From assembly GCF_006517235.1 (NCBI RefSeq), contig NZ_CP041188.1, positions 372,001 to 436,000 of the forward strand: a stretch of 64,000 nt of DNA, in the 5' to 3' direction. The DNA comes from Pseudarthrobacter sp. NIBRBAC000502772 (GTDB lineage Bacteria; Actinomycetota; Actinomycetes; Actinomycetales; Micrococcaceae). Position 1 is the stretch's first letter; each line of letters begins with the position of its first letter. A program made the position numbers and the translations under genes. The notes under the pieces were generated by a model that worked only from the letters and a program-made list of their open reading frames with translations, made no database searches and was not told the DNA's origin. Positions 1-64,000 of the stretch are shown piece by piece.

Positions 1-380
1 TCTCCGGTTGCCGAGACCTGGAACGCGCCGAGCACGCAGATGTCCAGGTGGCCGCCGCGCATGATCGCGAACGAGTCCGCGTGGTGGAAGTAGGACGCCC
101 CGGGCAGCTCCGTGACCGGGATCTTGCCGGCGTTGATGAGGTCGCCGTCGATGTCGTCGCCCTCGGCTGCGGGACCCATGCCCAGCATGCCGTTCTCCGT
201 GTGGAGCGTGATGTTCTGCTCCGGCCTGAGGTAGTTGGAGACCAGGGTGGGCTGGCCGATGCCGAGGTTCACGAAGGAACCCGGCGCGATGTCGCGGGCC
301 ACGAGCTCGGCGAGTTCGTCGCGGCCCAGCGGCTTGTCGGACGTCTGGATGCTGGCCTGGCTGTTGGTCTGTGCGCTCAT
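1..380 (-). CDS. pcaJ: 3-oxoadipate CoA-transferase subunit B (partial, C-terminus beyond left edge)
   Basis: This is the beta subunit of the CoA-transferase that moves CoA from succinyl-CoA to 3-oxoadipate, the penultimate step of the beta-ketoadipate pathway. The visible N-terminal ~126 residues start at an ATG (378-380) and include an N-terminal GIGQPTLVSNYL segment. The HTENGMLGMGP motif contains the glutamate that forms the CoA thioester in this family. The gene begins 2 nt after the stop of the alpha-subunit gene, the usual pcaIJ arrangement, and is the last visible gene of the minus-strand pca operon. The window edge removes the C-terminus, so an intact end cannot be confirmed. Confidence 0.93.
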   Translation of the reverse strand, partial: MSAQTNSQASIQTSDKPLGRDELAELVARDIAPGSFVNLGIGQPTLVSNYLRPEQNITLHTENGMLGMGPAAEGDDIDGDLINAGKIPVTELPGASYFHHADSFAIMRGGHLDICVLGAFQVSATG

Positions 381-382
381 GT

Positions 383-1042
383 TCAGGCCACCTTCACGAT
401 GCTGTTGACGTAGATGCCGGGGGTTACGACGTTTTCGGGATCAAGCCCGCCGGTGGGGACGATCTCGGACACCTGGACCACCGTGTGCTTGGCCGCGGCG
501 GCCATGATGGGACCGAAGTTCCGGGCGGTCTTGCGGTACACGAGGTTCCCCACGCCGTCGGCCTTCAGGGCCTTGATCAACGCCACGTCTGCATGGATGG
601 GGGTTTCGAACACCTGGCCGCGGCCGTCGATGATGCGGGTTTCCTTGCCCTCGGCCAGCATGGTGCCGTAGCCGGTGGGCGTGAAGAACCCGCCGATACC
701 GGCTCCGGCGGCGCGGATCCGCTCGGCCAGGTTGCCCTGCGGCACCAGTTCCAGCTCGATCTCGCCGGCGTGATATTTGGCGTCGAAGTGCCAGGAATCG
801 GACTGCCGCGGGAAGGAGCAGATCATCTTCCTGACCCGGCCCTCCTTGATCAGCAGCGCGAGGCCCTGGTCGCCCTGGCCGGCGTTGTTGTTCACCACGG
901 TCAGGTCCGTGGCGCCGCAGTCCATCAGCGCGTCGATCAGTTCGAACGGCTGCCCGGCATTGCCGAAACCGCCGATCATCACGGTGGAGCCGTCCTTGAT
1001 ACCGGACACGGCGTCGGCAACGGTATCTACAAAAGTCAGCAT
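383..1042 (-). CDS. pcaI: 3-oxoadipate CoA-transferase subunit A
   Basis: This 219-residue protein is the alpha subunit of succinyl-CoA:3-oxoadipate CoA-transferase. It has the typical GGFGNAGQP glycine-rich loop near residue 24, a PTGYGT segment around residue 120 and a C-terminal IVPTGGLDPENVVTPGIYV stretch, all characteristic of class I CoA-transferase alpha chains. Length matches the family (about 220-230). It lies between pcaF (3-nt gap) and pcaJ (2-nt gap), so the three terminal pathway genes are co-transcribed. It starts at ATG. Nothing looks damaged. Confidence 0.95.
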   Translation of the reverse strand: MLTFVDTVADAVSGIKDGSTVMIGGFGNAGQPFELIDALMDCGATDLTVVNNNAGQGDQGLALLIKEGRVRKMICSFPRQSDSWHFDAKYHAGEIELELVPQGNLAERIRAAGAGIGGFFTPTGYGTMLAEGKETRIIDGRGQVFETPIHADVALIKALKADGVGNLVYRKTARNFGPIMAAAAKHTVVQVSEIVPTGGLDPENVVTPGIYVNSIVKVA

Positions 1043-1045
1043 CTC

Positions 1046-2260
1046 TTAGCCCTTCACTGGTTTTGCCGGCGGGGCGGCGGTGACGTTTTCGAGGACAACG
1101 GCCAGACCCTGGCCCACGCCGATGCAGATCGCGGCGACGCCCCAGCGCTCACCGGAGGCCTGCAGGGACCGGGCTAGGGTGCCCAGGATCCGTGTGCCGG
1201 ACGCGCCGAGGGGGTGGCCCATGGCGAGTGCGCCGCCGTGGCGGTTCACGATCGAAGGATCGATGCCCCAGGCGTTGATGCAGGCCAGGGACTGTGCGGC
1301 GAACGCTTCGTTAAGTTCGACGGCGCCCACCTGGTCCCAGCCGATGCCCGCCTTCGCGAGGGCCTTGTTCGCGGCCTCCACCGGAGCGTAGCCGAAGAAC
1401 TGGGGATCGTTGGCGTGCGCGCCGCGGCCGGCGATGCGGGCCAGCGGTTCCAGCCCCAGCAGCCCGGCGGCCGCTTCGCTTCCGATCCAGGCCGCGGAGG
1501 CGCCGTCGGACAGCGGGGATGAGTTTCCGGCGGTGACGGTGCCGTTCTCGGTGCGGAACACGGTCTTGAGACCGGCGAGCTTCTCCGCGGAGGAGCCGGC
1601 ACGGATGCCTTCATCGCGGACCAGGTCCGTGCCCGGCACCGGGGCGACGAGGTTGTCGTAGAAGCCCTCGTCCCACGCTGCGGCGGAAAGGTTGTGCGAG
1701 TTCGCGGCGAACTCGTCCTGGTCCTCGCGGGTCACGCCGTACTTCTCGCGCAGCCGCTCGGTGGCCTCGCCCAGGGAGATGATCCAGTCCTTCGGCATCG
1801 CCTTGTTCACCAGGCGCCAGCCCAGCGTGGTGGAGGCCAGGGTCATGTCCCCGGCCGGGTAGGGCTTCTCCGTCTTGGGCAGCACCCAGGGGGCCCGGGA
1901 CATCGATTCGGCACCGCCCACGAGCATCAGCTCGGCGTCGCCGGCGTTGATCTGGCGCGAGGCGATGATCGCCGCGTCCAGCGACGAACCGCACAGCCGG
2001 TTCACCGTAGTGCCGGGGATCGAGACCGGAAGGCCGGCCAGCAGGGTGCCCATCCTGGCGATGTTGCGGTTCTCTTCACCGGCGCCGTTGGCGTTGCCGA
2101 AGACGACCTCGTCGATCCGCTCAGGATCCAGCCCGGGGGCGCGCTTCACGGATTCGGTGATCACGTGCGCGGCAAGGTCATCCGGGCGGACACCGGCGAG
2201 GCCGGAGCCGAACTTACCGAACGGCGTGCGCACGGCGTCGTACAAAAAAGCCTGGTTCAT
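1046..2260 (-). CDS. pcaF: Beta-ketoadipyl-CoA thiolase / acetyl-CoA acyltransferase
   Basis: This 404-residue thiolase splits beta-ketoadipyl-CoA with CoA into succinyl-CoA and acetyl-CoA, the last step of the pathway. The acyl-binding cysteine is Cys90 in VNRLCGSSLDA. The C-terminal signatures are GGALAMGHPLGASGTR (catalytic His) and the second cysteine in AAICIGVGQG. Length is normal for the family. It sits in the pca operon directly upstream of pcaI, which separates it from fatty-acid-oxidation thiolases of similar sequence; the adipyl specificity is inferred from that context. The start is an ATG at 2258-2260, with a 43-nt gap from pcaC. Confidence 0.94.
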   Translation of the reverse strand: MNQAFLYDAVRTPFGKFGSGLAGVRPDDLAAHVITESVKRAPGLDPERIDEVVFGNANGAGEENRNIARMGTLLAGLPVSIPGTTVNRLCGSSLDAAIIASRQINAGDAELMLVGGAESMSRAPWVLPKTEKPYPAGDMTLASTTLGWRLVNKAMPKDWIISLGEATERLREKYGVTREDQDEFAANSHNLSAAAWDEGFYDNLVAPVPGTDLVRDEGIRAGSSAEKLAGLKTVFRTENGTVTAGNSSPLSDGASAAWIGSEAAAGLLGLEPLARIAGRGAHANDPQFFGYAPVEAANKALAKAGIGWDQVGAVELNEAFAAQSLACINAWGIDPSIVNRHGGALAMGHPLGASGTRILGTLARSLQASGERWGVAAICIGVGQGLAVVLENVTAAPPAKPVKG

Positions 2261-2303
2261 AACTTTTCCTTTAATTCCGTCTGAGAGTCCCCTAGGTAGG
2301 GGG

Positions 2304-2789
2304 CTAGTTGGGTGGGGTGGGCGCGTTATCCGGGGTGGCGGCCGCGTCCATGTCCGTGCTGTCCAAGACTTGGAAGACCTGCTGGGCGGTCTTGAAGGCT
2401 GTGTTGGCGGCGGGAACTCCGCAGTAGATGGCGGTCTGCAGCAGGATTTCCTTGATTTCGTCCCTGCTCAGGCCGTTGGTGATGGCCGCGCGGATGTGCA
2501 TCGCCAGCTCTTCCCAGTGCCCGTGCGCCACCATCGCGGTGATGGTCACGGCCGAGCGCATCTGCCGTGAGAGGCCCGGCCGGGTCCAGATGCCACCCCA
2601 CGCGATCCGCGTGATCATGTCCTGGAAATCGTCGGTGAATTCGTCCTTGTTGGCGTTGGCCCGGTCCACGTGCGCGGCGCCCAGCACTTCGCGGCGGACC
2701 ACCATGCCGCCGTCGTAAATTTCCTGGCTGGTGGCGTCCGGCTGGACCACGCCGTTCCGCTCTCCCCTGTTCGGGGCTGCGCCGCTCAT
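2304..2789 (-). CDS. pcaC: 4-carboxymuconolactone decarboxylase
   Basis: This 161-residue all-alpha protein of the AhpD/CMD superfamily would decarboxylate gamma-carboxymuconolactone to beta-ketoadipate enol-lactone. The conserved core (AWGGIWTRPGLSRQMRS, MVAHGHWEELAMHIRAA and ILLQTAIYCGVPAAN) matches the family well. Its ATG overlaps the pcaD stop in an ATGA, implying translational coupling. In some actinobacteria pcaD and pcaC are fused as pcaL; here they are separate overlapping genes. The extra C-terminal tail (about residues 145-161, rich in Asp, Ala and Pro) is not part of the core fold. Confidence 0.95.
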   Translation of the reverse strand: MSGAAPNRGERNGVVQPDATSQEIYDGGMVVRREVLGAAHVDRANANKDEFTDDFQDMITRIAWGGIWTRPGLSRQMRSAVTITAMVAHGHWEELAMHIRAAITNGLSRDEIKEILLQTAIYCGVPAANTAFKTAQQVFQVLDSTDMDAAATPDNAPTPPN

Positions 2790-3604
2790 TTGGCTGCCCC
2801 CTGGGATTCGCTCCAGGTGATGAGGGTCCGCAGCAGTTCGGCAACGTGGGCGGGGGCTTCGGCCGGGGCCAGGTGCGCCACTCCCTCCAGCGTCACAGAA
2901 TTTGCCGTACCGCCGCCGGCGGTAATGCCCTCAACGGTTTCCTGAGCCATCGACGGCGGTGCAACAGTGTCCGCCGCGCCGGCAACTGCCTGGGTGGGGA
3001 CGGTGATTCTACCGAGGTCGGCACGGACGTCGAAGCCTGCCAGGGCTTCGCAGCAGAAGGCGTAGCTGAAGCGGTCGGTGTCGCGGAGGGAGTGCAGGAG
3101 CCGGCTGCTCCGCTCGGGCTCACGGTCCATAAATCCCGGCGCGAACCAGCGCTGCGCGGAACCCTGGATCATCACGGGAGTGCCCTGGCTGCGTACGGTT
3201 TCGGCGCGTTCCAACCAGGCTTCGGGGGTGCCGATCTTGGCGCCGGTGCACTGGACGGACAGGCTCTTGAGGCGTTCGCCGTGCTTGATGCCCAGCTGCA
3301 GGCCGGTGGCGCCGCCGAGCGAAACCCCGGCATAGTGGAAGGCTCCGCCCGGCGCGATCGAGTCCACCAGCTCCACCACTGAATCTGCCAGCGCGGCGAC
3401 GTCGAACGTCTCCGTGGCGGCGGGTGAGACGCCGTGGCCGGGCAGGTCCCAGGCCACCACGTCGTAGTCGTTTCCGAGCAGGGAGGCCGCCTCGGACCAC
3501 AGGACGGTGGACGTACCCAGGGAGGGTCCAACCACCAGCAGGGGCCGGTCCCCCAGCGGGCGCTGGGGTGAAAGCAGAACTGCTTTCAGGGTCGGTTTAG
3601 CCAC
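2786..3604 (-). CDS. pcaD: 3-oxoadipate enol-lactonase
   Basis: This alpha/beta hydrolase of 272 residues converts beta-ketoadipate enol-lactone to beta-ketoadipate. The nucleophile is Ser95 in the GVSLGG elbow, the oxyanion region is GPSLGT (about 26-31) and the C-terminal histidine is in EGVAHLAPAEAP. I place the start at GTG 3602-3604, which overlaps the pcaB stop by 8 nt (GTGGCTAA). The frame stays open upstream, but that longer reading overlaps the pcaB C-terminus and has no family similarity. The gene overlaps pcaC by 4 nt downstream. Confidence 0.93.
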   Translation of the reverse strand: MAKPTLKAVLLSPQRPLGDRPLLVVGPSLGTSTVLWSEAASLLGNDYDVVAWDLPGHGVSPAATETFDVAALADSVVELVDSIAPGGAFHYAGVSLGGATGLQLGIKHGERLKSLSVQCTGAKIGTPEAWLERAETVRSQGTPVMIQGSAQRWFAPGFMDREPERSSRLLHSLRDTDRFSYAFCCEALAGFDVRADLGRITVPTQAVAGAADTVAPPSMAQETVEGITAGGGTANSVTLEGVAHLAPAEAPAHVAELLRTLITWSESQGAAK

Positions 3605-5075
3605 GGTTGGCTCCGTTCTGGGTGGGTGTTGAAAAGTCGGGGTACGCGGCCAGAATGCGGCGCGAGATCTCGGCTGCCTGGCCCAGGTAGCTGGCCGGCT
3701 CAAGGAGTTCTGCCATCTGCCCGTGAGGAAGCGTCTCCGCCGGCACGGCTTCGCGGAGCAGCCGCCGGTAGGTGGCGCCCTGGTCGGCTACGGGCGCCTC
3801 TAGGGTCCGGTCCACCACGGCCAGCAGCTGCTCCTTGCCGCTGCGGCCACCCTGGTCGTCGAGCAGCGGGGCGACGGCGGCGCCCACCCCTTCGGCCAGG
3901 AGCAGCGGTCCGGCGAGGTCCAGGTTGCGGCGCATGGCGTCGGGGAAAACCTGCAGGCCTTCGGCGAGCTCCCGGAGGTGCCCGGCCGCGCCGAGTGCCA
4001 GGCGGAGGAGCTGGCGCAGGGCCGGCCATTCCGTGTGCCAGGCGGCGTCGGGGCGTTCGTCGTTGAAGTTGGCGGCGGCCAGGTGCAGCTGGGCCACCAG
4101 CTGGGGCGCCTGGAGTGCGGCGCTGCGGATGAGGACCGACAATACGGGGTTCTGCTTCTGGGGCATGGCCGAGGAGACGCCGCGTCCGGCGGCGCGCGGT
4201 TCGGCGAGTTCGGCCACCTCGGGCCGGCTCAGGAACAGGACGTCCGTGGCGATTTTGCCGGTGGCATCCAGCACCGAGGCCAAGGCATTTCCGAGGGATG
4301 TGACGGCCAGCCGGTTCGTGTGCCACGGTGCCGGTGCCGCGGCCAGGCCCAGTTGCCGGGCCAGGGAATCGGCCAGGTCAAAGGGGCTGGTGGCCGAGCC
4401 GGAAGTCAGCACCGTTCCAGCAGCCAATGTTCCGGCCGCCCCGCCGAACTGCACCGGGAACTGCACCGTGCCCAGCTGCCGGCCCGCGGCGGCCAGCCCG
4501 TGGAACCACTGCGCCGCCCGCAGCCCGAACGTATACGGAAGCGAGTGCTGGGTCAGGCTCCTGCCCACGCCCAGCGTGTCCGCATGCTGTTCCGCCAAGG
4601 AAGCGAGCGCCGCCGTCGTGCATTTCAGGTCAGCCAGCACCGCCTCCACGGTGTTGCGCGCGAGCAGCATCAGGGCCGTGTCCAGAACGTCCTGGCTGGT
4701 CAGCGAGGTGTGGACCGCCTTCACTGCGCCGATGCGGGCGCCGTCCAGCGCCGTGACATGCGTCCGCAGGTCTGCCAGCAGCGGGATGACGGGGTTGCCG
4801 CCGCCCTGGGCCCGGAGCGCGATGTCTGCTGCGTCGTAGCGTCCCGCCTCGGCGGCGGAGGCCACGACGGCGGCGGAACCGACAGGCGCCAGGCCAGCCT
4901 TCTCCAGCACGGCGGCCCAGCCGGACTCGACGGCGAGGATCGCCGCCAGCACCGCGCGGTCACCGGTCAGCGCCGTAACCAGGGGCGACGCCGAGACAGG
5001 ACTCAGCAGGCCCACGTCACCGTCCGCAGCGTTTCCGAAGTGGCCGGTACCTTCCATGCCGGCGACGTAAGTCAC
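3597..5075 (-). CDS. pcaB: 3-carboxy-cis,cis-muconate cycloisomerase
   Basis: This 492-residue member of the fumarase/aspartase superfamily lactonises beta-carboxy-cis,cis-muconate to gamma-carboxymuconolactone. The superfamily signature is GRGVSSAMPQKQNP, with the catalytic-loop serines, and the TSQDVLDTA and LTQHSLPYTFGLRAAQW segments fit the family. The start is GTG 5073-5075 in a GTGA overlap with the pcaG stop; an internal ATG at 5057 is an alternative that would lose six residues. The C-terminal extension is somewhat longer than minimal family members. It lies in the operon between pcaG and pcaD. Confidence 0.95.
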   Translation of the reverse strand: MTYVAGMEGTGHFGNAADGDVGLLSPVSASPLVTALTGDRAVLAAILAVESGWAAVLEKAGLAPVGSAAVVASAAEAGRYDAADIALRAQGGGNPVIPLLADLRTHVTALDGARIGAVKAVHTSLTSQDVLDTALMLLARNTVEAVLADLKCTTAALASLAEQHADTLGVGRSLTQHSLPYTFGLRAAQWFHGLAAAGRQLGTVQFPVQFGGAAGTLAAGTVLTSGSATSPFDLADSLARQLGLAAAPAPWHTNRLAVTSLGNALASVLDATGKIATDVLFLSRPEVAELAEPRAAGRGVSSAMPQKQNPVLSVLIRSAALQAPQLVAQLHLAAANFNDERPDAAWHTEWPALRQLLRLALGAAGHLRELAEGLQVFPDAMRRNLDLAGPLLLAEGVGAAVAPLLDDQGGRSGKEQLLAVVDRTLEAPVADQGATYRRLLREAVPAETLPHGQMAELLEPASYLGQAAEISRRILAAYPDFSTPTQNGANRG

Positions 5076-5635
5076 TGGAAGTCCAGGAAGACTGTTTCGC
5101 CCTCGCCCTGCAGGCGGATGTCCCAGGTGAGTCCGCCGTCGGCATCGCGCCGTGCAATGAGGGTCTTGCGGCGCTCCGGGTCCAGGGAGCTGAGCAGCGG
5201 GTCTTTGGCGAGGGCTTCCTCGTTTTCCGGCAGGTATACGCGGGTGAAAAGCCGGTTCATCAGGCCGCGGGCAAACACGGCCACGGAGATGAAGGGGGCG
5301 GCACCGGGTCCGGTAGGGCCCGGGTTCACGGTGGTGAAGGTGTACACGCCGGAGTGGCCCACGGAAGCGCGGCCCCAGCCGGTGAAGGTGTAGCCGTCGC
5401 GAACCAGGGAGCCGGTCTGCTGCACGATCCTGCCGTCGGCATCGGGCTGCCAGATCTCGAGGATGGCGTCCGGGATGGTCTCCCCGGCGCCGTCATATAC
5501 AGTGCCCTGGAGGCGGATGGAGCCGGGCGAGCCGGGCGCCAGGAGTTCGTTGTCCTTCACGAACGGCAGGGCGTAACCGTAGAACGGGCCGACGGTCTGG
5601 CCGGGGGTGGGAACAAGATTGGTGGTTGTACTCAC
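5072..5635 (-). CDS. pcaG: Protocatechuate 3,4-dioxygenase alpha subunit
   Basis: This 187-residue intradiol dioxygenase alpha chain pairs with PcaH to cleave protocatechuate between its two hydroxyl-bearing carbons. It has the family start LVPTPGQTVGPFYGYALPF, then the ILEIWQPDADGR and TGWGRASVGHSGVYTFTTVNPG beta-sandwich segments. As expected for alpha chains, the iron-ligand histidine pair of the beta subunit is absent. I start it at GTG 5633-5635, one nucleotide after the pcaH stop, which gives the expected N-terminus. The frame is open further upstream only as an out-of-frame reading of pcaH. Confidence 0.95.
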   Translation of the reverse strand: MSTTTNLVPTPGQTVGPFYGYALPFVKDNELLAPGSPGSIRLQGTVYDGAGETIPDAILEIWQPDADGRIVQQTGSLVRDGYTFTGWGRASVGHSGVYTFTTVNPGPTGPGAAPFISVAVFARGLMNRLFTRVYLPENEEALAKDPLLSSLDPERRKTLIARRDADGGLTWDIRLQGEGETVFLDFQ

Positions 5636-5636
5636 G

Positions 5637-6419
5637 TTATTCCTCGTCTCCTGCTGCGCCGAGCGCCTCGTTTTCGGTCCAGGTCCGCTTGGAACCGGTG
5701 AGGACGATGTCCCAGTTGTAGCCCAGTGCCCACTCGGGTTCAGTGAGATCGTGGTCGTAGCTGGCCACCAGCCGGTCGCGGGCGTCCTGGTCCACGATGG
5801 ACTGGTAGATGGGGTCCAGTGGGAAGAGCTGATCGCCGGGGAAGTACATCTGCGTGACGATCCGTTGGGTGAACTCCGTGCCGAACATGGAGAAGTGGAT
5901 GTGGGCCGGCCGCCAGGCGTTGATGTGGTTCTTCCACGGGTAGGCGCCGGGCTTGATGGTGGTGAACCGGTACGAGCCGTCGGGGCCGGTGATGCAGCGG
6001 CCCACACCGGTGAAGTTGGGGTCCAGCGGCGCCGGGTGCTGGTCGCGTTTGTGGATGTAGCGGCCGGCCGCGTTGGCCTGCCAGATTTCCACGAGCTGCC
6101 CGGCCACGGGGCGGCCGTCGCCGTCCAGGACCTTGCCGGCCACGATGATCCGCTCGCCCTGGGGTTCGCCGTTGTGCTGGATGGTCAGGTCCGCTTCCAG
6201 GGCGTGCACGTCCTGGTGGCCGAACGCCGGCGAGTACAGCTCGATGGTTTCCGGGTCCGCGTGGTGCAGGCTTTTGGTGGGGTGCCGCAGGATGCTGCTG
6301 CGGTATGGCGCGTAGTCCAGCCGGGGCTGCGTTTCGGCCGCGGCACCGTCCTTGAGCGCCCGGGCGTAGGCATCGCCCATGGCGTTAATCTCGGCACTGA
6401 GATCCTGCTGTGTCTCCAC
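5637..6419 (-). CDS. pcaH: Protocatechuate 3,4-dioxygenase beta subunit
   Basis: This 260-residue beta subunit carries the non-haem Fe(III) site. The ligands are visible: Tyr121 in AAGRYIHKRDQ, Tyr160 in PGAYPWKNHINAWRP, and His173 and His175 in PAHIHFSMFG. The N-terminal domain (about 1-65, including HPTKSLHH) and length are typical. The start is GTG 6417-6419 with a strong GGAGG Shine-Dalgarno just upstream. It is followed by pcaG with a one-nucleotide gap, so the two subunits are made in step. Its substrate would come from the dehydratase encoded immediately upstream. Confidence 0.96.
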   Translation of the reverse strand: METQQDLSAEINAMGDAYARALKDGAAAETQPRLDYAPYRSSILRHPTKSLHHADPETIELYSPAFGHQDVHALEADLTIQHNGEPQGERIIVAGKVLDGDGRPVAGQLVEIWQANAAGRYIHKRDQHPAPLDPNFTGVGRCITGPDGSYRFTTIKPGAYPWKNHINAWRPAHIHFSMFGTEFTQRIVTQMYFPGDQLFPLDPIYQSIVDQDARDRLVASYDHDLTEPEWALGYNWDIVLTGSKRTWTENEALGAAGDEE

Positions 6420-6469
6420 TGCGGCCTCCTTTTCTCTGGTTGTTGCTGCTGAGTGGTGGTGGTGCTGTC

Positions 6470-8380
6470 TTACCGGTGCTGCAGGTGGTCGTACTGGACT
6501 GCGTGGCGCACGGGGGCGTTGGGGGCGCCGTAGCCGTCGTAGGCCCCGCGGCGTTCCACCATTTCGAAGAACACACTGCCCACGGTGGCCGTGTAGAAGT
6601 GGAGGAATTCGCCATCCGCGTCCCGGTCGTAGAGCAGGTTCAGTTCCTGCAGCGTGTCCAGGAAGCCCGGTTCCAGTCCGAAACGTGCGTCCAGGTCCTC
6701 GTAGTAGTTGGCCGGAACCTGTAGGAATTCCAGGCCGCGGGCCTTGCAGTCCCTGGCGGTGGCCACCAGGTCATCCACGGCGAAGGCGATGTGTTCCTGG
6801 TAGGTCCTGCGCTGCTGGTTCAGCGGCGCCAGGTTCAGCACCAGCCGCACGGCGCGGTCCCCGGTGGCCATGACCTGCGAGCGGACCAGGCCGGTGGGGC
6901 TGGGCACCTCCGCGAACGGCTGGGGCTCCAGGGCCAGGGCGCTGGTGTAGAAGAGGACGGCCTCGTCGAAATGCTGCCACGGCTGCGCCAGGTTGACGTG
7001 GTCGATCACGGCGGAGGGTCCGGCGGCGGGCTTTTCCAGCCCCTCCCCGAATTCGCTGGTCCAGGCCGCGGTGCCGTCGGACGTGCCCTGGCACAGGAAG
7101 ATCTCCGTGGAATCCGGGGCGGCGAAGCCCTGGAACACTTCCTCGTTGGCCTGGCTCTTGCGCGGGACCGCGGGGGCCTTCAGCTGCTGGGCGCGGGCAG
7201 CGGCAATCACCGGGGAGGCGACGTCAAAGCCAAGGGCGGCGATGGCGGGCGACGCATCCCCCGCTGACGTGTCCCCCGTTGAATCGTCCCCATATGCCGG
7301 TGCGGCCTCGTTGATGATCACCCGGGCGTGGCCCAGGCTCCAGAGCTGCACGTCCTTGGTGCGGTGCCGGCCGGTGAACTCGAAGCCCAGCCGCCCAAGG
7401 ACCGTTTCCAGCCCTTTGGTGTCCGCGGCCCTGACTTCGGCGAAGTTGTAGCCTGCCGGTTCGGCTACCTGCGGGAGCGTGGCCAGTTCCATGGGATAAC
7501 GACGGCGGCCAGGAGCTTGGGTGCCGCCGGCACCAGTGCCCGTCCCACGGTCGGAAGCGGCGTCCAGCCACTTGGCGCTCTGTTCCTCCAGCCAGATGAG
7601 CGAGCGCATGGCGTCGACGGCGGTTCGCTCCACATCCGACTGGCGGAAGACGTCGTTGAAGATTTCCAGCGACACCGGGCCGCTGTACCCCGCCCGGACC
7701 ACGTGGCCCATGAACTTGGCGAGCTCGAACTGGCCCTCGCCCGGGAAAACCCGGTAGTGCCGGCTCCAGGAGAGGACGTCCATGGAGAGCTTGGGGGCGT
7801 CCGCCACCTGGACGAAGAAGATCTTTTCCGGGTTGAAGGCCTCGATGGGGGCGGTGTCCCAGTTGCGGGACAGGATGTGGAAGGAATCCAGGCAGGTGCC
7901 CAGGTTGGGGTGGTCCACGGCTTCCACCAGCTTGTGGGCGTGCTCGTAGTCGTTGACGTACTTGCCCCAGGCCAGGGCCTCGTAGGCCACCTTGACGCCA
8001 TGGTCCCCGGCCAGCGCAGCCAGCTGGCCGAGCTGCTCCACCCGGAGGTCGTCGCTGTCGATGCTGGCGGTGGCCACATTGGAGCAGACCAGGACGGTGT
8101 CCATGCCCAGCCGCGCCATGAGCTTGAATTTGGCTTCGGCACGCCGGAGGTTGGCGGCCAGGAGGTCTTCGGACACGCTGTCGAAGTCGCGGAACGGCTG
8201 GTAAAGATCCAGCGTGAGGCCAAGGTCGGCCGCCATCTTGCGGACGTCCTCGGGCGTGAGCGGCGACGTGACCAGGTCCTGCTCGAAGATTTCGATCCCG
8301 TCAAAGCCGGCGATGGCGCAGGCCTGCATCTTTTCCTTGAGGGTGCCGGAGAGGCACACCGTAGCGATTCCGGTGCGCAT
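6470..8380 (-). CDS. quiC: 3-dehydroshikimate dehydratase fused to an HPPD-like VOC domain (QuiC type)
   Basis: This 636-residue two-domain protein has a sugar-phosphate-isomerase/AP-endonuclease-2-like TIM barrel at residues ~1-275 and a 4-hydroxyphenylpyruvate-dioxygenase-like VOC module at ~295-636. Metal-binding positions of the second half are visible as His in VIDHVNLA, His in YQEHIAFAVDD and Glu in FFEMVERRG. Known QuiC1-type enzymes with this fusion dehydrate 3-dehydroshikimate to protocatechuate using the barrel, with a poorly understood role for the VOC half. A Pro/Gly/Ala-rich linker (~275-295) joins the halves. It starts one nucleotide into the stop of the aroE-like gene and feeds pcaHG downstream. 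Database names such as 4-hydroxyphenylpyruvate dioxygenase would be misleading here. Confidence 0.88.
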   Translation of the reverse strand: MRTGIATVCLSGTLKEKMQACAIAGFDGIEIFEQDLVTSPLTPEDVRKMAADLGLTLDLYQPFRDFDSVSEDLLAANLRRAEAKFKLMARLGMDTVLVCSNVATASIDSDDLRVEQLGQLAALAGDHGVKVAYEALAWGKYVNDYEHAHKLVEAVDHPNLGTCLDSFHILSRNWDTAPIEAFNPEKIFFVQVADAPKLSMDVLSWSRHYRVFPGEGQFELAKFMGHVVRAGYSGPVSLEIFNDVFRQSDVERTAVDAMRSLIWLEEQSAKWLDAASDRGTGTGAGGTQAPGRRRYPMELATLPQVAEPAGYNFAEVRAADTKGLETVLGRLGFEFTGRHRTKDVQLWSLGHARVIINEAAPAYGDDSTGDTSAGDASPAIAALGFDVASPVIAAARAQQLKAPAVPRKSQANEEVFQGFAAPDSTEIFLCQGTSDGTAAWTSEFGEGLEKPAAGPSAVIDHVNLAQPWQHFDEAVLFYTSALALEPQPFAEVPSPTGLVRSQVMATGDRAVRLVLNLAPLNQQRRTYQEHIAFAVDDLVATARDCKARGLEFLQVPANYYEDLDARFGLEPGFLDTLQELNLLYDRDADGEFLHFYTATVGSVFFEMVERRGAYDGYGAPNAPVRHAVQYDHLQHR

Positions 8381-9260
8381 CAGGCAGCCACCTCTTCCTT
8401 GGCCACGAGCTCCAGGAAATGGCTGCGCATGCGTTCCGCGTCGGCTTCCAGCCCGGTGAAGATCCGGAAGGAATCCGCCGCCTGCCCTACTGCCATGCGG
8501 CCACCGTCCAGTACCTCGCAGCCTTTGGCGCGGGCGCCGCGGACCAGTTCCGTATCGATCGGGCGGTAGACGATGTCCGCCACCCAGTGCCGCGTTTCCA
8601 GCAGGTCCAGGTCCAGCGGGACGCCGGGATGGGCGGCCATGCCTACGGGGGTGCAGTGCACCAGACCGTCGGCCAGCGGCATCAGCTGCGGCAGCTCCGC
8701 CGTCGTACGCGCTGTGACGGTGCTGCTCGGGAAGAAACCGGCCAGCTCTGCTGCGCGTGCCGCGCAGCGGGCGGGGTCCACGTCCACCAGGTCCAGCGCC
8801 TTAACGCCGGCGGTGAGCAGCGCGTAGGCGACGGCGGAACCGGCACCTCCCGCGCCAAGCTGGACGACGCGGTCCAGCCGCGCGCCCGGTAGGCCGGAGG
8901 CAAGCGCGGCGGCGAAGCCGGAGAAGTCGGTGTTGTGCCCAATGAAGCGGCCGTCCTCGATGACTACGGTGTTGACGGCACCGAGCCTAAGGGCGTCCGG
9001 TGAGACCTCGTCCAGGTGCGCCAGCACAAGCTGCTTGCACGGATGGGTGATGTTCAGTCCGTTGAAGCCCAGGCTGCGGGCACTCTTGAGCAGATCCCCC
9101 ACGGCATCGCCGGACAGTCCGAGCTCCAGCAGGTCGATGGGGCGGTAGAGGTAGCGCAGGCCCAGCACATCGCCTTCGCGTTCGTGCATGGGGGAGTGAG
9201 TGACGGCATCACGCCGTCGCCGACCAGTCCCACGAGGTAGGACTCAGTTCGATTGCTCAT
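8380..9260 (-). CDS. Shikimate/quinate dehydrogenase-family protein with apparent 5' frameshift
   Basis: The body (ATG 9187-9189 to 8380, 269 residues) is an AroE-family dehydrogenase with NAD(P)-binding LGAGGAGSAVAYALL, NITHPCKQ containing the catalytic Lys, and GHNTDFSGFAAAL. The true N-terminus, starting at ATG 9258-9260, is in another frame: it reads up to VMPSLTPP and would continue into MHEREGDVLGLRY if one nucleotide were restored at the C5 run (plus positions 9190-9194). The SLTPP stretch is the substrate-binding Ser/Thr motif, so a protein starting at 9189 would lack it. The catabolic position suggests oxidation of shikimate or quinate rather than biosynthesis. The break may be a real mutation or a homopolymer sequencing error. 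Confidence 0.82.
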
Positions 9261-9340
9261 CCGGGCAGCTCCTTTGAATACGGCATCCGGCGGGCGGCGG
9301 CGCTCGAGGCGGCCGCGGCGGGTCGGGTGGTAGGGATTAC

Positions 9341-9388
9341 AGTACAACACTTGTTCACTTCTCGCACGCTTGTTCTACATACGAACAA
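9341..9388 (-). promoter_or_regulatory. Promoter/operator region of the aroE-quiC-pca operon
   Basis: Between the end of the IclR gene and the aroE-like start lies an inverted repeat TTGTTC-n7-GAACAA (9370-9388), with a second half site (GAACAA on the minus strand, 9351-9356) on its operon-proximal side. IclR-family regulators bind short palindromes like this next to the genes they control. No strong -35/-10 pair was fixed, so transcript start is not assigned. Confidence 0.5.
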
Positions 9389-9399
9389 ATGCGTGCGGT

Positions 9400-10215
9400 T
9401 TACCGCTGCGGCAAGCGTGCGGCCAGCTCCGCCGCGGCATCCTGCAGCAGGGGCACATGGGCCAACAGGGCTTCCATGCTGAGGCGGAAGACGGGAACGG
9501 CGGTTGCCAGGGAGGCGAAGGCATGGCCCTGGGAATTGAGCAGCGGCACGGCCACGGCGCGCATGCCGTTCTCGTTCTCCTCGTCCATCACGGCATATCC
9601 CTGCCGGCGCACCTTCTCGATCTCGGCACGGAAGGCGCCCCGGTCGGTGATGGTGTGCTCGGTGAGGGGTTCCAGTTCGAGCTCCTCGAGCAGCGCTTCA
9701 CGCTCCGCGTCCTCGGCAAAAGCCACCAGCGCCTTGCCCACGGCCGTCGCGTGCAGGGCGCCCAGATGCCCGGGGTCGCTGGTGACGCGGAAGGTTTGCG
9801 GGCCGTCCACCTTGTTGACTGTCAGGTGGTGGTGGCCGTCGCGGACGCTGAGGATGGTGGCCTCCCCGGTCTGCTCGGTCACGCGGCGCAGGACCGGCAG
9901 CGCGGTGCCGGCAAATCCGTGATGGTTGGAGACCCGCTGGCCCAGCTGGAAGATCCGCAGGCCCAGATGGTAGCGGCGGCCGTCCGGCTCATAGTCCACA
10001 AATCCGTCCCGCGTCAGGGATCCCAGCAGGCGGTAGGTGGTGCTGAAGGGGAGGTCGGCGCGGCGCGAGATCTCCGCGGCGCTGGCGCCACGCGGCTCGT
10101 CTCCCAGGAGGACCAGCAGGCCCAGGGCCTTGCCCACCATGTCCGTGCGGTCGCCCTTGGGCGTCTTTGGCTCAGCGGCGACGTCATCGGGCGCTGTGGT
10201 TTGATTCACACTCAT
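9400..10215 (-). CDS. IclR-family transcriptional regulator of the pca operon
   Basis: This 271-residue regulator has an N-terminal winged HTH (about residues 25-85, with GASAAEISRRADLPFSTTYRLLGSL) and the C-terminal IclR effector-binding domain (GHLGALHATAVGKALVAF, then YAVMDEENENGMRAVAVPL). I start it at ATG 10213-10215 (MSVNQ); the frame is open for 32 more codons, but that part overlaps the divergent promoter region and is not IclR-like. PcaR/PcaU-type IclR proteins control beta-ketoadipate genes elsewhere. The position between the pca operon and the transporter supports that role. Whether it activates or represses cannot be read from sequence. Confidence 0.88.
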   Translation of the reverse strand: MSVNQTTAPDDVAAEPKTPKGDRTDMVGKALGLLVLLGDEPRGASAAEISRRADLPFSTTYRLLGSLTRDGFVDYEPDGRRYHLGLRIFQLGQRVSNHHGFAGTALPVLRRVTEQTGEATILSVRDGHHHLTVNKVDGPQTFRVTSDPGHLGALHATAVGKALVAFAEDAEREALLEELELEPLTEHTITDRGAFRAEIEKVRRQGYAVMDEENENGMRAVAVPLLNSQGHAFASLATAVPVFRLSMEALLAHVPLLQDAAAELAARLPQR

Positions 10216-10445
10216 ACGTTGATGTTGCCACATCGTGGGAACTATTTCTAGATGGTGATTATTTTCTTGACAAGTGACTGCGCTCACAGCCATCATTGCT
10301 GTATCGCACAAGTAGCTCCCACCATGTGGCTACTGCTCCGGGTCTTTCAACGGACTCCAGCCGCACCGCACCAGCTCCACTCAGGCCGCTGCGGCTGCGA
10401 CCTTCCGATCCATCCGCGACAACGTCGTCACATCAAAGGAACTCC

Positions 10446-11765
10446 ATGAGCCAGACACTTCCGTCCGCGGGGCAGGGCACCGTTGCCCCGGCCGGGACGC
10501 CAAAGAAGGCAGCCCTCGCCAGCTTCCTGGGCAGCGCCGTCGAATACTACGACTTCTTCATCTTCGGCTCCGCCGCCGCCCTGATCTTCCCCACAGTGTT
10601 CTTCCCGGACGCCGGAGCCAACGCTGCCGTCATGTCCTTCGCCACCTTCGGCTTCGCCTATGTGGCACGGCCGGTGGGCGCCGTCATCCTGGGCCACTTC
10701 GGTGACCGCGTGGGCCGGCGGAAGGTCCTGATGTTCACGCTGCTGCTGATGGGCGCCTCGACGTTCCTGATCGGCTGCCTGCCCGACTTCAACACCGTGG
10801 GCTGGTGGGCTCCGGCCCTGCTGGTGCTGGCGCGGCTTTGCCAGGGCCTCTCCGCAGCGGGCGAGCAGGCCGGCGCATCCTCCATGACGCTGGAACACGC
10901 ACCGGACAACCGCCGCTCCTTCTTCACTTCCTGGACCCTCACCGGCACCCAGGGCGGCCAGATCCTCGCCGCCCTCGTCTTCATCCCCGTCCTCGCCCTT
11001 CCGGACGAGATCAAGTACGGCATCGGCTGGCGCGTCCCGTTCTGGCTCAGCGCCGTCGTCGTTCTTGTTGCGTTCTTTATCCGCCGCACACTGCATGAGC
11101 CCCCGGCGTTCGAAGAAGCCCAGAAAACCGCCCAGATCTCCAAGCTTCCGGTCGCCGATCTCCTCAAGGACCACTGGCGCGACGTGCTCCGCGTAGTCTG
11201 CTGTGCCTTCATCGCCGCCGTCTCCACGGTGTTCGGCACGCTCGCCATCAGCTACGCCAAGACCGTTGCCGGTGTTGACGGCACCACCACACTCTGGCTG
11301 GTGGTCGGCGCCAACCTGGTCGCTTTGGGCACCCAGCCGCTGTTCGGCAAGCTCGCGGACCGGATCGGCCGCAAGCCGGTCTTCATCTACGGTGCCGTGG
11401 CCAGCGCCATCCTGACTCCGGTGTTCCTGCTCAGCCTGGAATCCGGCAGCATCCCGCTGATGTTCCTCGCGGCCATCGGCTTCTTCTCCTGCGGCTACGC
11501 GGCCTCCAACGCAGTCTGGCCGTCCTTCTACGCCGAGATGTTCAGCACCAAGGTCCGCTTCTCCGGCCTGGCGATCGGTACGCAGCTGGGCTTCCTGATG
11601 GCAGGCTTCGCCCCGGCCATCGTGGCAGCCATGGGCGGCATCAAGCCCGGCGGCTGGGTCCAGATCAGCGTCTTCACCGCCATCATCTGCGGCATCTCGG
11701 CCATCTCCGCCCTGACGGCCAAGGAGACTTTCAACGTCCCCACCAAGCAGCTCGGCCTGAAGTAG
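10446..11765 (+). CDS. MHS-family (MFS) carboxylic-acid:H+ symporter, likely shikimate/protocatechuate uptake
   Basis: This 439-residue protein has about 12 membrane segments and metabolite:H+ symporter signatures: the start LASFLGSAVEYYDFFIFGSAAAL, the loop 2-3 motif GHFGDRVGRRKVL, and RLCQGLSAAGEQAGAS. A matching DRIGRKP loop occurs in the second half. ShiA (shikimate) and several protocatechuate/alpha-ketoglutarate carriers belong to this family. The chosen ATG follows AAAGGAACTCC; the frame is open upstream but that part lies in the divergent intergenic region. Divergence from the IclR gene and proximity to the catabolic operon suggest it imports the operon's substrate. Confidence 0.87.
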   Translation: MSQTLPSAGQGTVAPAGTPKKAALASFLGSAVEYYDFFIFGSAAALIFPTVFFPDAGANAAVMSFATFGFAYVARPVGAVILGHFGDRVGRRKVLMFTLLLMGASTFLIGCLPDFNTVGWWAPALLVLARLCQGLSAAGEQAGASSMTLEHAPDNRRSFFTSWTLTGTQGGQILAALVFIPVLALPDEIKYGIGWRVPFWLSAVVVLVAFFIRRTLHEPPAFEEAQKTAQISKLPVADLLKDHWRDVLRVVCCAFIAAVSTVFGTLAISYAKTVAGVDGTTTLWLVVGANLVALGTQPLFGKLADRIGRKPVFIYGAVASAILTPVFLLSLESGSIPLMFLAAIGFFSCGYAASNAVWPSFYAEMFSTKVRFSGLAIGTQLGFLMAGFAPAIVAAMGGIKPGGWVQISVFTAIICGISAISALTAKETFNVPTKQLGLK

Positions 11766-11835
11766 GGCCAGAAACCTTGGGGCAAGAACGTACGACGGCG
11801 GGCGGCGGGTTGGGTGCCTACTGCGAACTGGGTGC

Positions 11836-12921
11836 CTACGGCCGGCCGGTCTCCAGGACCGACGCCAGGTCAAAGTTCACCGGCTCCTCCAACTGTTCGT
11901 ATGTGCAGGATTCGGGGTCCCGGTCCGGCCGCCAGCGGTTGAACTGGGCGGTATGCCGGAAGCGCTCACCTTCCATGTGGTCGTACCGGACCTCCACCAC
12001 CAGTTCGGGCCGGAGCGGCACAAAAGACAGATCCTTGCCCGCGCTCCACCGGCTGCCCTCCGCGTTGCGCGGCGTCCGTTCGCCGTCCGCCTGCTTAGCC
12101 CAGGCCCAAGGGTGACCGTCGAAGTCCGTGACCAGCGTCTGGAGTTCCTCGAACAGCTCCTGCCGTCGCTTCATGGGGAAGGCGCCGATCACGCCCACGC
12201 TCGCCAGGCCGCCGTCGTCCTTGTACAGGCCCAGCAGCAATGAGCCGATAGCGTTCGGTCCGCTCTTGTGCACGCGGTAGCCGGCCACCACACAATCGGC
12301 CGTGCGTTCGTGCTTGACCTTGAACATCACGCGTTTGTCCGGCTGGTAGCTCCCCTCCAGCGGCTTGGCCACAATCCCGTCCAGGCCTGCACCTTCGAAC
12401 TGCTGGAACCATTGCTCGGCGGTGGCCTTGTCCTGGGTCGCCGCCGTGAGGTGGACGGGAGCCTTGCTGCCCGCGAGCGCCTTTTCCAGCGCTGCCCGCC
12501 GTTCGGCGAAGGGCCGGCCGGTGTAGTCGTCGTCGCCCAGGGCCAGCAGGTCAAAGGCCACAAACTTGGCGGGGGTCTGTTCGGCGAGGAGCTTGACCCG
12601 GCTGGCGGCAGGATGGATGCGCTGCTGCAGGGCATCGAAATCGAGCCGGTCACCGGAGGCCCCCACCAGGACAATCTCGCCGTCCAGCACACAGCGGGGC
12701 GGCAGGTTTTCCTTCAGGGCTTCCACGAGCTCAGGAAAATACCTGGTCATGGGCTTTTCGTTGCGGCTGCCGATCTCCAGCTCATCGCCGTCGCGGAAAA
12801 TAATGGACCGGAACCCGTCCCACTTGGGCTCATAGCTGAGGGCCCCGTCGGGCATTCCGCTGACGGCCTTGGCGAGCATGGGCGGGACGGGAGGCATCAC
12901 GGGAAGGTGCATAGTGCCCAT
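11836..12921 (-). CDS. ligC: ATP-dependent DNA ligase, LigC type
   Basis: This 361-residue ligase carries the nucleotidyltransferase motif I EPKWDGFR with the adenylated lysine at position 33. Further motifs are SRNEKPMTRYFPE, LDGEIV, FDLLALGDDD and VMFKVKHERTADCVV (motif V), followed by an OB-fold C-terminal region. Length and lack of polymerase or nuclease domains match mycobacterial LigC, linked to repair rather than replication. I start it at ATG 12919-12921; a second ATG 9 nt downstream is possible, and the open frame extending upstream lacks similarity. It stands alone, with no Ku or LigD nearby. Confidence 0.9.
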   Translation of the reverse strand: MGTMHLPVMPPVPPMLAKAVSGMPDGALSYEPKWDGFRSIIFRDGDELEIGSRNEKPMTRYFPELVEALKENLPPRCVLDGEIVLVGASGDRLDFDALQQRIHPAASRVKLLAEQTPAKFVAFDLLALGDDDYTGRPFAERRAALEKALAGSKAPVHLTAATQDKATAEQWFQQFEGAGLDGIVAKPLEGSYQPDKRVMFKVKHERTADCVVAGYRVHKSGPNAIGSLLLGLYKDDGGLASVGVIGAFPMKRRQELFEELQTLVTDFDGHPWAWAKQADGERTPRNAEGSRWSAGKDLSFVPLRPELVVEVRYDHMEGERFRHTAQFNRWRPDRDPESCTYEQLEEPVNFDLASVLETGRP

Positions 12922-13151
12922 TCTTGCCCGGGAGGCCCGCCGGCGGTAGGCCTGAACTGGCACGATGCCCAACTGAAGGCCGCAGCGGGGTTTGACGTGC
13001 GGGATTCGCCGAATCCTGCAGTGCCGGCGGAAACGAATCGATCGCGGAGAACTAACCGGCTCCTAACGTTGAGGAAACCAGGGCGCAACATTGCCCAGCC
13101 ACACTGGAAGTGCCGGCAAGCGCAGGCACCAGCTCCAGCCAGGAGGCCCCC

Positions 13152-13388
13152 ATGTTGAAGGAAGCCAAAGCCCATGTAACAAGAGTCCGCGCCCTGGACC
13201 AGCTCCACCGCGGCGACGAAATCGAGGCCCGCCTCTCCGTAGGCCCCAGCTACGACGACGTGGTCATCCGCCGTGGCCGTGTCCAGGAGACAGCACCGGG
13301 AATCGGCGTTGTCTGGATCATGGACCATCACACCGGCTCGCGGAAAGCGATCAATACGGACGAATGCAGCGTCTGGCGGATTGCCTGA
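13152..13388 (+). CDS. Small hypothetical protein
   Basis: This is a 78-residue basic protein (MLKEAKAHVTRVR...) with no recognised family. It looks like a compact beta-rich domain, with alternating hydrophobics in VVIRRGRVQE and GVVWIMDHHTG. The start is well supported by AGGAGG at 13141-13146 spaced 5 nt from the ATG; an upstream in-frame ATG at 13110 lacks such a site. Codon use fits neighbours. It has no operon partner in the window. Confidence 0.6.
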   Translation: MLKEAKAHVTRVRALDQLHRGDEIEARLSVGPSYDDVVIRRGRVQETAPGIGVVWIMDHHTGSRKAINTDECSVWRIA

Positions 13389-13525
13389 CCGCGTGTTGGG
13401 CCGCTGGCGCAGCACCACTTGCGGAATCTTGCACCCTTGAATCTTGTACTCCGGAGTCTTGCACGACGACGGCGGGCGCAGTCAGTCAGGACTGCCCGCC
13501 GGACCGCCCGAGAGATACTTCGGCC

Positions 13526-13813
13526 CTAACCTCCGGCCACCGACTGGATGACCAGTACCTCCTGGCCGGGCGACACCTCAGTTTCCAGGCCCTGGAGCCG
13601 ACGCACCTCGTCACCGGCAACGTAAATATTCACGTACCGGCGAAGCGCCCCCGTTTCGTCCCGCAGCCGCCTGGCCAGCACCGGGTAATCCCCGGTCACC
13701 GAATCCAGCAGGCTTCCCACCGTCACCGTCCCGTCGGCGGGCGCAGTCAGGATGGACTGGCCACCGGCCAGCGGCTGGAGGATGCTGGGTAGTACCACGC
13801 TGATGTCAGGCAC
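13526..13813 (-). CDS. MoaD/ThiS-family ubiquitin-like sulfur-carrier protein
   Basis: This 95-residue beta-grasp protein ends in VAGG, the di-glycine tail that MoaD/ThiS-type carriers need for adenylation and thiocarboxylation. It starts with GTG in an 8-nt overlap with the stop of the BNR-repeat gene, so the two are co-translated. The partner E1-like enzyme is not in the window, so the pathway (molybdopterin, thiamine or another sulfur transfer) is unknown. Confidence 0.8.
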   Translation of the reverse strand: MPDISVVLPSILQPLAGGQSILTAPADGTVTVGSLLDSVTGDYPVLARRLRDETGALRRYVNIYVAGDEVRRLQGLETEVSPGQEVLVIQSVAGG

Positions 13814-14942
13814 CGCGGACGGCCGCCGTTTCCGGAACCGGCAGTTCAGCCGTAGAGACTACGGCGGCGCGGACACACAGGACGTCGGGGAGATGGCTGA
13901 CAACCTCAGCAAACGTCTCCCCTTCATCCGCGCTGGCGTACACGGTGCCGCCGCGCGTTCCGAAGTAGACACCGGCCGGCTCGGATGAATCCACGCCCGC
14001 GGCGTCGCGGAGGACGCTGTTGTACTCCCCCTTGGGCAGGCCCGTATCCAGGCGCTTCCAGGTGGCCCCGGCATCGTCCGTTCGGTGCACGGCAAGCTTC
14101 CCTTCGGGCGGGATCCGCTCGCCGTCGGCCTTGAGCGGCACAACCCAGGCGGTTCCTTCCCGGCGCGGGTGCGTCAGCATCACAAAACCGAAGTCGGCCG
14201 GAAGTCCCTCGGCGATGGAGTTCCAGTTTTCGCCGTTATCATCCGTGCGGTAGACGCCGTGATGGTTCTGCGCGTACAGCCGTCCTTCCACCGCAGCATC
14301 CGCCGCGATCTTGTGGACGCACTGGCCGAACTCAGGATTGGGGTCCGGCATGAAGTAGGCCGAAATACCCTTGTTGCGGGGTTCCCAGGACTCACCGCCG
14401 TCGAGCGAGCGGTACACACCGCCGGTGCTCATGGCGACGTGGACGTTGTCCCCGGCCGGATTCACCACGATGGAGTGGGCGGCGGCGCCGCCGTAGCCCG
14501 CACCCCAGTCGCTGCGGTGCGGGTGATCCCATAGTCCGCGGTTAAGTTCGAAATGCTCGCCACCATCGGTGGATTTCCAGACCGAAATCGGTTCGGCACC
14601 TGCCCATACCACGCCTGGCCGCGACTCTGCGTCCGGGTAGATCTGCCAGATGCGCTCCACGGCCGCGCCGGTGTCTTCGGGAAACGTGATGGCGCCCTGT
14701 TCAGGTTCGGTCCAGGTGGCGCCGAGGTCATCCGAATGGGCCACAGTGGGACCCCAGTGCTCGGACCTGACCCCCACCATGATCCGGGTACGGCCGTCCC
14801 GTGTGTCGATCCCGATGCTGGGGATTTCGCTCATCAGGAAATGCGGGCCGGAGAAGGACCATTGCTTCCGGTCCTGGCTGGTGGCCAGCCAGAGGCCCTT
14901 TTTGGTCCCGATCGCTAAGACAAAGTTCTCTGCGGTTGCCAT
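13806..14942 (-). CDS. BNR/Asp-box beta-propeller protein (exo-sialidase-like fold)
   Basis: This 378-residue protein has at least five Asp-box motifs of the S/T-x-D-x-G-x-T/S-W/F type (STDGGEHF, SLDGGESW, TDDNGENW, TDDAGATW, SADEGETF) spread along it, giving a six- or seven-bladed propeller. Sequence databases often label such proteins exo-alpha-sialidase or WD40/YVTN repeat, but no sialidase arginine triad is evident. There is no signal peptide, so it is probably cytoplasmic. I start it at ATG 14940-14942; an upstream TTG adds only four residues. It overlaps the MoaD-like gene by 8 nt, and that pairing is the best hint to function. Confidence 0.75.
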   Translation of the reverse strand: MATAENFVLAIGTKKGLWLATSQDRKQWSFSGPHFLMSEIPSIGIDTRDGRTRIMVGVRSEHWGPTVAHSDDLGATWTEPEQGAITFPEDTGAAVERIWQIYPDAESRPGVVWAGAEPISVWKSTDGGEHFELNRGLWDHPHRSDWGAGYGGAAAHSIVVNPAGDNVHVAMSTGGVYRSLDGGESWEPRNKGISAYFMPDPNPEFGQCVHKIAADAAVEGRLYAQNHHGVYRTDDNGENWNSIAEGLPADFGFVMLTHPRREGTAWVVPLKADGERIPPEGKLAVHRTDDAGATWKRLDTGLPKGEYNSVLRDAAGVDSSEPAGVYFGTRGGTVYASADEGETFAEVVSHLPDVLCVRAAVVSTAELPVPETAAVRGA

Positions 14943-15068
14943 GCACCCATGCAACCACCCCGGCCGGAGGGCCGCAACGCTTTTCTTCGCTATGTGGACT
15001 GGTCCGAGGGGACTGCTCCGGGTGTACTGGTCCGGCGTGGCCGTGACGGCGGCGCCAGGTGCGTCCGG

Positions 15069-15269
15069 TCAGTCGACGAATTCGGACTGCGTCTCGATGA
15101 AATCCCAGTCGGCTTCGGTGAGGACAGCCACCGGGGTATCCGGATGCGGCCCGCCGGCTTCGGCGATGCCCTGCAGCACCGGCAGCGGCAGTTCCGCCGC
15201 ACGGAGATTTTCCCTCAGCCATTCCTTGGTTTGCAGGTCCAGATCCAGCCACCACATGTAGATTTCCAT
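15069..15269 (-). CDS. Small hypothetical protein
   Basis: A 66-residue acidic protein (MEIYMWWLDLDLQTKEWL...) with no recognised family. The ATG at 15267-15269 is preceded by a GAAAGGTG ribosome-binding site about 10 nt away; a longer frame reaches 15338 but its extra part is not needed. Composition (many Trp, Leu, Asp, Glu) is protein-like. It stands alone. Confidence 0.5.
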   Translation of the reverse strand: MEIYMWWLDLDLQTKEWLRENLRAAELPLPVLQGIAEAGGPHPDTPVAVLTEADWDFIETQSEFVD

Positions 15270-15540
15270 GCCGGTCACGCACCTTTCGTATGCTCCAACG
15301 TTAGGCTCCGCCCAGTCCACGTTCAAGGGTAGCCACAACCTGGCAATGCTCCCGATTCCGCGTACATGCAGGTAACGCCGCAGGTCAAAGGCGGAAAAAG
15401 ACGAGTACCCGCTACTGGCGACTGCACCTTGCCGCCGCCCCTAGCCTGAAGTCACTAAAGCTGACCATGCTGTTGGGGCATTGGGATCTCCGCTACTCCC
15501 TCCCCGCGTGGTCCGTTTCAAACAGACTGGGGAGAACACC

Positions 15541-16167
15541 ATGAAACGCACCTTCGCAACTTTGGGGGTCCTGGGGCTGGCCATGCTCAGCGTCACGGCC
15601 CCGGCCTACGCCGCCTCTGACTTCACGCTCTGCCACAACGGAAGTGAGCTGACGATCGACATCAGTGGATCAGGCGCACTGGCCGGCCACACACGACACT
15701 CCGATGACATCATCCCGCCCAATGCGGTACTGCCGGACGGATTCAACTGGCCCGCGGGTGGGGATCCCGCCCATCCCTGCCTTGCTGTGGTGGTGGTGCC
15801 GCCGGTCGTCGTGCCGCCAGTCGTCGTGCCGCCAGTCGTCGTACCGCCGGTCGTTGACCCGCCAGTCGTCGTACCGCCGGTCGTTGACCCGCCGGCTGTG
15901 GTGCAGCAGGCACCGGTGGCTGGGGCCGCCGGCGCGGTCACACCGGCTGCGCAGACACCCGCACCGAAGGCAGCTGCTGCCAAGGCGCCCGCCGCAGCAG
16001 CAGCCGCTGTCAGCCAGGGCACCAACGAGGGCTTCAACGCGCAAACCGCCATCGGCGGATCAGAGGAAAGTACTACCTGGCTGGCCGGTCTGGGCGTCCT
16101 GCTAGGTGCGGGCGCTGTGGTTGCAGTGCGCCGCAAGTCCCGGACGGAATCGCCGACGGCGGGCTGA
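15541..16167 (+). CDS. Secreted, C-terminally anchored cell-wall protein with Val-Pro repeat spacer; probable sortase substrate
   Basis: This 208-residue protein has a signal peptide (MKRTFATLGVLGLAML..., cleavage near APAYA-A24) and a small N-terminal domain with one cysteine pair (Cys30 and Cys79). A rigid spacer of seven VVVPP/VVDPP units (residues 84-118) and an Ala/Pro-rich stretch follow. The C-terminus has a hydrophobic segment (WLAGLGVLLGAGAVVAV) ending in RRKSR. This is the layout of a sortase substrate, but there is no LPxTG; the sequence at the usual place is NAQTA. The sortase gene lies 133 nt downstream. It starts at the ATG after GGGGAGAACACC. Confidence 0.75.
   Translation: MKRTFATLGVLGLAMLSVTAPAYAASDFTLCHNGSELTIDISGSGALAGHTRHSDDIIPPNAVLPDGFNWPAGGDPAHPCLAVVVVPPVVVPPVVVPPVVVPPVVDPPVVVPPVVDPPAVVQQAPVAGAAGAVTPAAQTPAPKAAAAKAPAAAAAAVSQGTNEGFNAQTAIGGSEESTTWLAGLGVLLGAGAVVAVRRKSRTESPTAG
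15790..15894 (+). repeat. Seven tandem 15-bp in-frame repeats
   Basis: Seven consecutive 15-bp units of the type GTCGTCGTGCCGCCA encode VVVPP or VVDPP in the secreted protein at 15541. Units 2 and 3 are identical and units 4/5 resemble 6/7, suggesting slippage or a 30-bp step duplication. The number of units may vary between strains. Confidence 0.9.
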
Positions 16168-16300
16168 CGCCCACCAGAGCCTCCGGGGTCTGTTACCGAG
16201 GGCGTCCCGCCAAAACCCGGCGGGACGCCCTCGGCGCAATTTCAAAGCGGGTCCACCCTCCACCTGCTGAACGCAAGGCGTTTGAAAGCAAAGGAACATC

Positions 16301-17065
16301 ATGTCCAAGCACTCCAGCATTCGCGTCGCCCGCCGTGGCGTTCTGCGGGTCCTGGAAGTCCTGCGCGTCCGTGGATGGAACCGTGGAGATCTGGCAATCC
16401 TGCTGTGCGGAGTCCTGGGTTTCCTGTCCCTCACCTTCGGTGCACCCCTGCTCAAGCACGGGGAAGTCGCCGTCCCCAGAGCGGAACTGTCGGCACCATT
16501 CCGGGCCACGCCGTCGTCCGCTCCTTGGCCGCTGTCCGGCACTGGCGAAGCTCCGGGGGCAGCTCCAAAGACGGCAACAGCCCCGGCCGCAGACGCCACC
16601 ACCCCCGGCCCGGCCTTGCCGGAAGCCTCCGCACCCCTGCGTATCCTCTATCCCGCTGCGGCAATCGACACGGCCGTCCATCCCCTTGAACCGGACACCT
16701 CGGCCGTCGCCACCCGGACAGTGGAGCCGCCCACCACCATGGACGGGTATTGGCTGACACCGTTCGGGACTCCCGGCAACGGGTCGGGCAACACCACGTA
16801 CATCATCGGACACAGCTGGGAGGGGCGGGACGCCCCGTTCAACCACCTCAGCTCCGCTGCAGTCGTTGGTGACACCTTCGACGTCGTCACCGCGACCGGC
16901 ACCATCCCTTACCGGGTGGACAGCGTCACCACGTACCTCAAGGACAGCCTCAAGGACAGCCCCATCTGGGACATGGTGCCCAGCCGTGTGGTCCTGATCA
17001 GCTGCTACACGGAAGACCCGTGGGGCAAGAACGTGGTTGTCTCGGCGTCGCCCGCTGCCGCCTGA
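16301..17065 (+). CDS. Sortase (class F-like)
   Basis: This 254-residue sortase has a membrane anchor (about residues 30-50), an Ala/Pro/Thr-rich linker to ~110, then the catalytic beta-barrel. The catalytic His171 is in YIIGHSW and Cys235 in VVLISCYTEDP. The position normally occupied by the catalytic arginine before NVVV is Lys243 (WGKNVVV), which is unusual. Start ATG follows AAAGGAA. The gene is directly downstream of a repeat-spacer protein with a sorting-signal-like tail, making a likely enzyme-substrate pair. Sortases join such tails to the cell wall or pilin subunits. Confidence 0.85.
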   Translation: MSKHSSIRVARRGVLRVLEVLRVRGWNRGDLAILLCGVLGFLSLTFGAPLLKHGEVAVPRAELSAPFRATPSSAPWPLSGTGEAPGAAPKTATAPAADATTPGPALPEASAPLRILYPAAAIDTAVHPLEPDTSAVATRTVEPPTTMDGYWLTPFGTPGNGSGNTTYIIGHSWEGRDAPFNHLSSAAVVGDTFDVVTATGTIPYRVDSVTTYLKDSLKDSPIWDMVPSRVVLISCYTEDPWGKNVVVSASPAAA

Positions 17066-17138
17066 CACGTCCACGCGCCGTCGGCCCTGTTCAAGTCGGC
17101 CCTGTTCAAGTGGCTCCGCGCAGGCACAGAATGGTCCT

Positions 17139-17657
17139 ATGAGTCCCGAACGATTCAGTGGTCCGCCTCCGTTGCTGGTGGGTGTGTTGCCCCATCAGCA
17201 CTCGGAAGTGCTGAAGACCGCCACCTCCCTGGCGGCCAAACTGGCCGTGCCGTTGCTGTGTGCCTATGTCGACGAGGCCAGCTACCTGGTGGAATGGGAT
17301 CCCACCAGATCCGCACACCGGCTGTCGCTGCACCCGGACAAGGACGACGACGACATCCGCTCGGTCACCACGGAACTCAAGGGGGTGATCGCGGAAGCCG
17401 TGGCCGACGCCGCGACGCGGGCCACCCCCGTGGACTGGACGCTGCGGACCCTGGCGGGGGATCCGGGCCGCGCCCTCGCCCGGCTCGCCGCGGAAAGCAA
17501 CTCCCCCATAATCATTGTGGGAACGTCGGAGCGCGGCCTGACCCACCGGATCTCCGAGATGCTCAACGGATCTGTGGGACTCTGGCTGACGCACCATCAA
17601 AGCCGGCCGGTGCTGGTGGTTCCCTACCGGAGGCCGGCGCATCAGGACGATGCCTGA
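17139..17657 (+). CDS. Universal stress protein (UspA family)
   Basis: This 172-residue single USP domain has the nucleotide-loop pattern IIIVGTSERGLTHRISEMLNGSVGLWL, matching the G-2x-G-9x-G(S/T) ATP-binding USP type. The start is ATG 17139, which gives the expected N-terminal strand LLVGVLPHQHSE; the frame is open upstream into the sortase gene. The region between this gene and csoR carries a strong terminator. USPs in actinobacteria respond to hypoxia and general stress; the trigger here is unknown. Confidence 0.85.
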   Translation: MSPERFSGPPPLLVGVLPHQHSEVLKTATSLAAKLAVPLLCAYVDEASYLVEWDPTRSAHRLSLHPDKDDDDIRSVTTELKGVIAEAVADAATRATPVDWTLRTLAGDPGRALARLAAESNSPIIIVGTSERGLTHRISEMLNGSVGLWLTHHQSRPVLVVPYRRPAHQDDA

Positions 17658-17825
17658 GCCGTTACCTGAGCCGGCGGCCTCGCCCCACCCGGGGCGGTTT
17701 CGGGTGACCGAAATAATAAAGCGAAAGTAGTTATTCGAGGTGGTAGCGGAGGGCTGTACCGGCAAGTAAGCTAATTCAAGCAGAACGATCCGGCCGCAGT
17801 GGCCGGGTGAATCTGCCCAAATGCT

Positions 17826-17870
17826 GCTCCGGAGTGCGTATCCCCCAATAACGCACTCCGGAGCTTTTTT
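17826..17870 (+). terminator. Strong intrinsic terminator
   Basis: A perfect 14-bp stem (GCTCCGGAGTGCGT, 17826-17839, pairing with 17851-17864), an 11-nt loop and six T residues. It is 170 nt downstream of the universal-stress gene. The long interval may include an untranslated transcript of its own. Confidence 0.85.
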
Positions 17871-17924
17871 GTGCCCTCCCAGAGCCGCACCCACCCAACC
17901 TCGTGGCGCTCATCTCCGAATGGA

Positions 17925-17967
17925 TACCCCCAGGGGGTACTTGCCATATACCCCTGCGGGGTATATG
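17925..17967 (+). promoter_or_regulatory. Two CsoR-type operators upstream of the copper operon
   Basis: Two palindromes precede csoR: TACCCCC-A-GGGGGTA (17925-17939) and the perfect CATATACCCC-TGC-GGGGTATATG (17945-17967). G/C-tract palindromes of the form TACCCC..GGGGTA are the known DNA targets of CsoR copper repressors. The second lies only 8 nt before the csoR ATG, so repression of initiation and autoregulation are expected, relieved by Cu(I). Confidence 0.85.
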
Positions 17968-17975
17968 TTGGCAGT

Positions 17976-18323
17976 ATGGAAGCTTCGCTGGAAACCTTGA
18001 CCACACACGCCGGCGCTGATCCGGCGCCTCCGCATGGCTACACCGCCAACAAGGAGGCATACCTGCGCAGGCTCAAGCGCATCGAGGGCCAGGTCCGCGG
18101 GATCGCCCGGATGGTGGATGAGGACAAATACTGCATCGACATCCTGACCCAGGTCGCCGCGGCCACCAAGGCCCTGCACGCCGTGAGCCTGGGACTTGTG
18201 GAAGAGCACATCGGCCACTGCGTGGTGGGCGCCGCCGGGGAGCCCGATCCGGCCCTTCGCGCTGAGGCCATAGACGCCAAAGTCAGGGAAGCCACAGCGG
18301 CCATCGGCCGCCTCCTGCGCTGA
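17976..18323 (+). CDS. csoR: CsoR-family copper-sensing repressor
   Basis: This 115-residue four-helix protein has family signatures YLRRLKRIEGQVRGIARMVDEDKYCIDILTQVAAATKAL and a second Cys in EEHIGHCV. These give the Cu(I) site Cys-x-n-His-Cys: the Cys in DKYCIDIL, with His and Cys in GHC. The start is ATG 17976, just after the operator. It is the first gene of a csoR-copZ-copA operon, the standard arrangement for Cu(I)-derepressed efflux. The C-terminal tail is short, as in the family. Confidence 0.94.
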   Translation: MEASLETLTTHAGADPAPPHGYTANKEAYLRRLKRIEGQVRGIARMVDEDKYCIDILTQVAAATKALHAVSLGLVEEHIGHCVVGAAGEPDPALRAEAIDAKVREATAAIGRLLR

Positions 18324-18385
18324 CCAACTACCACTAACCACCCATTCACGGCCGGCCACCGCCGGCCCCTTCGAAGGAGCCAGCC

Positions 18386-18616
18386 ATGAGCACCGCCTCC
18401 ACCACCGTCAACGTGTCCGGCATGACCTGCGGCCACTGCGTTTCGTCCGTCAGCGAGGAACTTGAATCGCTCGCAGGGGTTGAAACGGTCGACGTCGAAC
18501 TCAACGCCGGCGGCATTTCCACCGTCACCATCACCTCAACCCAGGAACTGTCGCCGTCCGAGATCGGCGAGGCAGTAGCCGAAGCCGGCTACCTGGTTGT
18601 TGCCAACGACGCGTAA
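18386..18616 (+). CDS. copZ: CopZ-like copper chaperone (HMA domain)
   Basis: This 76-residue heavy-metal-associated domain has the Cu-binding loop VSGMTCGHCVSSV (Cys15 and Cys18). It shuttles Cu(I) to the ATPase encoded 24 nt downstream. The ATG follows GAAGGAGCC, a good ribosome-binding site. Full-length and typical. Confidence 0.93.
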   Translation: MSTASTTVNVSGMTCGHCVSSVSEELESLAGVETVDVELNAGGISTVTITSTQELSPSEIGEAVAEAGYLVVANDA

Positions 18617-18640
18617 CGCTGTCCGATCGGGGGATCCCAC

Positions 18641-21103
18641 ATGAGTACAGACCATCTCCATCACCAGCCCCAAAGCAGGGTAGTTGAACTGGACATTGAG
18701 GGCATGACCTGTGCCTCCTGTGTGAACCGCGTGGAAAAGAAGCTGGGCAAGCTCGACGGCGTCGAAGCCTCCGTCAACCTCCCGCTGGAGTCCGCCCACG
18801 TCACGGTCCCGGCCGGCATCACGGACCAGCAAATAGTGGACACAGTCAACGCCACAGGCTACAAAGCAACGGTCCGCCTCCCGCGCTACCCGAGCCAAAG
18901 CCACCCCCACGCCGACGAGCACCACGCCGACGAGCTCGACGTGCCGCCCGCAAGCGGCGACGTCGGGGGCATGCGGCAGCATGCGTCTAAGCGAGGCACG
19001 AGCGAGCATGCAGAGCATGTGGCCGGTGGCGGCGCGGAAGGTGACCACGCGACCCACGAAGGCACCGCTGGCACCCACGACCACATGAAGCACGGCGGAA
19101 CCTCGGCCCAGCTGCGCCCGCGCCTGATCGTGGCCGCGATACTGACGCTCCCGGTCCTCGCGATTTCGATGGTTCCGGCCGCGCAGTTTCCCAACTGGGG
19201 CTGGGTAGCCGGGGCCTTGGCGCTTCCAGTGGTCAGCTGGGCGGCCTGGCCCTTCCACCGCGCGGCGGCCGTCAATGCGCGCCACCTGGCGTCCACCATG
19301 GACACACTGGTGTCGATCGGCGTCGCCGCCGCCTACCTGTTCAGCCTCTGGCAACTGGTCCTGGATCCCCGGATGACCGAGCACCTGGCCATGGAGGGGA
19401 TGGAGTCCGGCGGCCTCTACTTCGAAGTGGCCGCCGTGGTCACCACTTTCCTGCTCCTGGGCAGGTTCCTCGAAGCCAACGCCAAGCAGAAAGCCGGCGA
19501 CGCCCTCAAGGCGTTGCTGAACCTCGGCGCCAAGGACGCCACCATCCTGCACCACGGATCCGAACATAAAGTCCCCGCCGATCAGCTCCGCGTGGGAGAC
19601 GTCGTGGTGGTCCGCCCCGGCGAAAAAATCGCCACGGACGGAGAGGTGATCGACGGCGTTTCAGCCGTGGACGCGTCCCTGCTGACCGGCGAATCCGTTC
19701 CGGTGGAAGTGGAGCCCGGGAGCAAGGTCACCGGCGCCACCATCAACACTTCCGGCCGGCTGCTGGTCCGGGCAACCCGCGTGGGCGCCGAGACCACGCT
19801 GGCCCAGATGGCCCGGCTGGTCTCGCAGGCACAGACCGGCAAAGCCCCCATCGCCCGCCTCGCCGACCGGATCAGCGCCGTCTTTGTCCCGATTGTGCTG
19901 GCCATCGCTGTGCTCACGTTTGGGCTGTGGCTCGTGTTCAGCGGCCCGGTGATTGAGCCTGCCGAGCTCAGGGCTGCCTTTACCGCCGCGGTCACCGTCC
20001 TGGTCATCGCGTGCCCGTGCGCCCTGGGCCTCGCCACTCCGGTGGGGCTGCTCACCGGAACCGGCCGGGGAGCCCAGCTGGGCATCCTGATCAAGGGCCC
20101 GCAGGTCCTCGAAGACACCCGCACGGTGGACACCATACTGCTCGACAAGACCGGCACCGTCACCACCGGAAAACTCGCCGTGGGCAACACTCTCGCGTTT
20201 GACGGTTACCAGGGCACCGACGTGCTGCGGCTCGCCGGCGCCGTGGAGGCGGCATCGGAGCACCCGATCGCCCACGCCATCGCGGCCGCGGCGGTTGAGG
20301 CGCAAACCGGGAACGACGACGGCGGGCGGCTTCCCGCCGTCGAACACTTCCGTTCGGCACCCGGCGGCGGAGTGGTGGGAACCGTTGAAGGGCGCGTGGT
20401 CCTGGCTGGCAGGACCGGCTGGCTCACGGAGAACAGCGTCCGCCCTTCCGGCGCGCAACTGGAGGCGCTGGCCGCCGCGGAAGCCACCGGTGCCACGGCC
20501 ATCTGGATAACGGTGGACGGCAGTCCTGCCGGCATCATCAGTCTCCGCGACACCGTGAAGCCGGGATCTGCGGAGGCTGTGGCAAAGCTGAAGAGGCTCG
20601 GGCTGCGCCCCATCCTGCTGACCGGGGACAACGCCGCGGTGGCCGCGCAGGTCGCTGCCGCCGTCGGCATTTCCCCTGACGATGTTTATGCAGGTGTCCT
20701 GCCTGCCGGGAAGGTGGACGCCGTCCGCCGGCTCCAGGCGGGCGGGGCGATTGTGGCCATGGCCGGCGACGGCGTGAATGACGCCGCCGCGCTGGCGCAG
20801 GCTGACCTGGGCATCGCCATGGGATCCGGTACGGATGTGGCCATCGAGGCGGCGGACCTCACCGTCATGGGAAACGATCTGGGACAGGTGGCACAGGCCA
20901 TCGAATTGTCCCGGCGTACGCTGGCCACCATCAAGACCAACCTGTTCTGGGCGTTCTTCTATAACGCGGTCGGCATTCCCGTGGCCGCCCTGGGCCTCTT
21001 GAACCCGATGATTGCCGGAGCCGCGATGGCGGCGAGTTCAGTCCTGGTGGTGGCAAACTCGCTCCGGCTGCGCAGCTTCGGCAAGCAGCCCTCAGGCGGT
21101 TAG
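18641..21103 (+). CDS. copA: Cu(I)-exporting P-type ATPase
   Basis: This 820-residue P1B-1 ATPase exports Cu(I). In order it has an N-terminal HMA domain with GMTCASC (21-27), a His/Asp/Glu-rich linker (about 86-153), eight membrane segments, LLTGES, the transmembrane CPC at 458-460, DKTGT with phosphorylated Asp502, the nucleotide-domain SEHPIAHA and the hinge MAGDGVNDAAALAQADLGIAMGSG. The linker, with many His including HPHADEHH and HDHMKH, is unusually long and may bind extra metal. It is last in the csoR-copZ-copA operon and regulated by CsoR. Confidence 0.95.
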   Translation: MSTDHLHHQPQSRVVELDIEGMTCASCVNRVEKKLGKLDGVEASVNLPLESAHVTVPAGITDQQIVDTVNATGYKATVRLPRYPSQSHPHADEHHADELDVPPASGDVGGMRQHASKRGTSEHAEHVAGGGAEGDHATHEGTAGTHDHMKHGGTSAQLRPRLIVAAILTLPVLAISMVPAAQFPNWGWVAGALALPVVSWAAWPFHRAAAVNARHLASTMDTLVSIGVAAAYLFSLWQLVLDPRMTEHLAMEGMESGGLYFEVAAVVTTFLLLGRFLEANAKQKAGDALKALLNLGAKDATILHHGSEHKVPADQLRVGDVVVVRPGEKIATDGEVIDGVSAVDASLLTGESVPVEVEPGSKVTGATINTSGRLLVRATRVGAETTLAQMARLVSQAQTGKAPIARLADRISAVFVPIVLAIAVLTFGLWLVFSGPVIEPAELRAAFTAAVTVLVIACPCALGLATPVGLLTGTGRGAQLGILIKGPQVLEDTRTVDTILLDKTGTVTTGKLAVGNTLAFDGYQGTDVLRLAGAVEAASEHPIAHAIAAAAVEAQTGNDDGGRLPAVEHFRSAPGGGVVGTVEGRVVLAGRTGWLTENSVRPSGAQLEALAAAEATGATAIWITVDGSPAGIISLRDTVKPGSAEAVAKLKRLGLRPILLTGDNAAVAAQVAAAVGISPDDVYAGVLPAGKVDAVRRLQAGGAIVAMAGDGVNDAAALAQADLGIAMGSGTDVAIEAADLTVMGNDLGQVAQAIELSRRTLATIKTNLFWAFFYNAVGIPVAALGLLNPMIAGAAMAASSVLVVANSLRLRSFGKQPSGG

Positions 21104-21107
21104 GTCC

Positions 21108-21380
21108 TCAGGCGGTGCCGAAGCGCACGGCCGCGCGGGCCCTTGCCTTGGCGGCCTCTTCGTCCCGGTGCTTGGCGGGAGCGTGGGTGACCAGCGAATC
21201 CAGCAGGTGCTGGGTGATGTGGGCGATCTCGTGCACCGCCGCTTCGAAGGCGTCCTCGTTGGCCTTGGACGGCTTGGTGCTGCCGCTGACCTTGCGCACA
21301 TACTGCAGCGCGGCGGCATGCACTTCCTCAGAGGTGGCATGGGGTTCGAAATTGTGGAGGGTTCGGATGTTCCGGCACAT
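21108..21380 (-). CDS. DUF2277 family protein
   Basis: This 90-residue protein starts with MCRNIRTLHNFEPHAT, the hallmark of DUF2277, and continues with EEVHAAALQYVRKVSGSTKPS. The family is common in soil bacteria but has no known function. It converges with copA (4-nt gap between ends). ATG start; length normal for the family. Confidence 0.85.
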   Translation of the reverse strand: MCRNIRTLHNFEPHATSEEVHAAALQYVRKVSGSTKPSKANEDAFEAAVHEIAHITQHLLDSLVTHAPAKHRDEEAAKARARAAVRFGTA

Positions 21381-21616
21381 ATGCCCATGCTAGGCTCTGG
21401 AACGCCTCGGATCGACCCCCAGGACACCGGTGATCGAGCTTGTCGAGATTCAACCGCGGGAGCTGTGGCCCATGGGGAGTGGTGCATGGGCAGCGGTGCC
21501 CATCGACAGTGATTTGGGGCCGGGATAGGTTCTAGGTAATGGATCTTCCGGATGAGCCGGGGGCCGCTGGGGATGCCGATCTGGATCGGATCCAAGACTA
21601 ACGAGGAGAAAAACTG

Positions 21617-21880
21617 ATGGCTATGTGGGGCGCAGATGTAGAACAGCTCAGGACTCTTGGCAGCAAGCTGCAGGCCGGTGCCGGTGAGATCGAGCAGCAG
21701 AGGTCCAACCTGACGCGCGTGCTGGACAGCACCGACTGGAAGGGCCCGGACGCCGACCACTTCCGCGGCGAATGGTCCGGCACGCACACCGCGGCGCTGA
21801 ACCAGGTCATCCAGGCGCTGAAGGACGCGGGCCAGAAGGCCACCAAAAACGCCAGCGAGCAGGACCAGGCTTCACGCTAA
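21617..21880 (+). CDS. WXG100-family protein (ESAT-6-like), orphan
   Basis: This 87-residue helical-hairpin protein has STDWKGPDADHFRGEW at its centre; the WKG is the WXG turn. WXG100 proteins are secreted by type VII systems, usually encoded beside EccC/EccD, but none is in the window. GAGGAG precedes the ATG at a good distance. A terminator follows immediately, so it forms a single-gene transcript. Confidence 0.85.
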   Translation: MAMWGADVEQLRTLGSKLQAGAGEIEQQRSNLTRVLDSTDWKGPDADHFRGEWSGTHTAALNQVIQALKDAGQKATKNASEQDQASR

Positions 21881-21896
21881 CCGCCGAAGCCTTACT

Positions 21897-21934
21897 GCGA
21901 GGGCCGGGACACTGCACAGTGTCCGGGCCCTCGC
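21897..21934 (+). terminator. Hairpin terminator after the WXG100 gene
   Basis: An 18-bp stem with one G-G mismatch (GCGAGGGCC... with ...GGGCCCTCGC), nearly loopless, lies 16 nt after the stop. T-richness after it is weak (TGCATTT), but the stem is strong. It may also serve the convergent transporter gene. Confidence 0.75.
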
Positions 21935-21956
21935 TGCATTTAACGGCAGCCGGCAC

Positions 21957-22961
21957 TCAGGGCACGGGTTCGACGTCGTTCGCGTGGTCCAGCGGCGCGG
22001 GCGCACCGACAGTTGCAGCGGCCGTGCCGGAGCGCAGCTCGTCCAGCCGGACCAGAACCACCCCGCCAACAATGAGGACGCCGCCCAGGAGTTGGATGGC
22101 GCCGGGCAGCTCACCCAGCAGCAGCCAGGCCCAGGTCACGGCGAACAGCACCTCGGTCAGCGAGACGAAGGACGCAACCTTGGAGCCAAGGGCGCGGGCA
22201 GCGACAACGCCCGAAACGTATGCCAGGACTGTTGCCAGGATGACCAGGCCACCCAGGGAGACCCACCAGGGTGTGATCCAGGGGCCGAGCCTGGTATCCG
22301 CGGTGCTGAAGGCCATGGGAAGCAGTCCCGTGGCGGCCGCCAGCCACATAACGGCGGCCCCCACGAGCAGCCCGGCGGACGCCAGGACGATGGGCGGCAG
22401 GGAATCATTCTCCTTGGCCGTGATGAAGAAGTAGATGGCAAGGCATACGGCAGCGGCCACCCCCCACAGGACCCCGATGATGTCGATCTTGACCGTTCCG
22501 GTGAGGTCCAGGACGAGGACCAGGCCGCCGAGCGACAGCACTGTTCCGCCGAAGGTCAGCGCCCGTGGCCGCTTCTTGCTGGCTCCCCATAGCCAAAGGA
22601 CGATGAGGACGGGAGCCAGGTATTCAAGCAACAGCGCCACACCCACGGACAGGCGGGCTACCGCGTTGAAGTAGAACAGCTGGCATGCGGCCACGCCGAT
22701 CAGGCCGAAAAGCCCGATGGTGACCCAGTTGTCGCGCAGCCGGTACCACCGTCCGCGCAAAGCCAGAACGGCGGGAACGGCGAGAATCAGCGCGGCACCG
22801 GTCAGGCGGGCCGTTACGGCAGCGCCCGGGGACCAGCCGGTTTCCAGGAGCGCTTTGGCGAAGGAACCGGAGAGCCCGAAGACGGCAGAAGAGAACAACG
22901 CGATTCCAAGGCCGGAGCCAAGGAATCCGCCCGCGGCTGCGGGGTTAGGGGCGGCAGTCAC
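21957..22961 (-). CDS. EamA/DMT-family transporter
   Basis: This 334-residue inner-membrane protein has ten predicted helices in two EamA repeats (first about 17-155, second about 165-310). Typical stretches are LLLEYLAPVLIVLWLW and SLTEVLFAVTWAWLLLGELP. Family members export amino acids, purines or other metabolites; no substrate can be assigned. It starts at GTG 22959-22961 and is divergent from the CGNR gene with a 71-nt gap. Confidence 0.85.
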   Translation of the reverse strand: MTAAPNPAAAGGFLGSGLGIALFSSAVFGLSGSFAKALLETGWSPGAAVTARLTGAALILAVPAVLALRGRWYRLRDNWVTIGLFGLIGVAACQLFYFNAVARLSVGVALLLEYLAPVLIVLWLWGASKKRPRALTFGGTVLSLGGLVLVLDLTGTVKIDIIGVLWGVAAAVCLAIYFFITAKENDSLPPIVLASAGLLVGAAVMWLAAATGLLPMAFSTADTRLGPWITPWWVSLGGLVILATVLAYVSGVVAARALGSKVASFVSLTEVLFAVTWAWLLLGELPGAIQLLGGVLIVGGVVLVRLDELRSGTAAATVGAPAPLDHANDVEPVP

Positions 22962-23032
22962 CGACGCCTCCTGTCAGGAGTAAAGTGGGGTAATGGTCCT
23001 GACATTACGCCCGACCCCAGTAAGGAGTCAAG

Positions 23033-23578
23033 ATGGTCTTTGCACCTGACACCGAAATAGCCCTGCGCACCGTCGTCAACCTGATCAACACCGCCGCCAA
23101 CGGACGCGAATCGCTCGCCACGGTGGCGGACCTGGATCATTTCCTTCAGTCCGAGGGGTTCAGTGGAGCCCGCGCCCGCGATGCGGCGGAACTGTCGAGT
23201 GTCCACGAACTGCGCGGGCGGCTTGCCGCCCTCTGGACTGCAGACGAAGACTCTGCTGTGGCGGGCGTCAACCGCCTGCTGCGCGAGGCCAACGCACTCC
23301 CCCAGCTGATGAAGCACGATGAGTGGGACTGGCATCTGCACGCCACTGCCAGGGACGCGCCGCTGGCAGAGCGCATGGGCACCGAAGCCGCCATGGCCCT
23401 GGCGGACGTCATCCGGAGCAAGGAGATGGACCGCATGCTCGTGTGCGAGGCCGAGGACTGCGATGCCGTGGTCCTGGACCTCAGCCGCAACCGGTCGAAA
23501 CGGTATTGCGATACCGGCAACTGCGCCAACCGCGCGCACGTGGCAGCGTACCGCGCGCGGCAGGCTACTGTTCGCTAG
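23033..23578 (+). CDS. CGNR zinc-finger / ABATE-domain transcription-factor-like protein
   Basis: This 181-residue protein has an N-terminal helical ABATE-type region and a C-terminal CGNR zinc finger. Four cysteines (138, 143, 159, 164) are arranged C-x4-C-x15-C-x4-C, with the end GNCANRAHVAAYRARQ matching the CGNR consensus (here GNCANR). The family is thought to bind DNA as transcriptional regulators in actinobacteria. AAGGAG precedes the ATG. It is divergent from the EamA transporter, which it could regulate (inference). Its stop overlaps the stop of the next convergent gene. Confidence 0.85.
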   Translation: MVFAPDTEIALRTVVNLINTAANGRESLATVADLDHFLQSEGFSGARARDAAELSSVHELRGRLAALWTADEDSAVAGVNRLLREANALPQLMKHDEWDWHLHATARDAPLAERMGTEAAMALADVIRSKEMDRMLVCEAEDCDAVVLDLSRNRSKRYCDTGNCANRAHVAAYRARQATVR

Positions 23579-23946
23579 GAGTGGCTGGTGCCGGTACCGT
23601 CAGCGTCCGGAGCCTCAGGGGCGCCGCCGGCCTGGCTGGGGCCGTGTCCCCCGAATCCGTGCGACGGTTTCCGGGCTGAACTCAGGTTGACGCCGGACCC
23701 CTTGCCCAGGTGTTCGGAGTTCTCCTTGTGGCTCATGGCCAGCATGGCCGCGATCACCAGCGTGACGATGAACGCGATGCCGGCGCCCGTGAAGGCGAGG
23801 TCGAACCGCGGGGTCTTCGAGCTGCCGCCGGAGGCGAAGATCAGCACCGTAACAAAGGCGAGGACGGCCCAGAACGCAGAGAACATCAGCGGCCCCTTCA
23901 CCGAGGTCCGCAGCTTGCGCGGTTTTCCTGGTTTCTGGTCTGCCAA
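23575..23946 (-). CDS. Small membrane protein, two transmembrane helices
   Basis: This 123-residue protein has a basic N-terminus, two hydrophobic helices (about 20-41 and 50-68) and a hydrophilic Gly/Ser/His-rich tail. No family was recognised. The start is TTG 23944-23946 with an AGGAGAGGAA ribosome-binding site. It converges on the CGNR gene with a 4-nt overlap of stop codons. Confidence 0.65.
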   Translation of the reverse strand: MADQKPGKPRKLRTSVKGPLMFSAFWAVLAFVTVLIFASGGSSKTPRFDLAFTGAGIAFIVTLVIAAMLAMSHKENSEHLGKGSGVNLSSARKPSHGFGGHGPSQAGGAPEAPDADGTGTSHS

Positions 23947-24051
23947 GGTAGTTCCTCTCCTACAGCCATGCCGAAGGGCGTGCTGGTTCGAATGTGTGTG
24001 GGGTTGTTCCGGGCGCGTTTTCTACGCCGGGTAGAACCTTTCGCTTCTAGT

Positions 24052-24642
24052 TTACGGCTTCGTGGAGGCGGGCCGGGAATCGTGCCTTAGAGTCAGCCCC
24101 GACAGGACCCAGAGCACACCGGAGATGATAGCTCCGCCGCCGGCGACGCCCAGCAGGGCATGGGCTCCGAGGCTGATGAAGAAGGGCAGGATCGCCGCGG
24201 TACCAAGCCCGATGATGCCCGAGGCCAGCCAGTCGCGGGCCAGCACGTGCCGGCGGCGATACTTGAGGCCGCAGTACAGCTCCACGGCTCCGGCCAGGCC
24301 AAGTCCCACTGCCGCAACGACGCCGAAGACGCGGTCCCCGTGAAGCAATGCCAAGGCAACACCAGCGCCTGCCAGGGTGGCCCCTGCGGCGGAGAGGATC
24401 TTGCCGGGCATGCCGTCACGCGCGTAGCCGGTCTTCGGGATGGCCCAGAGGACCAGCAGGCCCGTGGCCAGCAGGTACAACCCGCCCGCCCAGCCCATGA
24501 CCTGGACCGACGGTCCGGCCCAGAAAATGGTCGCGGCGCCGAACAACAGTGCGGCCACGGCCCGGAGCAGAACCGGCTTCCACAGGTCTGCCTGCTGGGC
24601 GGCGCCGGCGGGAGCATCTGTGGGTGTCAGTGGTTGGTTCAC
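24052..24642 (-). CDS. Multi-pass membrane protein (HdeD/DUF308-like layout)
   Basis: This 196-residue protein has about six transmembrane helices in short hairpins (AVAALLFGAATIFWAG, GGLYLLATGLLVLWAI and so on), reminiscent of HdeD/DUF308 proteins. Family identity is tentative and function unknown. GTG start at 24640-24642. It is the second gene downstream of the MATE transporter on the same strand with a 25-nt gap. Confidence 0.6.
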   Translation of the reverse strand: MNQPLTPTDAPAGAAQQADLWKPVLLRAVAALLFGAATIFWAGPSVQVMGWAGGLYLLATGLLVLWAIPKTGYARDGMPGKILSAAGATLAGAGVALALLHGDRVFGVVAAVGLGLAGAVELYCGLKYRRRHVLARDWLASGIIGLGTAAILPFFISLGAHALLGVAGGGAIISGVLWVLSGLTLRHDSRPASTKP

Positions 24643-24667
24643 CGGTCCAGTTTAGTGGCCGCCGGCC

Positions 24668-26020
24668 CTATGGCGAACCCAGCACCATCCAGCGGTCCGA
24701 CCGGGCGCGCAGGCCCAGCGTCAGCGCCCGGGCGGCCATGTAGCCCAGCGCAAACGCGGCCCACAGCCAAACGAGGCCTGCGGCGGCGGACATGCCGGAG
24801 ACGGCAACGGCCACAAGCATGGGGACGTAGACAGCGAGGTTGACCACGCCCGCCAGCGCCAGGTACCTGGCGTCTCCGGCGCCGATCAGCACGCCGTCCA
24901 GGACAAAAACATACCCGGCAAGAGGCTGACCGGCTGCCAGGATCCACAGGGCGTAGGTCAGCACGGACTGGACGCCGGCGTCGGAAGTGAACAGCACCCC
25001 CGCCCAAGGCGCCGCGACGGCCAGCAGGGCTCCCGTGACCAAACCGAATCCGATGCCCCAGCGGATCATGGTCCGGGTCAGGTGCCGCGCCCTGACGGGA
25101 TTGGATGCGCCCAGTTCCTTGCCGATCAGGGCCTGAGCGGCGATGGCAAGGGCATCGAGGGCAAAGGCGAGGAACGAGAAGATGGTCATGGCCAGCTGGT
25201 GGGCCGCCAGGTTGACGGCACCTTGCCCCGTGACCACAAATACCGTGGCCAGGATGGCGATGCGCAGGCTCAGCGTGCGGAGCATAAGCCACGAACCGAC
25301 CCGGGTCATTGCGCGGATGCCGCTCCAGTCGGGCCACAGGCTGATGCCGTGCCGGGCGGCATTGCGCTGGACCATCACCAGATAGACGGCCGCCATGGCC
25401 CATTGCGCCACGCTGGTGCCTGCCGCCGAGCCCGCAACGGACCAGTCCAGCCCGTAGACCAGCCACAGGTTGAGGACAATATTCAAGGCAAAGCCTGCGG
25501 TGGCCACGAGCAGCGGCGTCCTGGTGTCCTGCAATCCGCGCAGGACGCCGGTGCCCGCGAAGATGAGCAGCATGGCAACCAGGCCGGGCATGGACCAGCG
25601 GAGATAGTCAACGGCGAACGAGCGAACGTCACCCTCCGCCCCCATCAGGGCCACCAGCGGTTCAGCGGCCCAGAAGCCGGCCACGGCCAGGACCACGCCG
25701 AGCAGAAGTGCCAGCCAGACGCCGTCGCGCCCTGCGGCGAGTGCCTTGCCCAGCTGGCCGTGTCCCATCGCGCGGGCCACCGCCGGGGTAGTGGAGTAGG
25801 CGAGGAAAACCATCAGGCCGACGGCGGTGTGCAGCACGGCGGAGGCGAGCCCCACCCCGGCCAGCTGGGCCACGCCAAGATGGCCCACAATGGCCGAATC
25901 CGCGAGCAGGAACAGCGGTTCGGCGATCAGTGCGCCGAACGCCGGCACGGCGAGCCGCAGGATTTCCCGGGCATGGCTGGCGGGACGCTGGACGGCAGCG
26001 GGGGCGGATTGGTTGGGCAC
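24668..26020 (-). CDS. MATE-family efflux protein (DinF-like)
   Basis: This 450-residue membrane protein has twelve helices in two MATE repeats. The first begins REILRLAVPAFGALIAEPLFLLADSAIVGHLG and the second is around RARHLTRTMIRWGIGFGLV. The first-repeat ADSAIVGHLG pattern is typical of the DinF branch of multidrug and toxin extruders. GTG start at 26018-26020. Cation coupling and substrate cannot be read. Divergent from doxX. Confidence 0.88.
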   Translation of the reverse strand: MPNQSAPAAVQRPASHAREILRLAVPAFGALIAEPLFLLADSAIVGHLGVAQLAGVGLASAVLHTAVGLMVFLAYSTTPAVARAMGHGQLGKALAAGRDGVWLALLLGVVLAVAGFWAAEPLVALMGAEGDVRSFAVDYLRWSMPGLVAMLLIFAGTGVLRGLQDTRTPLLVATAGFALNIVLNLWLVYGLDWSVAGSAAGTSVAQWAMAAVYLVMVQRNAARHGISLWPDWSGIRAMTRVGSWLMLRTLSLRIAILATVFVVTGQGAVNLAAHQLAMTIFSFLAFALDALAIAAQALIGKELGASNPVRARHLTRTMIRWGIGFGLVTGALLAVAAPWAGVLFTSDAGVQSVLTYALWILAAGQPLAGYVFVLDGVLIGAGDARYLALAGVVNLAVYVPMLVAVAVSGMSAAAGLVWLWAAFALGYMAARALTLGLRARSDRWMVLGSP

Positions 26021-26106
26021 GGTTTCAGCCTAACGGCCGGCACCGCCCACCTGGCTGCTCCGCTTCCGTGACGCAGGAAGTCATGACAAAGGACACAATG
26101 GCGATC

Positions 26107-26130
26107 CATTAGTTGACACTTCAACTAATG
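26107..26130 (+). promoter_or_regulatory. Perfect 10-bp inverted repeat operator upstream of doxX
   Basis: CATTAGTTGA-CACT-TCAACTAATG is a perfect palindrome with a 4-nt spacer, ending 19 nt before the doxX ATG. AGTTGA/TCAACT palindromes are typical MarR/DUF24 (HxlR) type operators controlling quinone- or thiol-stress genes. No such regulator gene is in the window. Confidence 0.8.
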
Positions 26131-26148
26131 GTCAGAGAGACTCGATTT

Positions 26149-26583
26149 ATGAATCAGTCACGCCTCACCACCACTGCCATCACCGTCCTGCGCGTCGCCC
26201 TCGGCTTCCTCTTCGCCGCCCACGGCTGGCAGAAGTTCAACGAATGGACCATCGCCGGCACCCAGGCGGCGTTCACCCAGATGGGCGTTCCGGCAGCCAA
26301 CGTGTCAGCGCCCTTCGTCGCTGGCCTCGAATTGGCTGGCGGCATTGCCCTCATCTTGGGCGTACTCACCCGCGTGGTGGCCGCCCTGCTGGCCGTAAAC
26401 ATGATCGGCGCCTTCTTCCTGGTGCATGCCTCGGCAGGAGTCTTCGCCGACAAGGGCGGGTACGAACTGGTGCTGCTCCTGGGCGCTGCCGCCCTGGCAC
26501 TCGCACTCACCGGAGCCGGCCGCGTCTCTGTGGACCGCGTCCTGTTCGGCCGCAAGGGCTCCAAACTGGCAGTCCTCGCCTAA
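26149..26583 (+). CDS. DoxX family membrane protein
   Basis: This 144-residue four-helix protein begins with a DoxX start VLRVALGFLFAAHGWQKF and continues PFVAGLELAGGIALILGVLTRVVAALLA. DoxX/MhqP-like proteins occur in membrane oxidoreductase complexes and in quinone or thiol-stress responses. I start it at ATG 26149; in-frame codons upstream would fall in the operator. The operator and terminator around it make a regulated single-gene unit. Confidence 0.88.
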   Translation: MNQSRLTTTAITVLRVALGFLFAAHGWQKFNEWTIAGTQAAFTQMGVPAANVSAPFVAGLELAGGIALILGVLTRVVAALLAVNMIGAFFLVHASAGVFADKGGYELVLLLGAAALALALTGAGRVSVDRVLFGRKGSKLAVLA

Positions 26584-26607
26584 GCGGACTCCTCCTCCTC
26601 GAGCAGC

Positions 26608-26655
26608 GCCCGACGGCGGACAGGCACCCAGGTGCCCGTCCGCCGTCGGGCTTTT
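26608..26655 (+). terminator. Intrinsic terminator after doxX
   Basis: A 21-bp stem (GCCCGACGGCGGACAGGCACC with its complement at 26631-26651), 2-nt loop region and TTTT. One bulge is possible. It may also stop the convergent aztD transcript. Confidence 0.88.
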
Positions 26656-26679
26656 AACGTCTTTGCAGTGGCAGGAGCG

Positions 26680-27975
26680 TCAGCCGGTCACCCCGGTCAA
26701 TTCGTTGGGCACGTGGTCCAGGTCCGTGCTGTTGACGATTTTCCCGGATTTTAGATCCACGGCATGGATCCTGGAAGCCGCCGGCTCCGTGATGAAGGCC
26801 GTTGAGCCCTGGACAAACAGGGTAGGGCGGGGATCCTGCCAGGCATCCGGCTCCGTCCAGGCGCCAACCACGGAAATGGCAGCGGTCTCCTCGCCCGTCG
26901 TCGGATCAATCACATGAAGCGCCCCGTCCGTGCCCAGCACCAGAGCCTCCCCGCCCGGACCGCGGCCCAGGGAACGGAAGGAATAGCTGGCGCCCAGGTC
27001 CACCAGCTGGAGCGTCCCGGTGTCCGTGCTGACCAGCGAGATCCGGGTGGGCCGCTCCAGGTCGGCGTCCCTGTCCACCTTGTAATCGCCGAGGATCACG
27101 GGAGATTCATGGCTTCCGGCCTGGTTGCCCATGCGGCCGTACGGGTCAGGGCTTGCAACCTTGGTGAAGGCGCCGTCGCGGTAGACCAGCATGCCGTCCT
27201 CACAGCCCACCACCACGGTTTCATGGCCCGCCACTGCCTCTCCATGCACACCGGGGCACTCCTCGTTGCGGAGCAGTTCACCTCGTCCCTGCCCGCCGGC
27301 ATTTCCCGGCGCACTCAGCAGCGCCAGGCCAGTGCGGCCCTCCTCGTTCCCGAGGGTGACCAGCAGCTTCCCATCCTCCAGCGCGATGGCGACGCCGTGG
27401 TGGGCTTCGGGTGCGGTGTAGGTGCTGGTCTCGGGCAGGCCGGCCTTGAGTGCGTCGGTCAGCGCGGCCGGATCAAAGACCTCCACCTTCCCTGAACCGT
27501 CATTGAACAGCACTGTCTTCCCGGCATGGTTGACCACGTGGCCGGCCTTGCTGGCGCTAAAGGCCCGGTCCGTCAGCCGAGGCGCGGCGGCATAGGAGTG
27601 CCCATGGTCGCCGTGCGCCTCGGTCCACACACCGGCATCGAAGACGCGGAAGGAATCTCCGGTGGCCACCAGAACGTGGCGGCCGTCGCCCGCCGGGCTG
27701 AGGCGGTTGAAGCCTTCCAGCGGCACTTCCTCCACGGGCTTCAGAGTCTTCGCGTCAAGAACCGTGATGCCCGCGTCGTGGGTCAGGACCAGCCGCGGGG
27801 TGGGGGCCTGGCTTTCCTTCGCCTGCCCTGCTGTGGCAGAAGCGGAAGTGCCGGCCGAGTCAGGGCCTGCGCCCTGCGACGGTCCGGAGCCCGCGCCCGG
27901 AGCAGCCCCGCACGCCGTGAGGAGTAGTGCCGAAACCGCGAGAACTGCCGGGAGGGCCTGCGGATAAGTGTGCAT
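26680..27975 (-). CDS. aztD: AztD-type zinc metallochaperone lipoprotein
   Basis: This 431-residue exported lipoprotein has the signal peptide MHTYPQALPAVLAVSALLLTAC, with lipobox Cys22, then a Ser/Gly-rich linker to ~60. The rest is a beta-propeller with His-rich loops (HGDHGHSYAAAPR; PEAHHGVAIALEDGKL). This matches AztD, an extracytoplasmic zinc-binding chaperone that loads the ABC-transporter solute-binding protein AztC. I start it at ATG 27973-27975; the in-frame ATG at 28003-28005 is part of the promoter -10 box. No aztABC genes are in the window. Expected regulation: repression by Zur when zinc is plentiful. Confidence 0.85.
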   Translation of the reverse strand: MHTYPQALPAVLAVSALLLTACGAAPGAGSGPSQGAGPDSAGTSASATAGQAKESQAPTPRLVLTHDAGITVLDAKTLKPVEEVPLEGFNRLSPAGDGRHVLVATGDSFRVFDAGVWTEAHGDHGHSYAAAPRLTDRAFSASKAGHVVNHAGKTVLFNDGSGKVEVFDPAALTDALKAGLPETSTYTAPEAHHGVAIALEDGKLLVTLGNEEGRTGLALLSAPGNAGGQGRGELLRNEECPGVHGEAVAGHETVVVGCEDGMLVYRDGAFTKVASPDPYGRMGNQAGSHESPVILGDYKVDRDADLERPTRISLVSTDTGTLQLVDLGASYSFRSLGRGPGGEALVLGTDGALHVIDPTTGEETAAISVVGAWTEPDAWQDPRPTLFVQGSTAFITEPAASRIHAVDLKSGKIVNSTDLDHVPNELTGVTG

Positions 27976-28000
27976 ATGGCCGGGATGTGGGTGAGTTTTT

Positions 28001-28029
28001 ATCATATCGCTAACGATAGTCATTATCAA
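28001..28029 (-). promoter_or_regulatory. aztD promoter with embedded Zur-like box
   Basis: On the minus strand, -35 TTGATA (28024-28029), a 17-nt spacer and -10 TATGAT (28001-28006) form a near-consensus vegetative promoter. The -35/spacer carries GATAATGACTATC, a degenerate palindrome of the Zur/Fur type. Binding there would block RNA polymerase. The spacing is seen directly; Zur identity is inferred from the zinc-chaperone gene. Confidence 0.72.
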
Positions 28030-28471
28030 TAGTGATGCAAATTTGGATGACCTCGGCCGCGTCATGGCGGGACGCTCAAGGCGTCGCATTTTCACCCAAG
28101 ACAACACACTTGACATCAAAAACTCCCAGAAATCCACCAGGAAACCCTTGACCTCTATAACGTTGTACAGGAACGCCCAGCATTGCCAAGTGGAACTGGG
28201 AAACCGGGTCCAGCGACCGCGTCCTGACGGCGGCCGGAACGAAGTCAACAACAGCACCAAGGGCACCCCGGCCGCACCCAGCTTCTTCATCGGAGTGGGC
28301 ATGGAACTGCCCGTACAGCCGGATATCACCTATACCGGCGCAAAGTAGCCTCCTGTAGTCCACAGGAAGAACTGCCCTGTCCGCCCCAAAAGGGCGGGCG
28401 GGGCAGTTCCTGTTGCAGGCATGTGTCGGCCCCGACCCTCCGGTAACACGGCGCCTCAGTAAGATCGCAGC
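28030..28471 (+). other. Intergenic stretch, about 440 bases, with one hairpin and no convincing gene
   Basis: No frame here shows a recognisable protein. A plus-strand reading at 28043-28348 (101 codons) is open, but its amino-acid composition and codon use differ from neighbours and no start signal was found; a decayed gene is possible. A GC-rich nested hairpin at 28369-28409 (GAACTGCCC/GGGCAGTTC with inner CCGCCC/GGGCGG) lies 63 nt before the thioesterase gene and could be a terminator or leader structure. Confidence 0.5.
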
Positions 28472-29440
28472 ATGACTGAGACCGCGGCCAATTCCGTAAC
28501 CCTCCGCTTCCTGGCTGCCCCCACGGATGTGGGCCACAGCGGCTCGGTGGATGCGGGGACCGTCCTCGAATGGGTGGACAAGGCTGCGTACGCTGCCGCC
28601 GTGGGCTGGGCCAAGTCCTACTGCGTCACCGCCTACGTGGGCAACATCCACTTCGCGGACCCCGTGAACAGCGGCGACATGGTGGAGGTGGAGGCCACCA
28701 TCGTCTACACCGGACGCTCCTCCATGCACATCCGGACCGTCGTCTCGTCAAGCGACCCCAAGGGCGGGCCTGCCACGATGCGCAGCCAGTGCATGGTGAT
28801 CTTTGTGGCGGTCGGCGACGACGGCAAGCCCATACCCGTCAAACAGTTCGAACCGGTCACGGCCGCGGAGATCGAACAGCGGGACCACGCCCTGGCGCGG
28901 ATCAAGGTCCGTGAACGGATTGTCGAAGCCATGAACGCCCAGGAATATACCGACGCCGGGACCGCCGAACGCGTGACGCTGAGGTTCATGGCGGCCCCCA
29001 CGGACGTGAACTGGGGCGGGAAAGTGCACGGCGGCATCGTGATGAAGTGGATCGACGAAGCCGCCTACGTCTGCGCGTCCCGCTACTGCGGCATGGACAC
29101 CGTGGCGGTCTTCTCCGGCGGCGTGCGCTTCTACCGGCCCCTGCTGATCGGCCATCTGGTGGAGGTAGAGGCCAGGCTGGTCTACACCGGGACCAAAGGC
29201 ATGCACATCGCCGTACATGTGCGCTCCGGAGATCCGAAGGGCAAGGAACTGAACCTCACCACGTATTGCCTCACGGTGATGGTGGCGCGCGACGCCGACG
29301 GCAACTCGGTGCCAGTCCCCGGCTGGGTGCCGGTCTCGGCGGAGGACAAACGCCTGCATGCCCACGCCCGCGAACTGCTCGAGATCCGCGGGACCGCCCC
29401 GGGGAACCGGCTGCCCAACCACCTGCTGGGGCAGGGCTAA
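28472..29440 (+). CDS. Acyl-CoA thioesterase with two hotdog domains
   Basis: This 322-residue protein contains two copies of the hotdog 4HBT domain. The first (about 8-150) has GHSGSVDAGTVLEWVDKAAY and SMHIRTVVSSSDPKGG; the second (about 165-310) has NWGGKVHGGIVMKWIDEAAY and GMHIAVHVRSGDPKGK. The asparagine plus HGG pattern of acyl-CoA hydrolases (N-x7-8-HGG) is kept in the second domain, while the first has DAG in place of HGG, so one active site per pair is likely. It would hydrolyse acyl-CoA to fatty acid and CoA. Confidence 0.88.
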   Translation: MTETAANSVTLRFLAAPTDVGHSGSVDAGTVLEWVDKAAYAAAVGWAKSYCVTAYVGNIHFADPVNSGDMVEVEATIVYTGRSSMHIRTVVSSSDPKGGPATMRSQCMVIFVAVGDDGKPIPVKQFEPVTAAEIEQRDHALARIKVRERIVEAMNAQEYTDAGTAERVTLRFMAAPTDVNWGGKVHGGIVMKWIDEAAYVCASRYCGMDTVAVFSGGVRFYRPLLIGHLVEVEARLVYTGTKGMHIAVHVRSGDPKGKELNLTTYCLTVMVARDADGNSVPVPGWVPVSAEDKRLHAHARELLEIRGTAPGNRLPNHLLGQG

Positions 29441-29470
29441 ACCAGCCAGCCAGCTCCGGCAGGAACGGTC

Positions 29471-30853
29471 CTAGAAGCCGCTGCCGCCGGCGTCGGCCGC
29501 CATGTTGGCGAAGCGCGAGTAGTGACCCTGGAATGCCACCACGATGTCCTTGGTGGGGCCGTTACGGTGCTTGGCGATCAGGATGTCCGCCTCGCCCGCA
29601 CGCGGGGATTCCTTGTCGTAGACGTCCTCACGGTGGAGCAGGATGACCATGTCCGCATCCTGCTCGATGGAGCCGGATTCGCGGAGGTCAGAGACCATGG
29701 GCCGCTTGTCCTGGCGCTGCTCGGAGCCACGGTTGAGCTGCGACAGGGCGATGACCGGAACCTGGAGTTCCTTGGCCAGCAGCTTCAGCGCACGGGAGAA
29801 CTCGGAGACTTCCTGCTGGCGTGACTCCACCTTCTTGCCGGAGCTCATGAGCTGCAGGTAATCCAGGATCACGAGCTTCAGGTCATGCTGCTGCTTGAGG
29901 CGGCGGCACTTGGCCCTGATTTCCATCAGCGACATGTTCGGGCTGTCATCGATGAAGAGCGGGGCATCATTCATCCGGCCCATGGTAGTGGCGATCTTGG
30001 ACCATTGCTCGTCCTTGATGGTGCCCTTGCGAAGGTCCTGCAGGCCGATGGTTGCCTCTGCCGACAACAGGCGCATGGCGATTTCGTTCCGGCCCATTTC
30101 GAGCGAGAACATCACGGTTGCCAGGTTGTTCTTGATGGCGGCCGAGCGGGCGAAGTCCAGGGCAAACGTGGACTTGCCAACTGCCGGACGGGCGGCAATA
30201 ACGATCATCTGCCCCGGGTGCAATCCATGGGTGAGTTCATCGAGTTCGTAGAACCCCGTTGGCACACCGGTCATGCCTTCCCCGCGGTGTCCGGACGCTT
30301 CGATCTCGTCCACCGTGGCTTCCATGACGTCCTTGAGGACCACATAGTCCTCTGCTGTGCGCCGCTCCGCGACGGCGTAAACCTCGGCCTGTGCCTGGTT
30401 GACCAGGTCCTCCACCTCACCGTCCGAACCGTATCCCAGCTGGACGATTTTGGTGCCTGCGTTGACGAGCCGGCGCAGAATGGCGCGCTCTGCCACGATT
30501 TCGGCGTAGTAGCCGGCATTGGCGGCCGTAGGGACAGTCTGGATGAGCTCGTGCAGGTAGGCGGGTCCGCCGATCCGGTTGATCTCTGCGCGCTTGGTCA
30601 GTTCGTCCGAGACCGTAACCGCATCCGCCGGCTCGCCGCGGCCGTAGAGGTCGATGATCGCCTCGTAGATGGTCTCGTGTGCAGGCCGGTAGAAGTCCTG
30701 TCCGCGGAGGATTTCCACAACGTCAGCGATGGCGTCCTTGGACAGCATCATGCCGCCGAGGACGGACTGCTCAGCGGGAATGTCCTGTGGTGGCTTACGG
30801 CTGCCTTCTGATCCGCGGGTACCCTCGATCGAGTCCAGGTGCGTTACTGACAA
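29471..30853 (-). CDS. dnaB: Replicative DNA helicase DnaB
   Basis: This 460-residue helicase has an N-terminal domain (PPQDIPAEQSVLGGMMLSKDAI) and a RecA-like motor with Walker A ARPAVGKST, Walker B KLVILDYLQLM and a C-terminal motif DLRESGSIEQDADMV. It unwinds DNA at the replication fork. There is no intein. The start is TTG 30851-30853 because GGAGGA lies 8 nt upstream and the expected N-terminus SVTHLDS follows; the longer frame to 30907 lacks a ribosome-binding site. It is read toward the left, downstream of a region with DnaA-like boxes. Confidence 0.95.
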   Translation of the reverse strand: MSVTHLDSIEGTRGSEGSRKPPQDIPAEQSVLGGMMLSKDAIADVVEILRGQDFYRPAHETIYEAIIDLYGRGEPADAVTVSDELTKRAEINRIGGPAYLHELIQTVPTAANAGYYAEIVAERAILRRLVNAGTKIVQLGYGSDGEVEDLVNQAQAEVYAVAERRTAEDYVVLKDVMEATVDEIEASGHRGEGMTGVPTGFYELDELTHGLHPGQMIVIAARPAVGKSTFALDFARSAAIKNNLATVMFSLEMGRNEIAMRLLSAEATIGLQDLRKGTIKDEQWSKIATTMGRMNDAPLFIDDSPNMSLMEIRAKCRRLKQQHDLKLVILDYLQLMSSGKKVESRQQEVSEFSRALKLLAKELQVPVIALSQLNRGSEQRQDKRPMVSDLRESGSIEQDADMVILLHREDVYDKESPRAGEADILIAKHRNGPTKDIVVAFQGHYSRFANMAADAGGSGF

Positions 30854-31040
30854 AGCTGCCGTCCTCCATAGTGTGCCGCGACTTGATGCGGCGAGTAAGT
30901 CATTCACCTGCCGGGATGCCCTCCTGCGGGACCTCCACGGGACGGCATACGTTCAGGTCTATCAGCGGCCTCCGACAATGAAGCCCGGCGGGCCCGATTG
31001 AAGCCTCCGCAACGTTGAGTCTGCGCAACGCGCGTGGGAG

Positions 31041-31518
31041 TTATCCCCATGTTCCGCAAGTTATCCACAGAAAGCGCCGCAGCAGCCGGACCGAAGTCCT
31101 CCACTGCTGCGACAGCACATGTGCGCGACGGCGTCACAGCACCCCAAAAGCAGGTATCCCGCAACGGTAGCCGCCACCGCCTCAGCGTCCAAGCCCACCA
31201 ACCCCGAGGGCTGTGGATAACCTGTGCACTAAGGGGCATAGCTTGTGCACAGCCTGTGGGTGAACCTGTGGAAACAAAAAAACTTTTGCCGTATATAGGC
31301 GTCTGACCTGCGAAAACGTTCGTCGAGCATGTGGACTAAATTCTTTTTTTCGCAACCTTCATCCACAGCTTGCGGCGCGGCGCTGTTGAAAGATCCGGAT
31401 ATCCGGGCACCTCCACCGGCGATTCATACCCGTTTAGTGATGCATCGCACACCTGCCGGCATCTTTTGACGCCACAGCGAATCGGCTGTATGCAACGGCC
31501 GGAATGTGCTGTGGATAA
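31041..31518 (+). promoter_or_regulatory. Cluster of DnaA-box-like 9-mers upstream of dnaB
   Basis: The 690-base gap between dnaB and the next gene contains TTATCCACA (31061-31069), TGTGGATAA (31212-31220 and 31510-31518, minus-strand boxes), TTGTGCACA (31243-31251) and weaker TTATCCCCA (31041-31049) and TCATCCACA (31359-31367). An A/T-rich patch (about 31271-31300 and 31340-31350) lies among them. TTATNCACA is the DnaA consensus. This could regulate dnaB or titrate DnaA; proof of origin function is lacking. Confidence 0.6.
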
Positions 31519-31543
31519 CGGGCATCTGGCATAAGCTCTGACT

Positions 31544-31999
31544 ATGGGCGATGTACTGATGGTGTTTCTGCCGGCCGGCGTGTTGGCGGCAATAATCTGG
31601 GCATTTACGACGGCCCTCAGACCCCGTAATTCCGGGACGTCCGACGCCGAGAAGTACCAGCAGGACCTGGCCCGGCGCTCCGCGGAGCACTATGCCGAGC
31701 AGGTACGCGTGGCAACAGCCGTGCGTGCCCGCCTGGAAGCCAACACCCGGCCCAGCCAGAACGAACAACAGCAATCGCAGCAGGAAGACCACGCCCGGGC
31801 AGCACGGCGCGGGCAGTCCGGAGCGGGTGCCGGCCAGTATGGCTATGCGGCGCTCCCCGGCGGGATTCTGGACCCTCAGCTGGCCATGCAGTTGCAGACA
31901 ATGGTGCACGACGGGCACAAGATCCAGGCCATCAAACTCCTCCGCCAGGCAACCCAAACGGACCTGGCGACAGCCAAAAAGTATGTAGATCGGCTTTAG
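31544..31999 (+). CDS. Membrane-anchored protein with L7/L12 C-terminal-like motif
   Basis: This 151-residue protein has one N-terminal transmembrane helix (about 4-23), a long charged/Gln-rich helix and a C-terminal helical pair HDGHKIQAIKLLRQATQTDLATAKKYVDRL. The pair resembles the helix-turn-helix of ribosomal L7/L12 C-terminal domains (KI-x2-IK-x3-E-x-T-x2-L-x3-K). Such small proteins are common in actinobacteria with unknown role. The next gene starts 2 nt after its stop and has the same theme. Confidence 0.68.
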   Translation: MGDVLMVFLPAGVLAAIIWAFTTALRPRNSGTSDAEKYQQDLARRSAEHYAEQVRVATAVRARLEANTRPSQNEQQQSQQEDHARAARRGQSGAGAGQYGYAALPGGILDPQLAMQLQTMVHDGHKIQAIKLLRQATQTDLATAKKYVDRL

Positions 32000-32001
32000 A
32001 A

Positions 32002-32574
32002 ATGGAATCGCTCGTGATCCCCGTTATCATCCTCGCGGTCGTGGCCGCCGGTGTCGCATTGGCTGCCCGGGCGGTCAGCAGGCGGCAGGCGGCCGTCAAG
32101 CAGGCCGGCACGGCCCCTGCGCCGGATCCGGTTGAGGTGGCCCGCCGCGCCGCCGCCAAGCTCTCTGAGGACCAGCACCGCAGGTTGTACGCGCTGATTG
32201 CCCAGGGACAGGCGATGGCGGCCATCAAGCTGTACTACGAGGCCACAGGAGAAGGACTGCGGGCATCCCGGGACGCGGTGGGGGCGTTGGCCGCCCACCC
32301 GCAGGCCTACCGCAGCCCTGCCGCCGAAGCGGCGGAGGCGGAGCCCGACGATGACGACACGCCCCAGCGGTTCCCCTACCGCTACCGCGCCATTGCCAGC
32401 AAGGGAGATGTGACGCGTGAGGTCAGCAGCAATATGCTCAACGACGAGATCTACGGCCGCATCCGCACGTTGGCGCGCAGTGGCGATACCGAAGGCGCCG
32501 CCACTGCGCTGACCAAGCACTCGGACATCTCCATGAAGCAGGCACGCGAGTTCATCGCCCTCCTGGACGACTAG
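32002..32574 (+). CDS. Membrane-anchored protein with two L7/L12 C-terminal-like motifs
   Basis: This 190-residue protein has an N-terminal membrane helix (about 4-25). Residues ~52-90 (LIAQGQAMAAIKLYYEATGEGLRASRDAVGAL) again fit the L7/L12 C-terminal helix pattern, and a second such element ends the protein (ARSGDTEGAATALTKHSDISMKQAREFIALL). Between them is an acidic linker (AEPDDDDTPQ). It is translated right after the related gene at 31544, so they likely form one operon and may have arisen by duplication. Function unknown. Confidence 0.68.
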   Translation: MESLVIPVIILAVVAAGVALAARAVSRRQAAVKQAGTAPAPDPVEVARRAAAKLSEDQHRRLYALIAQGQAMAAIKLYYEATGEGLRASRDAVGALAAHPQAYRSPAAEAAEAEPDDDDTPQRFPYRYRAIASKGDVTREVSSNMLNDEIYGRIRTLARSGDTEGAATALTKHSDISMKQAREFIALLDD

Positions 32575-32641
32575 GGCTCCTGGGCGGCTACGCTCCCGGA
32601 CCCCAGGGCTCCCAGCCGCGGCACAGTGCACCGTCCGGCCG

Positions 32642-33022
32642 TCAGAAGTCGAAGATGTCTCCCAGCCAGCCTTCCTTCTTTTTGGGCCGCCGGCGGTCGT
32701 GGTCGAGGTCATACGCCGGCTTGTCGTACTTCCGGTCGTCGTAGCGCGGCTGGTCGTAACGGGGCTGCTCGTACCGCGGCTGCTCGCGGCGGGGTTCAAA
32801 GTTCGGATACAGCGGGGGCGGAACCGGAGCAGCGACAGGCGCCGCGGCCGCCGGGCGCGCCGGCGTAGGAGCGCGGCCGTTCATAGCTTCGTTGGCGCGG
32901 TCGATGATCTTGTCCAGCTCACCGCGGTCCAGCCAGACGCCGCGGCACTGCGGGCAGTAGTCGATCTCGACGCCGCTGCGTTCGCTCATTATCAGGTCAA
33001 TTGAATCCACAGGACATTTCAT
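32642..33022 (-). CDS. TFIIB-type zinc-finger protein with Tyr/Arg/Pro repeat tail
   Basis: This 126-residue protein begins with a zf-TFIIB domain (CPVD...DYCPQCRGVWLDRGELDKII), with a visible Cys3 and the CxxC of YCPQC. An Ala/Pro-rich linker leads to a low-complexity tail of QPRYE/QPRYD repeats and KKKEGWLGDIFDF. The start ATG 33020-33022 is the usual one for this family; a GTG at 33046 is an alternative. Biochemical role unknown; similar proteins occur throughout actinobacteria. Confidence 0.78.
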   Translation of the reverse strand: MKCPVDSIDLIMSERSGVEIDYCPQCRGVWLDRGELDKIIDRANEAMNGRAPTPARPAAAAPVAAPVPPPLYPNFEPRREQPRYEQPRYDQPRYDDRKYDKPAYDLDHDRRRPKKKEGWLGDIFDF

Positions 33023-33124
33023 GTTCCGGTCAACGACCGGGAACACCGAATAGTTCAGACGCCGGGATCCCGGGCGCTGACGGGGGAGCTTTGCGGACGG
33101 GCGCGGACTTTGCGGACCGGCGCC

Positions 33125-33751
33125 TTAGCGTCCGCCGGAAATGCCTGCCAGGAGCTGTGCGAACGGCAGGGACTCCAGTGCCGCCGGCTTGCGGCCGGGC
33201 TGATCCTCCGCGAGGAGGGCGGCAAACTCAGCCGCCGCCCGGTCGATCCGCGATGAGAGGGGCGAGCCGCCGTCGTCCGTGTTTCCCCAGTCCTGGGGGC
33301 CGGCGAAAACGGCCGTAGCGGCCATCCTGGTGCGCAGGTAGCTGAACAGCGGGCGCATCGCGTACTCGAGGACCATCTGGTGGCGGTCCGTGCCGCCAGT
33401 GGCACCCAGAAGGACAGCCTTCCCGTCCAGGGACTTGGGGTCCAGGACGTCAATGAAGGACTTGAACAGGCCGCTGTAGGAAGCGCTGAACACCGGGCTA
33501 ACGGCAATGATGCCGTCGGTTGCCTCCACGCCGGCAATGACATCCGCCAGGCGAGGGGCCGCATAGCCGGTGACAAAGTTGTTGGCGATGTCCACCGCGA
33601 GGTCCCGGAGCTCAACGACCTCAACCTTCACCTCGAAACCCGCATCGGCGAGGCGGTGCTCTGCTGCAGCGGCGAGCTGGTCGGCGAGCAGCCTGCTCGA
33701 GGACGGCACGCCCAGGCCGGCGGACAGTACGGTGATGCGGCGGGTTTCCAC
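33125..33751 (-). CDS. NADPH-dependent FMN reductase (CE1759-like)
   Basis: This 208-residue flavodoxin-fold protein has VLSAGLGVPSSSRLLADQL (phosphate-binding loop), then ISPV-like AVSPVFSASYSGLFKSFIDVL and LLGATGGTDRHQMVLEYAMRPLFSYL. These are typical of the CE1759 FMN-reductase group, often paired with a luciferase-like monooxygenase. That partner is absent here. ATG start. The gene is alone, with an intergenic gap of about 450 bases to its right. Confidence 0.83.
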   Translation of the reverse strand: METRRITVLSAGLGVPSSSRLLADQLAAAAEHRLADAGFEVKVEVVELRDLAVDIANNFVTGYAAPRLADVIAGVEATDGIIAVSPVFSASYSGLFKSFIDVLDPKSLDGKAVLLGATGGTDRHQMVLEYAMRPLFSYLRTRMAATAVFAGPQDWGNTDDGGSPLSSRIDRAAAEFAALLAEDQPGRKPAALESLPFAQLLAGISGGR

Positions 33752-34202
33752 TTGGACTCCTGAGGTTCGGTACAGCCTATGCTACATGTGTTTGCATGTA
33801 TCGAGATAACCGATGCCTGTCCGCGTTTATTCCAGCGGTGCCAGGTCACCGGCGGTTGCACTCCGGGCGGCATGAAACGAGTATTTGCGTTTTCCGGGAT
33901 TCGCGGGAGGGGCACCCCGGCTACCTAAGCGCTTACGCGATAAGTCCCCAATGCACCTAACAGATCACTTGGCGCTGCCCCTCCACACCTAGCTCTGGCG
34001 GGAGCACGAAATTCCCTATGTAGGACGCGATACAAAAAGCGAGTACTCAATACTGGTGTTTACCTGGCCGGGCTGGTCATATGCTCAATTTACGGGCAGA
34101 GTCACTCGGCCGGGGGTTTCGAATTCCTCTAGAGGCACTGGCTGGATTAGTCGCCGGGGCCGAGACACCAACCGACCGAGACCACCCAGACAGGAGACGA
34201 CC
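33752..34202 (+). other. Intergenic region upstream of the polysaccharide island; carries promoter element A
   Basis: This stretch has no convincing gene. It contains the recurrent element A at 34035-34058 and a second block at 34091-34103 (see separate entry). A ribosome-binding site AGGAG (34194-34198) precedes the first island gene. The frame of that gene is open back to 34056 but the upstream part is not protein-like. Confidence 0.6.
34035..34103 (+). promoter_or_regulatory. Shared bipartite promoter-like element, copy A
   Basis: Block 1 is AAAAGCGAGTACT-n7-GGTG (34035-34058) and block 2 is TACGGGCAGAGTC (34091-34103). The same two blocks, 68-70 nt from first to last base and in the same orientation, stand upstream of both glycosyltransferase operons (50536-50603 and 56654-56723). 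Here block 1 ends 144 nt before the HprK-like gene. Confidence 0.7.
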
Positions 34203-35294
34203 ATGCGCACCTGGCAGAGCAAGGCACTGCACTTCGACATTCACGGCCGCATCACGATCCGCGTCGACGCAAAGGCGCCGTCAGCGACCCAGCTCCAGAG
34301 CATGTTGGCGTGTTTCGCCACCGACACCGAACGGCCGGCCGACATCGTCGTCGACGCCGGGCCGGAGCCAATGCCGGATGCGGGTCTGCTCGAGCACGAG
34401 CTCGCGTACACGGGGAACAGCGTGCGCTTCCAAGCCGATCGGGTCCAGATCGTGAGGGACGCAGAGCAGTGGCGCATTCACGGGCCGGGCGAGCTGTTGA
34501 CCTCCGTGGTCCCTGTTCTCGATGTCGCCATGGTCGGTCGAGGAGCCGGCATGATCCACGCGGCAACGATGGCGTACCGGGGTCACGCGATTGCGCTTCC
34601 GGCCGCCGGAGGGACCGGTAAGACGAGCACCGCTGCCAAGCTGATGCGGCGCGAGGGGTGGTCGTTCATGGGTGACGACTGGGCCTTCCTCGCCGAGGAC
34701 GCCACACTGCTCGGCTACGCGAAGCCGATGTTCATCAAGCCGCACCACCGGGCCATCTACCCGCACCTTTTCGAAGGTGTCCGGAAACCCCTCGTCCCGT
34801 CACAGCTCTCGAAGAGCGTCGGCCGTCTCACGACGGTGGTGCATCCATACGTCATCCGTTATCCGCGCCTCGCGGACTTCTCCAGGCGATGGTCGCCGGA
34901 GCACCGCATGGTCGAGGCGGGGACCGCGTTCCCGGGGCGAGAAGTGACGACCTCGGCCCCGCTCGCGGCTGCCATCTACATCGAGCGCTTCGAGGGCGCC
35001 CGGTCTCGGATCGTCGAGCGGACGAGCGACTGGATGGTCGACCGCATGATCGGCAACTTCCACATCGAGATGGCGGGCTTTTCGCAGCGGGTCGTGACTG
35101 GCCTGGCGGCCACGTCCGTCCTCCCGTGGCGCGAGCACTTCGCGGCGAAGGGGGTCGTGCTGAGCAAGGCACTCGACGGACGTCCCTGCCACCTGCTGCA
35201 GGTGCCCTCCGCGTACACGGCGGACGAAGCGTCGGACGACATCGTCCGGTACCTCGAGGAGCTGCTGCCGTCGGTCCTCGACCAGGAGGCCTGA
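34203..35294 (+). CDS. HPr-kinase-like P-loop protein of polysaccharide locus
   Basis: This 363-residue protein contains an HprK/P-like kinase core: P-loop AAGGTGKTSTAAKL (Lys140) followed by REGWSFMGDDWAFL, which matches the HPr-kinase pattern where Asp residues follow the loop. The regulatory N-terminal half (1-110) is not that of Gram-positive HprK. Such HprK-related proteins are found in bacterial surface-glycan and peptide-maturation clusters, where the substrate is unknown. It starts at ATG 34203 after AGGAGACGACC and is the first gene of a seven-gene operon. Confidence 0.75.
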   Translation: MRTWQSKALHFDIHGRITIRVDAKAPSATQLQSMLACFATDTERPADIVVDAGPEPMPDAGLLEHELAYTGNSVRFQADRVQIVRDAEQWRIHGPGELLTSVVPVLDVAMVGRGAGMIHAATMAYRGHAIALPAAGGTGKTSTAAKLMRREGWSFMGDDWAFLAEDATLLGYAKPMFIKPHHRAIYPHLFEGVRKPLVPSQLSKSVGRLTTVVHPYVIRYPRLADFSRRWSPEHRMVEAGTAFPGREVTTSAPLAAAIYIERFEGARSRIVERTSDWMVDRMIGNFHIEMAGFSQRVVTGLAATSVLPWREHFAAKGVVLSKALDGRPCHLLQVPSAYTADEASDDIVRYLEELLPSVLDQEA

Positions 35295-35295
35295 G

Positions 35296-36126
35296 GTGCG
35301 GGACACAGAGAGTCACAGCCTTGCCGAGGTCACCGCGGTCGTTCCGGCCCGCAACGCGGAGCACCTGCTCCCGCGCTGTCTGGGGGCCCTGCGTCAGTCA
35401 GGTGTAGCCGAGATCATCGTGGTGGACGGATGCTCCACCGACCGCACCGTCGAGCTCGCCCTCGCGGCCGGTGCCCGGGTCCTGAGTGACGAGGGGCGCG
35501 GCCTGCCATGGGCTCGAACGCTCGGTGTGCAGAGCAGCAGCACCCGTTGGGTCCTGCTCGTCGACGCCGACGTCGTGTTCGGGCCCGCAGGGGTTGCCGA
35601 CCTGCTCGCGGAGCTGGTCGAGGGCGGCTACGACGCCCTCCAGGCCGGTCTGGAAAGTGTCGCCGGACCGGGCTACTGGGGGCAGGCGCTGGCACATCAC
35701 CATCGCACCGGCCGCAGCCGCAACTGGTTCGGGCTCGTGGCGACGGTCGTGGACCGGGACCTGATGCTGGGCGTGGGTTTCGACGACTCGTTCAAGTCGG
35801 GAGAGGACATCGAGCTGCGTTGGCGGATGCGGGAGTCAGGGCTGCGAACGGCGGTGTCACGCCGGGTCGTCGTCGAACATCGTTTCGCCGCAGACGACTT
35901 CGACTTCGCGCTCGACCAGTTCCTCATGGACGGAACGGGTCTGGGACGTATGGTCCGCAAGCACGGCTGGCGCGGTGCGAGGTTGGCGCTGCTGCCCTTC
36001 GCCGCGGCAGTCCGGGGCAGCGCCTTGAGCCTCGCCGCGGGCCAGCCTCGGTGGCTGCGCTACTACTTCGCCTTCTGCTGGTATAACTACGCAGGCCTGG
36101 CGAAGGGGTTGCGTCGTGAGCGCTGA
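35296..36126 (+). CDS. Family 2 glycosyltransferase
   Basis: This 276-residue GT-A enzyme starts VTAVVPARNAEHLLPRCLGAL, contains VVDGCSTDRT and the metal-binding VLLVDADVVFG (DxD) and, later, the acceptor region FDDSFKSGEDIELRWRMRE. It would transfer a sugar from a nucleotide donor to a lipid-linked or glycan acceptor. A C-terminal hydrophobic region may attach it to the membrane. GTG start, 1 nt after the HprK-like stop, with AGGAGG overlapping the end of that gene. It overlaps the flippase gene by 11 nt. Confidence 0.88.
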   Translation: MRDTESHSLAEVTAVVPARNAEHLLPRCLGALRQSGVAEIIVVDGCSTDRTVELALAAGARVLSDEGRGLPWARTLGVQSSSTRWVLLVDADVVFGPAGVADLLAELVEGGYDALQAGLESVAGPGYWGQALAHHHRTGRSRNWFGLVATVVDRDLMLGVGFDDSFKSGEDIELRWRMRESGLRTAVSRRVVVEHRFAADDFDFALDQFLMDGTGLGRMVRKHGWRGARLALLPFAAAVRGSALSLAAGQPRWLRYYFAFCWYNYAGLAKGLRRER

Positions 36127-37399
36127 GCGGGGGACCACTGTCAGGGACGGCTCGACCGCCCGGCACTCCGCCTTGCGCAGCTCGCTCGGCCTCATCGTGG
36201 GCAAGGCCGCCCAGACAGGCGCGGGTTTCGCCTTCTGGGTAGTGGCCGCGCGCGCGACGTCCGACCGTGAAGTCGGGCTCACCATGGCCGCCGTCGCGGC
36301 GGTGATGATCTGCACGCAGCTCGCGGTGCTGGGCGCCGGGTCGGCCGTGATCGTCGCGGTGGGGCGAGGGGAGCCGCCCGCGCGGGTGCTGGACGCCGCG
36401 TTCGCCATCGTGGGGGTCGCCGGCACCGTGCTGGCCCTCGGCTACCTCGTGCTGCAGTCGGCCGTGACGCCGGACACGGCCTCGCTATCGGTTCTCTTCT
36501 GGCTCACGTTCCTCGTGGCTGCCGTCACCGGCACCCTGGTCATCGTGCTGGACCAGGCGCTCGTGGCGTTGGGACGCGGTGCCAGCGCGAGCTTAAGATA
36601 CGCGTTGGGCGGCGGGGTCTCACTCGGGGCTGCAGCGCTCGTGGCCTGGAGGGCGCATGGCGCCTCCGCCGACGTGCTGATGGCCTGCTGGACCCTCGGG
36701 ACGACCGTGGCGTGCGTGGTCGGCGCAGTCCAGCTGCGAAGACTGGTCGGCTACCGGCCGCGGTTGTCCTTGCGCCCGGCGCGCGGCCGTCCACTGCTGG
36801 CGGTGGGCCTTCCGTACCAGCTCCTCACCCTCACCGAGCGCGCTCCGGGGCTGGTGCTGCCGCTCCTGCTCGCGCACATGGTGGCGCCGGAGGCAGCTGC
36901 CTACTGGTATCCCGCATGGATGATGGCCTGGGCCGCCTACTCCGCTCCGATGCTGATGGGCATCGTCCAGTTCTCCGAGGGTGTCCGGGACCCGGCCCGC
37001 CTGGTGTCGACCACCTGGGCGAGTCTCCGTTGGTCACTCGTCGTAGGAGGTCTGACTGCCGCCGTCCTCGTCCTCCTCGCTCACCCGCTGCTCAGCCTGC
37101 TGGGGGAGCGGTACGCCGACTCGTCCGCCGGAGCTCTGCGGTGGTTGGCGGCCGGACTGGTGCCGTACGCGGTGCTGCAGGCCTACAACGCCGTGTGCCG
37201 GGCCCTCGGTCGCTACACGGAGGCCATCGTGGTCGGCGTGATGCTCGGAGTCGCCCTCTGCGCCGCAGCGCTGTGGACCGCCGACAGGGGCCCCACCGCC
37301 ATGGCCCTTGCGTGGCTGGTGGTGCTCTCCATTGTGGCCGCGGCGGTCGGACTCCGGCTGGTCGCCGTCCTCCGACGCATAAGGAAGGACGCACGATGA
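36116..37399 (+). CDS. Wzx-like polysaccharide flippase (MATE/MOP superfamily)
   Basis: This 427-residue protein has about 12 membrane helices and begins RSSLGLIVGKAAQTGAGFAFWVVAARATSDREVGLTM, the typical start of polysaccharide/O-unit flippases (LGL-G/K-...-ARxxxxxEVG). It would move lipid-linked oligosaccharide across the membrane. GTG start at 36116; the gene overlaps the upstream GT and the next gene by a few bases, showing tight coupling. No tail extension. Confidence 0.82.
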   Translation: MSAERGTTVRDGSTARHSALRSSLGLIVGKAAQTGAGFAFWVVAARATSDREVGLTMAAVAAVMICTQLAVLGAGSAVIVAVGRGEPPARVLDAAFAIVGVAGTVLALGYLVLQSAVTPDTASLSVLFWLTFLVAAVTGTLVIVLDQALVALGRGASASLRYALGGGVSLGAAALVAWRAHGASADVLMACWTLGTTVACVVGAVQLRRLVGYRPRLSLRPARGRPLLAVGLPYQLLTLTERAPGLVLPLLLAHMVAPEAAAYWYPAWMMAWAAYSAPMLMGIVQFSEGVRDPARLVSTTWASLRWSLVVGGLTAAVLVLLAHPLLSLLGERYADSSAGALRWLAAGLVPYAVLQAYNAVCRALGRYTEAIVVGVMLGVALCAAALWTADRGPTAMALAWLVVLSIVAAAVGLRLVAVLRRIRKDAR

Positions 37400-39186
37400 G
37401 ACACTCGGTGACCGGCACGGTCGATGCGACCAGCCGCACGGAGGGACGCTGGAAGCCCCGCGACGTGTGGTGCGCACTGGCGGGCGTCGTGTCGCTGGCG
37501 CTTGCCGCGGGGGCCGCCTCCACGGTGGCCGTACCCGTGAACAGCGACCTGGGGCTCGTCGCCGTGCTGCCCTACCCGTTCTGGGCGGGGGTTCTGCTTC
37601 TGAACGTCGCCTTCGTCGTGGCGCTGCGGGGGGATGCCGCGGGCCCGGCGCGCCGCCCGGTCATGGTGTGGCTCGTCGTGGTGCTCGTGCTCGTGCTCTT
37701 CGGGACCGCAGCCTTCGTGACGGACGTACCGCGGGGTGAGGTCGCGTTCCGTCATCTCGGCATCGCCGACGCCCTCTCGGGCACCCAGGGGATCGCGCCG
37801 GACACCGACGCGTACTTCAACTGGCCGGGTTTCTTCGCCCTCCTGGCGGCGGTGCTCGAGGCGACCGGTCTCGACCCGGTGGCCGTTGCCCTGTGGGCAC
37901 CGGTGCTCAACATGGGTCTGTGGCTCGCTGCCCTGGGCGTGCTGACGGGCTACCTGACGCGCGATCCGCGACGGCGCTGGCTCGTGCTCTGGATCTTCTG
38001 TCTCGGCAACTGGCAGGACCAGGACTACCTGTCTCCCCAGGCTTTCGGCTTCTTCCTGTACCTCGTCGTGGTCGCGCTGCTCATCGGCCCGTTGGCCGCG
38101 CGGACCCCCGAGTTCCACGGCTACCGACGCGCCGACCTGGCGGCATGGTGGCGAGGGCGGTCGCCCGCCGAGCCCCGGCCGGGGCACCGTGTGAGCGCCC
38201 TCGTGGTGACCCTATTGCTCGTCACTGTCATCTGCGCGAGCCATCAGCTGACGCCGTTCATCGTGCTCATCGCCATCACCGCTCTCACCCTGAGCGGACG
38301 TGTCTGGCCCAGCCGGCTGCCCCTGATCACCGCCGTCGTGCTGACGCTCTGGCTCGTCTACCCCGCGAGTGCATACCTCATCGGGAACCCACCCCTGGCG
38401 GAAGCAGGACTGCTGGCCGCGACCGAGGCGAACGTCATCGACCGCCTGAGCGGGACCGCTGGTCACGTGCTCGTGGTGCAGGTCCGGATCGTTCTCACCC
38501 TCGTGTTGTGGGCACTCGCCGCGGCGGGGGCGGTGCGCGACCGGCGCAGAGGACGTCTCGACATTCGGGTAGTCCTCCTGGCCGTCGCCCCACTGCTGCT
38601 CTTCCCCGCGCAGCTGTACGGCGGGGAGATGCTCATCCGCGTCTCGCTGTTCGCGCTGCCCTTCATCGCCTTGCAGGCGTGCTCGGTCCTCCTTCCCACG
38701 GACGGCAGCACACGCCCCTCCTCCCGCGCCGCGGGGGGCCTCGTCCTCACCTGCTTCCTGCTGGCCGTGCTGACCGTGACGGGCCGTTTCGGGAACGCCC
38801 AGTATGACGTCTTCACCGACCCTGAGATCGCCGCCGTCGCCGCCGTGCAGCGTCTCGCGCCCCCCGGCTCGACGATCATCTCGGCTGCCCACCCGACGCC
38901 GTGGCGCAGCGAGGCCTACCTCGACCACCGGGCCCGGACGATCGACGACATGTGCCGGTCCGACTTGTCGACGGCGACGTGCGGCCCACTCGTCTACGAC
39001 TACGCCCGGCACAGCCCTGGCGGTGCCGTCGTATTGCTCACGCGCTCGTCGGAGGCGAGTCTCGTGCTCCAGGGCTCCAGCAGCACGGGCGGCTTCGCCG
39101 AGCTGGAGAAGTGGCTGAGCACGCAGGACGGCGTGGAGCTCGCGTTCAGCAACGTCGACGCACGCGTGTACCGGGTGACGCCATGA
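37396..39186 (+). CDS. Large polytopic membrane protein, possible GT-C glycosyltransferase or polymerase
   Basis: This 596-residue protein has a dozen or more membrane helices and a soluble C-terminal part (about 470-596). The extracytoplasmic loop after helix 3 contains SGTQGIAPDTDAYFNWPGFFALLA. That segment, and the long loop with LGNWQDQDYLSPQAFGFFLYL, suggest a GT-C-type transferase or Wzy-like polymerase rather than a transporter, but no certain family is recognised. Start ATG 37396 in an ATGA overlap; the frame is open far upstream within the flippase gene but that is a coincidence of the GC-rich sequence. Confidence 0.7.
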   Translation: MRHSVTGTVDATSRTEGRWKPRDVWCALAGVVSLALAAGAASTVAVPVNSDLGLVAVLPYPFWAGVLLLNVAFVVALRGDAAGPARRPVMVWLVVVLVLVLFGTAAFVTDVPRGEVAFRHLGIADALSGTQGIAPDTDAYFNWPGFFALLAAVLEATGLDPVAVALWAPVLNMGLWLAALGVLTGYLTRDPRRRWLVLWIFCLGNWQDQDYLSPQAFGFFLYLVVVALLIGPLAARTPEFHGYRRADLAAWWRGRSPAEPRPGHRVSALVVTLLLVTVICASHQLTPFIVLIAITALTLSGRVWPSRLPLITAVVLTLWLVYPASAYLIGNPPLAEAGLLAATEANVIDRLSGTAGHVLVVQVRIVLTLVLWALAAAGAVRDRRRGRLDIRVVLLAVAPLLLFPAQLYGGEMLIRVSLFALPFIALQACSVLLPTDGSTRPSSRAAGGLVLTCFLLAVLTVTGRFGNAQYDVFTDPEIAAVAAVQRLAPPGSTIISAAHPTPWRSEAYLDHRARTIDDMCRSDLSTATCGPLVYDYARHSPGGAVVLLTRSSEASLVLQGSSSTGGFAELEKWLSTQDGVELAFSNVDARVYRVTP

Positions 39187-39524
39187 ACGGCGTCAGCGTC
39201 AGCCGGCACACCTTGGTGCTCGGTCTCGCGGCCGTCGCGCTGTCGGTGGTGACGCTCGTCGGGCTGCCCACACCGCTGCAGGCGGTCGCCGCGATAGCGG
39301 TCCTGATCCTGCTCCCGGGGCAGGCACTGGCCCGACTCCTGCAGGTGACCGACCTCGCGCTCAGCGCTTTGCTCGTCCTGGCGCTCGGCCTCGCCACGCT
39401 CACGGCGGTCTCCACGGCGATGTTTTACCTCGCTGTGTGGTCCTGGCAGGCGTGCGTCGTCACGATGGGCGTCATTACCGTCCTCGCGTGCCTGGCACGC
39501 GCACGACAGGAGGCCGCGTCATGA
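39183..39524 (+). CDS. Small membrane protein (about four helices)
   Basis: This 113-residue hydrophobic protein includes LILLPGQALARLL, reminiscent of the start of DUF1616-type membrane proteins. It overlaps both neighbours by 4 nt (ATGA). No charged active site is visible, so it may be a partner or accessory for the large membrane protein encoded just upstream. Not a known family by eye. Confidence 0.6.
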   Translation: MNGVSVSRHTLVLGLAAVALSVVTLVGLPTPLQAVAAIAVLILLPGQALARLLQVTDLALSALLVLALGLATLTAVSTAMFYLAVWSWQACVVTMGVITVLACLARARQEAAS

Positions 39525-39736
39525 TCGACGTCATTATCAACCTGGCGGGACTGCTCGCGGCTGCCGCCCTGCTCATCACCCTCATCGCGCTCGAGGTCCG
39601 ACGCGCCGGACCAGATGCCGGGCAGCCCACTCGCCTGCGGCTCCTTGGCCTAACGGTGGGCCCCATGGTCGTCGCCGTCATGTGGACGTTGTACGTGCTC
39701 CTCTTCCTTCCGCGATTGCTGGGACTGCTCACGTGA
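39521..39736 (+). CDS. Small two-helix membrane protein
   Basis: This 71-residue protein has two hydrophobic helices (about 5-25 and 46-68) with a basic loop containing RRAGPDAGQPTRLRLL. It overlaps the previous gene by ATGA and the next by GTGA. Conservation of such tiny coupled genes would support a role in the island. No family recognised. Confidence 0.6.
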   Translation: MIDVIINLAGLLAAAALLITLIALEVRRAGPDAGQPTRLRLLGLTVGPMVVAVMWTLYVLLFLPRLLGLLT

Positions 39737-40785
39737 GCCTCGCGGCGAGGTGGTGGCTCCTCAGCGACCTCCACCTGGGCGTGTCGGACGACGACCCCCG
39801 CTCCCCCGGCAGCGTGCTGCCCGAGTTCCTGCGCCGCGAGGTGCTCGCAGCCTCCGGTCCGCAGCAGCACGTCGCCTTCGTCGGTGACACGTTCGAGCTG
39901 GCCGGGTTCACCGAGGACGAGAGCCTGGCCCGGCTTGAGTCCATCCTCGCCCGCCACCCAGAGACGTTCCGGGCGCTGGCGGCGTGTGCCGCGCGCGGCG
40001 TGCAGCTGCACTTCGTGTGCGGCAACCACGACGTGGAGCTGGCCCGGCCCTCGGTTGCCGCCCGACTGTCGGCGCTGCTGTCACCCGCCGAGCCCACGCG
40101 GGTCCGGGTGCACCCGTGGTTCCTGCACGTGCCCCACGTGCTCGTGGCCGAGCACGGGCACCAGCACCACGCGCTGCACCGGATGCCCGAGGTACTCCGC
40201 GCGGCGGTCAACGGCACCGACGAGCTGAACCTACCCCCGCTCGCCGCCTGGAACGCCCATCCGTCGAGGTCGCGCCTGAGCCGTGCCGGGGCCGTTGCCC
40301 GGGCCTGCCTGGCGTCCGAGCGGGCGGAACGCCGAGTCCGGGAGCTTGCGTACGACGAGCTGTTGCAGACCGAGTCACTGCGGCTCGCGCTCGACGGGGT
40401 GGCCGTCCGGGACCTGGCGCGCCTGTCCCGGTTCCGGACGGTGTCGGCGCTCCCGGTCGCCGCGACTCGCATGGTGCTCGCGGCCGCCGGGCACAGAGTC
40501 GCCGGCGAGGAGGCTCCTGCAGCAGCGGGCCGGTTCGCACGTACGCTCGAGGAGCACGGTTCCGGGGTGGCCTGGTACGTCTCGGGCCACACCCACCGGG
40601 CCCTCGAGGCGGCGATCGAAGCGTCTCCCACCCGGTACGTCAACACCGGCACGTGGTGTTCGGACGTCCGTGGTCGCGGACCTGACCAGTCGGACCGTCG
40701 GGCGTTCCCGTACGCCGTGGTCGACGTCGCCGGCGACGGCACCACCAGCGGCGGGCTGCGGTACTGGCGTCCGGACGGTGGCTGA
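39733..40785 (+). CDS. Calcineurin-like metallophosphoesterase
   Basis: This 350-residue protein has all five metallophosphatase motifs: SDLHLG (Asp12, His14), GDTFE (Asp52), CGNHD (Asn98, His99), EHGHQH and SGHTH. Members include LpxH-like enzymes that cleave pyrophosphate bonds of lipid-sugar nucleotides and general phosphodiesterases. In a polysaccharide operon it could release or recycle a lipid diphosphate carrier; this is inference. GTG start at 39733 overlaps the previous stop. It is the last of seven coupled genes. Confidence 0.88.
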   Translation: MSLAARWWLLSDLHLGVSDDDPRSPGSVLPEFLRREVLAASGPQQHVAFVGDTFELAGFTEDESLARLESILARHPETFRALAACAARGVQLHFVCGNHDVELARPSVAARLSALLSPAEPTRVRVHPWFLHVPHVLVAEHGHQHHALHRMPEVLRAAVNGTDELNLPPLAAWNAHPSRSRLSRAGAVARACLASERAERRVRELAYDELLQTESLRLALDGVAVRDLARLSRFRTVSALPVAATRMVLAAAGHRVAGEEAPAAAGRFARTLEEHGSGVAWYVSGHTHRALEAAIEASPTRYVNTGTWCSDVRGRGPDQSDRRAFPYAVVDVAGDGTTSGGLRYWRPDGG

Positions 40786-40906
40786 GCCGTACCGGTGTCA
40801 GCGCATCGCCGGCGGCGAGCGGGGGAAGTATTCTGGCTCACCGCCGCAGGTCATTACCCGGACCGGCGTGGCTGACAAGTGACCTGGGCTCTGCCAGACT
40901 TCCGTC

Positions 40907-41329
40907 ATGGCTGAAAACAAGACCCAGGCAACCGGCGCCTCAGTGGACGAATTCCTGGCCGCAGTGGAGGACCCTGTCAGGCGCCGTGATGGCCTGCGGC
41001 TGCTGGCGCTCATGAGGGAGATCACCGGCAAAGAGCCCGAGATGTGGGGGCCGACCATCGTGGGCTTTGGGCGGTACCACTACAAATACGAGAGCGGCAG
41101 GGAAGGGGACGCGGCGGCGGTGGGCTTTTCACCCCGGAAGGCAAGCCTCTCGCTCTACGGGCTGATGTACGGGCCCGATGCTGCGGAACTGCTGCCCCGG
41201 CTCGGGAAGCACAAGACCGGTGCGGGGTGCCTGTACGTGAACAGGCTCGACGATGTGGACCAGGCGGTGCTGGCCGAGCTGATCAAGGCTGGCTACAGGC
41301 ACGTGACCACAGCCCTTCACAGCCCCTGA
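40907..41329 (+). CDS. DUF1801 family protein
   Basis: This 140-residue protein fits DUF1801: it starts ...VDEFLAAVEDPVRRRDGLRLLALMREITGKEPEMWGPTIVGFGRYHYKYESGREG and continues VGFSPRKASLSLY. The fold is a small helical-beta domain of unknown function, widespread in soil bacteria. The gene stands alone between the island and the ribosomal-protein operon. Confidence 0.85.
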   Translation: MAENKTQATGASVDEFLAAVEDPVRRRDGLRLLALMREITGKEPEMWGPTIVGFGRYHYKYESGREGDAAAVGFSPRKASLSLYGLMYGPDAAELLPRLGKHKTGAGCLYVNRLDDVDQAVLAELIKAGYRHVTTALHSP

Positions 41330-41430
41330 CTTCCCGCCTCCTGGCCAAAGCAACGCGGGGTCATTTAATGCCCCTCAAGAGGCTTTTTTCGGGCACTAAG
41401 TGACTTCGCGTTGCCTATGGAAGAGGGCAC

Positions 41431-41470
41431 CAAAAACCCCCGCCGCCGGTGACGGCAACGGGGGTTTTTG
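41431..41470. terminator. Bidirectional terminator at end of the rpsF-ssb-rpsR-rplI operon
   Basis: A perfect 12-bp stem (CAAAAACCCCCG / CGGGGGTTTTTG) with an inner GCCG-GTGA-CGGC tetraloop hairpin. It gives U-tracts on both strands, so it can stop rplI transcripts and transcripts coming from the DUF1801 side. Confidence 0.93.
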
Positions 41471-41500
41471 TGCAGTTTGAGGCTGCGTAACCGGAAAAGG

Positions 41501-41953
41501 CTACTTGCCTGCGACTACGTTGAGTTCGATCACAGCGGCAACGTCAGCGTGAAGGCGGACGTTGGCCTGGTAGGAACCAACCGACTTAATGTGTGCCGGC
41601 AGTTCAACCTTGCGCTTGTCGATTTTGCCAAGGCCAGCGGCCTCAACAGCGTCGGCTACGTCGGCCTGCTTGACGGTGCCGAACAGGCGTCCGGTCTCGC
41701 CAGCCTTGACGACGAGCTTGACCGGCTTGGCGGAGAGTGCAGCGGCCTGCTTCTGAGCGTCTTCCAGGGAAGCGTGCTCGCGGGCGGCGCGGGCAGTCTT
41801 GATGGACTCAACCTGCTTCTCGCCACCCTTCGACCAGGTCAGGGCGAAGTTGCGGGGCAGCAGGTAGTTACGTGCGTAACCGTCCTTGACCTCGACAACG
41901 TCGCCAGCGGCACCGAGACCGGTTACTTCGTGGGTCAGAATGAGCTTTGCCAT
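41501..41953 (-). CDS. rplI: 50S ribosomal protein L9
   Basis: This 150-residue protein has the classic L9 N-terminus [41 protein letters not shown] followed by the long helix and a C-terminal domain ([18 protein letters not shown]). It binds 23S rRNA domain V. Last gene of the rpsF-ssb-rpsR-rplI operon, followed by a strong terminator. In many actinobacteria dnaB follows rplI; here dnaB is about 10.6 kb further on. Confidence 0.97.
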
Positions 41954-41970
41954 GTTAGTCAGTCCCTTCC

Positions 41971-42210
41971 TTAGCCGCGGCCAGCGCCGGAGTAGGGCAG
42001 CAGTGCAACTTCGCGGGCGTTCTTGATTGCCTGGGCGATCTTGCGCTGTTCCTGCACCGTGACGCCAGTGACGCGACGGGCGCGGATCTTTCCGCGGTCG
42101 GAGATGAACTTGCGCAGCAATGCTACGTCCTTGTAGTCGATGACAGTGATGTCAGCGGCCTTCAAGGGGTTGGACTTTGGTTTGGGCTTACGGAGTTCAG
42201 CCTTAGCCAT
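41971..42210 (-). CDS. rpsR: 30S ribosomal protein S18
   Basis: This 79-residue protein contains [55 protein letters not shown], the S18 core that partners S6 on 16S rRNA. Like other S18 proteins without a full Cys set, no zinc site is visible. Located between ssb and rplI; ATG start with GGAGCT-like site. Confidence 0.97.
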
Positions 42211-42338
42211 CGTGGAGCTCCTATTCTATGGAGCCCGTGGATGTTGATCCACGGGATGGTGGTGGTCCGACAGCGGCAGCCGCATCAGGTGCCTTGCGGC
42301 ACTATCGGCGGTCCCGGCGTCGGGCCTAAATGATTGGT

Positions 42339-42920
42339 TTAGAAGGGAGGTTCGGAATCGGGGCCGTTGCCCCAGCCGCCACCTGCATTGGAGACACCGG
42401 GCGTCGCCCAGGGATCCTCCTGTGCAGCCGGCTGGTTGCCGCCACCGAAGCTTCCACCGGAGTTGCCGCCCTGGTTTCCACCAGTGTTGCCGCCTCCGAA
42501 GCCACCGCCGCTGTTGCCGCCGCCGAAGCCACCCTGACCACCCTGACCGCCGGAGCGCTGGGTGCGGTTGACCTTGGCATTGGCGTAACGCAGGCTCGGG
42601 CCGATTTCATCGACTTCGAGCTCGATAACGGTGCGCTTTTCGCCTTCTTTTGTTTCGTAGGAACGGCTCTTCAAACGGCCGGAAACGATCACGCGCATGC
42701 CCTTGGTAAGGGACTCGGCGACGTTCTCGGCTGCTTCACGCCAAACCGCTGCGCGGAGGAACAGGGTTTCCCCGTCCTTCCACTCATTGGACTGGCGGTC
42801 AAAGGTGCGCGGGGTGGAAGCGATGGTGAAGTTCGCGACTGCCGAACCTGACGGTGTGAACCGCAATTCCGGGTCACTGGTGAGATTACCGATGACCGTA
42901 ATAGTGGTTTCGCCTGCCAT
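42339..42920 (-). CDS. ssb: Single-stranded DNA-binding protein
   Basis: This 193-residue SSB has an OB fold at residues ~1-110 ([32 protein letters not shown]), a Gly/Asn/Gln-rich linker (115-175) and the protein-interaction tail SEPPF. It protects ssDNA at forks and recruits repair factors by that tail. It lies between rpsF and rpsR, as in most bacteria. The linker DNA has an imperfect GGxGGxxxGG coding repeat but no frame damage. Confidence 0.96.
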
Positions 42921-42992
42921 CTACTGCCTCCTTGTTCGATCCTGGGTGAAGAATTCGATCCTGCGGGTAAAGAATGAAAATCGGAGCTGAAA

Positions 42993-43298
42993 TTACTCAG
43001 CAACAACCTTCTGCTCTTCGGGGCGGGTGATCTTGGTGCGCATGATGGTCTCGTTAAGAGACAGCTGGCGGTCAAGTTCCTTGGCGGTGTCCGGCTTGGC
43101 GGTGAAGTTCACCACGGCGTAGATACCTTCGGACTTCTTCTTGATTTCGTAAGCCAGTCGACGACGGCCCCAGATGTCAACCTTTTCGATGGTTCCACCA
43201 TCGTTGGTGATGACGTTCAGGAACTTCTGAAGCGACGGCTCAACGGTACGCTCTTCGACCTCGGGGTCGATGATTACCATCAATTCGTAAGGACGCAT
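42993..43298 (-). CDS. rpsF: 30S ribosomal protein S6
   Basis: This 101-residue protein ([27 protein letters not shown]...) has the normal S6 fold pattern with [18 protein letters not shown]. It binds S18 in the small subunit. The start is ATG 43296-43298; a GTG at 43308-43310 falls inside the Shine-Dalgarno GGAGGTG and cannot be the start. The untranslated leader (to 43353) can fold so as to hide that site. Confidence 0.96.
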
Positions 43299-43724
43299 AT
43301 GTGAACCCACCTCCTTTGGGCTAAGCGGTTACGGCATTTCCGTAACAGGAGGTTCATTTGCGATGCCGTGCGATGCCCGGCCAACAGAACGGAGGCAGGG
43401 CGCAGCACAGACTTCAATATCTTAGTGCATTTGGACCGGATAGGCGATTCGCGCTTGACTCAAGGCTACGCGTAGCGCGCGCGTCGCCGGAAGCGTCCGG
43501 CGGCTTATGTGGATAACCCGGAAAACAAGCTCCGCGCCTGAGGCAAAAAGTCTCTGGTGCACGCCGCGGAACAGGGCTATATTTGCAAGAACGGCTGGGT
43601 ACCGTGCTGGACGCAATGACGCGGCCAGGATAGCCGGTCCGCGTGTCGCGCAAGCGGCTGGATGGACCCAGGATTTTGGATAGAGCAAGCAGTTCGGTCT
43701 CCTTCTTCGATGGATGGGGACCAC
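43299..43724. other. Divergent intergenic region between rpsF and the LAL regulator
   Basis: About 425 bases with no protein-coding signal. It contains the rpsF leader element (43309-43353) and the two divergent promoters, which were not assigned with certainty. A DnaA-box-like TGTGGATAA is present at 43508-43516. Confidence 0.5.
43309..43353 (-). promoter_or_regulatory. rpsF leader element: hairpin, CCG and anti-Shine-Dalgarno (S6:S18-like)
   Basis: On the mRNA the order is anti-SD ACCUCCU (43347-43353), hairpin GUUACGG-AAAUG-CCGUAAC (43328-43346), CCG next to its 3' side, and the Shine-Dalgarno AGGAGGU (43309-43315). The anti-SD and SD are perfectly complementary over 7 nt, giving a two-stem structure that can shut off translation. 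Known S6:S18 autoregulatory leaders have a hairpin with a CCG bulge. The match here is by eye. Confidence 0.62.
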
Positions 43725-46418
43725 ATGTCGTTAATTGGCAGAAGCAGGGAATTGGACCGGATACTCTCCGTAATCAGGGGTCCTAAAGATTCAGCCCTCA
43801 AGGTGGTGGGCCGGCGTGGGATGGGCAAATCCGCCCTCCTGTCCGAGATTCCCCGCCTTTCCGACTTCCGGACCGTTTTTCTCACCGCGAGCGTGTCCGA
43901 GTCCGACTGGCCGCTCTCCGGCCTTACCGCGCTCCTCACCGGCATCGATGACCCCGTCCTTAACCGCTTCGCCGATGAACTGCTCCGCGATTCCAGCGGC
44001 GCCATGAACGTCCCCACTGTCTCCACCATGCTGCTCAACGGGCTGCACCAGCGCTCGTCGTCCCGGACGGTCATCGTCATCGATGATGCCGACCAGCTGG
44101 ACCCCAGCAGCCAGGCCGTGATCGGCTACCTGGCACGCCGGCTGACCGGGACGGACATGGCACTGTTTATGAGCGTGCGGGAAGAGACTGCCGACAGTCC
44201 CTTCGCCTCCCTGCCGGCCCTCCAGCTGGCGCCGCTGAGCTACAACGACACGGTCCGCATGTTGGAGTCCATTCCGGCTCGGCAGACCGCGACTGCGGCG
44301 GTCCACGCAGTTGCCGCGGCCACCCAGGGGAACCCGCTCGCCGCCGTCGAGCTTTTTGGGCTGCTGCTGGATCGCCAAGCCGAGGGAAAATACGCACTCC
44401 CCGTCCCGCTCCCCGGCAAAGGCAGCTTCGAGGCCGAGTTCGCCGCCACCGTGGGCGGGCTCTCGCCAGGTGCGAGGCAGGTCCTGGACCTCCTCTCGCT
44501 GTCCTGCCGCAGCGATATCGCCACCTTGGAACGGGCATGCGACCAACTGTGGGGCGGGATCGACGAACTGCTGGCAAATGGCATGGTCAACAGGTCCGGA
44601 CCACACCTGAGGATCCAGGACCAGCTGCTCCGGGGCTACGTCTATGCTGCCATGACACCGGCAACGCGGACCGCCAGCCACCGTGCCATGGCGGCCGCGG
44701 CGGAGCCCGCGGATCCCTATGCCCACCGCTGGCATCTGAGTTTTACCGCTTTGGAGCGGCAGACTCCGTTTGGCCTGCTCCGGTTTGCCGTTGACCTGAT
44801 CCGAAGCGGCGAGGTGCCCTTCGCCGTCGAGTACATTGAACGGGCCCTGACGATCAACCCCTGGGAAGCGGAGACGACCGCCAGGCTCACCACGGTGGCC
44901 GAACTGCTGTTGAACAGGGGTGAGTTCGTCTACGCCAAGCGCTACCTGGACTGGGCCCAGCGGGTGACGCGGAACCCTGCCTTGGTCCTTCGACTGACAG
45001 GCCTCGCCTTCGAGATCCAGTTCATCCAGGGCGGCGCCGTGCGGTCCAGCATGGTGCTCCGGCTGGTGAAGGAACTCGGACAGCATGATCCGGCATTTGC
45101 AGCCCGCCTGCTCGTGGCCGGTGCGCTGTACTACGCGGACCGTTGGGAGCTTGAGGACGCCACCGGCCTGGTGCAGTACGCCGAGAAGTACATGGACCAT
45201 GCCTCCCCCGACTGCCTGGCGCTGGCGGAGAGCGCCCGGCGACTCATCGAGGTGATCGGCGGGAAGTCCGGACAGTTCAGCCGCAAGCCCGACGGCGGGA
45301 ACGAAACGGTGGCGGCCCTTCTGGTACAGGGCCGCGCGCTGGCCTATGCCGAACACCATGCTGCCGCCCAGGAGGCCTTTGCCCGGGTGCGGAACGTCCT
45401 GGAGGCCAGTACCGTCAATTGGCGGGAGACCGCCAATTTCTTTGCTGTGGACAACGAAATCCGTGCCGGCAACGTCCGTAAAGCCGTGAAACTGATCGAG
45501 GACCTTGAACTGGCCGAACCGGAAACCAAATACCACCGTGGAATGCGGCACGTCTTCCGGGTCTGGCGGGCCAATGCACTCGGAAACGAGGAACTCGCCC
45601 ACGCCTACGCAACAGACGCACAGCACTTCTCCGGGGCGGAAAGCCACCCGGCCATCACGGCGCAACTGGCCGCGTGCCAGGGGCACTTTGCCCTCATGCG
45701 CGGAAATCTCGCCGAGTCCTTCGCGCAGCTGTCCCGGGCCGCGGAGATCGGCCAGGCCTTCAGCAACCCGACTCTGCTGCGCTGTGAGGCCGATCTGGTG
45801 GAAGTCCTGGTCAGGCTGGGCAGGCACAGGGAAGCCGCCCAGGCACTGTGGCACTTGGAAAGCCGGGCGGTGGGCCTGCGTTCGCCCTGGCTCATGATGG
45901 CGGTTGCCCGAAGCCGGGCGATGCTGGCTGACGGCGAGCAGTCCCTCCAGATGTTCAACGATGCACTTGCAAACAGGAACGCCCAGGAGTCCCTGCTGGA
46001 ACGCGCCAGGACACTGCTCTGCTACTCCGAACGCCTCAACGCCTTCGGCCGCATTCGGAGCGCCCGGGACGGTCTGCTTCGTGCCAAAGTGATGTTCGAC
46101 GAAGCGGGTGCCCATGCCTGGGCCCAGCACGTTGACTCGCTGCTGCTCGACGAGCGGGTGGAACCAGCCGGCACGCCCGACAATCCGGCGATGCTGATGC
46201 TTGCAGACCACGAACGCGTGCTGGCCCGAATGGTGGCCCGCGGGATGCGGAACAAGGAAATCGCGGCCACCCTCTATGTGTCCGTCCGTACCGTGGAGGT
46301 GCGCCTGACTGCGATTTACAGGAAGCTCGGAGTCGAATCACGAGCCCAGCTGACGGCCCTTGCGGCCGGCAAGGCAGCCGCCCTGGCTAAGGAGCCGTTC
46401 GTCCTTCCTGCCGTCTAG
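43725..46418 (+). CDS. LAL-type LuxR transcriptional regulator (large ATP-binding)
   Basis: This 897-residue regulator has an N-terminal AAA/STAND ATPase with Walker A VVGRRGMGKSALL (residues 28-40) and Walker B RTVIVIDDADQLD. A TPR-rich middle follows, with a C-terminal LuxR helix-turn-helix (VARGMRNKEIAATLYVSVRTVEVRLTAIYRKLGVESRAQL). Start at ATG 43725; ATG 43710 (five residues earlier) is also possible. It stands alone facing the polysaccharide genes, so it is the obvious candidate to control them. LAL proteins respond to ligands or protein partners; the signal is unknown. Confidence 0.9.
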   Translation: MSLIGRSRELDRILSVIRGPKDSALKVVGRRGMGKSALLSEIPRLSDFRTVFLTASVSESDWPLSGLTALLTGIDDPVLNRFADELLRDSSGAMNVPTVSTMLLNGLHQRSSSRTVIVIDDADQLDPSSQAVIGYLARRLTGTDMALFMSVREETADSPFASLPALQLAPLSYNDTVRMLESIPARQTATAAVHAVAAATQGNPLAAVELFGLLLDRQAEGKYALPVPLPGKGSFEAEFAATVGGLSPGARQVLDLLSLSCRSDIATLERACDQLWGGIDELLANGMVNRSGPHLRIQDQLLRGYVYAAMTPATRTASHRAMAAAAEPADPYAHRWHLSFTALERQTPFGLLRFAVDLIRSGEVPFAVEYIERALTINPWEAETTARLTTVAELLLNRGEFVYAKRYLDWAQRVTRNPALVLRLTGLAFEIQFIQGGAVRSSMVLRLVKELGQHDPAFAARLLVAGALYYADRWELEDATGLVQYAEKYMDHASPDCLALAESARRLIEVIGGKSGQFSRKPDGGNETVAALLVQGRALAYAEHHAAAQEAFARVRNVLEASTVNWRETANFFAVDNEIRAGNVRKAVKLIEDLELAEPETKYHRGMRHVFRVWRANALGNEELAHAYATDAQHFSGAESHPAITAQLAACQGHFALMRGNLAESFAQLSRAAEIGQAFSNPTLLRCEADLVEVLVRLGRHREAAQALWHLESRAVGLRSPWLMMAVARSRAMLADGEQSLQMFNDALANRNAQESLLERARTLLCYSERLNAFGRIRSARDGLLRAKVMFDEAGAHAWAQHVDSLLLDERVEPAGTPDNPAMLMLADHERVLARMVARGMRNKEIAATLYVSVRTVEVRLTAIYRKLGVESRAQLTALAAGKAAALAKEPFVLPAV

Positions 46419-46541
46419 GACAGTGGCCGGGCGGCGTGCCCCCGGATGGGTGCGCCCCGCCGCCGGGCCCCGGCTGAGGCGCCGGCGTTGCAGGTACCCG
46501 CAGTTCCCGCATTGTTCCCGGCCAGCGCCCGCAGTACCGCC

Positions 46542-46572
46542 TCCGTTCCGCACCGGAACGGGACGGAACGGA
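46542..46572 (+). other. Two mutually exclusive hairpins downstream of the LAL gene
   Basis: TCCGTTCCG (46542-46550) can pair with CGGAACGGA (46564-46572), 9 bp with a 13-nt loop. Its inner CCGTTCC can instead pair with GGAACGG (46555-46561), 7 bp with a 5-nt loop. Such a switchable pair could act as a terminator or leader control for the following genes. There is no obvious long U-run, only AATTTTG after the second stem. Confidence 0.4.
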
Positions 46573-46628
46573 CTAATTTTGCAATAGGCAATGCACATCC
46601 CGGAACTGCACGTGGGAAGGACTCGGAC

Positions 46629-46664
46629 ATGAGAACGGCCACCAGGAAGGCCGGTGCACGGTGA
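46629..46664 (+). CDS. Possible leader peptide (11 codons)
   Basis: ATG AGA ACG GCC ACC AGG AAG GCC GGT GCA CGG TGA has its own GAAGGA site 8 nt upstream, and its TGA overlaps the GTG of the next gene (GTGA). It is Arg/Lys/Thr/Ala-rich. It could couple translation of the DegT-family gene to its own reading, as leader peptides do. It may also be chance. Confidence 0.35.
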   Translation: MRTATRKAGAR

Positions 46665-47824
46665 CTGCGGAAACCGTCCTTGCGCGCATCAACGTCATGG
46701 AACCCTGGCTCGGCGACAAAGAAGCGCGGGCCGTGGCGGACGTCCTGGCCTCCGGTCTGCTCTCGCAAGGGCCCAAGGTCAGGGAGTTCGAGGCGAGGTT
46801 CAGCGTTTCTCAAGAAGTGCGCCACGCCGTCGCAACCTCCAGCAGTACCACCGCCCTGCACTTGGCGCTGATAGTGGCCGGCATCGGTCCCGGCGATGAC
46901 GTGGTGGTGCCGTCGCTGGCCTTCATCGCCACGGCGAATGCGGTGACGTATATCGGGGCACGGCCGGTTTTCTGCGACGTGGACCCCGCCACCGGGACTG
47001 TGACGGCGGCAACGGTCCGGGCGGCATTGACCCTGGACACGCGGGCCGTGATCGTGGTGGACCAGTCCGGCGTCCCCGTTGACCTGGACCCCGTCCGCGA
47101 GTTGTGCGACCGTCACGAAATCACTGTGATCGAAGACGCCGGCTGCGCCGTTGGCTCGAAATACAAGGGCAGGCCCGTGGGCACGGGGGCCGACATTTCC
47201 GTGTGGTCGTTCCACCAGGACAATGTGCTGACCACTGGCGAGGGCGGGATGCTGACAACCCACCGGGCGGACTGGGCGGCACGGGCCCGGAGCCTCCGCG
47301 GCCACTCCCTGAACGTGCCGGCGGCGGACCGTCGCGGACCCCGCATTGCCGCGCCGGAGGTGTACGTCGAGATCGGCTTCGACTACCAGATGACGGATCT
47401 GCAGGCCACCGTCGGCATCGTGCAGCTCGGCCGGCTGGGCGAGATAGTGGCTCGCCGCCGGGAGATCGCCGCGAAGTATGAGGCAGGGCTTTCCGGCCTG
47501 GCTGGTCTGCGGTTCGTGGCCGACCCACCGTACGGGACGGCCAACTTCCAGTCCTTTTGGGTCGAAGTCCTCCCGAATTTCGCCATTGACCGCGAAGGGC
47601 TCCTGGCCCGCCTGGCCGACGCCGGAATTTCGGCGCGCCGCGGCGCCATGGCGGCTCACCGGCAGCCTGCCTACCGGTGGCGCCAAACTGGCAACGCAGG
47701 GCTCCAGAACACCGAACGGTTGACGGACCGGACCCTGGTTCTCCCGATTTTCCACGGCCTGGACAACGTGGGCCTGAACCGGGTCATGAACACCGTACGG
47801 GCGGCCGCCGGTGTACGCCGGTGA
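46661..47824 (+). CDS. DegT/DnrJ/EryC1-family PLP-fold protein lacking the catalytic lysine
   Basis: This 387-residue protein has the sugar-aminotransferase fold: SSSTTALHLAL, VVVPSLAFIATANAVTY, IEDAGCAVGSKYKGRPVG and, at the PLP site, WSFHQDNVLTTGEGGML. Active aminotransferases have SFHxxKxxTTGEGG, where Lys binds PLP; here that position is Asn188 (codon AAT). The aspartate and PLP-phosphate contacts appear kept. ColD-type dehydratases also replace this Lys (by His). It therefore cannot be a normal aminotransferase; it may be a dehydratase, a regulatory homologue or a partner. GTG start; a GTGA overlap links it to the next acyltransferase gene. Confidence 0.85.
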   Translation: MTAETVLARINVMEPWLGDKEARAVADVLASGLLSQGPKVREFEARFSVSQEVRHAVATSSSTTALHLALIVAGIGPGDDVVVPSLAFIATANAVTYIGARPVFCDVDPATGTVTAATVRAALTLDTRAVIVVDQSGVPVDLDPVRELCDRHEITVIEDAGCAVGSKYKGRPVGTGADISVWSFHQDNVLTTGEGGMLTTHRADWAARARSLRGHSLNVPAADRRGPRIAAPEVYVEIGFDYQMTDLQATVGIVQLGRLGEIVARRREIAAKYEAGLSGLAGLRFVADPPYGTANFQSFWVEVLPNFAIDREGLLARLADAGISARRGAMAAHRQPAYRWRQTGNAGLQNTERLTDRTLVLPIFHGLDNVGLNRVMNTVRAAAGVRR

Positions 47825-48456
47825 GCGAACTCGTGCTGATCGCAGCAAGCGGGCTGGCCCGGGAGGTCCTGACCATGGTCCGCGCCAGCGGGCAGTACGA
47901 CGTCGTCGGGCTGCTCGACGACGACAAGGAAATGGCAGGCGTCACCGTGGACGGCGCGCCGGTGCTGGGGACCATTGACGACGCCTCCAAGTTCACGCAC
48001 GCCCTGGTGCTGGTCTGCCTGGCCTCGGGAAAATCCCGGGAAACCGTGGTGGAACGGCTCGCGGCCCAGGGCGTGCGCGATGCCCGGTACGCCACCGCGA
48101 TCGACCCCACCGTTGAGTGTCCCGAGGGTTGCCGGATCGGCCGGGGCAGCATCATGCTGCGGAATGTGACGCTGACGGCTTCGGTCACGCTTGGGGCTCA
48201 TGTTGTGGCCATGCCGTCCGTGACTTTCACGCACGACGACGACGTGGCGGACTTCGCGACGTTCGCGGCCGGTGTGTCGCTGGGCGGCGGAGTCCGGATC
48301 GGCCGGGCGGCCTACCTGGGACTGAATTCCAGCGTACGTGCACGGACTTCAGTGGGGTCCTACGCGACCGTTGGAAATGGGGCGGCAGTGTTGAGCAACG
48401 TACCCGACGGCGAAACATGGGTCGGCGTCCCAGCCCACCCTATCGATCAGGAATGA
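47821..48456 (+). CDS. PglD/NeuD-like acyltransferase with left-handed beta-helix
   Basis: This 211-residue protein has a Rossmann-like start ELVLIAASGLAREVLTMVRASGQYDVVGLLDDD and then hexapeptide repeats (RNVTLTASVTLGAHVVAMPSVTFTHDDDVADFATFAAGVSLGGGV). Acyltransferases of this type modify UDP-4-amino-sugars (PglD) or sialic acid O-positions (NeuD). It follows the DegT-family gene by GTGA overlap, which in other loci marks UDP-amino-sugar synthesis, although the dehydratase step is missing here. GTG start. Confidence 0.83.
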   Translation: MSELVLIAASGLAREVLTMVRASGQYDVVGLLDDDKEMAGVTVDGAPVLGTIDDASKFTHALVLVCLASGKSRETVVERLAAQGVRDARYATAIDPTVECPEGCRIGRGSIMLRNVTLTASVTLGAHVVAMPSVTFTHDDDVADFATFAAGVSLGGGVRIGRAAYLGLNSSVRARTSVGSYATVGNGAAVLSNVPDGETWVGVPAHPIDQE

Positions 48457-48559
48457 GGCAGGGAAAGCACTCCGGTGGCAAGGCGCACTCCATGGCGGGG
48501 GCCAGCTTCAGTGCAGCCCGCTCCTCGACGGGGCTAAGTTCGTCGACGCGTTCGCTCAC
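48440..48559 (-). CDS. Short gene, probably a remnant truncated at the repeat junction
   Basis: A 39-residue reading (VSERVDELSPVEERAALKLAPAMECALPPECFPCLIPDR) starts with GTG in a GTGA overlap with the stop of the upstream glycosyltransferase, so it looks like a further gene of that operon. It is acidic with three Cys and no family. In the second copy of the operon the same start gives only six residues (MSEHPI). Its 3' end overlaps the convergent acyltransferase gene, consistent with truncation by rearrangement. Confidence 0.4.
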   Translation of the reverse strand: MSERVDELSPVEERAALKLAPAMECALPPECFPCLIPDR

Positions 48560-49554
48560 TGGACCTCCCTCCATGGTGTGCCTATGAGCGCTGTCCCGGC
48601 CGACGCGCGGCCCTCGATATGCGCGATCCGGCGCCCTCGCAGATAGCCGGCGGCAGTGCACGCCAGAACGGCCATCACCGCACCAGCGCGGCCCAAGCCG
48701 TGAGGGTCTGATCCCCGGCCCCAATCACGAATCCCGGAAAATACGGCCCGCGGCAGTACGCTCCGGACGTAGCGCCGTTCAGGGCCGAGTGCCCGCTTGT
48801 GGCCAACGATCTGGCTGACCTGGGCTTTGGAGATACCTTCGGACCAGGAACGCGACAGCATGTAGGGGATGGTTCCCCTGTCCGCCGGCACATGGTGACG
48901 GACCAAAGCGGCGGGTTCGTAGACGATCCGTGACCCAGGCGTGCCCATCTTGGAGCGGATGCAAATTTCGGTCTCCTCGCACCCGAGCGGTTTCGTGCCC
49001 TGCCGGCCGAGGGAGACATTGAAGCCGCCCACCTGGCGGAGGACTTCGAGCCTGAAGGACATGTTTGCGCCGATGACGTTCCGGACCTCGGAGGCCACCT
49101 TGGGCATTCCGCGGTGGCTGCATCCTACGATCCAGTCGAGCTCTTCACCGAAGTAGCCCGGACGGCCCGCTTCCCACACCGGTTCCACGCGGCCGCCGAC
49201 GGCCAGGACATCAGGATCGTCATAAAGGGCAAGCAGGCGCTCCAGCCAGTCCGGCGCGGCTTCGGCGTCGTCGTCCAAGAAAGCCACGACGTCGGCGTCT
49301 GCCAGGCCCACCCCGGTATTTCGTGCGCCTGAGAGCCCCGGAGGGCCGGAGCTCTCAACTACTGTCACGTTGTCCACGATTTCGATGAGCCGCTCGTACA
49401 GAGCCTCGTTGTGGTCAATCACCACCAGGACCTCCTGGGGCGCGACCGTTTGGGCCCGGACGGACTCGATGACATCCAGTAGCAGGTCCCAACGCTTCGC
49501 GGTGTAGGTACAAATGACAATAGAGGCGGTCGGCGGCGGGTTAAGGCTAAACAT
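48556..49554 (-). CDS. Family 2 glycosyltransferase (copy 1, second gene of pair)
   Basis: This 332-residue GT-A enzyme has IVICTYTAKRWDLLLDVIESVRAQ, ARNTGVGLADADVVAFLDDDAEAAPDW with the DDD metal site, and GCEETEICIRSKMG. It starts at ATG 49552-49554, with an 8-nt overlap with the upstream GT stop. The protein is about 85% identical by eye to the copy at 54675, with an almost identical DNA patch at 49020-49232 between more diverged parts. The C-terminus is hydrophobic with a possible membrane helix (AGAVMAVLACTAAGYLRG). It would add a sugar in the same pathway as its partner. Confidence 0.88.
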   Translation of the reverse strand: MFSLNPPPTASIVICTYTAKRWDLLLDVIESVRAQTVAPQEVLVVIDHNEALYERLIEIVDNVTVVESSGPPGLSGARNTGVGLADADVVAFLDDDAEAAPDWLERLLALYDDPDVLAVGGRVEPVWEAGRPGYFGEELDWIVGCSHRGMPKVASEVRNVIGANMSFRLEVLRQVGGFNVSLGRQGTKPLGCEETEICIRSKMGTPGSRIVYEPAALVRHHVPADRGTIPYMLSRSWSEGISKAQVSQIVGHKRALGPERRYVRSVLPRAVFSGIRDWGRGSDPHGLGRAGAVMAVLACTAAGYLRGRRIAHIEGRASAGTALIGTPWREVQ

Positions 49555-50419
49555 GCTGGCCTCCCCGAGCCGCGGAGAGGACTGTTTGGGGATCCATAGG
49601 CGTCCGCGGGACGCTGACATTTGCGTAGGTATATTTCACCCGGCGGAGGGCTTCAGGTCTGGCGCCTGCGGTGGGCGCCTCCCACATGGTGCATTCGCGC
49701 GCCAGCGTTCCCAGTACCCGCCAGCCGTCACGGAACGTCTGCAGGTTCGACGCGCCGGAGATCCGGTCCAGCTCCAGGCTGGGGACTTCGGCAATGCGCA
49801 GACCGGCCTTTGCCGCCCGGACAATCAGCTCGGTCTCAATTTCAAAGCCGTCCGATTCCAGCTGAAGGATCTCCAGGCATTCCCTCCGAAACGCAATATA
49901 TCCATAGCAAAGGTCAGAGTAGTTGCTATGCAGGACCGCATTGGCCAATCCGGTCAGAGCGCGGTTGCCGGCCTTCCTCAGCCGGGTCAGGTCTTCGGAT
50001 CCTCCGCCCGTGACATGGCGCGAGCCCTTAACGAAGTCGAAATCGTGCTGAAGCGGGGCAACGAACCAGCCGATCTCCTGGGGATCCATGCTGCCATCCG
50101 CGTCCAGCATGACAATGATGTCCCCTGAGGCTGCGGCAAAACCCGACCGGAGGGCCACGCCCTTGCCCTTGCGCTGCTCATCGACGATGACAAGGTTCTC
50201 GCGGATAGCGCGGGCTACTCCCACCGTGTTGTCCGTGGAACGGCCGTCCACGATGACAACCTCGTCCACATACGAGGGAATCCGGCGAAGAACCCACGGG
50301 ATATTCCTCGCCTCGTTCAGGGTGGGAATAACGACACTGACTGACGCCCTCGGAGCTTCGAAGGCCAGCGTCGGGAATGTTATTGGGAGCTGGGTTGAAA
50401 TAGACAAATGCCTCACCAC
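49547..50419 (-). CDS. Family 2 glycosyltransferase, dolichol-phosphate-sugar synthase-like (copy 1, first gene of pair)
   Basis: This 290-residue GT2 has ASVSVVIPTLNEARNIPWVLRRIPSYVDEVVIVDGRSTDNT, then VMLDADGSMDPQEI (DxD) and RHVTGGGSEDLTRLRKAGNRALTGLAN. This is close to polyprenyl-phosphate-sugar synthases, so it may charge a lipid carrier. The start is GTG 50417-50419, with GTG 50416 and TTG 50407 as alternatives. It is nearly identical (~99% DNA) to the gene at 55675, differing mainly at its last residues (AARGGQHV versus LVRGA). Confidence 0.88.
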   Translation of the reverse strand: MVRHLSISTQLPITFPTLAFEAPRASVSVVIPTLNEARNIPWVLRRIPSYVDEVVIVDGRSTDNTVGVARAIRENLVIVDEQRKGKGVALRSGFAAASGDIIVMLDADGSMDPQEIGWFVAPLQHDFDFVKGSRHVTGGGSEDLTRLRKAGNRALTGLANAVLHSNYSDLCYGYIAFRRECLEILQLESDGFEIETELIVRAAKAGLRIAEVPSLELDRISGASNLQTFRDGWRVLGTLARECTMWEAPTAGARPEALRRVKYTYANVSVPRTPMDPQTVLSAARGGQHV

Positions 50420-50822
50420 TTCATGACGCTTGCGGATTTAGTCAACTCCGCACTCGGCTCGGAAGTCGGGCGCGGCACTAGCGCTTCATCCGGTCATGGG
50501 TCTGGTCTCTGGCCCAGCTCTCATTCATTGCCATTGACTCTGGCCGTGCAAAGAGCCTACGTGGCGCTCCATGAGCTATCACGAGTAGTCAGTACTCGCT
50601 TTTAAGAGCACTCCCGCCGGCCGTTCGTAAGTACAGGGATTTACCAACGGGTGAATTCTTTAGGTATGGGGTATTAGGAACCCAGTAATTATTAGGTACA
50701 GGGCTGTCATTGTGCGGCCTCATTGGGCGCTCCTACGCTGGGTGCCTAGGGCTTCTGCCGTCGTTTCTGTCGACGTATATGCGGAGCTCAGGCGTGACAT
50801 CCAAGAACCCAGGAGATCAGCC
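50420..50822. other. Divergent intergenic region with promoter element B
   Basis: About 400 bases between the first GT operon and the giant secreted protein. It has no gene. Element B (50536-50603) faces the GT operon. The part near the giant gene contains repeats of TTAGGTA and GGGTATTAGG-like A/T-rich sequence (50660-50700), unlike neighbours and a possible promoter, and a RBS AGGAGATCAGCC before ATG 50823. Confidence 0.55.
50536..50603 (-). promoter_or_regulatory. Shared bipartite promoter-like element, copy B
   Basis: On the minus strand block 1 is AAAAGCGAGTACTGACTACTCGTG-like (50603-50580; 12 of the first 13 nt match copy C allowing Y, all 13 match A) and block 2 is GCACGGCCAGAGTC (50549-50536). 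Block 1 ends about 160 nt before the GT gene at 50419. It lies on the strand of that GT operon, exactly as copy A does for the island. Confidence 0.7.
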
Positions 50823-53800
50823 ATGAAGATAAACAGGCCCGTCAAGTGGCTAAGCCAGGCACTCGTCCTTAGCACCCTAGGCGTAAGGCGGGGAGGTGGT
50901 CGCTCGGCTGGTCTTCGCCTACGCGGGTCGCGGAAATTGCGGCTCCCTGCACTGCTGACAGCGCTGCTGCTTGCGCTGTGTGGTGTTCTGGTGGTGCCGG
51001 TTACGGCGTCGGCTGCTCCGGGTGATGTTGGGGTTGAGGGCCCGTCGCATTCGGGGACGGGGACGCCGACGGGTACGAAGCGGGCGGAGAGCGCGTTGTG
51101 GTTCAACGACGGGCTCTGGTGGGGGAACCTGTGGGACACTGCCAGCTCGGATTTTCATATCTTCCGGTTCAATGCCGCGACGAGCTCGTGGGTCAATACG
51201 GGCGTGGCGACGGAGACGCGGGCGAACACCCATCATGACGTGTTGTGGGACGGGACGACGCTGTATGTGGCGAGCCATCAGTTCGTCAACGACGGTCTGC
51301 CTGCTGAGCCGAACTTCCCGACTTTGATGCGGCGTTACAGCTACAACTCGAGTACGAAGACGTACTCGCTGCTGGCGCAGAGTTCCACAATCATCAACAA
51401 CTACAAGGTTGAGACCCTGACCATCGATAAGGACTCGACGGGTCGGGTGTGGGCCACGTGGCAGCAGGGGAACCGGATCTATCTGAACGTCACCGGCACG
51501 GATGGCAAGACCTGGGGGACGCCGTTCCAGCATCCTGCGTCGTTGAGCAACGTGTCTGTGGACGACACGTCGGCTCTGATCGCGTTCGGACCCGGCAAGA
51601 TGGGTCTGATGTGGAGCCGGCAGGTCGGTGGCTCCACCGACGGCATGTACTGGAGCTACCACGTCGACGGAGCGTCGAACACCGCCTGGACCACTCCTGT
51701 GGCGGCGGTGTCGGGGCAGGGCAGCAGCGATGACCATATGAACTTGAAGTGGCTGGACTCCTCGGGTGACCGGGTTTTCGCCGCTATTAAGACGTCGTTC
51801 ACGTCGGCGCCTCAGCCGCTGATCCAGCTGTTGGCATTGAGTGGTACGACGTGGTCGGCGCACCAGATCGCGCCTGTGTCGGAGTGCCCGAACCGGGTGA
51901 TCGTCCTGATTGATGAGAGCACGCAGAGGCTGCGTACCTTCGCTACCTATCCGAAGCCGAGTGGCACGACGAACGCTGGTGTCTGCACTAGCTCGGGGGG
52001 TGCGATCTACGAGAAGTCCTCGCCGCTGAATAACATTAGCTTCACCACCGCGAAAACGGCTCGTATCGTGGACGCCGACCAGTATGTCCACAACGTGACG
52101 TCAACGAAGCAGAACCTCAACAGTGCGGCGTGGGGCACGGCCAACAGCGGTCTGCTGGTGCTCGCCGATGTGAACGCCACAAGCCGGTACTGGCACTATC
52201 ACGACCCCAGCGGTGGTGGTGGTGATACTACGGCTCCGACGGTGACGGGTACGTCTCCGACTGATGGGGCGACTGGTGTGGCAGTGACGGCGAATGTGAC
52301 GGGCACGTTCTCGGAGGCGATGAATGCCTCGACCGTCACCTCGAGCACATTCACGCTGAAGGCGGGGACAACGACCGTGCCGGCCGCTGTGACGTACAGC
52401 AGCACGGGCAACGTTGCGACGTTGAACCCGACTGCTGACCTGACCGCAAACACGACGTACACGGCCACGATCGAGAGCGGCCCCACTGGGGTGAAGGATG
52501 TTGCCGGCAACGCGCTGGCGACGGACAAGACCTGGACCTTCACCACGGCTCCCGCGGGTGGCGGTGATACTACGCCTCCGACCGTGACGGGAACCTCTCC
52601 GACTGATGGGGCGACTGGTGTGGCGGTGACGGCGAATGTGACGGGCACGTTCTCGGAGGCGATGGATGCCTCGACGGTCACCTCGAGCACGTTCACGCTG
52701 AAGGCGGGGACAACGACCGTGCCGGCCGCTGTGACGTACAGCAGCACGGGCAACGTTGCGACGTTGAACCCGACTGCTGACCTGACGGCAAACACGACGT
52801 ACACGGCGACGATCGAGAGCGGCCCCACTGGGGTGAAGGATGTTGCCGGCAACGCACTGGCGACGGACAAGACCTGGACCTTCACCACGGCTTCCGCGGG
52901 CGGCGGCACGCCCGAGACCGTCACGCTCACGGCTACCGCTGACAGCTATGTGACGAGCGCGGCGCCGGGGACGAACAACGGCACAAGTACCTTGCTGGGT
53001 GTGGACAACAGCCCGGTGGAGATCACGTACCTGAAGTTCGACCTGTCAGCGTATGCGGGCAGGACCATCCAGAGCGCAACGTTGCAGCTGCGCAGCGCCG
53101 GGAGCGGGTCAACGGGCACGCAGAACATCAAGCTGGTCGCCGATGACAGCTGGACCGAGACTGGGATCACGTACAGCCTCCGCCCGGCGCTCGGCACCAG
53201 CATCGGCACCCTCGGCCCGACAACCACCAACACCAACTACAACATTCCGCTGACGGTCAGCGGACTGACCGGTGAGCTCGGCCAACAACTCTCCCTGGGA
53301 ATGGACACCACCAGCGGTGACGGCCTGGACCTCAACTCCAAGGAGGCCGGCAGCACCTTCGCACCCAAGCTCGTCCTCACCTTGAGCGGCAGCGGTGGTG
53401 GTGGTGATACTACGGCTCCGACGGTGACGGGTACGTCTCCGACTGATGGGGCGACTGGTGTGGCAGTGACGGCGAATGTGACGGGCACGTTCTCGGAGGC
53501 GATGAATGCCTCGACCGTCACCTCGAGCACATTCACGCTGAAGGCGGGGACAACGACCGTGCCGGCCGCTGTGACGTACAGCAGCACGGGCAACGTTGCG
53601 ACGTTGAACCCGACTGCTGACCTGACCGCAAACACGACGTACACGGCCACGATCGAGAGCGGCCCCACTGGGGTGAAGGATGTTGCCGGCAACGCGCTGG
53701 CGACGGACAAGACCTGGACCTTCACCACGGCTCCCGCGGGTGGCGGTGATACTACGCCTCCGACCGTGACGGGAACCTCTCCGACTGATGGGGCGACTGG

Positions 53801-54572
53801 TGTGGCGGTGACGGCGAATGTGACGGGCACGTTCTCGGAGGCGATGGATGCCTCGACGGTCACCTCGAGCACGTTCACGCTGAAGGCGGGGACAACGACC
53901 GTGCCGGCCGCTGTGACGTACAGCAGCACGGGCAACGTTGCGACGTTGAACCCGACTGCTGACCTGACGGCAAACACGACGTACACGGCGACGATCGAGA
54001 GCGGCCCCACTGGGGTGAAGGATGTTGCCGGCAACGCACTGGCGACGGACAAGACCTGGACCTTCACCACGGCTTCCGCGGGCGGCGGCACGCCCGAGAC
54101 CGTCACGCTCACGGCTACCGCTGACAGCTATGTGACGAGCGCGGCGCCGGGGACGAACAACGGCACAAGTACCTTGCTGGGTGTGGACAACAGCCCGGTG
54201 GAGATCACGTACCTGAAGTTCGACCTGTCAGCGTATGCGGGCAGGACCATCCAGAGCGCAACGTTGCAGCTGCGCAGCGCCGGGAGCGGGTCAACGGGCA
54301 CGCAGAACATCAAGCTGGTCGCCGATGACAGCTGGACCGAGACTGGGATCACGTACAGCCTCCGCCCGGCGCTCGGCACCAGCATCGGCACCCTCGGCCC
54401 GACAACCACCAACACCAACTACAACATTCCGCTGACGGTCAGCGGACTGACCGGTGAGCTCGGCCAACAACTCTCCCTGGGAATGGACACCACCAGCGGT
54501 GACGGCCTGGACCTCAACTCCAAGGAGACCGGCAGCACCTTCGCACCCAAGCTCATCCTCACCCTGAGCTAG
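50823..54572 (+). CDS. Giant secreted beta-propeller protein with Big_5 and DNRLRE (CBM96-like) repeats
   Basis: This 1249-residue protein has an N-terminal basic stretch, a hydrophobic signal (about 41-65, cleavage near ASAAP) and a propeller-like domain (about 66-460). The last 787 residues form two 394-residue units (463-856 and 857-1249). Each unit has two near-identical Big_5-type Ig domains (TAPTVTGTSPTDGATGVAV...; 114 residues each) and one DNRLRE/CBM96-type domain (TADSYVTSAAPGTNNGTSTLLG...). There is no LPxTG, transmembrane tail or lipobox. It may bind glycan or stick cells to surfaces. The start ATG has a good RBS. It lies between two copies of a GT operon. Confidence 0.85.
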   Translation: MKINRPVKWLSQALVLSTLGVRRGGGRSAGLRLRGSRKLRLPALLTALLLALCGVLVVPVTASAAPGDVGVEGPSHSGTGTPTGTKRAESALWFNDGLWWGNLWDTASSDFHIFRFNAATSSWVNTGVATETRANTHHDVLWDGTTLYVASHQFVNDGLPAEPNFPTLMRRYSYNSSTKTYSLLAQSSTIINNYKVETLTIDKDSTGRVWATWQQGNRIYLNVTGTDGKTWGTPFQHPASLSNVSVDDTSALIAFGPGKMGLMWSRQVGGSTDGMYWSYHVDGASNTAWTTPVAAVSGQGSSDDHMNLKWLDSSGDRVFAAIKTSFTSAPQPLIQLLALSGTTWSAHQIAPVSECPNRVIVLIDESTQRLRTFATYPKPSGTTNAGVCTSSGGAIYEKSSPLNNISFTTAKTARIVDADQYVHNVTSTKQNLNSAAWGTANSGLLVLADVNATSRYWHYHDPSGGGGDTTAPTVTGTSPTDGATGVAVTANVTGTFSEAMNASTVTSSTFTLKAGTTTVPAAVTYSSTGNVATLNPTADLTANTTYTATIESGPTGVKDVAGNALATDKTWTFTTAPAGGGDTTPPTVTGTSPTDGATGVAVTANVTGTFSEAMDASTVTSSTFTLKAGTTTVPAAVTYSSTGNVATLNPTADLTANTTYTATIESGPTGVKDVAGNALATDKTWTFTTASAGGGTPETVTLTATADSYVTSAAPGTNNGTSTLLGVDNSPVEITYLKFDLSAYAGRTIQSATLQLRSAGSGSTGTQNIKLVADDSWTETGITYSLRPALGTSIGTLGPTTTNTNYNIPLTVSGLTGELGQQLSLGMDTTSGDGLDLNSKEAGSTFAPKLVLTLSGSGGGGDTTAPTVTGTSPTDGATGVAVTANVTGTFSEAMNASTVTSSTFTLKAGTTTVPAAVTYSSTGNVATLNPTADLTANTTYTATIESGPTGVKDVAGNALATDKTWTFTTAPAGGGDTTPPTVTGTSPTDGATGVAVTANVTGTFSEAMDASTVTSSTFTLKAGTTTVPAAVTYSSTGNVATLNPTADLTANTTYTATIESGPTGVKDVAGNALATDKTWTFTTASAGGGTPETVTLTATADSYVTSAAPGTNNGTSTLLGVDNSPVEITYLKFDLSAYAGRTIQSATLQLRSAGSGSTGTQNIKLVADDSWTETGITYSLRPALGTSIGTLGPTTTNTNYNIPLTVSGLTGELGQQLSLGMDTTSGDGLDLNSKETGSTFAPKLILTLS
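52209..53390 (+). repeat. 1182-bp coding repeat, unit 1
   Basis: Unit 1 of two tandem coding units. It begins at AGCGGTGGTGGTGGTGATAC and is repeated at 53391 with an offset of exactly 1182 bp. Only a few differences are seen (for example GAGGCC versus GAGACC and CTCGTC versus CTCATC near the end). A nested repeat of 342 bp (52221 versus 52563) lies within it. Confidence 0.92.
53391..54572 (+). repeat. 1182-bp coding repeat, unit 2
   Basis: Second unit, almost identical to 52209-53390, ending at the stop codon. High identity means recent duplication or ongoing homogenisation; assembly collapse or expansion here is also possible. Confidence 0.92.
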
Positions 54573-54591
54573 GCCACAGGAAGAGGACTAA

Positions 54592-54635
54592 ACATGGCCG
54601 GGACTCCATCCTTAAGGATGGGGTCCCGGCCATGT
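54592..54635 (+). terminator. Terminator after the giant protein gene
   Basis: A near-perfect inverted repeat (CATGGCCGGGAC...CCATCC-TTAA-GGATGG...GTCCCGGCCATG) 20 nt after the stop, followed by TTTT. It has one mismatch (T/G at the inner arm). It also lies downstream of the convergent GT copy 2. Confidence 0.88.
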
Positions 54636-54674
54636 TTTGCGACGCGCCCGTCGCAGGTCAGATGGGGTGTTCGC

Positions 54675-55673
54675 TCACTGGACCTCGCTCCACGGTGCGC
54701 GCGCAATGACGGTCCCGGACAGCGGGCTGCCCTCCACGTGCGCCATCCGGCGGCCGCGTACGTACCCGGCGGCCGTCCAAGCCAGGACTGCGATGACGGC
54801 TCCCGCCCGGCCCAGCCCCTGCGGGTTGTCGCCCCGGCCCCAATCACGAATCCCGGAAAAAACTGCCCGTGGCAGTACGCTGCGCACGTAGCGCCGTTCA
54901 GGGCCGAGAGCCCGTTTTTGGCCTACCACCCGGCTGACCTGGGCTTTGGAGATACCTTCGGACCAGGAACGCGACAGCATGTAGCGCAATGTCCCCCTGT
55001 CCGCCGGCACGTGGTGGCGGACCAAAGCCGCCGGTTCGTAGACGATCCGCGATCCGGGTGAGCCTATCTTCGAACGGATGCAGATCTCGGTCTCCTCACA
55101 GCCAAGGGGCAAGGTGCCCTGGCGCCCCAGCGAAAGGTTGAAGCCGCCCACCTGGCGGAGGACTTCGCGCCTGAAGGACATGTTTGCGCCGATGACGTTC
55201 CGGACCTCGGAGGCCACCTTGGGCATTCCGCGGTGGCTGCATCCTACGATCCAGTCGAGCTCTTCACCGAAGTAGCCCGGACGGCCCGTTTCCCACACCG
55301 GTTCCACGCGGCCGCCGACGGCCAGGACATCAGGATCGTCATAAAGGGCAAGCAGCCGTTGAAGCCAGTCCGGGGCTGCCTCGGCGTCGTCGTCGAGGAA
55401 GGCCACAATGTCCGAGTCGGCAAGTCCGACGCCGGTGTTCCGCGCTCCGGACAACCCGCGTGGACCACTGCTCTCCACCACCGTCACGTCATCTACAATT
55501 TCGGTGAGCCGCTCGTAGAGGTCCGCGTTATGGTCAATCACCACCAGGACCTCCTGGGGTGCAACTGATTGGGCCCGGACGGACTCTATGACGTCCAGCA
55601 ACCGGTCCCAACGCCTTTCGGTATAAGCACAAATGACGATCGTTACGCTCGGACGTGCACCACGATCCAGCAT
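54675..55673 (-). CDS. Family 2 glycosyltransferase (copy 2, second gene of pair)
   Basis: This 332-residue GT is the duplicate of the one at 48556, exactly 6119 bp away. It keeps the same motifs: IVICAYTERRWDRLLDVIESVRAQ, FLDDDAEAAPDW and GCEETEICIRSKIG. The start is ATG 55671-55673, 1 nt after the upstream GT stop; unlike copy 1 the genes do not overlap. The downstream GTG reading is only six codons (MSEHPI), unlike the 39 codons in copy 1. The diverged parts may give a different acceptor or sugar specificity. Confidence 0.88.
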   Translation of the reverse strand: MLDRGARPSVTIVICAYTERRWDRLLDVIESVRAQSVAPQEVLVVIDHNADLYERLTEIVDDVTVVESSGPRGLSGARNTGVGLADSDIVAFLDDDAEAAPDWLQRLLALYDDPDVLAVGGRVEPVWETGRPGYFGEELDWIVGCSHRGMPKVASEVRNVIGANMSFRREVLRQVGGFNLSLGRQGTLPLGCEETEICIRSKIGSPGSRIVYEPAALVRHHVPADRGTLRYMLSRSWSEGISKAQVSRVVGQKRALGPERRYVRSVLPRAVFSGIRDWGRGDNPQGLGRAGAVIAVLAWTAAGYVRGRRMAHVEGSPLSGTVIARAPWSEVQ

Positions 55674-55674
55674 G

Positions 55675-56538
55675 CTACGCACCCCGAACGAGGGAGAGAA
55701 CCGTTTGGGGATCCATAGGCGTCCGCGGGACGCTGACATTTGCGTAGGTATATTTCACCCGGCGGAGGGCTTCAGGTCTGGCGCCTGCGGTGGGCGCCTC
55801 CCACATGGTGCATTCGCGCGCCAGCGTTCCCAGTACCCGCCAGCCGTCACGGAACGTCTGCAGGTTCGACGCGCCGGAGATCCGGTCCAGCTCCAGGCTG
55901 GGGACTTCGGCAATGCGCAGACCGGCCTTTGCCGCCCGGACAATCAGCTCGGTCTCAATTTCAAAGCCGTCCGATTCCAGCTGAAGGATCTCCAGGCATT
56001 CCCTCCGAAACGCAATATATCCATAGCAAAGGTCAGAGTAGTTGCTATGCAGGACCGCATTGGCCAATCCGGTCAGAGCGCGGTTGCCGGCCTTCCTCAG
56101 CCTGGTCAGGTCTTCGGATCCTCCGCCCGTGACATGGCGCGAGCCCTTAACGAAGTCGAAATCGTGCTGAAGCGGGGCAACGAACCAGCCGATCTCCTGG
56201 GGATCCATGCTGCCATCCGCGTCCAGCATGACAATGATGTCCCCTGAGGCTGCGGCAAAACCCGACCGGAGGGCCACGCCCTTGCCCTTGCGCTGCTCAT
56301 CGACGATGACAAGGTTCTCGCGGATAGCGCGGGCTACTCCCACCGTGTTGTCCGTGGAACGGCCGTCCACGATGACAACCTCGTCCACATACGAGGGAAT
56401 CCGGCGAAGAACCCACGGGATATTCCTCGCCTCGTTCAGGGTGGGGATGACGACACTGACTGACGCCTTCGGAGCTTCGAAGGCCAGCATAGGGAATGTT
56501 ATCGGGAGCTGGGTTGAAATAGACAAATACCTCACCAC
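55675..56538 (-). CDS. Family 2 glycosyltransferase, dolichol-phosphate-sugar synthase-like (copy 2, first gene of pair)
   Basis: This 287-residue enzyme is the duplicate of 49547-50419 with a near-identical sequence (only about ten single-base differences over 830 nt were seen). The C-terminus ends LVRGA rather than AARGGQHV. GTG start at 56536-56538, preceded like copy 1 by the promoter element C. As the first gene of the pair it probably primes the lipid carrier. Confidence 0.88.
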   Translation of the reverse strand: MVRYLSISTQLPITFPMLAFEAPKASVSVVIPTLNEARNIPWVLRRIPSYVDEVVIVDGRSTDNTVGVARAIRENLVIVDEQRKGKGVALRSGFAAASGDIIVMLDADGSMDPQEIGWFVAPLQHDFDFVKGSRHVTGGGSEDLTRLRKAGNRALTGLANAVLHSNYSDLCYGYIAFRRECLEILQLESDGFEIETELIVRAAKAGLRIAEVPSLELDRISGASNLQTFRDGWRVLGTLARECTMWEAPTAGARPEALRRVKYTYANVSVPRTPMDPQTVLSLVRGA

Positions 56539-56844
56539 TTCATGACGCTTGCGGATTTCGTCAACTCCGCACTCGACTCAGAAGTCGGGCGCAGATTTAT
56601 CGCTTTATCCGGTCATGGGTCTGGTCTCTGGCCCCAGCTCTCATTTAGCCTTCGACTCTGGCCGTGAAGATGAGCCTATGGCTGGCCTGAGGAGCCTGTC
56701 ACCAGTGGCAGGTACTCACTTTTGAGAGCCGGATATACGTTCCCTACTCAAGTACACCGCCGACATCCGTCAGCGGGCGGACCAAACGCTGGGAGGCCCC
56801 TTCCGGCCAGATAGCCGAATTGGCTGACCGCCCTCAGGCCACGC
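56539..56844. other. Intergenic region with promoter element C
   Basis: About 300 bases between the second GT operon and the aminopeptidase, whose 3' end faces it. It has no gene. The first ~120 bases are a diverged duplicate of the region upstream of copy 1; element C lies at 56654-56723. Confidence 0.6.
56654..56723 (-). promoter_or_regulatory. Shared bipartite promoter-like element, copy C
   Basis: On the minus strand block 1 is AAAAGTGAGTACC-n7-GGTG (56723-56700) and block 2 is TCACGGCCAGAGTC (56667-56654). It begins about 160 nt before the GT gene start at 56538. It is the same element as A and B, with a 70-nt span. Confidence 0.7.
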
Positions 56845-58188
56845 CTACACCGCCGTCCGGAAGAAAAGCTCCGTGACCGTTGCCAGCCAGTGCGGGTCAT
56901 CCACGCCGCAGAGCTCGCGGGCTGAATGCATCGACAGCAGGGGCACGCCGACGTCGACAGTCCGGATCCCCAGGCGAGTGGCGGTCAGGGGGCCAATGGT
57001 GGAGCCGCAGGGCATTACGTTGTTGGACACAAATTCCTGGTACGGCACTTTCGCCTCCCCGCACAGCCTGGCCCAGAATGCCGCGCCCGGCGCGTCGGTC
57101 GCGTACCGCTGGTTGGCGTTGATCTTCAGCAGCGGGCCGCCGTTCAGGACCGGGTGGTTGGCCGGATCGTGCCGCTCCGGGTAGTTGGGGTGGACGGCGT
57201 GGCCGGCGTCTGCGGAAACGCAGAACGACGCCGCCAGCGCCTGCCGCCGTTGGCTCACCGTGGCGCCGAGGCCGTCGGAGACGCGCACGAGCACGTCTTC
57301 GAGGATGGGCCCGCACGCGCCGGATCGGGAGTTGGAACCGATTTCCTCGTGGTCGAACGCCGCGAGGACGGCGATCGGGGCGCCGGCGATCGGCCCACCG
57401 GCCGCGCCGCCGGACGCAGCAGAAGAATGCGCGATCAGCGCCGCCAGCCCTGCGTGCGTCGCGGAAAGGTTGTCCAGGCGCCCGGAGGCGAAGAACTCAC
57501 TGTTGGCCCCGAAAACCGCGGGTGGCTGCGTGTCCGCAATAACGACGTCGTACCCGCCAATCCGCGCAGGATCAACGGAAGCGCCGGCAGGCACGTGGGA
57601 CGCCAAGACGCCCAGCAGGTCGAAATCGGAAGGGCTACCGAGGCCCCACACGGGGTTCATGTGCCGCTGCTTGTCCAGCGTCAGACCGTCGTTCACGGCA
57701 CGGTCAAGATGGATGGCCAGCTGCGGGAAGCGGAGCATGGGGCCGGTGGCGGTGAGGTGCTCTGTGCCGTCCAGCATGACCAGCCGGCCCGCCAGCCGAA
57801 GTTCGCGGTCCAGCCAGGAGTTGAGCAGCGGACCGCCGTAGACCTCCACTCCGGCCTGCAGCCAGCCGAAAGCCCCGGTGGTGGGCTTGGGCTTGAGCTT
57901 GAAGGACGGGGAGTCCGTGTGGGCGCCAAGGATGTTGAACCCGGTGGTGGGTCCGGCATTTTCCGGGACCACCCAGGCGATCAGCGCGCCGTCGCGGACC
58001 AGGTAGAACGAACCGGCCCCGCCGGCCCAGGGCCCACGCTCGTCCAGGCCCGTGAACCCTGCGGCGTCCAGGCGCCGGGCGGCCTCGTGGACGGCATGGA
58101 AGCTCGACGGCGATGCGCTGACGTACGCGCCCAGGTCCTGGATGTGGTCAACGGCTTTGGAGGCGGCGGCAGCGGAAGGCGAAGGCAT
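56845..58188 (-). CDS. M18 family aspartyl aminopeptidase
   Basis: This 447-residue zinc peptidase has the metal/catalytic motifs of M18: LGAHTDSP, ASGRLDNLSA, FDHEEIGSNS and SADAGHAVHPNY, then CGSTIGPL and SMHSARE near the C-terminus. Length and spacing match ApeB/DNPEP, which cut N-terminal Asp or Glu in a dodecamer. ATG start. It is followed directly by the dioxygenase-like lipoprotein gene on the same strand but upstream, with a 10-nt gap. Confidence 0.93.
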   Translation of the reverse strand: MPSPSAAAASKAVDHIQDLGAYVSASPSSFHAVHEAARRLDAAGFTGLDERGPWAGGAGSFYLVRDGALIAWVVPENAGPTTGFNILGAHTDSPSFKLKPKPTTGAFGWLQAGVEVYGGPLLNSWLDRELRLAGRLVMLDGTEHLTATGPMLRFPQLAIHLDRAVNDGLTLDKQRHMNPVWGLGSPSDFDLLGVLASHVPAGASVDPARIGGYDVVIADTQPPAVFGANSEFFASGRLDNLSATHAGLAALIAHSSAASGGAAGGPIAGAPIAVLAAFDHEEIGSNSRSGACGPILEDVLVRVSDGLGATVSQRRQALAASFCVSADAGHAVHPNYPERHDPANHPVLNGGPLLKINANQRYATDAPGAAFWARLCGEAKVPYQEFVSNNVMPCGSTIGPLTATRLGIRTVDVGVPLLSMHSARELCGVDDPHWLATVTELFFRTAV

Positions 58189-58198
58189 GGTTCCGAGT

Positions 58199-59086
58199 CT
58201 AGATGGTCACATTGAGCCCGGCGGTGTAGCCGGCCGAAGCCGATCCGGTCATGGTGGCCAGCTGGTAGATGCCGCCGTCGTCCCCGAAGACGTTGTCCGA
58301 CTGCAGGGTGGTCCGCTTCATGTTCGCAATGCTGTCCTCATAGCCGGGAGTGGCGTAGACGTCGTCGCAGGCGGCCTTCGTCAGGGCGATCTGCGATACC
58401 GCCAGCACCTGCCCGGCGGCGGTGGCGTTGCTCATGGACTCGAACACCTCGAAGTGGATGTGCGGCCAGCGGCCGGGATAGGCGCCGGGGAAAATCGACG
58501 TGAAGGTGACCTGGCCGCTGGCGTCCGCTTCCTGGACGCCGCGGAGGTAGTTTTCGTTCGCCAGTCCGGAATCGTACATGGAGTACCTGCCGTCCCGGTC
58601 GCAGTGCCACGCGTACACGGCCGCACCGGCCAGCGGCACGCAGCCGTTGGCGTTGTCCAGCAGGGTCAGGGTGAACGTCAGCGGCACGCCTTCAGCCGAC
58701 GCAGACCCGGTTCCGAAGCTTGAGGTGATGTCCTGCCGCACCACCCCGGAGGCTGCCAGGACGTTGGGGCCGTTGGACCCGTCACCCGGGTAGGGACCTG
58801 CAGTTTCCTGCGGAATCTCCATGCCGCACTCCGCGATCGCCCGGGTGAGCGTGGGGCTGGCGGTGGGTGTCGCCGTCGTACTGGCGGCGCTTGCGGTGGC
58901 TGAGGCAGTGGCGGCCGACGTCGACGTGCTGGCTGTGGTGCCTGACCCGCTCGGGGTGCACGCTGCCAAGGCCGCTGCCGCACCGCCGGCGCCGAGGAAC
59001 ATTCCGAGGGAACGGCGGCTGATCATGGTGGACAGATCAAACTCAAGGCCGCGGTCGTGGTTGGGGTGGGGAAGGTGGTTGCTCAT
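58199..59086 (-). CDS. Exported intradiol-dioxygenase-like lipoprotein (Tat/lipobox signal)
   Basis: This 295-residue protein has a Tat-type signal ISRRSLGMFLGAGGAAAALAAC with lipobox Cys, followed by a Ser/Thr/Ala linker to ~85. The intradiol dioxygenase core has DRDGRYSMYDSG (Tyr ligand candidate), FPGAYPGRWPHIHFEVF (Tyr plus His-x-His). The ring-cleavage iron site therefore looks complete, yet the enzyme is outside the membrane. Such exported members are widespread in actinobacteria with unproven substrates. I start it at ATG 59084-59086. Confidence 0.85.
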   Translation of the reverse strand: MSNHLPHPNHDRGLEFDLSTMISRRSLGMFLGAGGAAAALAACTPSGSGTTASTSTSAATASATASAASTTATPTASPTLTRAIAECGMEIPQETAGPYPGDGSNGPNVLAASGVVRQDITSSFGTGSASAEGVPLTFTLTLLDNANGCVPLAGAAVYAWHCDRDGRYSMYDSGLANENYLRGVQEADASGQVTFTSIFPGAYPGRWPHIHFEVFESMSNATAAGQVLAVSQIALTKAACDDVYATPGYEDSIANMKRTTLQSDNVFGDDGGIYQLATMTGSASAGYTAGLNVTI

Positions 59087-59157
59087 GGCTCCATCCAACG
59101 CGCCCCGCCTATCCCCTGCATAGGCCCTTCCTGTGCGGAACCTGTGCGTCAATAGGA

Positions 59158-59212
59158 CGCGCCAGCGTCAGTCGTCCGCGCCAGCGTCAGTCGTCCGCGC
59201 CAGCGTCAGTAA
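59158..59212. repeat. 19-bp tandem repeat at the 3' end of the response-regulator gene
   Basis: GCGCCAGCGTCAGTCGTCC is present almost three times in a row (59158-59212), between the dioxygenase gene and the last codons of the response regulator. It overlaps the stop region. It may be a slippage-prone site; no hairpin terminator was seen. Confidence 0.75.
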
Positions 59213-59898
59213 TCAGGATTGCTGGGGACCACCAGGCCTGTCTCGTAGGCGTAAACCACTGCCTGGACCCGGTCCCGCAGGTGGAGCTTGGTCAGGATCC
59301 GGCGGACGTGGGTCTTCACCGTTGCTTCGGAGAGGAAATACCGGTGCGCGATCTCGGCATTGGAGAGACCCTCCGCCATGGCCCCAAGCATCTCGGTTTC
59401 GCGCGGGGTCAGGTCTTCAAGCAAGGGATCCCGCGGCGCGGCGGAGGGGGCCGGGACGGCTGCACCGCGGACATAGGTCTCCAGCAGCCGCTGCGTGACA
59501 CGCGGGGCCACCACTGCATCCCCGCTGGCCACCACCCGGACGGCGCTGACCAGCTCCGACGGCGCCACGTCCTTGAGGAGGAACGCGGACGCGCCTGCCT
59601 GGAGCCCGGCGAACGCGTATTCGTCCACATCGAAGGTGGTGAGGATGATGATCCGGGCGCCGGATCCGGTGGCGGTTATGGCGCGGGTTGACTCGATGCC
59701 GTCCAGCACGGGCATCCGGACGTCCATCAGGACCACGTCGGGGTTGAGCTCCCGGACCAGCCGCACCGCTTCGGCACCGTCGGAGGCCTCGCCCACAATA
59801 TGCAGGTCTTCCTCGCCCTCGAGGATGAGGCGGAAGCCCATCCGCAGGAGCGGCTGGTCATCAACCAGCAGGACGGTTATGGGTTGGGTTTCAGTCAC
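59206..59898 (-). CDS. LuxR/NarL-type response regulator
   Basis: This 230-residue regulator has a receiver domain with acidic pair LVDDQPLL, phosphoacceptor Asp59 in [10 protein letters not shown], and Lys in [12 protein letters not shown]. The C-terminal NarL helix-turn-helix is [48 protein letters not shown]. It starts with GTG 59896-59898 in a GTGA overlap with the kinase gene, so they are co-translated. It probably regulates the ABC exporter upstream. Confidence 0.92.
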
Positions 59899-61259
59899 GT
59901 GTGCCTTGCAGTTGGGGTGGACGGTTGTGGGGTTTCCGCGGGCTCGTCGGCCGGCCAGGTCAGGACGGCACACACGCGCCAGCCGCGGCCGCGCCGCCCG
60001 GCCACGACGGTGCCGGCGTAGATACGCGCCCGTTCGGCCATCCCCGCCAGCCCCTGGCCGGAACCGGGCCCGACGCCGGAGCCTGGGAGTACTGGACCCG
60101 GCCCGCCGCCGTCGGAGGTGCCTGCGCCAGGGACTCCCGCGCCGTCGTCGAGCACTTCAATGGTGACCGAGGAGCCGGCCCGGATGATGCCCACGTCCAC
60201 GCGGCCCAGCGACCGGCCGTAGCGGAGCACATTGGTCAGTGACTCCTGCACAATCCTGTAGACCGTCAGCTGGAAGGCCGCGTCGTCGGGCAGCGCCGGG
60301 CCCGTGTGTGAGTAGTGCAGCGGCAGGCCCGCGGTCCGGAAGCCCTCCAGGAGCTTGGCCAGGCTGTCGCCGGAAGCGAGGGGCTGCCGTGGCGCCGTCC
60401 CGCCGGCGTCGTCCCGGAGTACGCCCAGGACACGCCGCATGTCCGCCAGCGCGGTCCGGCCGGTCCGCGACAGTTCACCAAGCACCTCGCTGGCGCGGTC
60501 GGGACTTTTCCGGACCACGACCGCGGCGCCATCGGAGAGGCTGACCATCACCGTCAGTGAGTGAGCCACGACGTCGTGCATTTCGCGGGCGATCCGGTTG
60601 CGTTCGTTAACGGACGCCAGGCTGGCCGTCCGCGCCGCCCACGCGGCGATCTCCTGCTCATGTTCCCGCCGCTGCCGCACCGAGATGCCGATCCCCGTGG
60701 CGATGACGTTGGACAGGGCGATGGTGGCGCCGGTGGCGATGCTGGTCAGGAGGTGGAAGTCGCCGGGATTGCCGCCGGCATCATGGACGAAGGAATTCTC
60801 CATGGGACCAACGGCGGCCAGCAGGTACAGCAGGGCCAGCGGCGCCGTGGCGGCGGCCATGGCCACCAGCGCAAACCGCCGCGTGTGAACCACGGCCACG
60901 GCGTACAGCGAGAACCACAGGCCCGCCGAAACATTGGAGCCCCACGGATGAAGGAGCGTGACGGCCACTTCCATCACCGCGACGAAGGCAGCCAACGCCA
61001 CGGGGTGGGAGCGCCGGAAGAACAGGGCCCCGGCGACCACGAAGAGGAGCGCCGCCGCCAGCCAGGCGCCGGACATGATCGCGTCCACCACGGTCGGCGC
61101 CACCAGAAGCGCATAGCTGAACACCACCACACCGTCCATCACCCGGGGATGCTGGTAAAGGTAGCGCCGGAGCAGGCCGCGGCGCTTGGCCGTGATCTCG
61201 GCAAGGGACGCGTCGGCCTGGCTGGCCGGCACGTCCCTCACGAGTGCCGCTTCATTCAT
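59895..61259 (-). CDS. NarL-type sensor histidine kinase
   Basis: This 454-residue kinase has five or six N-terminal membrane helices (about 40-190), a HisKA_3 dimerisation domain with His228 in [14 protein letters not shown], and a HATPase with DDGAGVPG and [16 protein letters not shown]. It phosphorylates the co-encoded response regulator. The sensing domain is essentially the membrane segments, as in DesK or LiaS-type envelope sensors. Start ATG 61259. The ABC exporter genes are just upstream. Confidence 0.92.
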
Positions 61260-61279
61260 GCTCTGAGCCTAGTGTCCGC

Positions 61280-62176
61280 CTAGACGTCGCGTTTCTTGAG
61301 CACAATCATGGCCGGAACCAGGAACAGCAGAACGTAGCCCAGGAAAATCAGGCCGCCATGCCAGGGATCGATGATGCCGTCGATGTGGCCAATGGAGAGG
61401 AACCGTCCGCCGGCATCGCTGGGGAGGTACTGGGGCACGTACTTCCAGAAGTCACCGGGGATGAAAGTCATAAAGCTCGCCGCAATGGACAGGACGAAGA
61501 ACAGGCCCACCAGCACGGTAATGCCGCCCGCGGAGTTGCGGAGCAGTGCGCCGAGCGACAGGCCGATCAGGGCCACCCCGGCAACGTAGAGGCCGCCCGT
61601 GAAGACGCTGTACAGCACGCCCTCCGTGGACCAGTCCAGATCCAAGCCCAGTCCCTGGAAGACCGGCATGGCAATCAGGAACGTGGCCACGGCGGCGATG
61701 GTGGTGATGACGTAGGAGATCACCGCGAGCAGGATCGCCTTGGCCACGAAGGCCGGTGTGCGGCGCGGGACGGCGTTCATGGTGGAACGGATCATTCCCG
61801 TGGCGTACTCGGAGGAGATAAACAGGACAGCCAGCGAGCCCAGCACCAGGATGCCGATCTGCAGGCCTGCATTGGGCAGGTTGTACAGGTCAAAACCTGA
61901 TCCTGGCGGGAAGGTCTGCGACATCATTTCCGGCGTCAGGGTCTGGCCCTGGTCCCGGGCCTGCCGGGCCATTTCGTCCAGGAAGGAGAACCGGATCAGG
62001 ACCGCGAGGGCCCCGACGCCGATAATCGCCACCAGGGTCAGGAGCAGCAGGATGCGGGTGGACATCAGGGAGAACAGCTTGATCCATTCGGACCGCAGCA
62101 CACCGGCGAACGTCACGCCCTTGGTACCAGCGGTGGAACGGACCCGGGAAGTTTGGGTTTCAGTCATGGTGGTCAT
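61280..62176 (-). CDS. ABC-2 type transporter permease
   Basis: This 298-residue permease has six membrane helices in the ABC-2 layout (SEWIKLFSLMSTRILLLLTLVAIIGVG... YATGMIRSTMNAVPRRTPAFVAKAILL). It pairs with the ATP-binding protein encoded 5 nt upstream. The HYATGMIRSTM-type stretch is common in bacitracin- or lantibiotic-exporter permeases. I start it at ATG 62174-62176; the open frame upstream is an accidental reading of the ATPase gene. Confidence 0.88.
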   Translation of the reverse strand: MTTMTETQTSRVRSTAGTKGVTFAGVLRSEWIKLFSLMSTRILLLLTLVAIIGVGALAVLIRFSFLDEMARQARDQGQTLTPEMMSQTFPPGSGFDLYNLPNAGLQIGILVLGSLAVLFISSEYATGMIRSTMNAVPRRTPAFVAKAILLAVISYVITTIAAVATFLIAMPVFQGLGLDLDWSTEGVLYSVFTGGLYVAGVALIGLSLGALLRNSAGGITVLVGLFFVLSIAASFMTFIPGDFWKYVPQYLPSDAGGRFLSIGHIDGIIDPWHGGLIFLGYVLLFLVPAMIVLKKRDV

Positions 62177-62181
62177 CGTCC

Positions 62182-63144
62182 TTACTTTCCTGCCGTTGCC
62201 GAGGCGGTTTCCGGGGCGAACTCGCCGGCGGGTCCACCGGTCAGGTGTGAGTGGTATTCCACTTCGTCCTTGGTGAGGTCGAAGTAGGCGTCTTCCAGAG
62301 ACGATTGCTGCGGGGTGAGTTCGTAGACGAGCACGCGGTTGTCCAGTGCCACTTGGGCGATCTGGCGTGCGTCCAGGCCTGTCACTTCCAGGGTTTCGGG
62401 CTGGCCCTGGTTCACGGTCACGCCATCGCCGGACAGCAGGGCGGACAGCTGGGTGGCGGCGGACGTGCGGACCAGGGTTTTGACCTGACGGGTGCCCGCA
62501 ATGATGTCCTGCACGGGGGCGTCCGCGATGATTTTGCCGCGGCCGATCACGATCAGGTGGTCTGCCGTCTGGGCCATTTCGCTCATGAGGTGTGAGGACA
62601 GGAAGACGGTTTTGCCCTGCCCGGCGAGGTAGCGGACCAGGTTGCGGACCCACAACACACCTTCCGGATCGAGGCCGTTGACCGGCTCGTCCAGGATCAG
62701 GGTCTGCGGGTCGCCAAGGAGCGCGTTGGCAATGCCCAGGCGCTGCCCCATGCCCAGCGAGAAGCCGCCTGCCTTCTTCCTGGCCACTGCCTCCAGGCCG
62801 GTCATTTCGATGACTTCATGCACCCGGGACGTGGGAATGTTGTGCGTCGCCGCCATGGCCCGCAGGTGGTTGTAGGCGCTGCGGCTGGTGTGGACGGCTT
62901 TGGCGTCCAGCAGCGCCCCCACCTGGTGCAGGGGGGCCTTGTGATCGGCGTAGTGCAGGCCGTTGACGGTGACCGTGCCCGACGTCGGCCGGTCCAGTCC
63001 CATGATCATGCGCATGGTGGTGGATTTGCCGGCACCGTTCGGGCCCAGGAAGCCCGTTACCTGTCCTGCTTTGACGGTGAAGCTGACGCCGTCAACCGCC
63101 GTTTTGCTGCCGTAGACCTTTGACAGGCCTGTTGCCTCAATCAT
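62182..63144 (-). CDS. ABC transporter ATP-binding protein
   Basis: This 320-residue ATPase has Walker A GFLGPNGAGKSTTMRMIMG, signature FSLGMGQRLGIANAL (modified LSGGQ), Walker B TLILDEPVNGLDPEG and a C-terminal regulatory region, as in DrrA/BcrA-like exporters. It would energise export with the permease encoded next. Start ATG 63142-63144; the upstream open frame has no similarity. Expected partner of the HK/RR pair in envelope-stress or antibiotic response. Confidence 0.92.
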   Translation of the reverse strand: MIEATGLSKVYGSKTAVDGVSFTVKAGQVTGFLGPNGAGKSTTMRMIMGLDRPTSGTVTVNGLHYADHKAPLHQVGALLDAKAVHTSRSAYNHLRAMAATHNIPTSRVHEVIEMTGLEAVARKKAGGFSLGMGQRLGIANALLGDPQTLILDEPVNGLDPEGVLWVRNLVRYLAGQGKTVFLSSHLMSEMAQTADHLIVIGRGKIIADAPVQDIIAGTRQVKTLVRTSAATQLSALLSGDGVTVNQGQPETLEVTGLDARQIAQVALDNRVLVYELTPQQSSLEDAYFDLTKDEVEYHSHLTGGPAGEFAPETASATAGK

Positions 63145-63313
63145 GGAAAGGTTCCTTAGAACAGCAGCCTGGTGGCTGCGGGATGCGGGGGAGTTTTCGT
63201 GTGTACGCTCCACGCTACCGACGGCTCGGCGGGATTTCGCCTGTCTCAGGGATGATTCAGGGTCGAATCAGGGTAGTCCGCACGGATGATCAGGGGCCCC
63301 TCGGGGGGCAGCC

Positions 63314-64000
63314 TTAGGTGCGGGGCGAGTAGTAGGTCAAGGCACGCGGTTCCACCCGGATCCGGACGCTGCGCACGCCCGCCAGCGCCTCGCCGTCGAC
63401 CGCCAGTGCCATGGGGGAGCCCTCCGACTCAATCCGGACCTCGGTAGCCTCCCGCAGATGGGTGATCCGGGACGTAGCCACCGTGCCGGTCAACACCGAC
63501 CACAGGAGCCGGAGCCGGGCAAAGGATTCGTCGGCGGTGATCATGCGGACATCCAGGACGCCATCGTCCAGCACGGGCCGCGACAGGGGCGCGTGGTCCC
63601 GGGGGTAGTAGCGCCCGCGTCCGATGTACGCGATCCAGAGTTTGTGCCGGACGCCGTCCACGGTCAGGGTGGTGGGTGTTCCCGCGGCGAAGGTCCGGAA
63701 CATTGCCACCACGCCGGCCAGCGGTTTGCCGAGGGCCGGCTGCAGCTGCTCCCTCCGCCGGACCAGGTTGGGGTACAGGCCGATGCTGGCCGTGTTCAGC
63801 ATGACCAGGTCAGCTGTTTCCGGGTTAACCGCCAGCCCGCGCTCCACGGTCACAATGCCGACGTCGGCCCGCGCGGCCTCACCGGCGGCCGCGGCTTCCA
63901 CAGCGTCCTTCAGGGTGGCAGTCCCTGTGTCCCGCGCGAAGTGGTTGAGCGTTCCGCCCGGGAGCACCAGCAGCGGCAGGGAATGTTCGACGGCGGCTGC
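63314..64000 (-). CDS. Diacylglycerol-kinase-family lipid kinase (partial, N-terminus beyond right edge)
   Basis: The visible ~228 residues begin inside a DagK/LCB5 catalytic domain: LLVLPGGTLNHFARDTGT is the glycine-rich GGTLNHFARD nucleotide-binding motif. It is followed by the family's second-domain segments (DLVMLNTASIGLYPNLVRRREQLQPALGK, GRGRYYPRDHAPLSRPVLDDGVLDV). Members phosphorylate diacylglycerol or related lipids in the membrane. The N-terminal part of the first domain is outside the window. Monocistronic, reading leftward. Confidence 0.9.
   Translation of the reverse strand, partial: AAAVEHSLPLLVLPGGTLNHFARDTGTATLKDAVEAAAAGEAARADVGIVTVERGLAVNPETADLVMLNTASIGLYPNLVRRREQLQPALGKPLAGVVAMFRTFAAGTPTTLTVDGVRHKLWIAYIGRGRYYPRDHAPLSRPVLDDGVLDVRMITADESFARLRLLWSVLTGTVATSRITHLREATEVRIESEGSPMALAVDGEALAGVRSVRIRVEPRALTYYSPRT

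Follow-up and report, generated by a model that had tools for sequence, protein, structure and literature searches.

A conserved inverted-repeat box at scattered promoters of the Arthrobacter group, probably read by a row of large LuxR-type regulators

The window analysed here, a stretch of 64 kb of DNA, contains three polysaccharide operons that share a promoter-like element, and raises the question of what this element is, how far its use extends and which protein reads it. The copies at 34035-34103 (+; A), 50536-50603 (-; B) and 56654-56723 (-; C) have the two blocks and the spans of 69, 68 and 70 nt described in an earlier note, and the distance of 144-161 nt given there between element and gene is correct within 1 nt if it is taken to run between the last base of block 1 and the first start codon.

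In copy A, block 1 is a box (predicted operator, AAAAGCGAGTACTCAATACTGGTG, 34035..34058, + strand) with 0 mismatches to the degenerate search pattern, followed after 21 nt by the predicted -10 hexamer TATGCT (34080..34085) and by block 2 (ACGGGCAGAGTC, 34092..34103) at the predicted +1 or leader start. Operon A, on the same strand, encodes an HprK-related protein (34203..35294; a weak HprK_rel_A match of 34.8 bits against a cut-off of 200), a family 2 glycosyltransferase (35296..36126), a flippase-like membrane protein (36116..37399; Polysacc_synt, under the Pfam cut-off) and a hydrophobic protein without Pfam or NCBIfam match (37396..39186). Operons B and C lie on the minus strand. Box B (AAAAGCGAGTACTGACTACTCGTG, 50580..50603) is a perfect CGAGTA-N5-TACTCG dyad, with the predicted -10 TAGGCT 20 nt after it (50554..50559), block 2 (ACGGCCAGAGTC) at 50536..50547 and a mini-ORF, ATGAAGTGGTGA (M-K-W-stop, 50413..50424), overlapping the start of the first glycosyltransferase gene (family 2, 49547..50419), which is followed by a second (48556..49620). 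Box C (AAAAGTGAGTACCTGCCACTGGTG, 56700..56723) has TAGGCT as predicted -10 after 21 nt (56673..56678), the same block 2 as B at 56654..56665, the M-K-W-stop mini-ORF at 56532..56543, a first glycosyltransferase duplicating that of B (55675..56538) and a second (54675..55739). A fourth box, overlooked in the earlier note, was found at 15397..15420 (+; AAAGACGAGTACCCGCTACTGGCG), without block 2 and with TAGCCT as predicted -10 (15442..15447, +), ahead of a gene (15481..16167, +) whose translation has a signal-peptide-like start; similar boxes with TAGCCT at equal distance are present in L129, L146 and L150.

Kinship of B and C by duplication was confirmed (89.2% identity over 2,072 bp, with homology starting about 6 nt upstream of the box), as was the dissimilarity of A, for which the best match to B is the 24-mer of block 1 alone (87.5%, E 0.007), with no match better than E 0.002 to C in the sequence comparison. 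Searching for both blocks together returned exactly three occurrences in the 4,803,563-bp genome and none for the reversed control, and the element is kept upstream of orthologous glycosyltransferase operons. Block 1 alone is more widespread: at 0-1 mismatches 11 boxes were counted in the genome, with none at two and six at three, against four control matches at up to three mismatches; in the genus sample, 53 of 61 genomes together carry 215 boxes, the reversed control giving three. A pattern with a looser left half, allowing one mismatch, matched in 10 of 396 genomes of the order, eight of them from the same genus and two from other genera of the family (G405 and G310, both non-Arthrobacter, each with a single match, which is the LAL-array site discussed below), and in 0 of 361 genomes from other families.

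Regarding the genes behind the box, the earlier proposal of a surface-polysaccharide regulon did not hold, although the element is indeed common to the three polysaccharide operons, as only 3 of the 11 boxes of this genome precede such operons. Beyond polysaccharide, targets include ANTAR and Hpt proteins, sufS, and small membrane and secreted proteins; the largest first-gene cluster encodes GAF-ANTAR proteins (11 of 81 sampled sites, a sample that includes many orthologues). The box would control scattered operons in the Arthrobacter group, the three polysaccharide operons being only part of the set. A gene for a BTAD-REC-GerE regulator is also a target in G002, G036, G028 and G032, and with four mismatches in G010; its product was rejected as the reader of the box, having no match at E up to 1e-40 in this genome. 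Among the papers listed in literature searches on the box sequence, MacRS, AbsR, IniR and related topics, none was seen to describe such a regulon.

Base counts of 78 distinct boxes show that the 24-base block 1 is an inverted repeat, CGAGTA-N5-TACTCG. The dyad has additional conserved AAA upstream and GTG downstream. The promoter-like nature of the element is supported by a sigma-A-like -10 hexamer 20-23 nt past the box in 79 of 95 non-redundant boxes, while fourteen other 4-nt windows contain such a hexamer in 0-6 of the 95; in the genome itself a TANNNT or TTNNNT hexamer lies 20-22 nt downstream of all 11 boxes with 0-1 mismatches and of three of the six with three mismatches. Inspection of the listed sites places the right edge of the box at the -35 position, with no TTGACA-like hexamer there. 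Since the box covers -35 and keeps a fixed distance to the -10, block 1 fits a predicted activator-type operator of ordinary sigma-A promoters, centred near -44. An alternative sigma factor was set aside in view of the sigma-A-like -10 and of the box being a 24-bp dyad.

The description of the element as bipartite is not general, because block 1 is free-standing, with eight further copies in this genome, none of which has block 2; a single operator made up of both blocks was rejected on this ground, and in other genomes block 2 is likewise nearly confined to polysaccharide-type boxes. At up to two mismatches block 2 was detected in 16 distinct box regions, 15 of them at A-type or glycosyltransferase-type operons, and is judged from its position to be a leader feature of polysaccharide operons at the predicted transcript start. 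In all 14 distinct occurrences, the M-K-W-stop mini-ORF starts 126-180 nt downstream of the first base of a box (up to four mismatches). Folding 12 hand-chosen glycosyltransferase leaders to a consensus gave an energy of -9.69 kcal/mol; the covariation term was as small as -0.17, although 3 of 15 pairs show a two-sided change. Rfam gave no match at gathering thresholds in the window, nor any in 56350-56800 at E up to 1; a structured leader RNA is therefore not claimed.

The probable readers of the box are large LuxR-type regulators (LAL proteins) whose genes form a conserved row elsewhere in the chromosome. This tandem array lies at approximately 1.858-1.864 Mb in the order LAL1-LAL2-box-sufS, and in several relatives in the order LAL1-LAL2-box-LAL3-LAL4-box; of the 12 arrays with a second box, only 5 have sufS directly behind it, and no general rule of a box preceding sufS is put forward. 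LAL2, of 906 aa, has the N-terminal P-loop ATPase and C-terminal GerE domains of the LAL family (Pfam AAA_16, E 1.4e-9; GerE, E 3.7e-13), and its best NCBIfam match is AbsR2 (E 2e-33), at 115.9 bits far under the equivalog cut-off of 850. Homologues of LAL2 (E up to 1e-30) are present in 63 of 63 genomes of the genus and in 12 of 17 genomes of other genera of the family. They are also found in genomes without regulon boxes, so that their presence or absence does not discriminate.

A box on the same strand within 280 nt 3' of LAL2 was found at all 29 evaluable loci (30 in total), with scores of 11.8-39.1 against a background from random 400-nt pieces of the window, its own boxes included, with a 95th percentile of -5.0 and a 99th of 10.9. 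A weight matrix from which array boxes had been left out detected a site in 35 of 40 additional gaps behind LAL2, several low-scoring ones being near the best of 50 shuffles or, in G023, below it (8.2 vs 13.1), and some lacking a clear -10; there was no box-like site on the same strand in G041 (gap position estimated), G200, G100, G369 and G172. The 35 include seven of the eight genus genomes in which the genus-wide search had given no box, the eighth being outside the sample. The most diverged version of the box, from one clade, is followed by TANNNT exactly 20 nt on in 8 of 8 cases. A regulon of its own was considered for the diverged box variant of the G010 clade and dismissed, 13 of the variant's 17 matches in 63 genomes lying in the LAL array and three of the four others in genomes of other clades. 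In one clade the half-sites have drifted separately, with TTACG as the right half behind LAL2 and GGGTAA or a similar left half behind the last LAL, as though the two LALs of a pair divided the half-sites between them. The recognition helices of the array LALs are near-identical and so do not tell which of them would bind; judged by conservation and neighbourhood, LAL2 or its tandem partner is a better candidate regulator than the LAL of the window. Neighbourhood is no proof of binding, and the array could be the target of an unlinked regulator.

The LAL encoded in the window (AAA_16 and GerE domains, 43662..46418, +), which the earlier note had put forward as a possible common regulator, has an orthologue in 29 of the 61 genus genomes, and this distribution excludes it as general regulator, as boxes occur in 26 of the 32 genomes without orthologue, including the box-richest of all, G048 with 10, and G033 with 8, and two of the 29 with an orthologue have no box at up to three mismatches. 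That it regulates at least the polysaccharide operons is improbable: genomes with the orthologue do carry more boxes (149, on average 5.1 each) than those without (66, on average 2.1), and in eight genomes it is encoded divergently from a box (up to four mismatches), its frame starting at a distance of about 290-390 nt, but the excess may reflect shared ancestry, and its recognition helix VRTVEVRLTAIY differs from the VRTVEGHLY of the array LALs. Chance similarity or a mobile repeat, to which the segmental duplication of B and C might point, can be given practically no credence, being already refuted by the genus-wide counts over the control, the -10 spacing and the unrelated flanks, all of which uphold the non-chance origin claimed for the element, and by the conservation of the box at the LAL array.

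A more serious alternative, though one we consider doubtful, is that an unlinked conserved regulator, for example a response regulator of the NarL type, reads the box and has the LAL array as its oldest target. The half-site GAGTAC resembles the consensus of MacR, the response regulator of the Streptomyces coelicolor MacR/MacS system (TGAGTACNNGTACTCA), and the Hpt and BTAD-REC-GerE targets would fit a phosphorelay. However, the spacer between GAGTA and TACTC is five in the window copies, against four in MacR, the search patterns having fixed spacing; most of the genus sample, like this genome, lacks a match to the BTAD-REC-GerE protein at E up to 1e-40; and an unsystematic look across genera revealed no other regulator beside the box. 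It is unlikely that the box is instead a repressor operator, since its right edge rather than a TTGACA-like hexamer occupies -35 and its distance to the -10 is fixed, even though RNA polymerase could just as well be blocked by a protein bound over -35 and the LAL SCO6993 works as a repressor (PMC9628970).

Array LALs acting as activators at the box are thus the preferred reading, and the explanation as a whole is given a little better than an even chance. The 24-bp block 1 would be the operator for a LuxR-type (GerE-domain) activator, which, bound to the box, would take over the role of the -35 in bringing in RNA polymerase (class II activation), presumably in response to a signal; the activator would be a member or pair from the tandem array of large ATP-binding, AbsR2-like LAL proteins. 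The box at the array would be the old, autoregulatory site, from which the box would have spread in the Arthrobacter group to about a dozen scattered promoters, a regulon comprising the polysaccharide operons A, B and C, ANTAR and Hpt signalling, and small membrane and secreted proteins. More tentatively, paired LAL (STAND-type) ATPases might carry their own operators, one behind each pair, with each LAL reading one half-site, and in Arthrobacter this site may have been copied into a chromosome-wide regulon tying envelope polysaccharide to ANTAR and Hpt signalling. The box offers a clean, testable regulon of 11 promoters in this genome for common soil bacteria. If the LAL reading is true, LAL regulators, with their ill-defined binding sites, would gain a strict consensus, and the function of a LAL present in all 63 genus genomes tested would become accessible.

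Among known systems, class II activator promoters of the CRP and NarL/LuxR types have a dyad operator over -35 at a fixed distance to a sigma-A -10; the box likewise is a dyad over -35 with a fixed -10 distance, activation being deduced from sequence only. Compared with the MacR/MacS system, which has the half-site GAGTAC in a dyad in common with the box, the present box has a one-base-longer spacer, the extra AAA and GTG, and a different gene set. AbsR2 and SCO6993 belong together, and these Streptomyces LALs and MalT, like LAL2 of the array, have a P-loop AAA domain and a C-terminal GerE domain. SCO6993 binds palindromes, that of its own promoter included, for which no consensus could be predicted (PMC9628970); MalT uses direct repeats and TpdR was proposed to do so (PMC6099782). 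In contrast to SCO6993, MalT and TpdR, one strict inverted-repeat box here serves about a dozen promoters.

Three copies of the element, A at 34035-34103 (+), B at 50536-50603 (-) and C at 56654-56723 (-), were found where and as the earlier note described, and the full two-block pattern matches these sites alone in the 4.80-Mb one-contig genome, of which the window covers 372001-436000 (three matches; reversed control, none). Block 1, a 24-bp dyad referred to here as the box, is the inverted repeat CGAGTA-N5-TACTCG, which continues as AAA(A) to the left and as GTG to the right. B and C lie in a duplication of 2,072 bp with 89.2% identity; the two are dissimilar upstream of the box (44/106 aligned positions match) and in the spacer between box and -10 (10/21), with 18/24 matches in the box and 114/129 in the leader. 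The best match between A and B is the 24-bp box itself (87.5%). Between the duplicated glycosyltransferase (GT) pairs, at 50919-54112 (-), reading of the translation shows open frames with Ig-like repeat sequence, with two weak matches to DUF6405, and these frames may represent an adhesin-like gene that is either broken or repetitive.

Regarding promoter geometry, a TANNNT or TTNNNT hexamer follows block 1 by 20-22 nt, the predicted -10 hexamers being TATGCT for A and TAGGCT for both B and C. Among 95 non-redundant boxes (from 135 distinct ones), the hexamer stands at 20-23 nt in 79, against 0-6 of the 95 in each of fourteen further windows of 4 nt, taken from the range 0-59 nt. Counted from the predicted start, the box would span about -57 to -34, replacing the -35 hexamer. 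Block 2 begins 7-8 nt past the -10, where transcription is predicted to start, and is therefore part of the leader and not of the operator. Several GT-type promoters (L060, L063, L072, L076, L079, L106) have the spacer TTAGGTAGGGG in common, lying from box to -10, which may serve the divergently encoded window-type LAL as a second site.

In 12 aligned GT leaders, selected by the author, ACGG-CAG at the start and 50 of the 171 columns in all are invariant; other GT-type box regions have ACGGCCATAGGG or ACGGCCACAAGC as block 2. A consensus fold of the GT leaders gave no supported RNA structure. At their ends the leaders carry ATGAAGTGGTGAG, which encodes M-K-W in three codons and overlaps the first gene's start; that gene is mostly a glycosyltransferase. 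This ORF, which including its stop codon reads ATGAAGTGGTGA, lies at 50413-50424 (-) and 56532-56543 (-) in the window, at both places overlapping the first-gene start, and also in L060, L063, L072, L079, L095, L105, L109, L144, L163, L187, L189 and L213; in the fetched loci, each of its 14 distinct occurrences starts 126-180 nt past the start of a box, an arrangement that suggests translational coupling or leader control. Operon A has block 2 alone in common with the GT leaders, and its presence there by chance is unlikely, because a match with at most one mismatch occurred in 2 of 20,000 random 60-nt pieces; common ancestry of A and the GT promoters is as likely an explanation as a function of block 2.

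The pattern AAANNYGAGTACNNNNTACTSGTG gave 11 matches in the window's own genome at 0-1 mismatches, none at two and six at three, and the reversed control gave four in all. A -10 is present behind 11/11 boxes at 0-1 mismatches and behind 3/6 of the three-mismatch matches, and the latter with a -10 may or may not be real boxes. Besides A, B, C and a fourth box at 15397, all within the window, boxes precede genes for a GAF-ANTAR protein at 4.22 Mb, whose ANTAR match passes the Pfam cut-off and whose GAF match falls just short of it, for an Hpt-domain protein at 4.12 Mb, and for SufS at 1.86 Mb, where the box-bearing promoter follows two LAL genes. The remaining four, at 0.13, 0.80, 0.95 and 4.17 Mb, stand before ORFs that are unnamed or encode small membrane or secreted proteins; behind the ORF at 4.17 Mb comes a protein-kinase-like gene. 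Targets without a Pfam match are described from their translated sequences.

In the genus sample, boxes are present in 53 of 61 genomes, with 215 in total against three in the control (stricter consensus, up to three mismatches). Exact matches in named genome contigs comprise 19 stretches, all from Arthrobacter, Pseudarthrobacter or Paenarthrobacter, in a scan that may omit the genome of the window itself. Over the whole order, a pattern loosened at two left positions with one mismatch allowed matched 10/396 genomes, eight in the same genus and two in other genera of the family. Among 81 hand-picked sites with a downstream gene called, which include many orthologues and are no census, the larger first-gene clusters were GAF-ANTAR (11), a small membrane protein (10), the GT pair (7, with 3 more in which the call fell on the next gene), SufS (6) and Hpt (5).

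As to which protein reads the box, the window LAL, a LuxR-type regulator gene at 43662..46418 (+), had been proposed as a possible common regulator. Orthologues were found in 29/61 genus genomes, including G030, a close relative with a 98% identical copy; boxes occur in 27 of these 29, and in eight genomes this gene lies next to a box and divergent to it. Boxes are also present in 26/32 genomes without it, including G048 with ten and G033 with eight, so that the window LAL is not the general reader. A BTAD-REC-GerE protein adjoining a histidine kinase is a box target in four genomes, and the own genome has no match to it. At L194:1270-4237 and L195:2387-5606 a histidine kinase lies beside such a response regulator, unusual in combining Trans_reg_C-BTAD, receiver and GerE domains; the promoter of this regulator holds a box in at least four genomes. 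The recurrent regulator neighbour of the box is the LAL1/LAL2 pair, in the own genome in the order LAL1, LAL2, a box 71 nt behind LAL2, then sufS. LAL2 homologues are present in 63/63 genus genomes and in 12/17 other-genus genomes of the family, at identities down to about 30% outside the genus.

All 29 evaluable loci (of 30) have a same-strand box no more than 280 nt 3' of LAL2, and in 35 of 40 further gaps, a few from genomes already used, there is a same-strand site scoring at least 3.5 on a matrix built without array boxes; no such site was found in G041 (fetched by estimate), G200, G100, G369 and G172. Some low scores are near the best of 50 shuffles, and that of G023 is below it (8.2 vs 13.1). 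The low-scoring sites are favoured by their orthologous place and, in one clade (G010, G018, G019, G024, G032, G043, G046, G049), by a TANNNT that sits exactly 20 nt on in 8/8; other low-scoring sites, for example in G033, G023 and G059, lack the hexamer. Whole arrays from 20 genomes (L314-L333) consist of two to five tandem LAL genes. Box-like sites lie in the gaps between these genes and after them, one following LAL2 in 20/20 and a second following the last LAL in 12/20. SufS directly follows the second box in five of these 12 (G010, G018, G024, G046, G032) and did not appear within the stretch fetched for six; in G310, as in G000, it stands behind the LAL2 box. Given this varied placing, loss of LAL3 and LAL4 from the own genome is only one reading. 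Of 17 sites of a diverged variant, CGAGTAC-N2-CTTACG, in 63 genomes, 13 belong to the array. In the G010 clade (L314-L320) the two boxes of the array have changed in opposite halves, the one following LAL2 in its right half (TTACG) and the one following the last LAL in its left half (GGGTAA or similar). The array box is the sole match in the two non-Arthrobacter genomes of the order-wide scan. When a regulator locus retains a site that is mostly missing elsewhere, autoregulation is the usual interpretation, and the array boxes would suggest it here.

LAL2 is a LAL protein with AAA_16 and GerE domains, and its closest NCBIfam model is AbsR2, far below the cut-off. MalT has direct repeats as sites, direct repeats are proposed for TpdR, and for SCO6993 no consensus could be predicted (PMC6099782, PMC9628970). 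A LuxR-type activator regulon is of a known kind; in the literature searched, largely without subscription papers, no regulon with this box was found, and to that extent both the box and its regulon appear undescribed. At class II activator-dependent promoters the operator stands in place of the -35 hexamer, and the box of the predicted promoters would occupy the same place.
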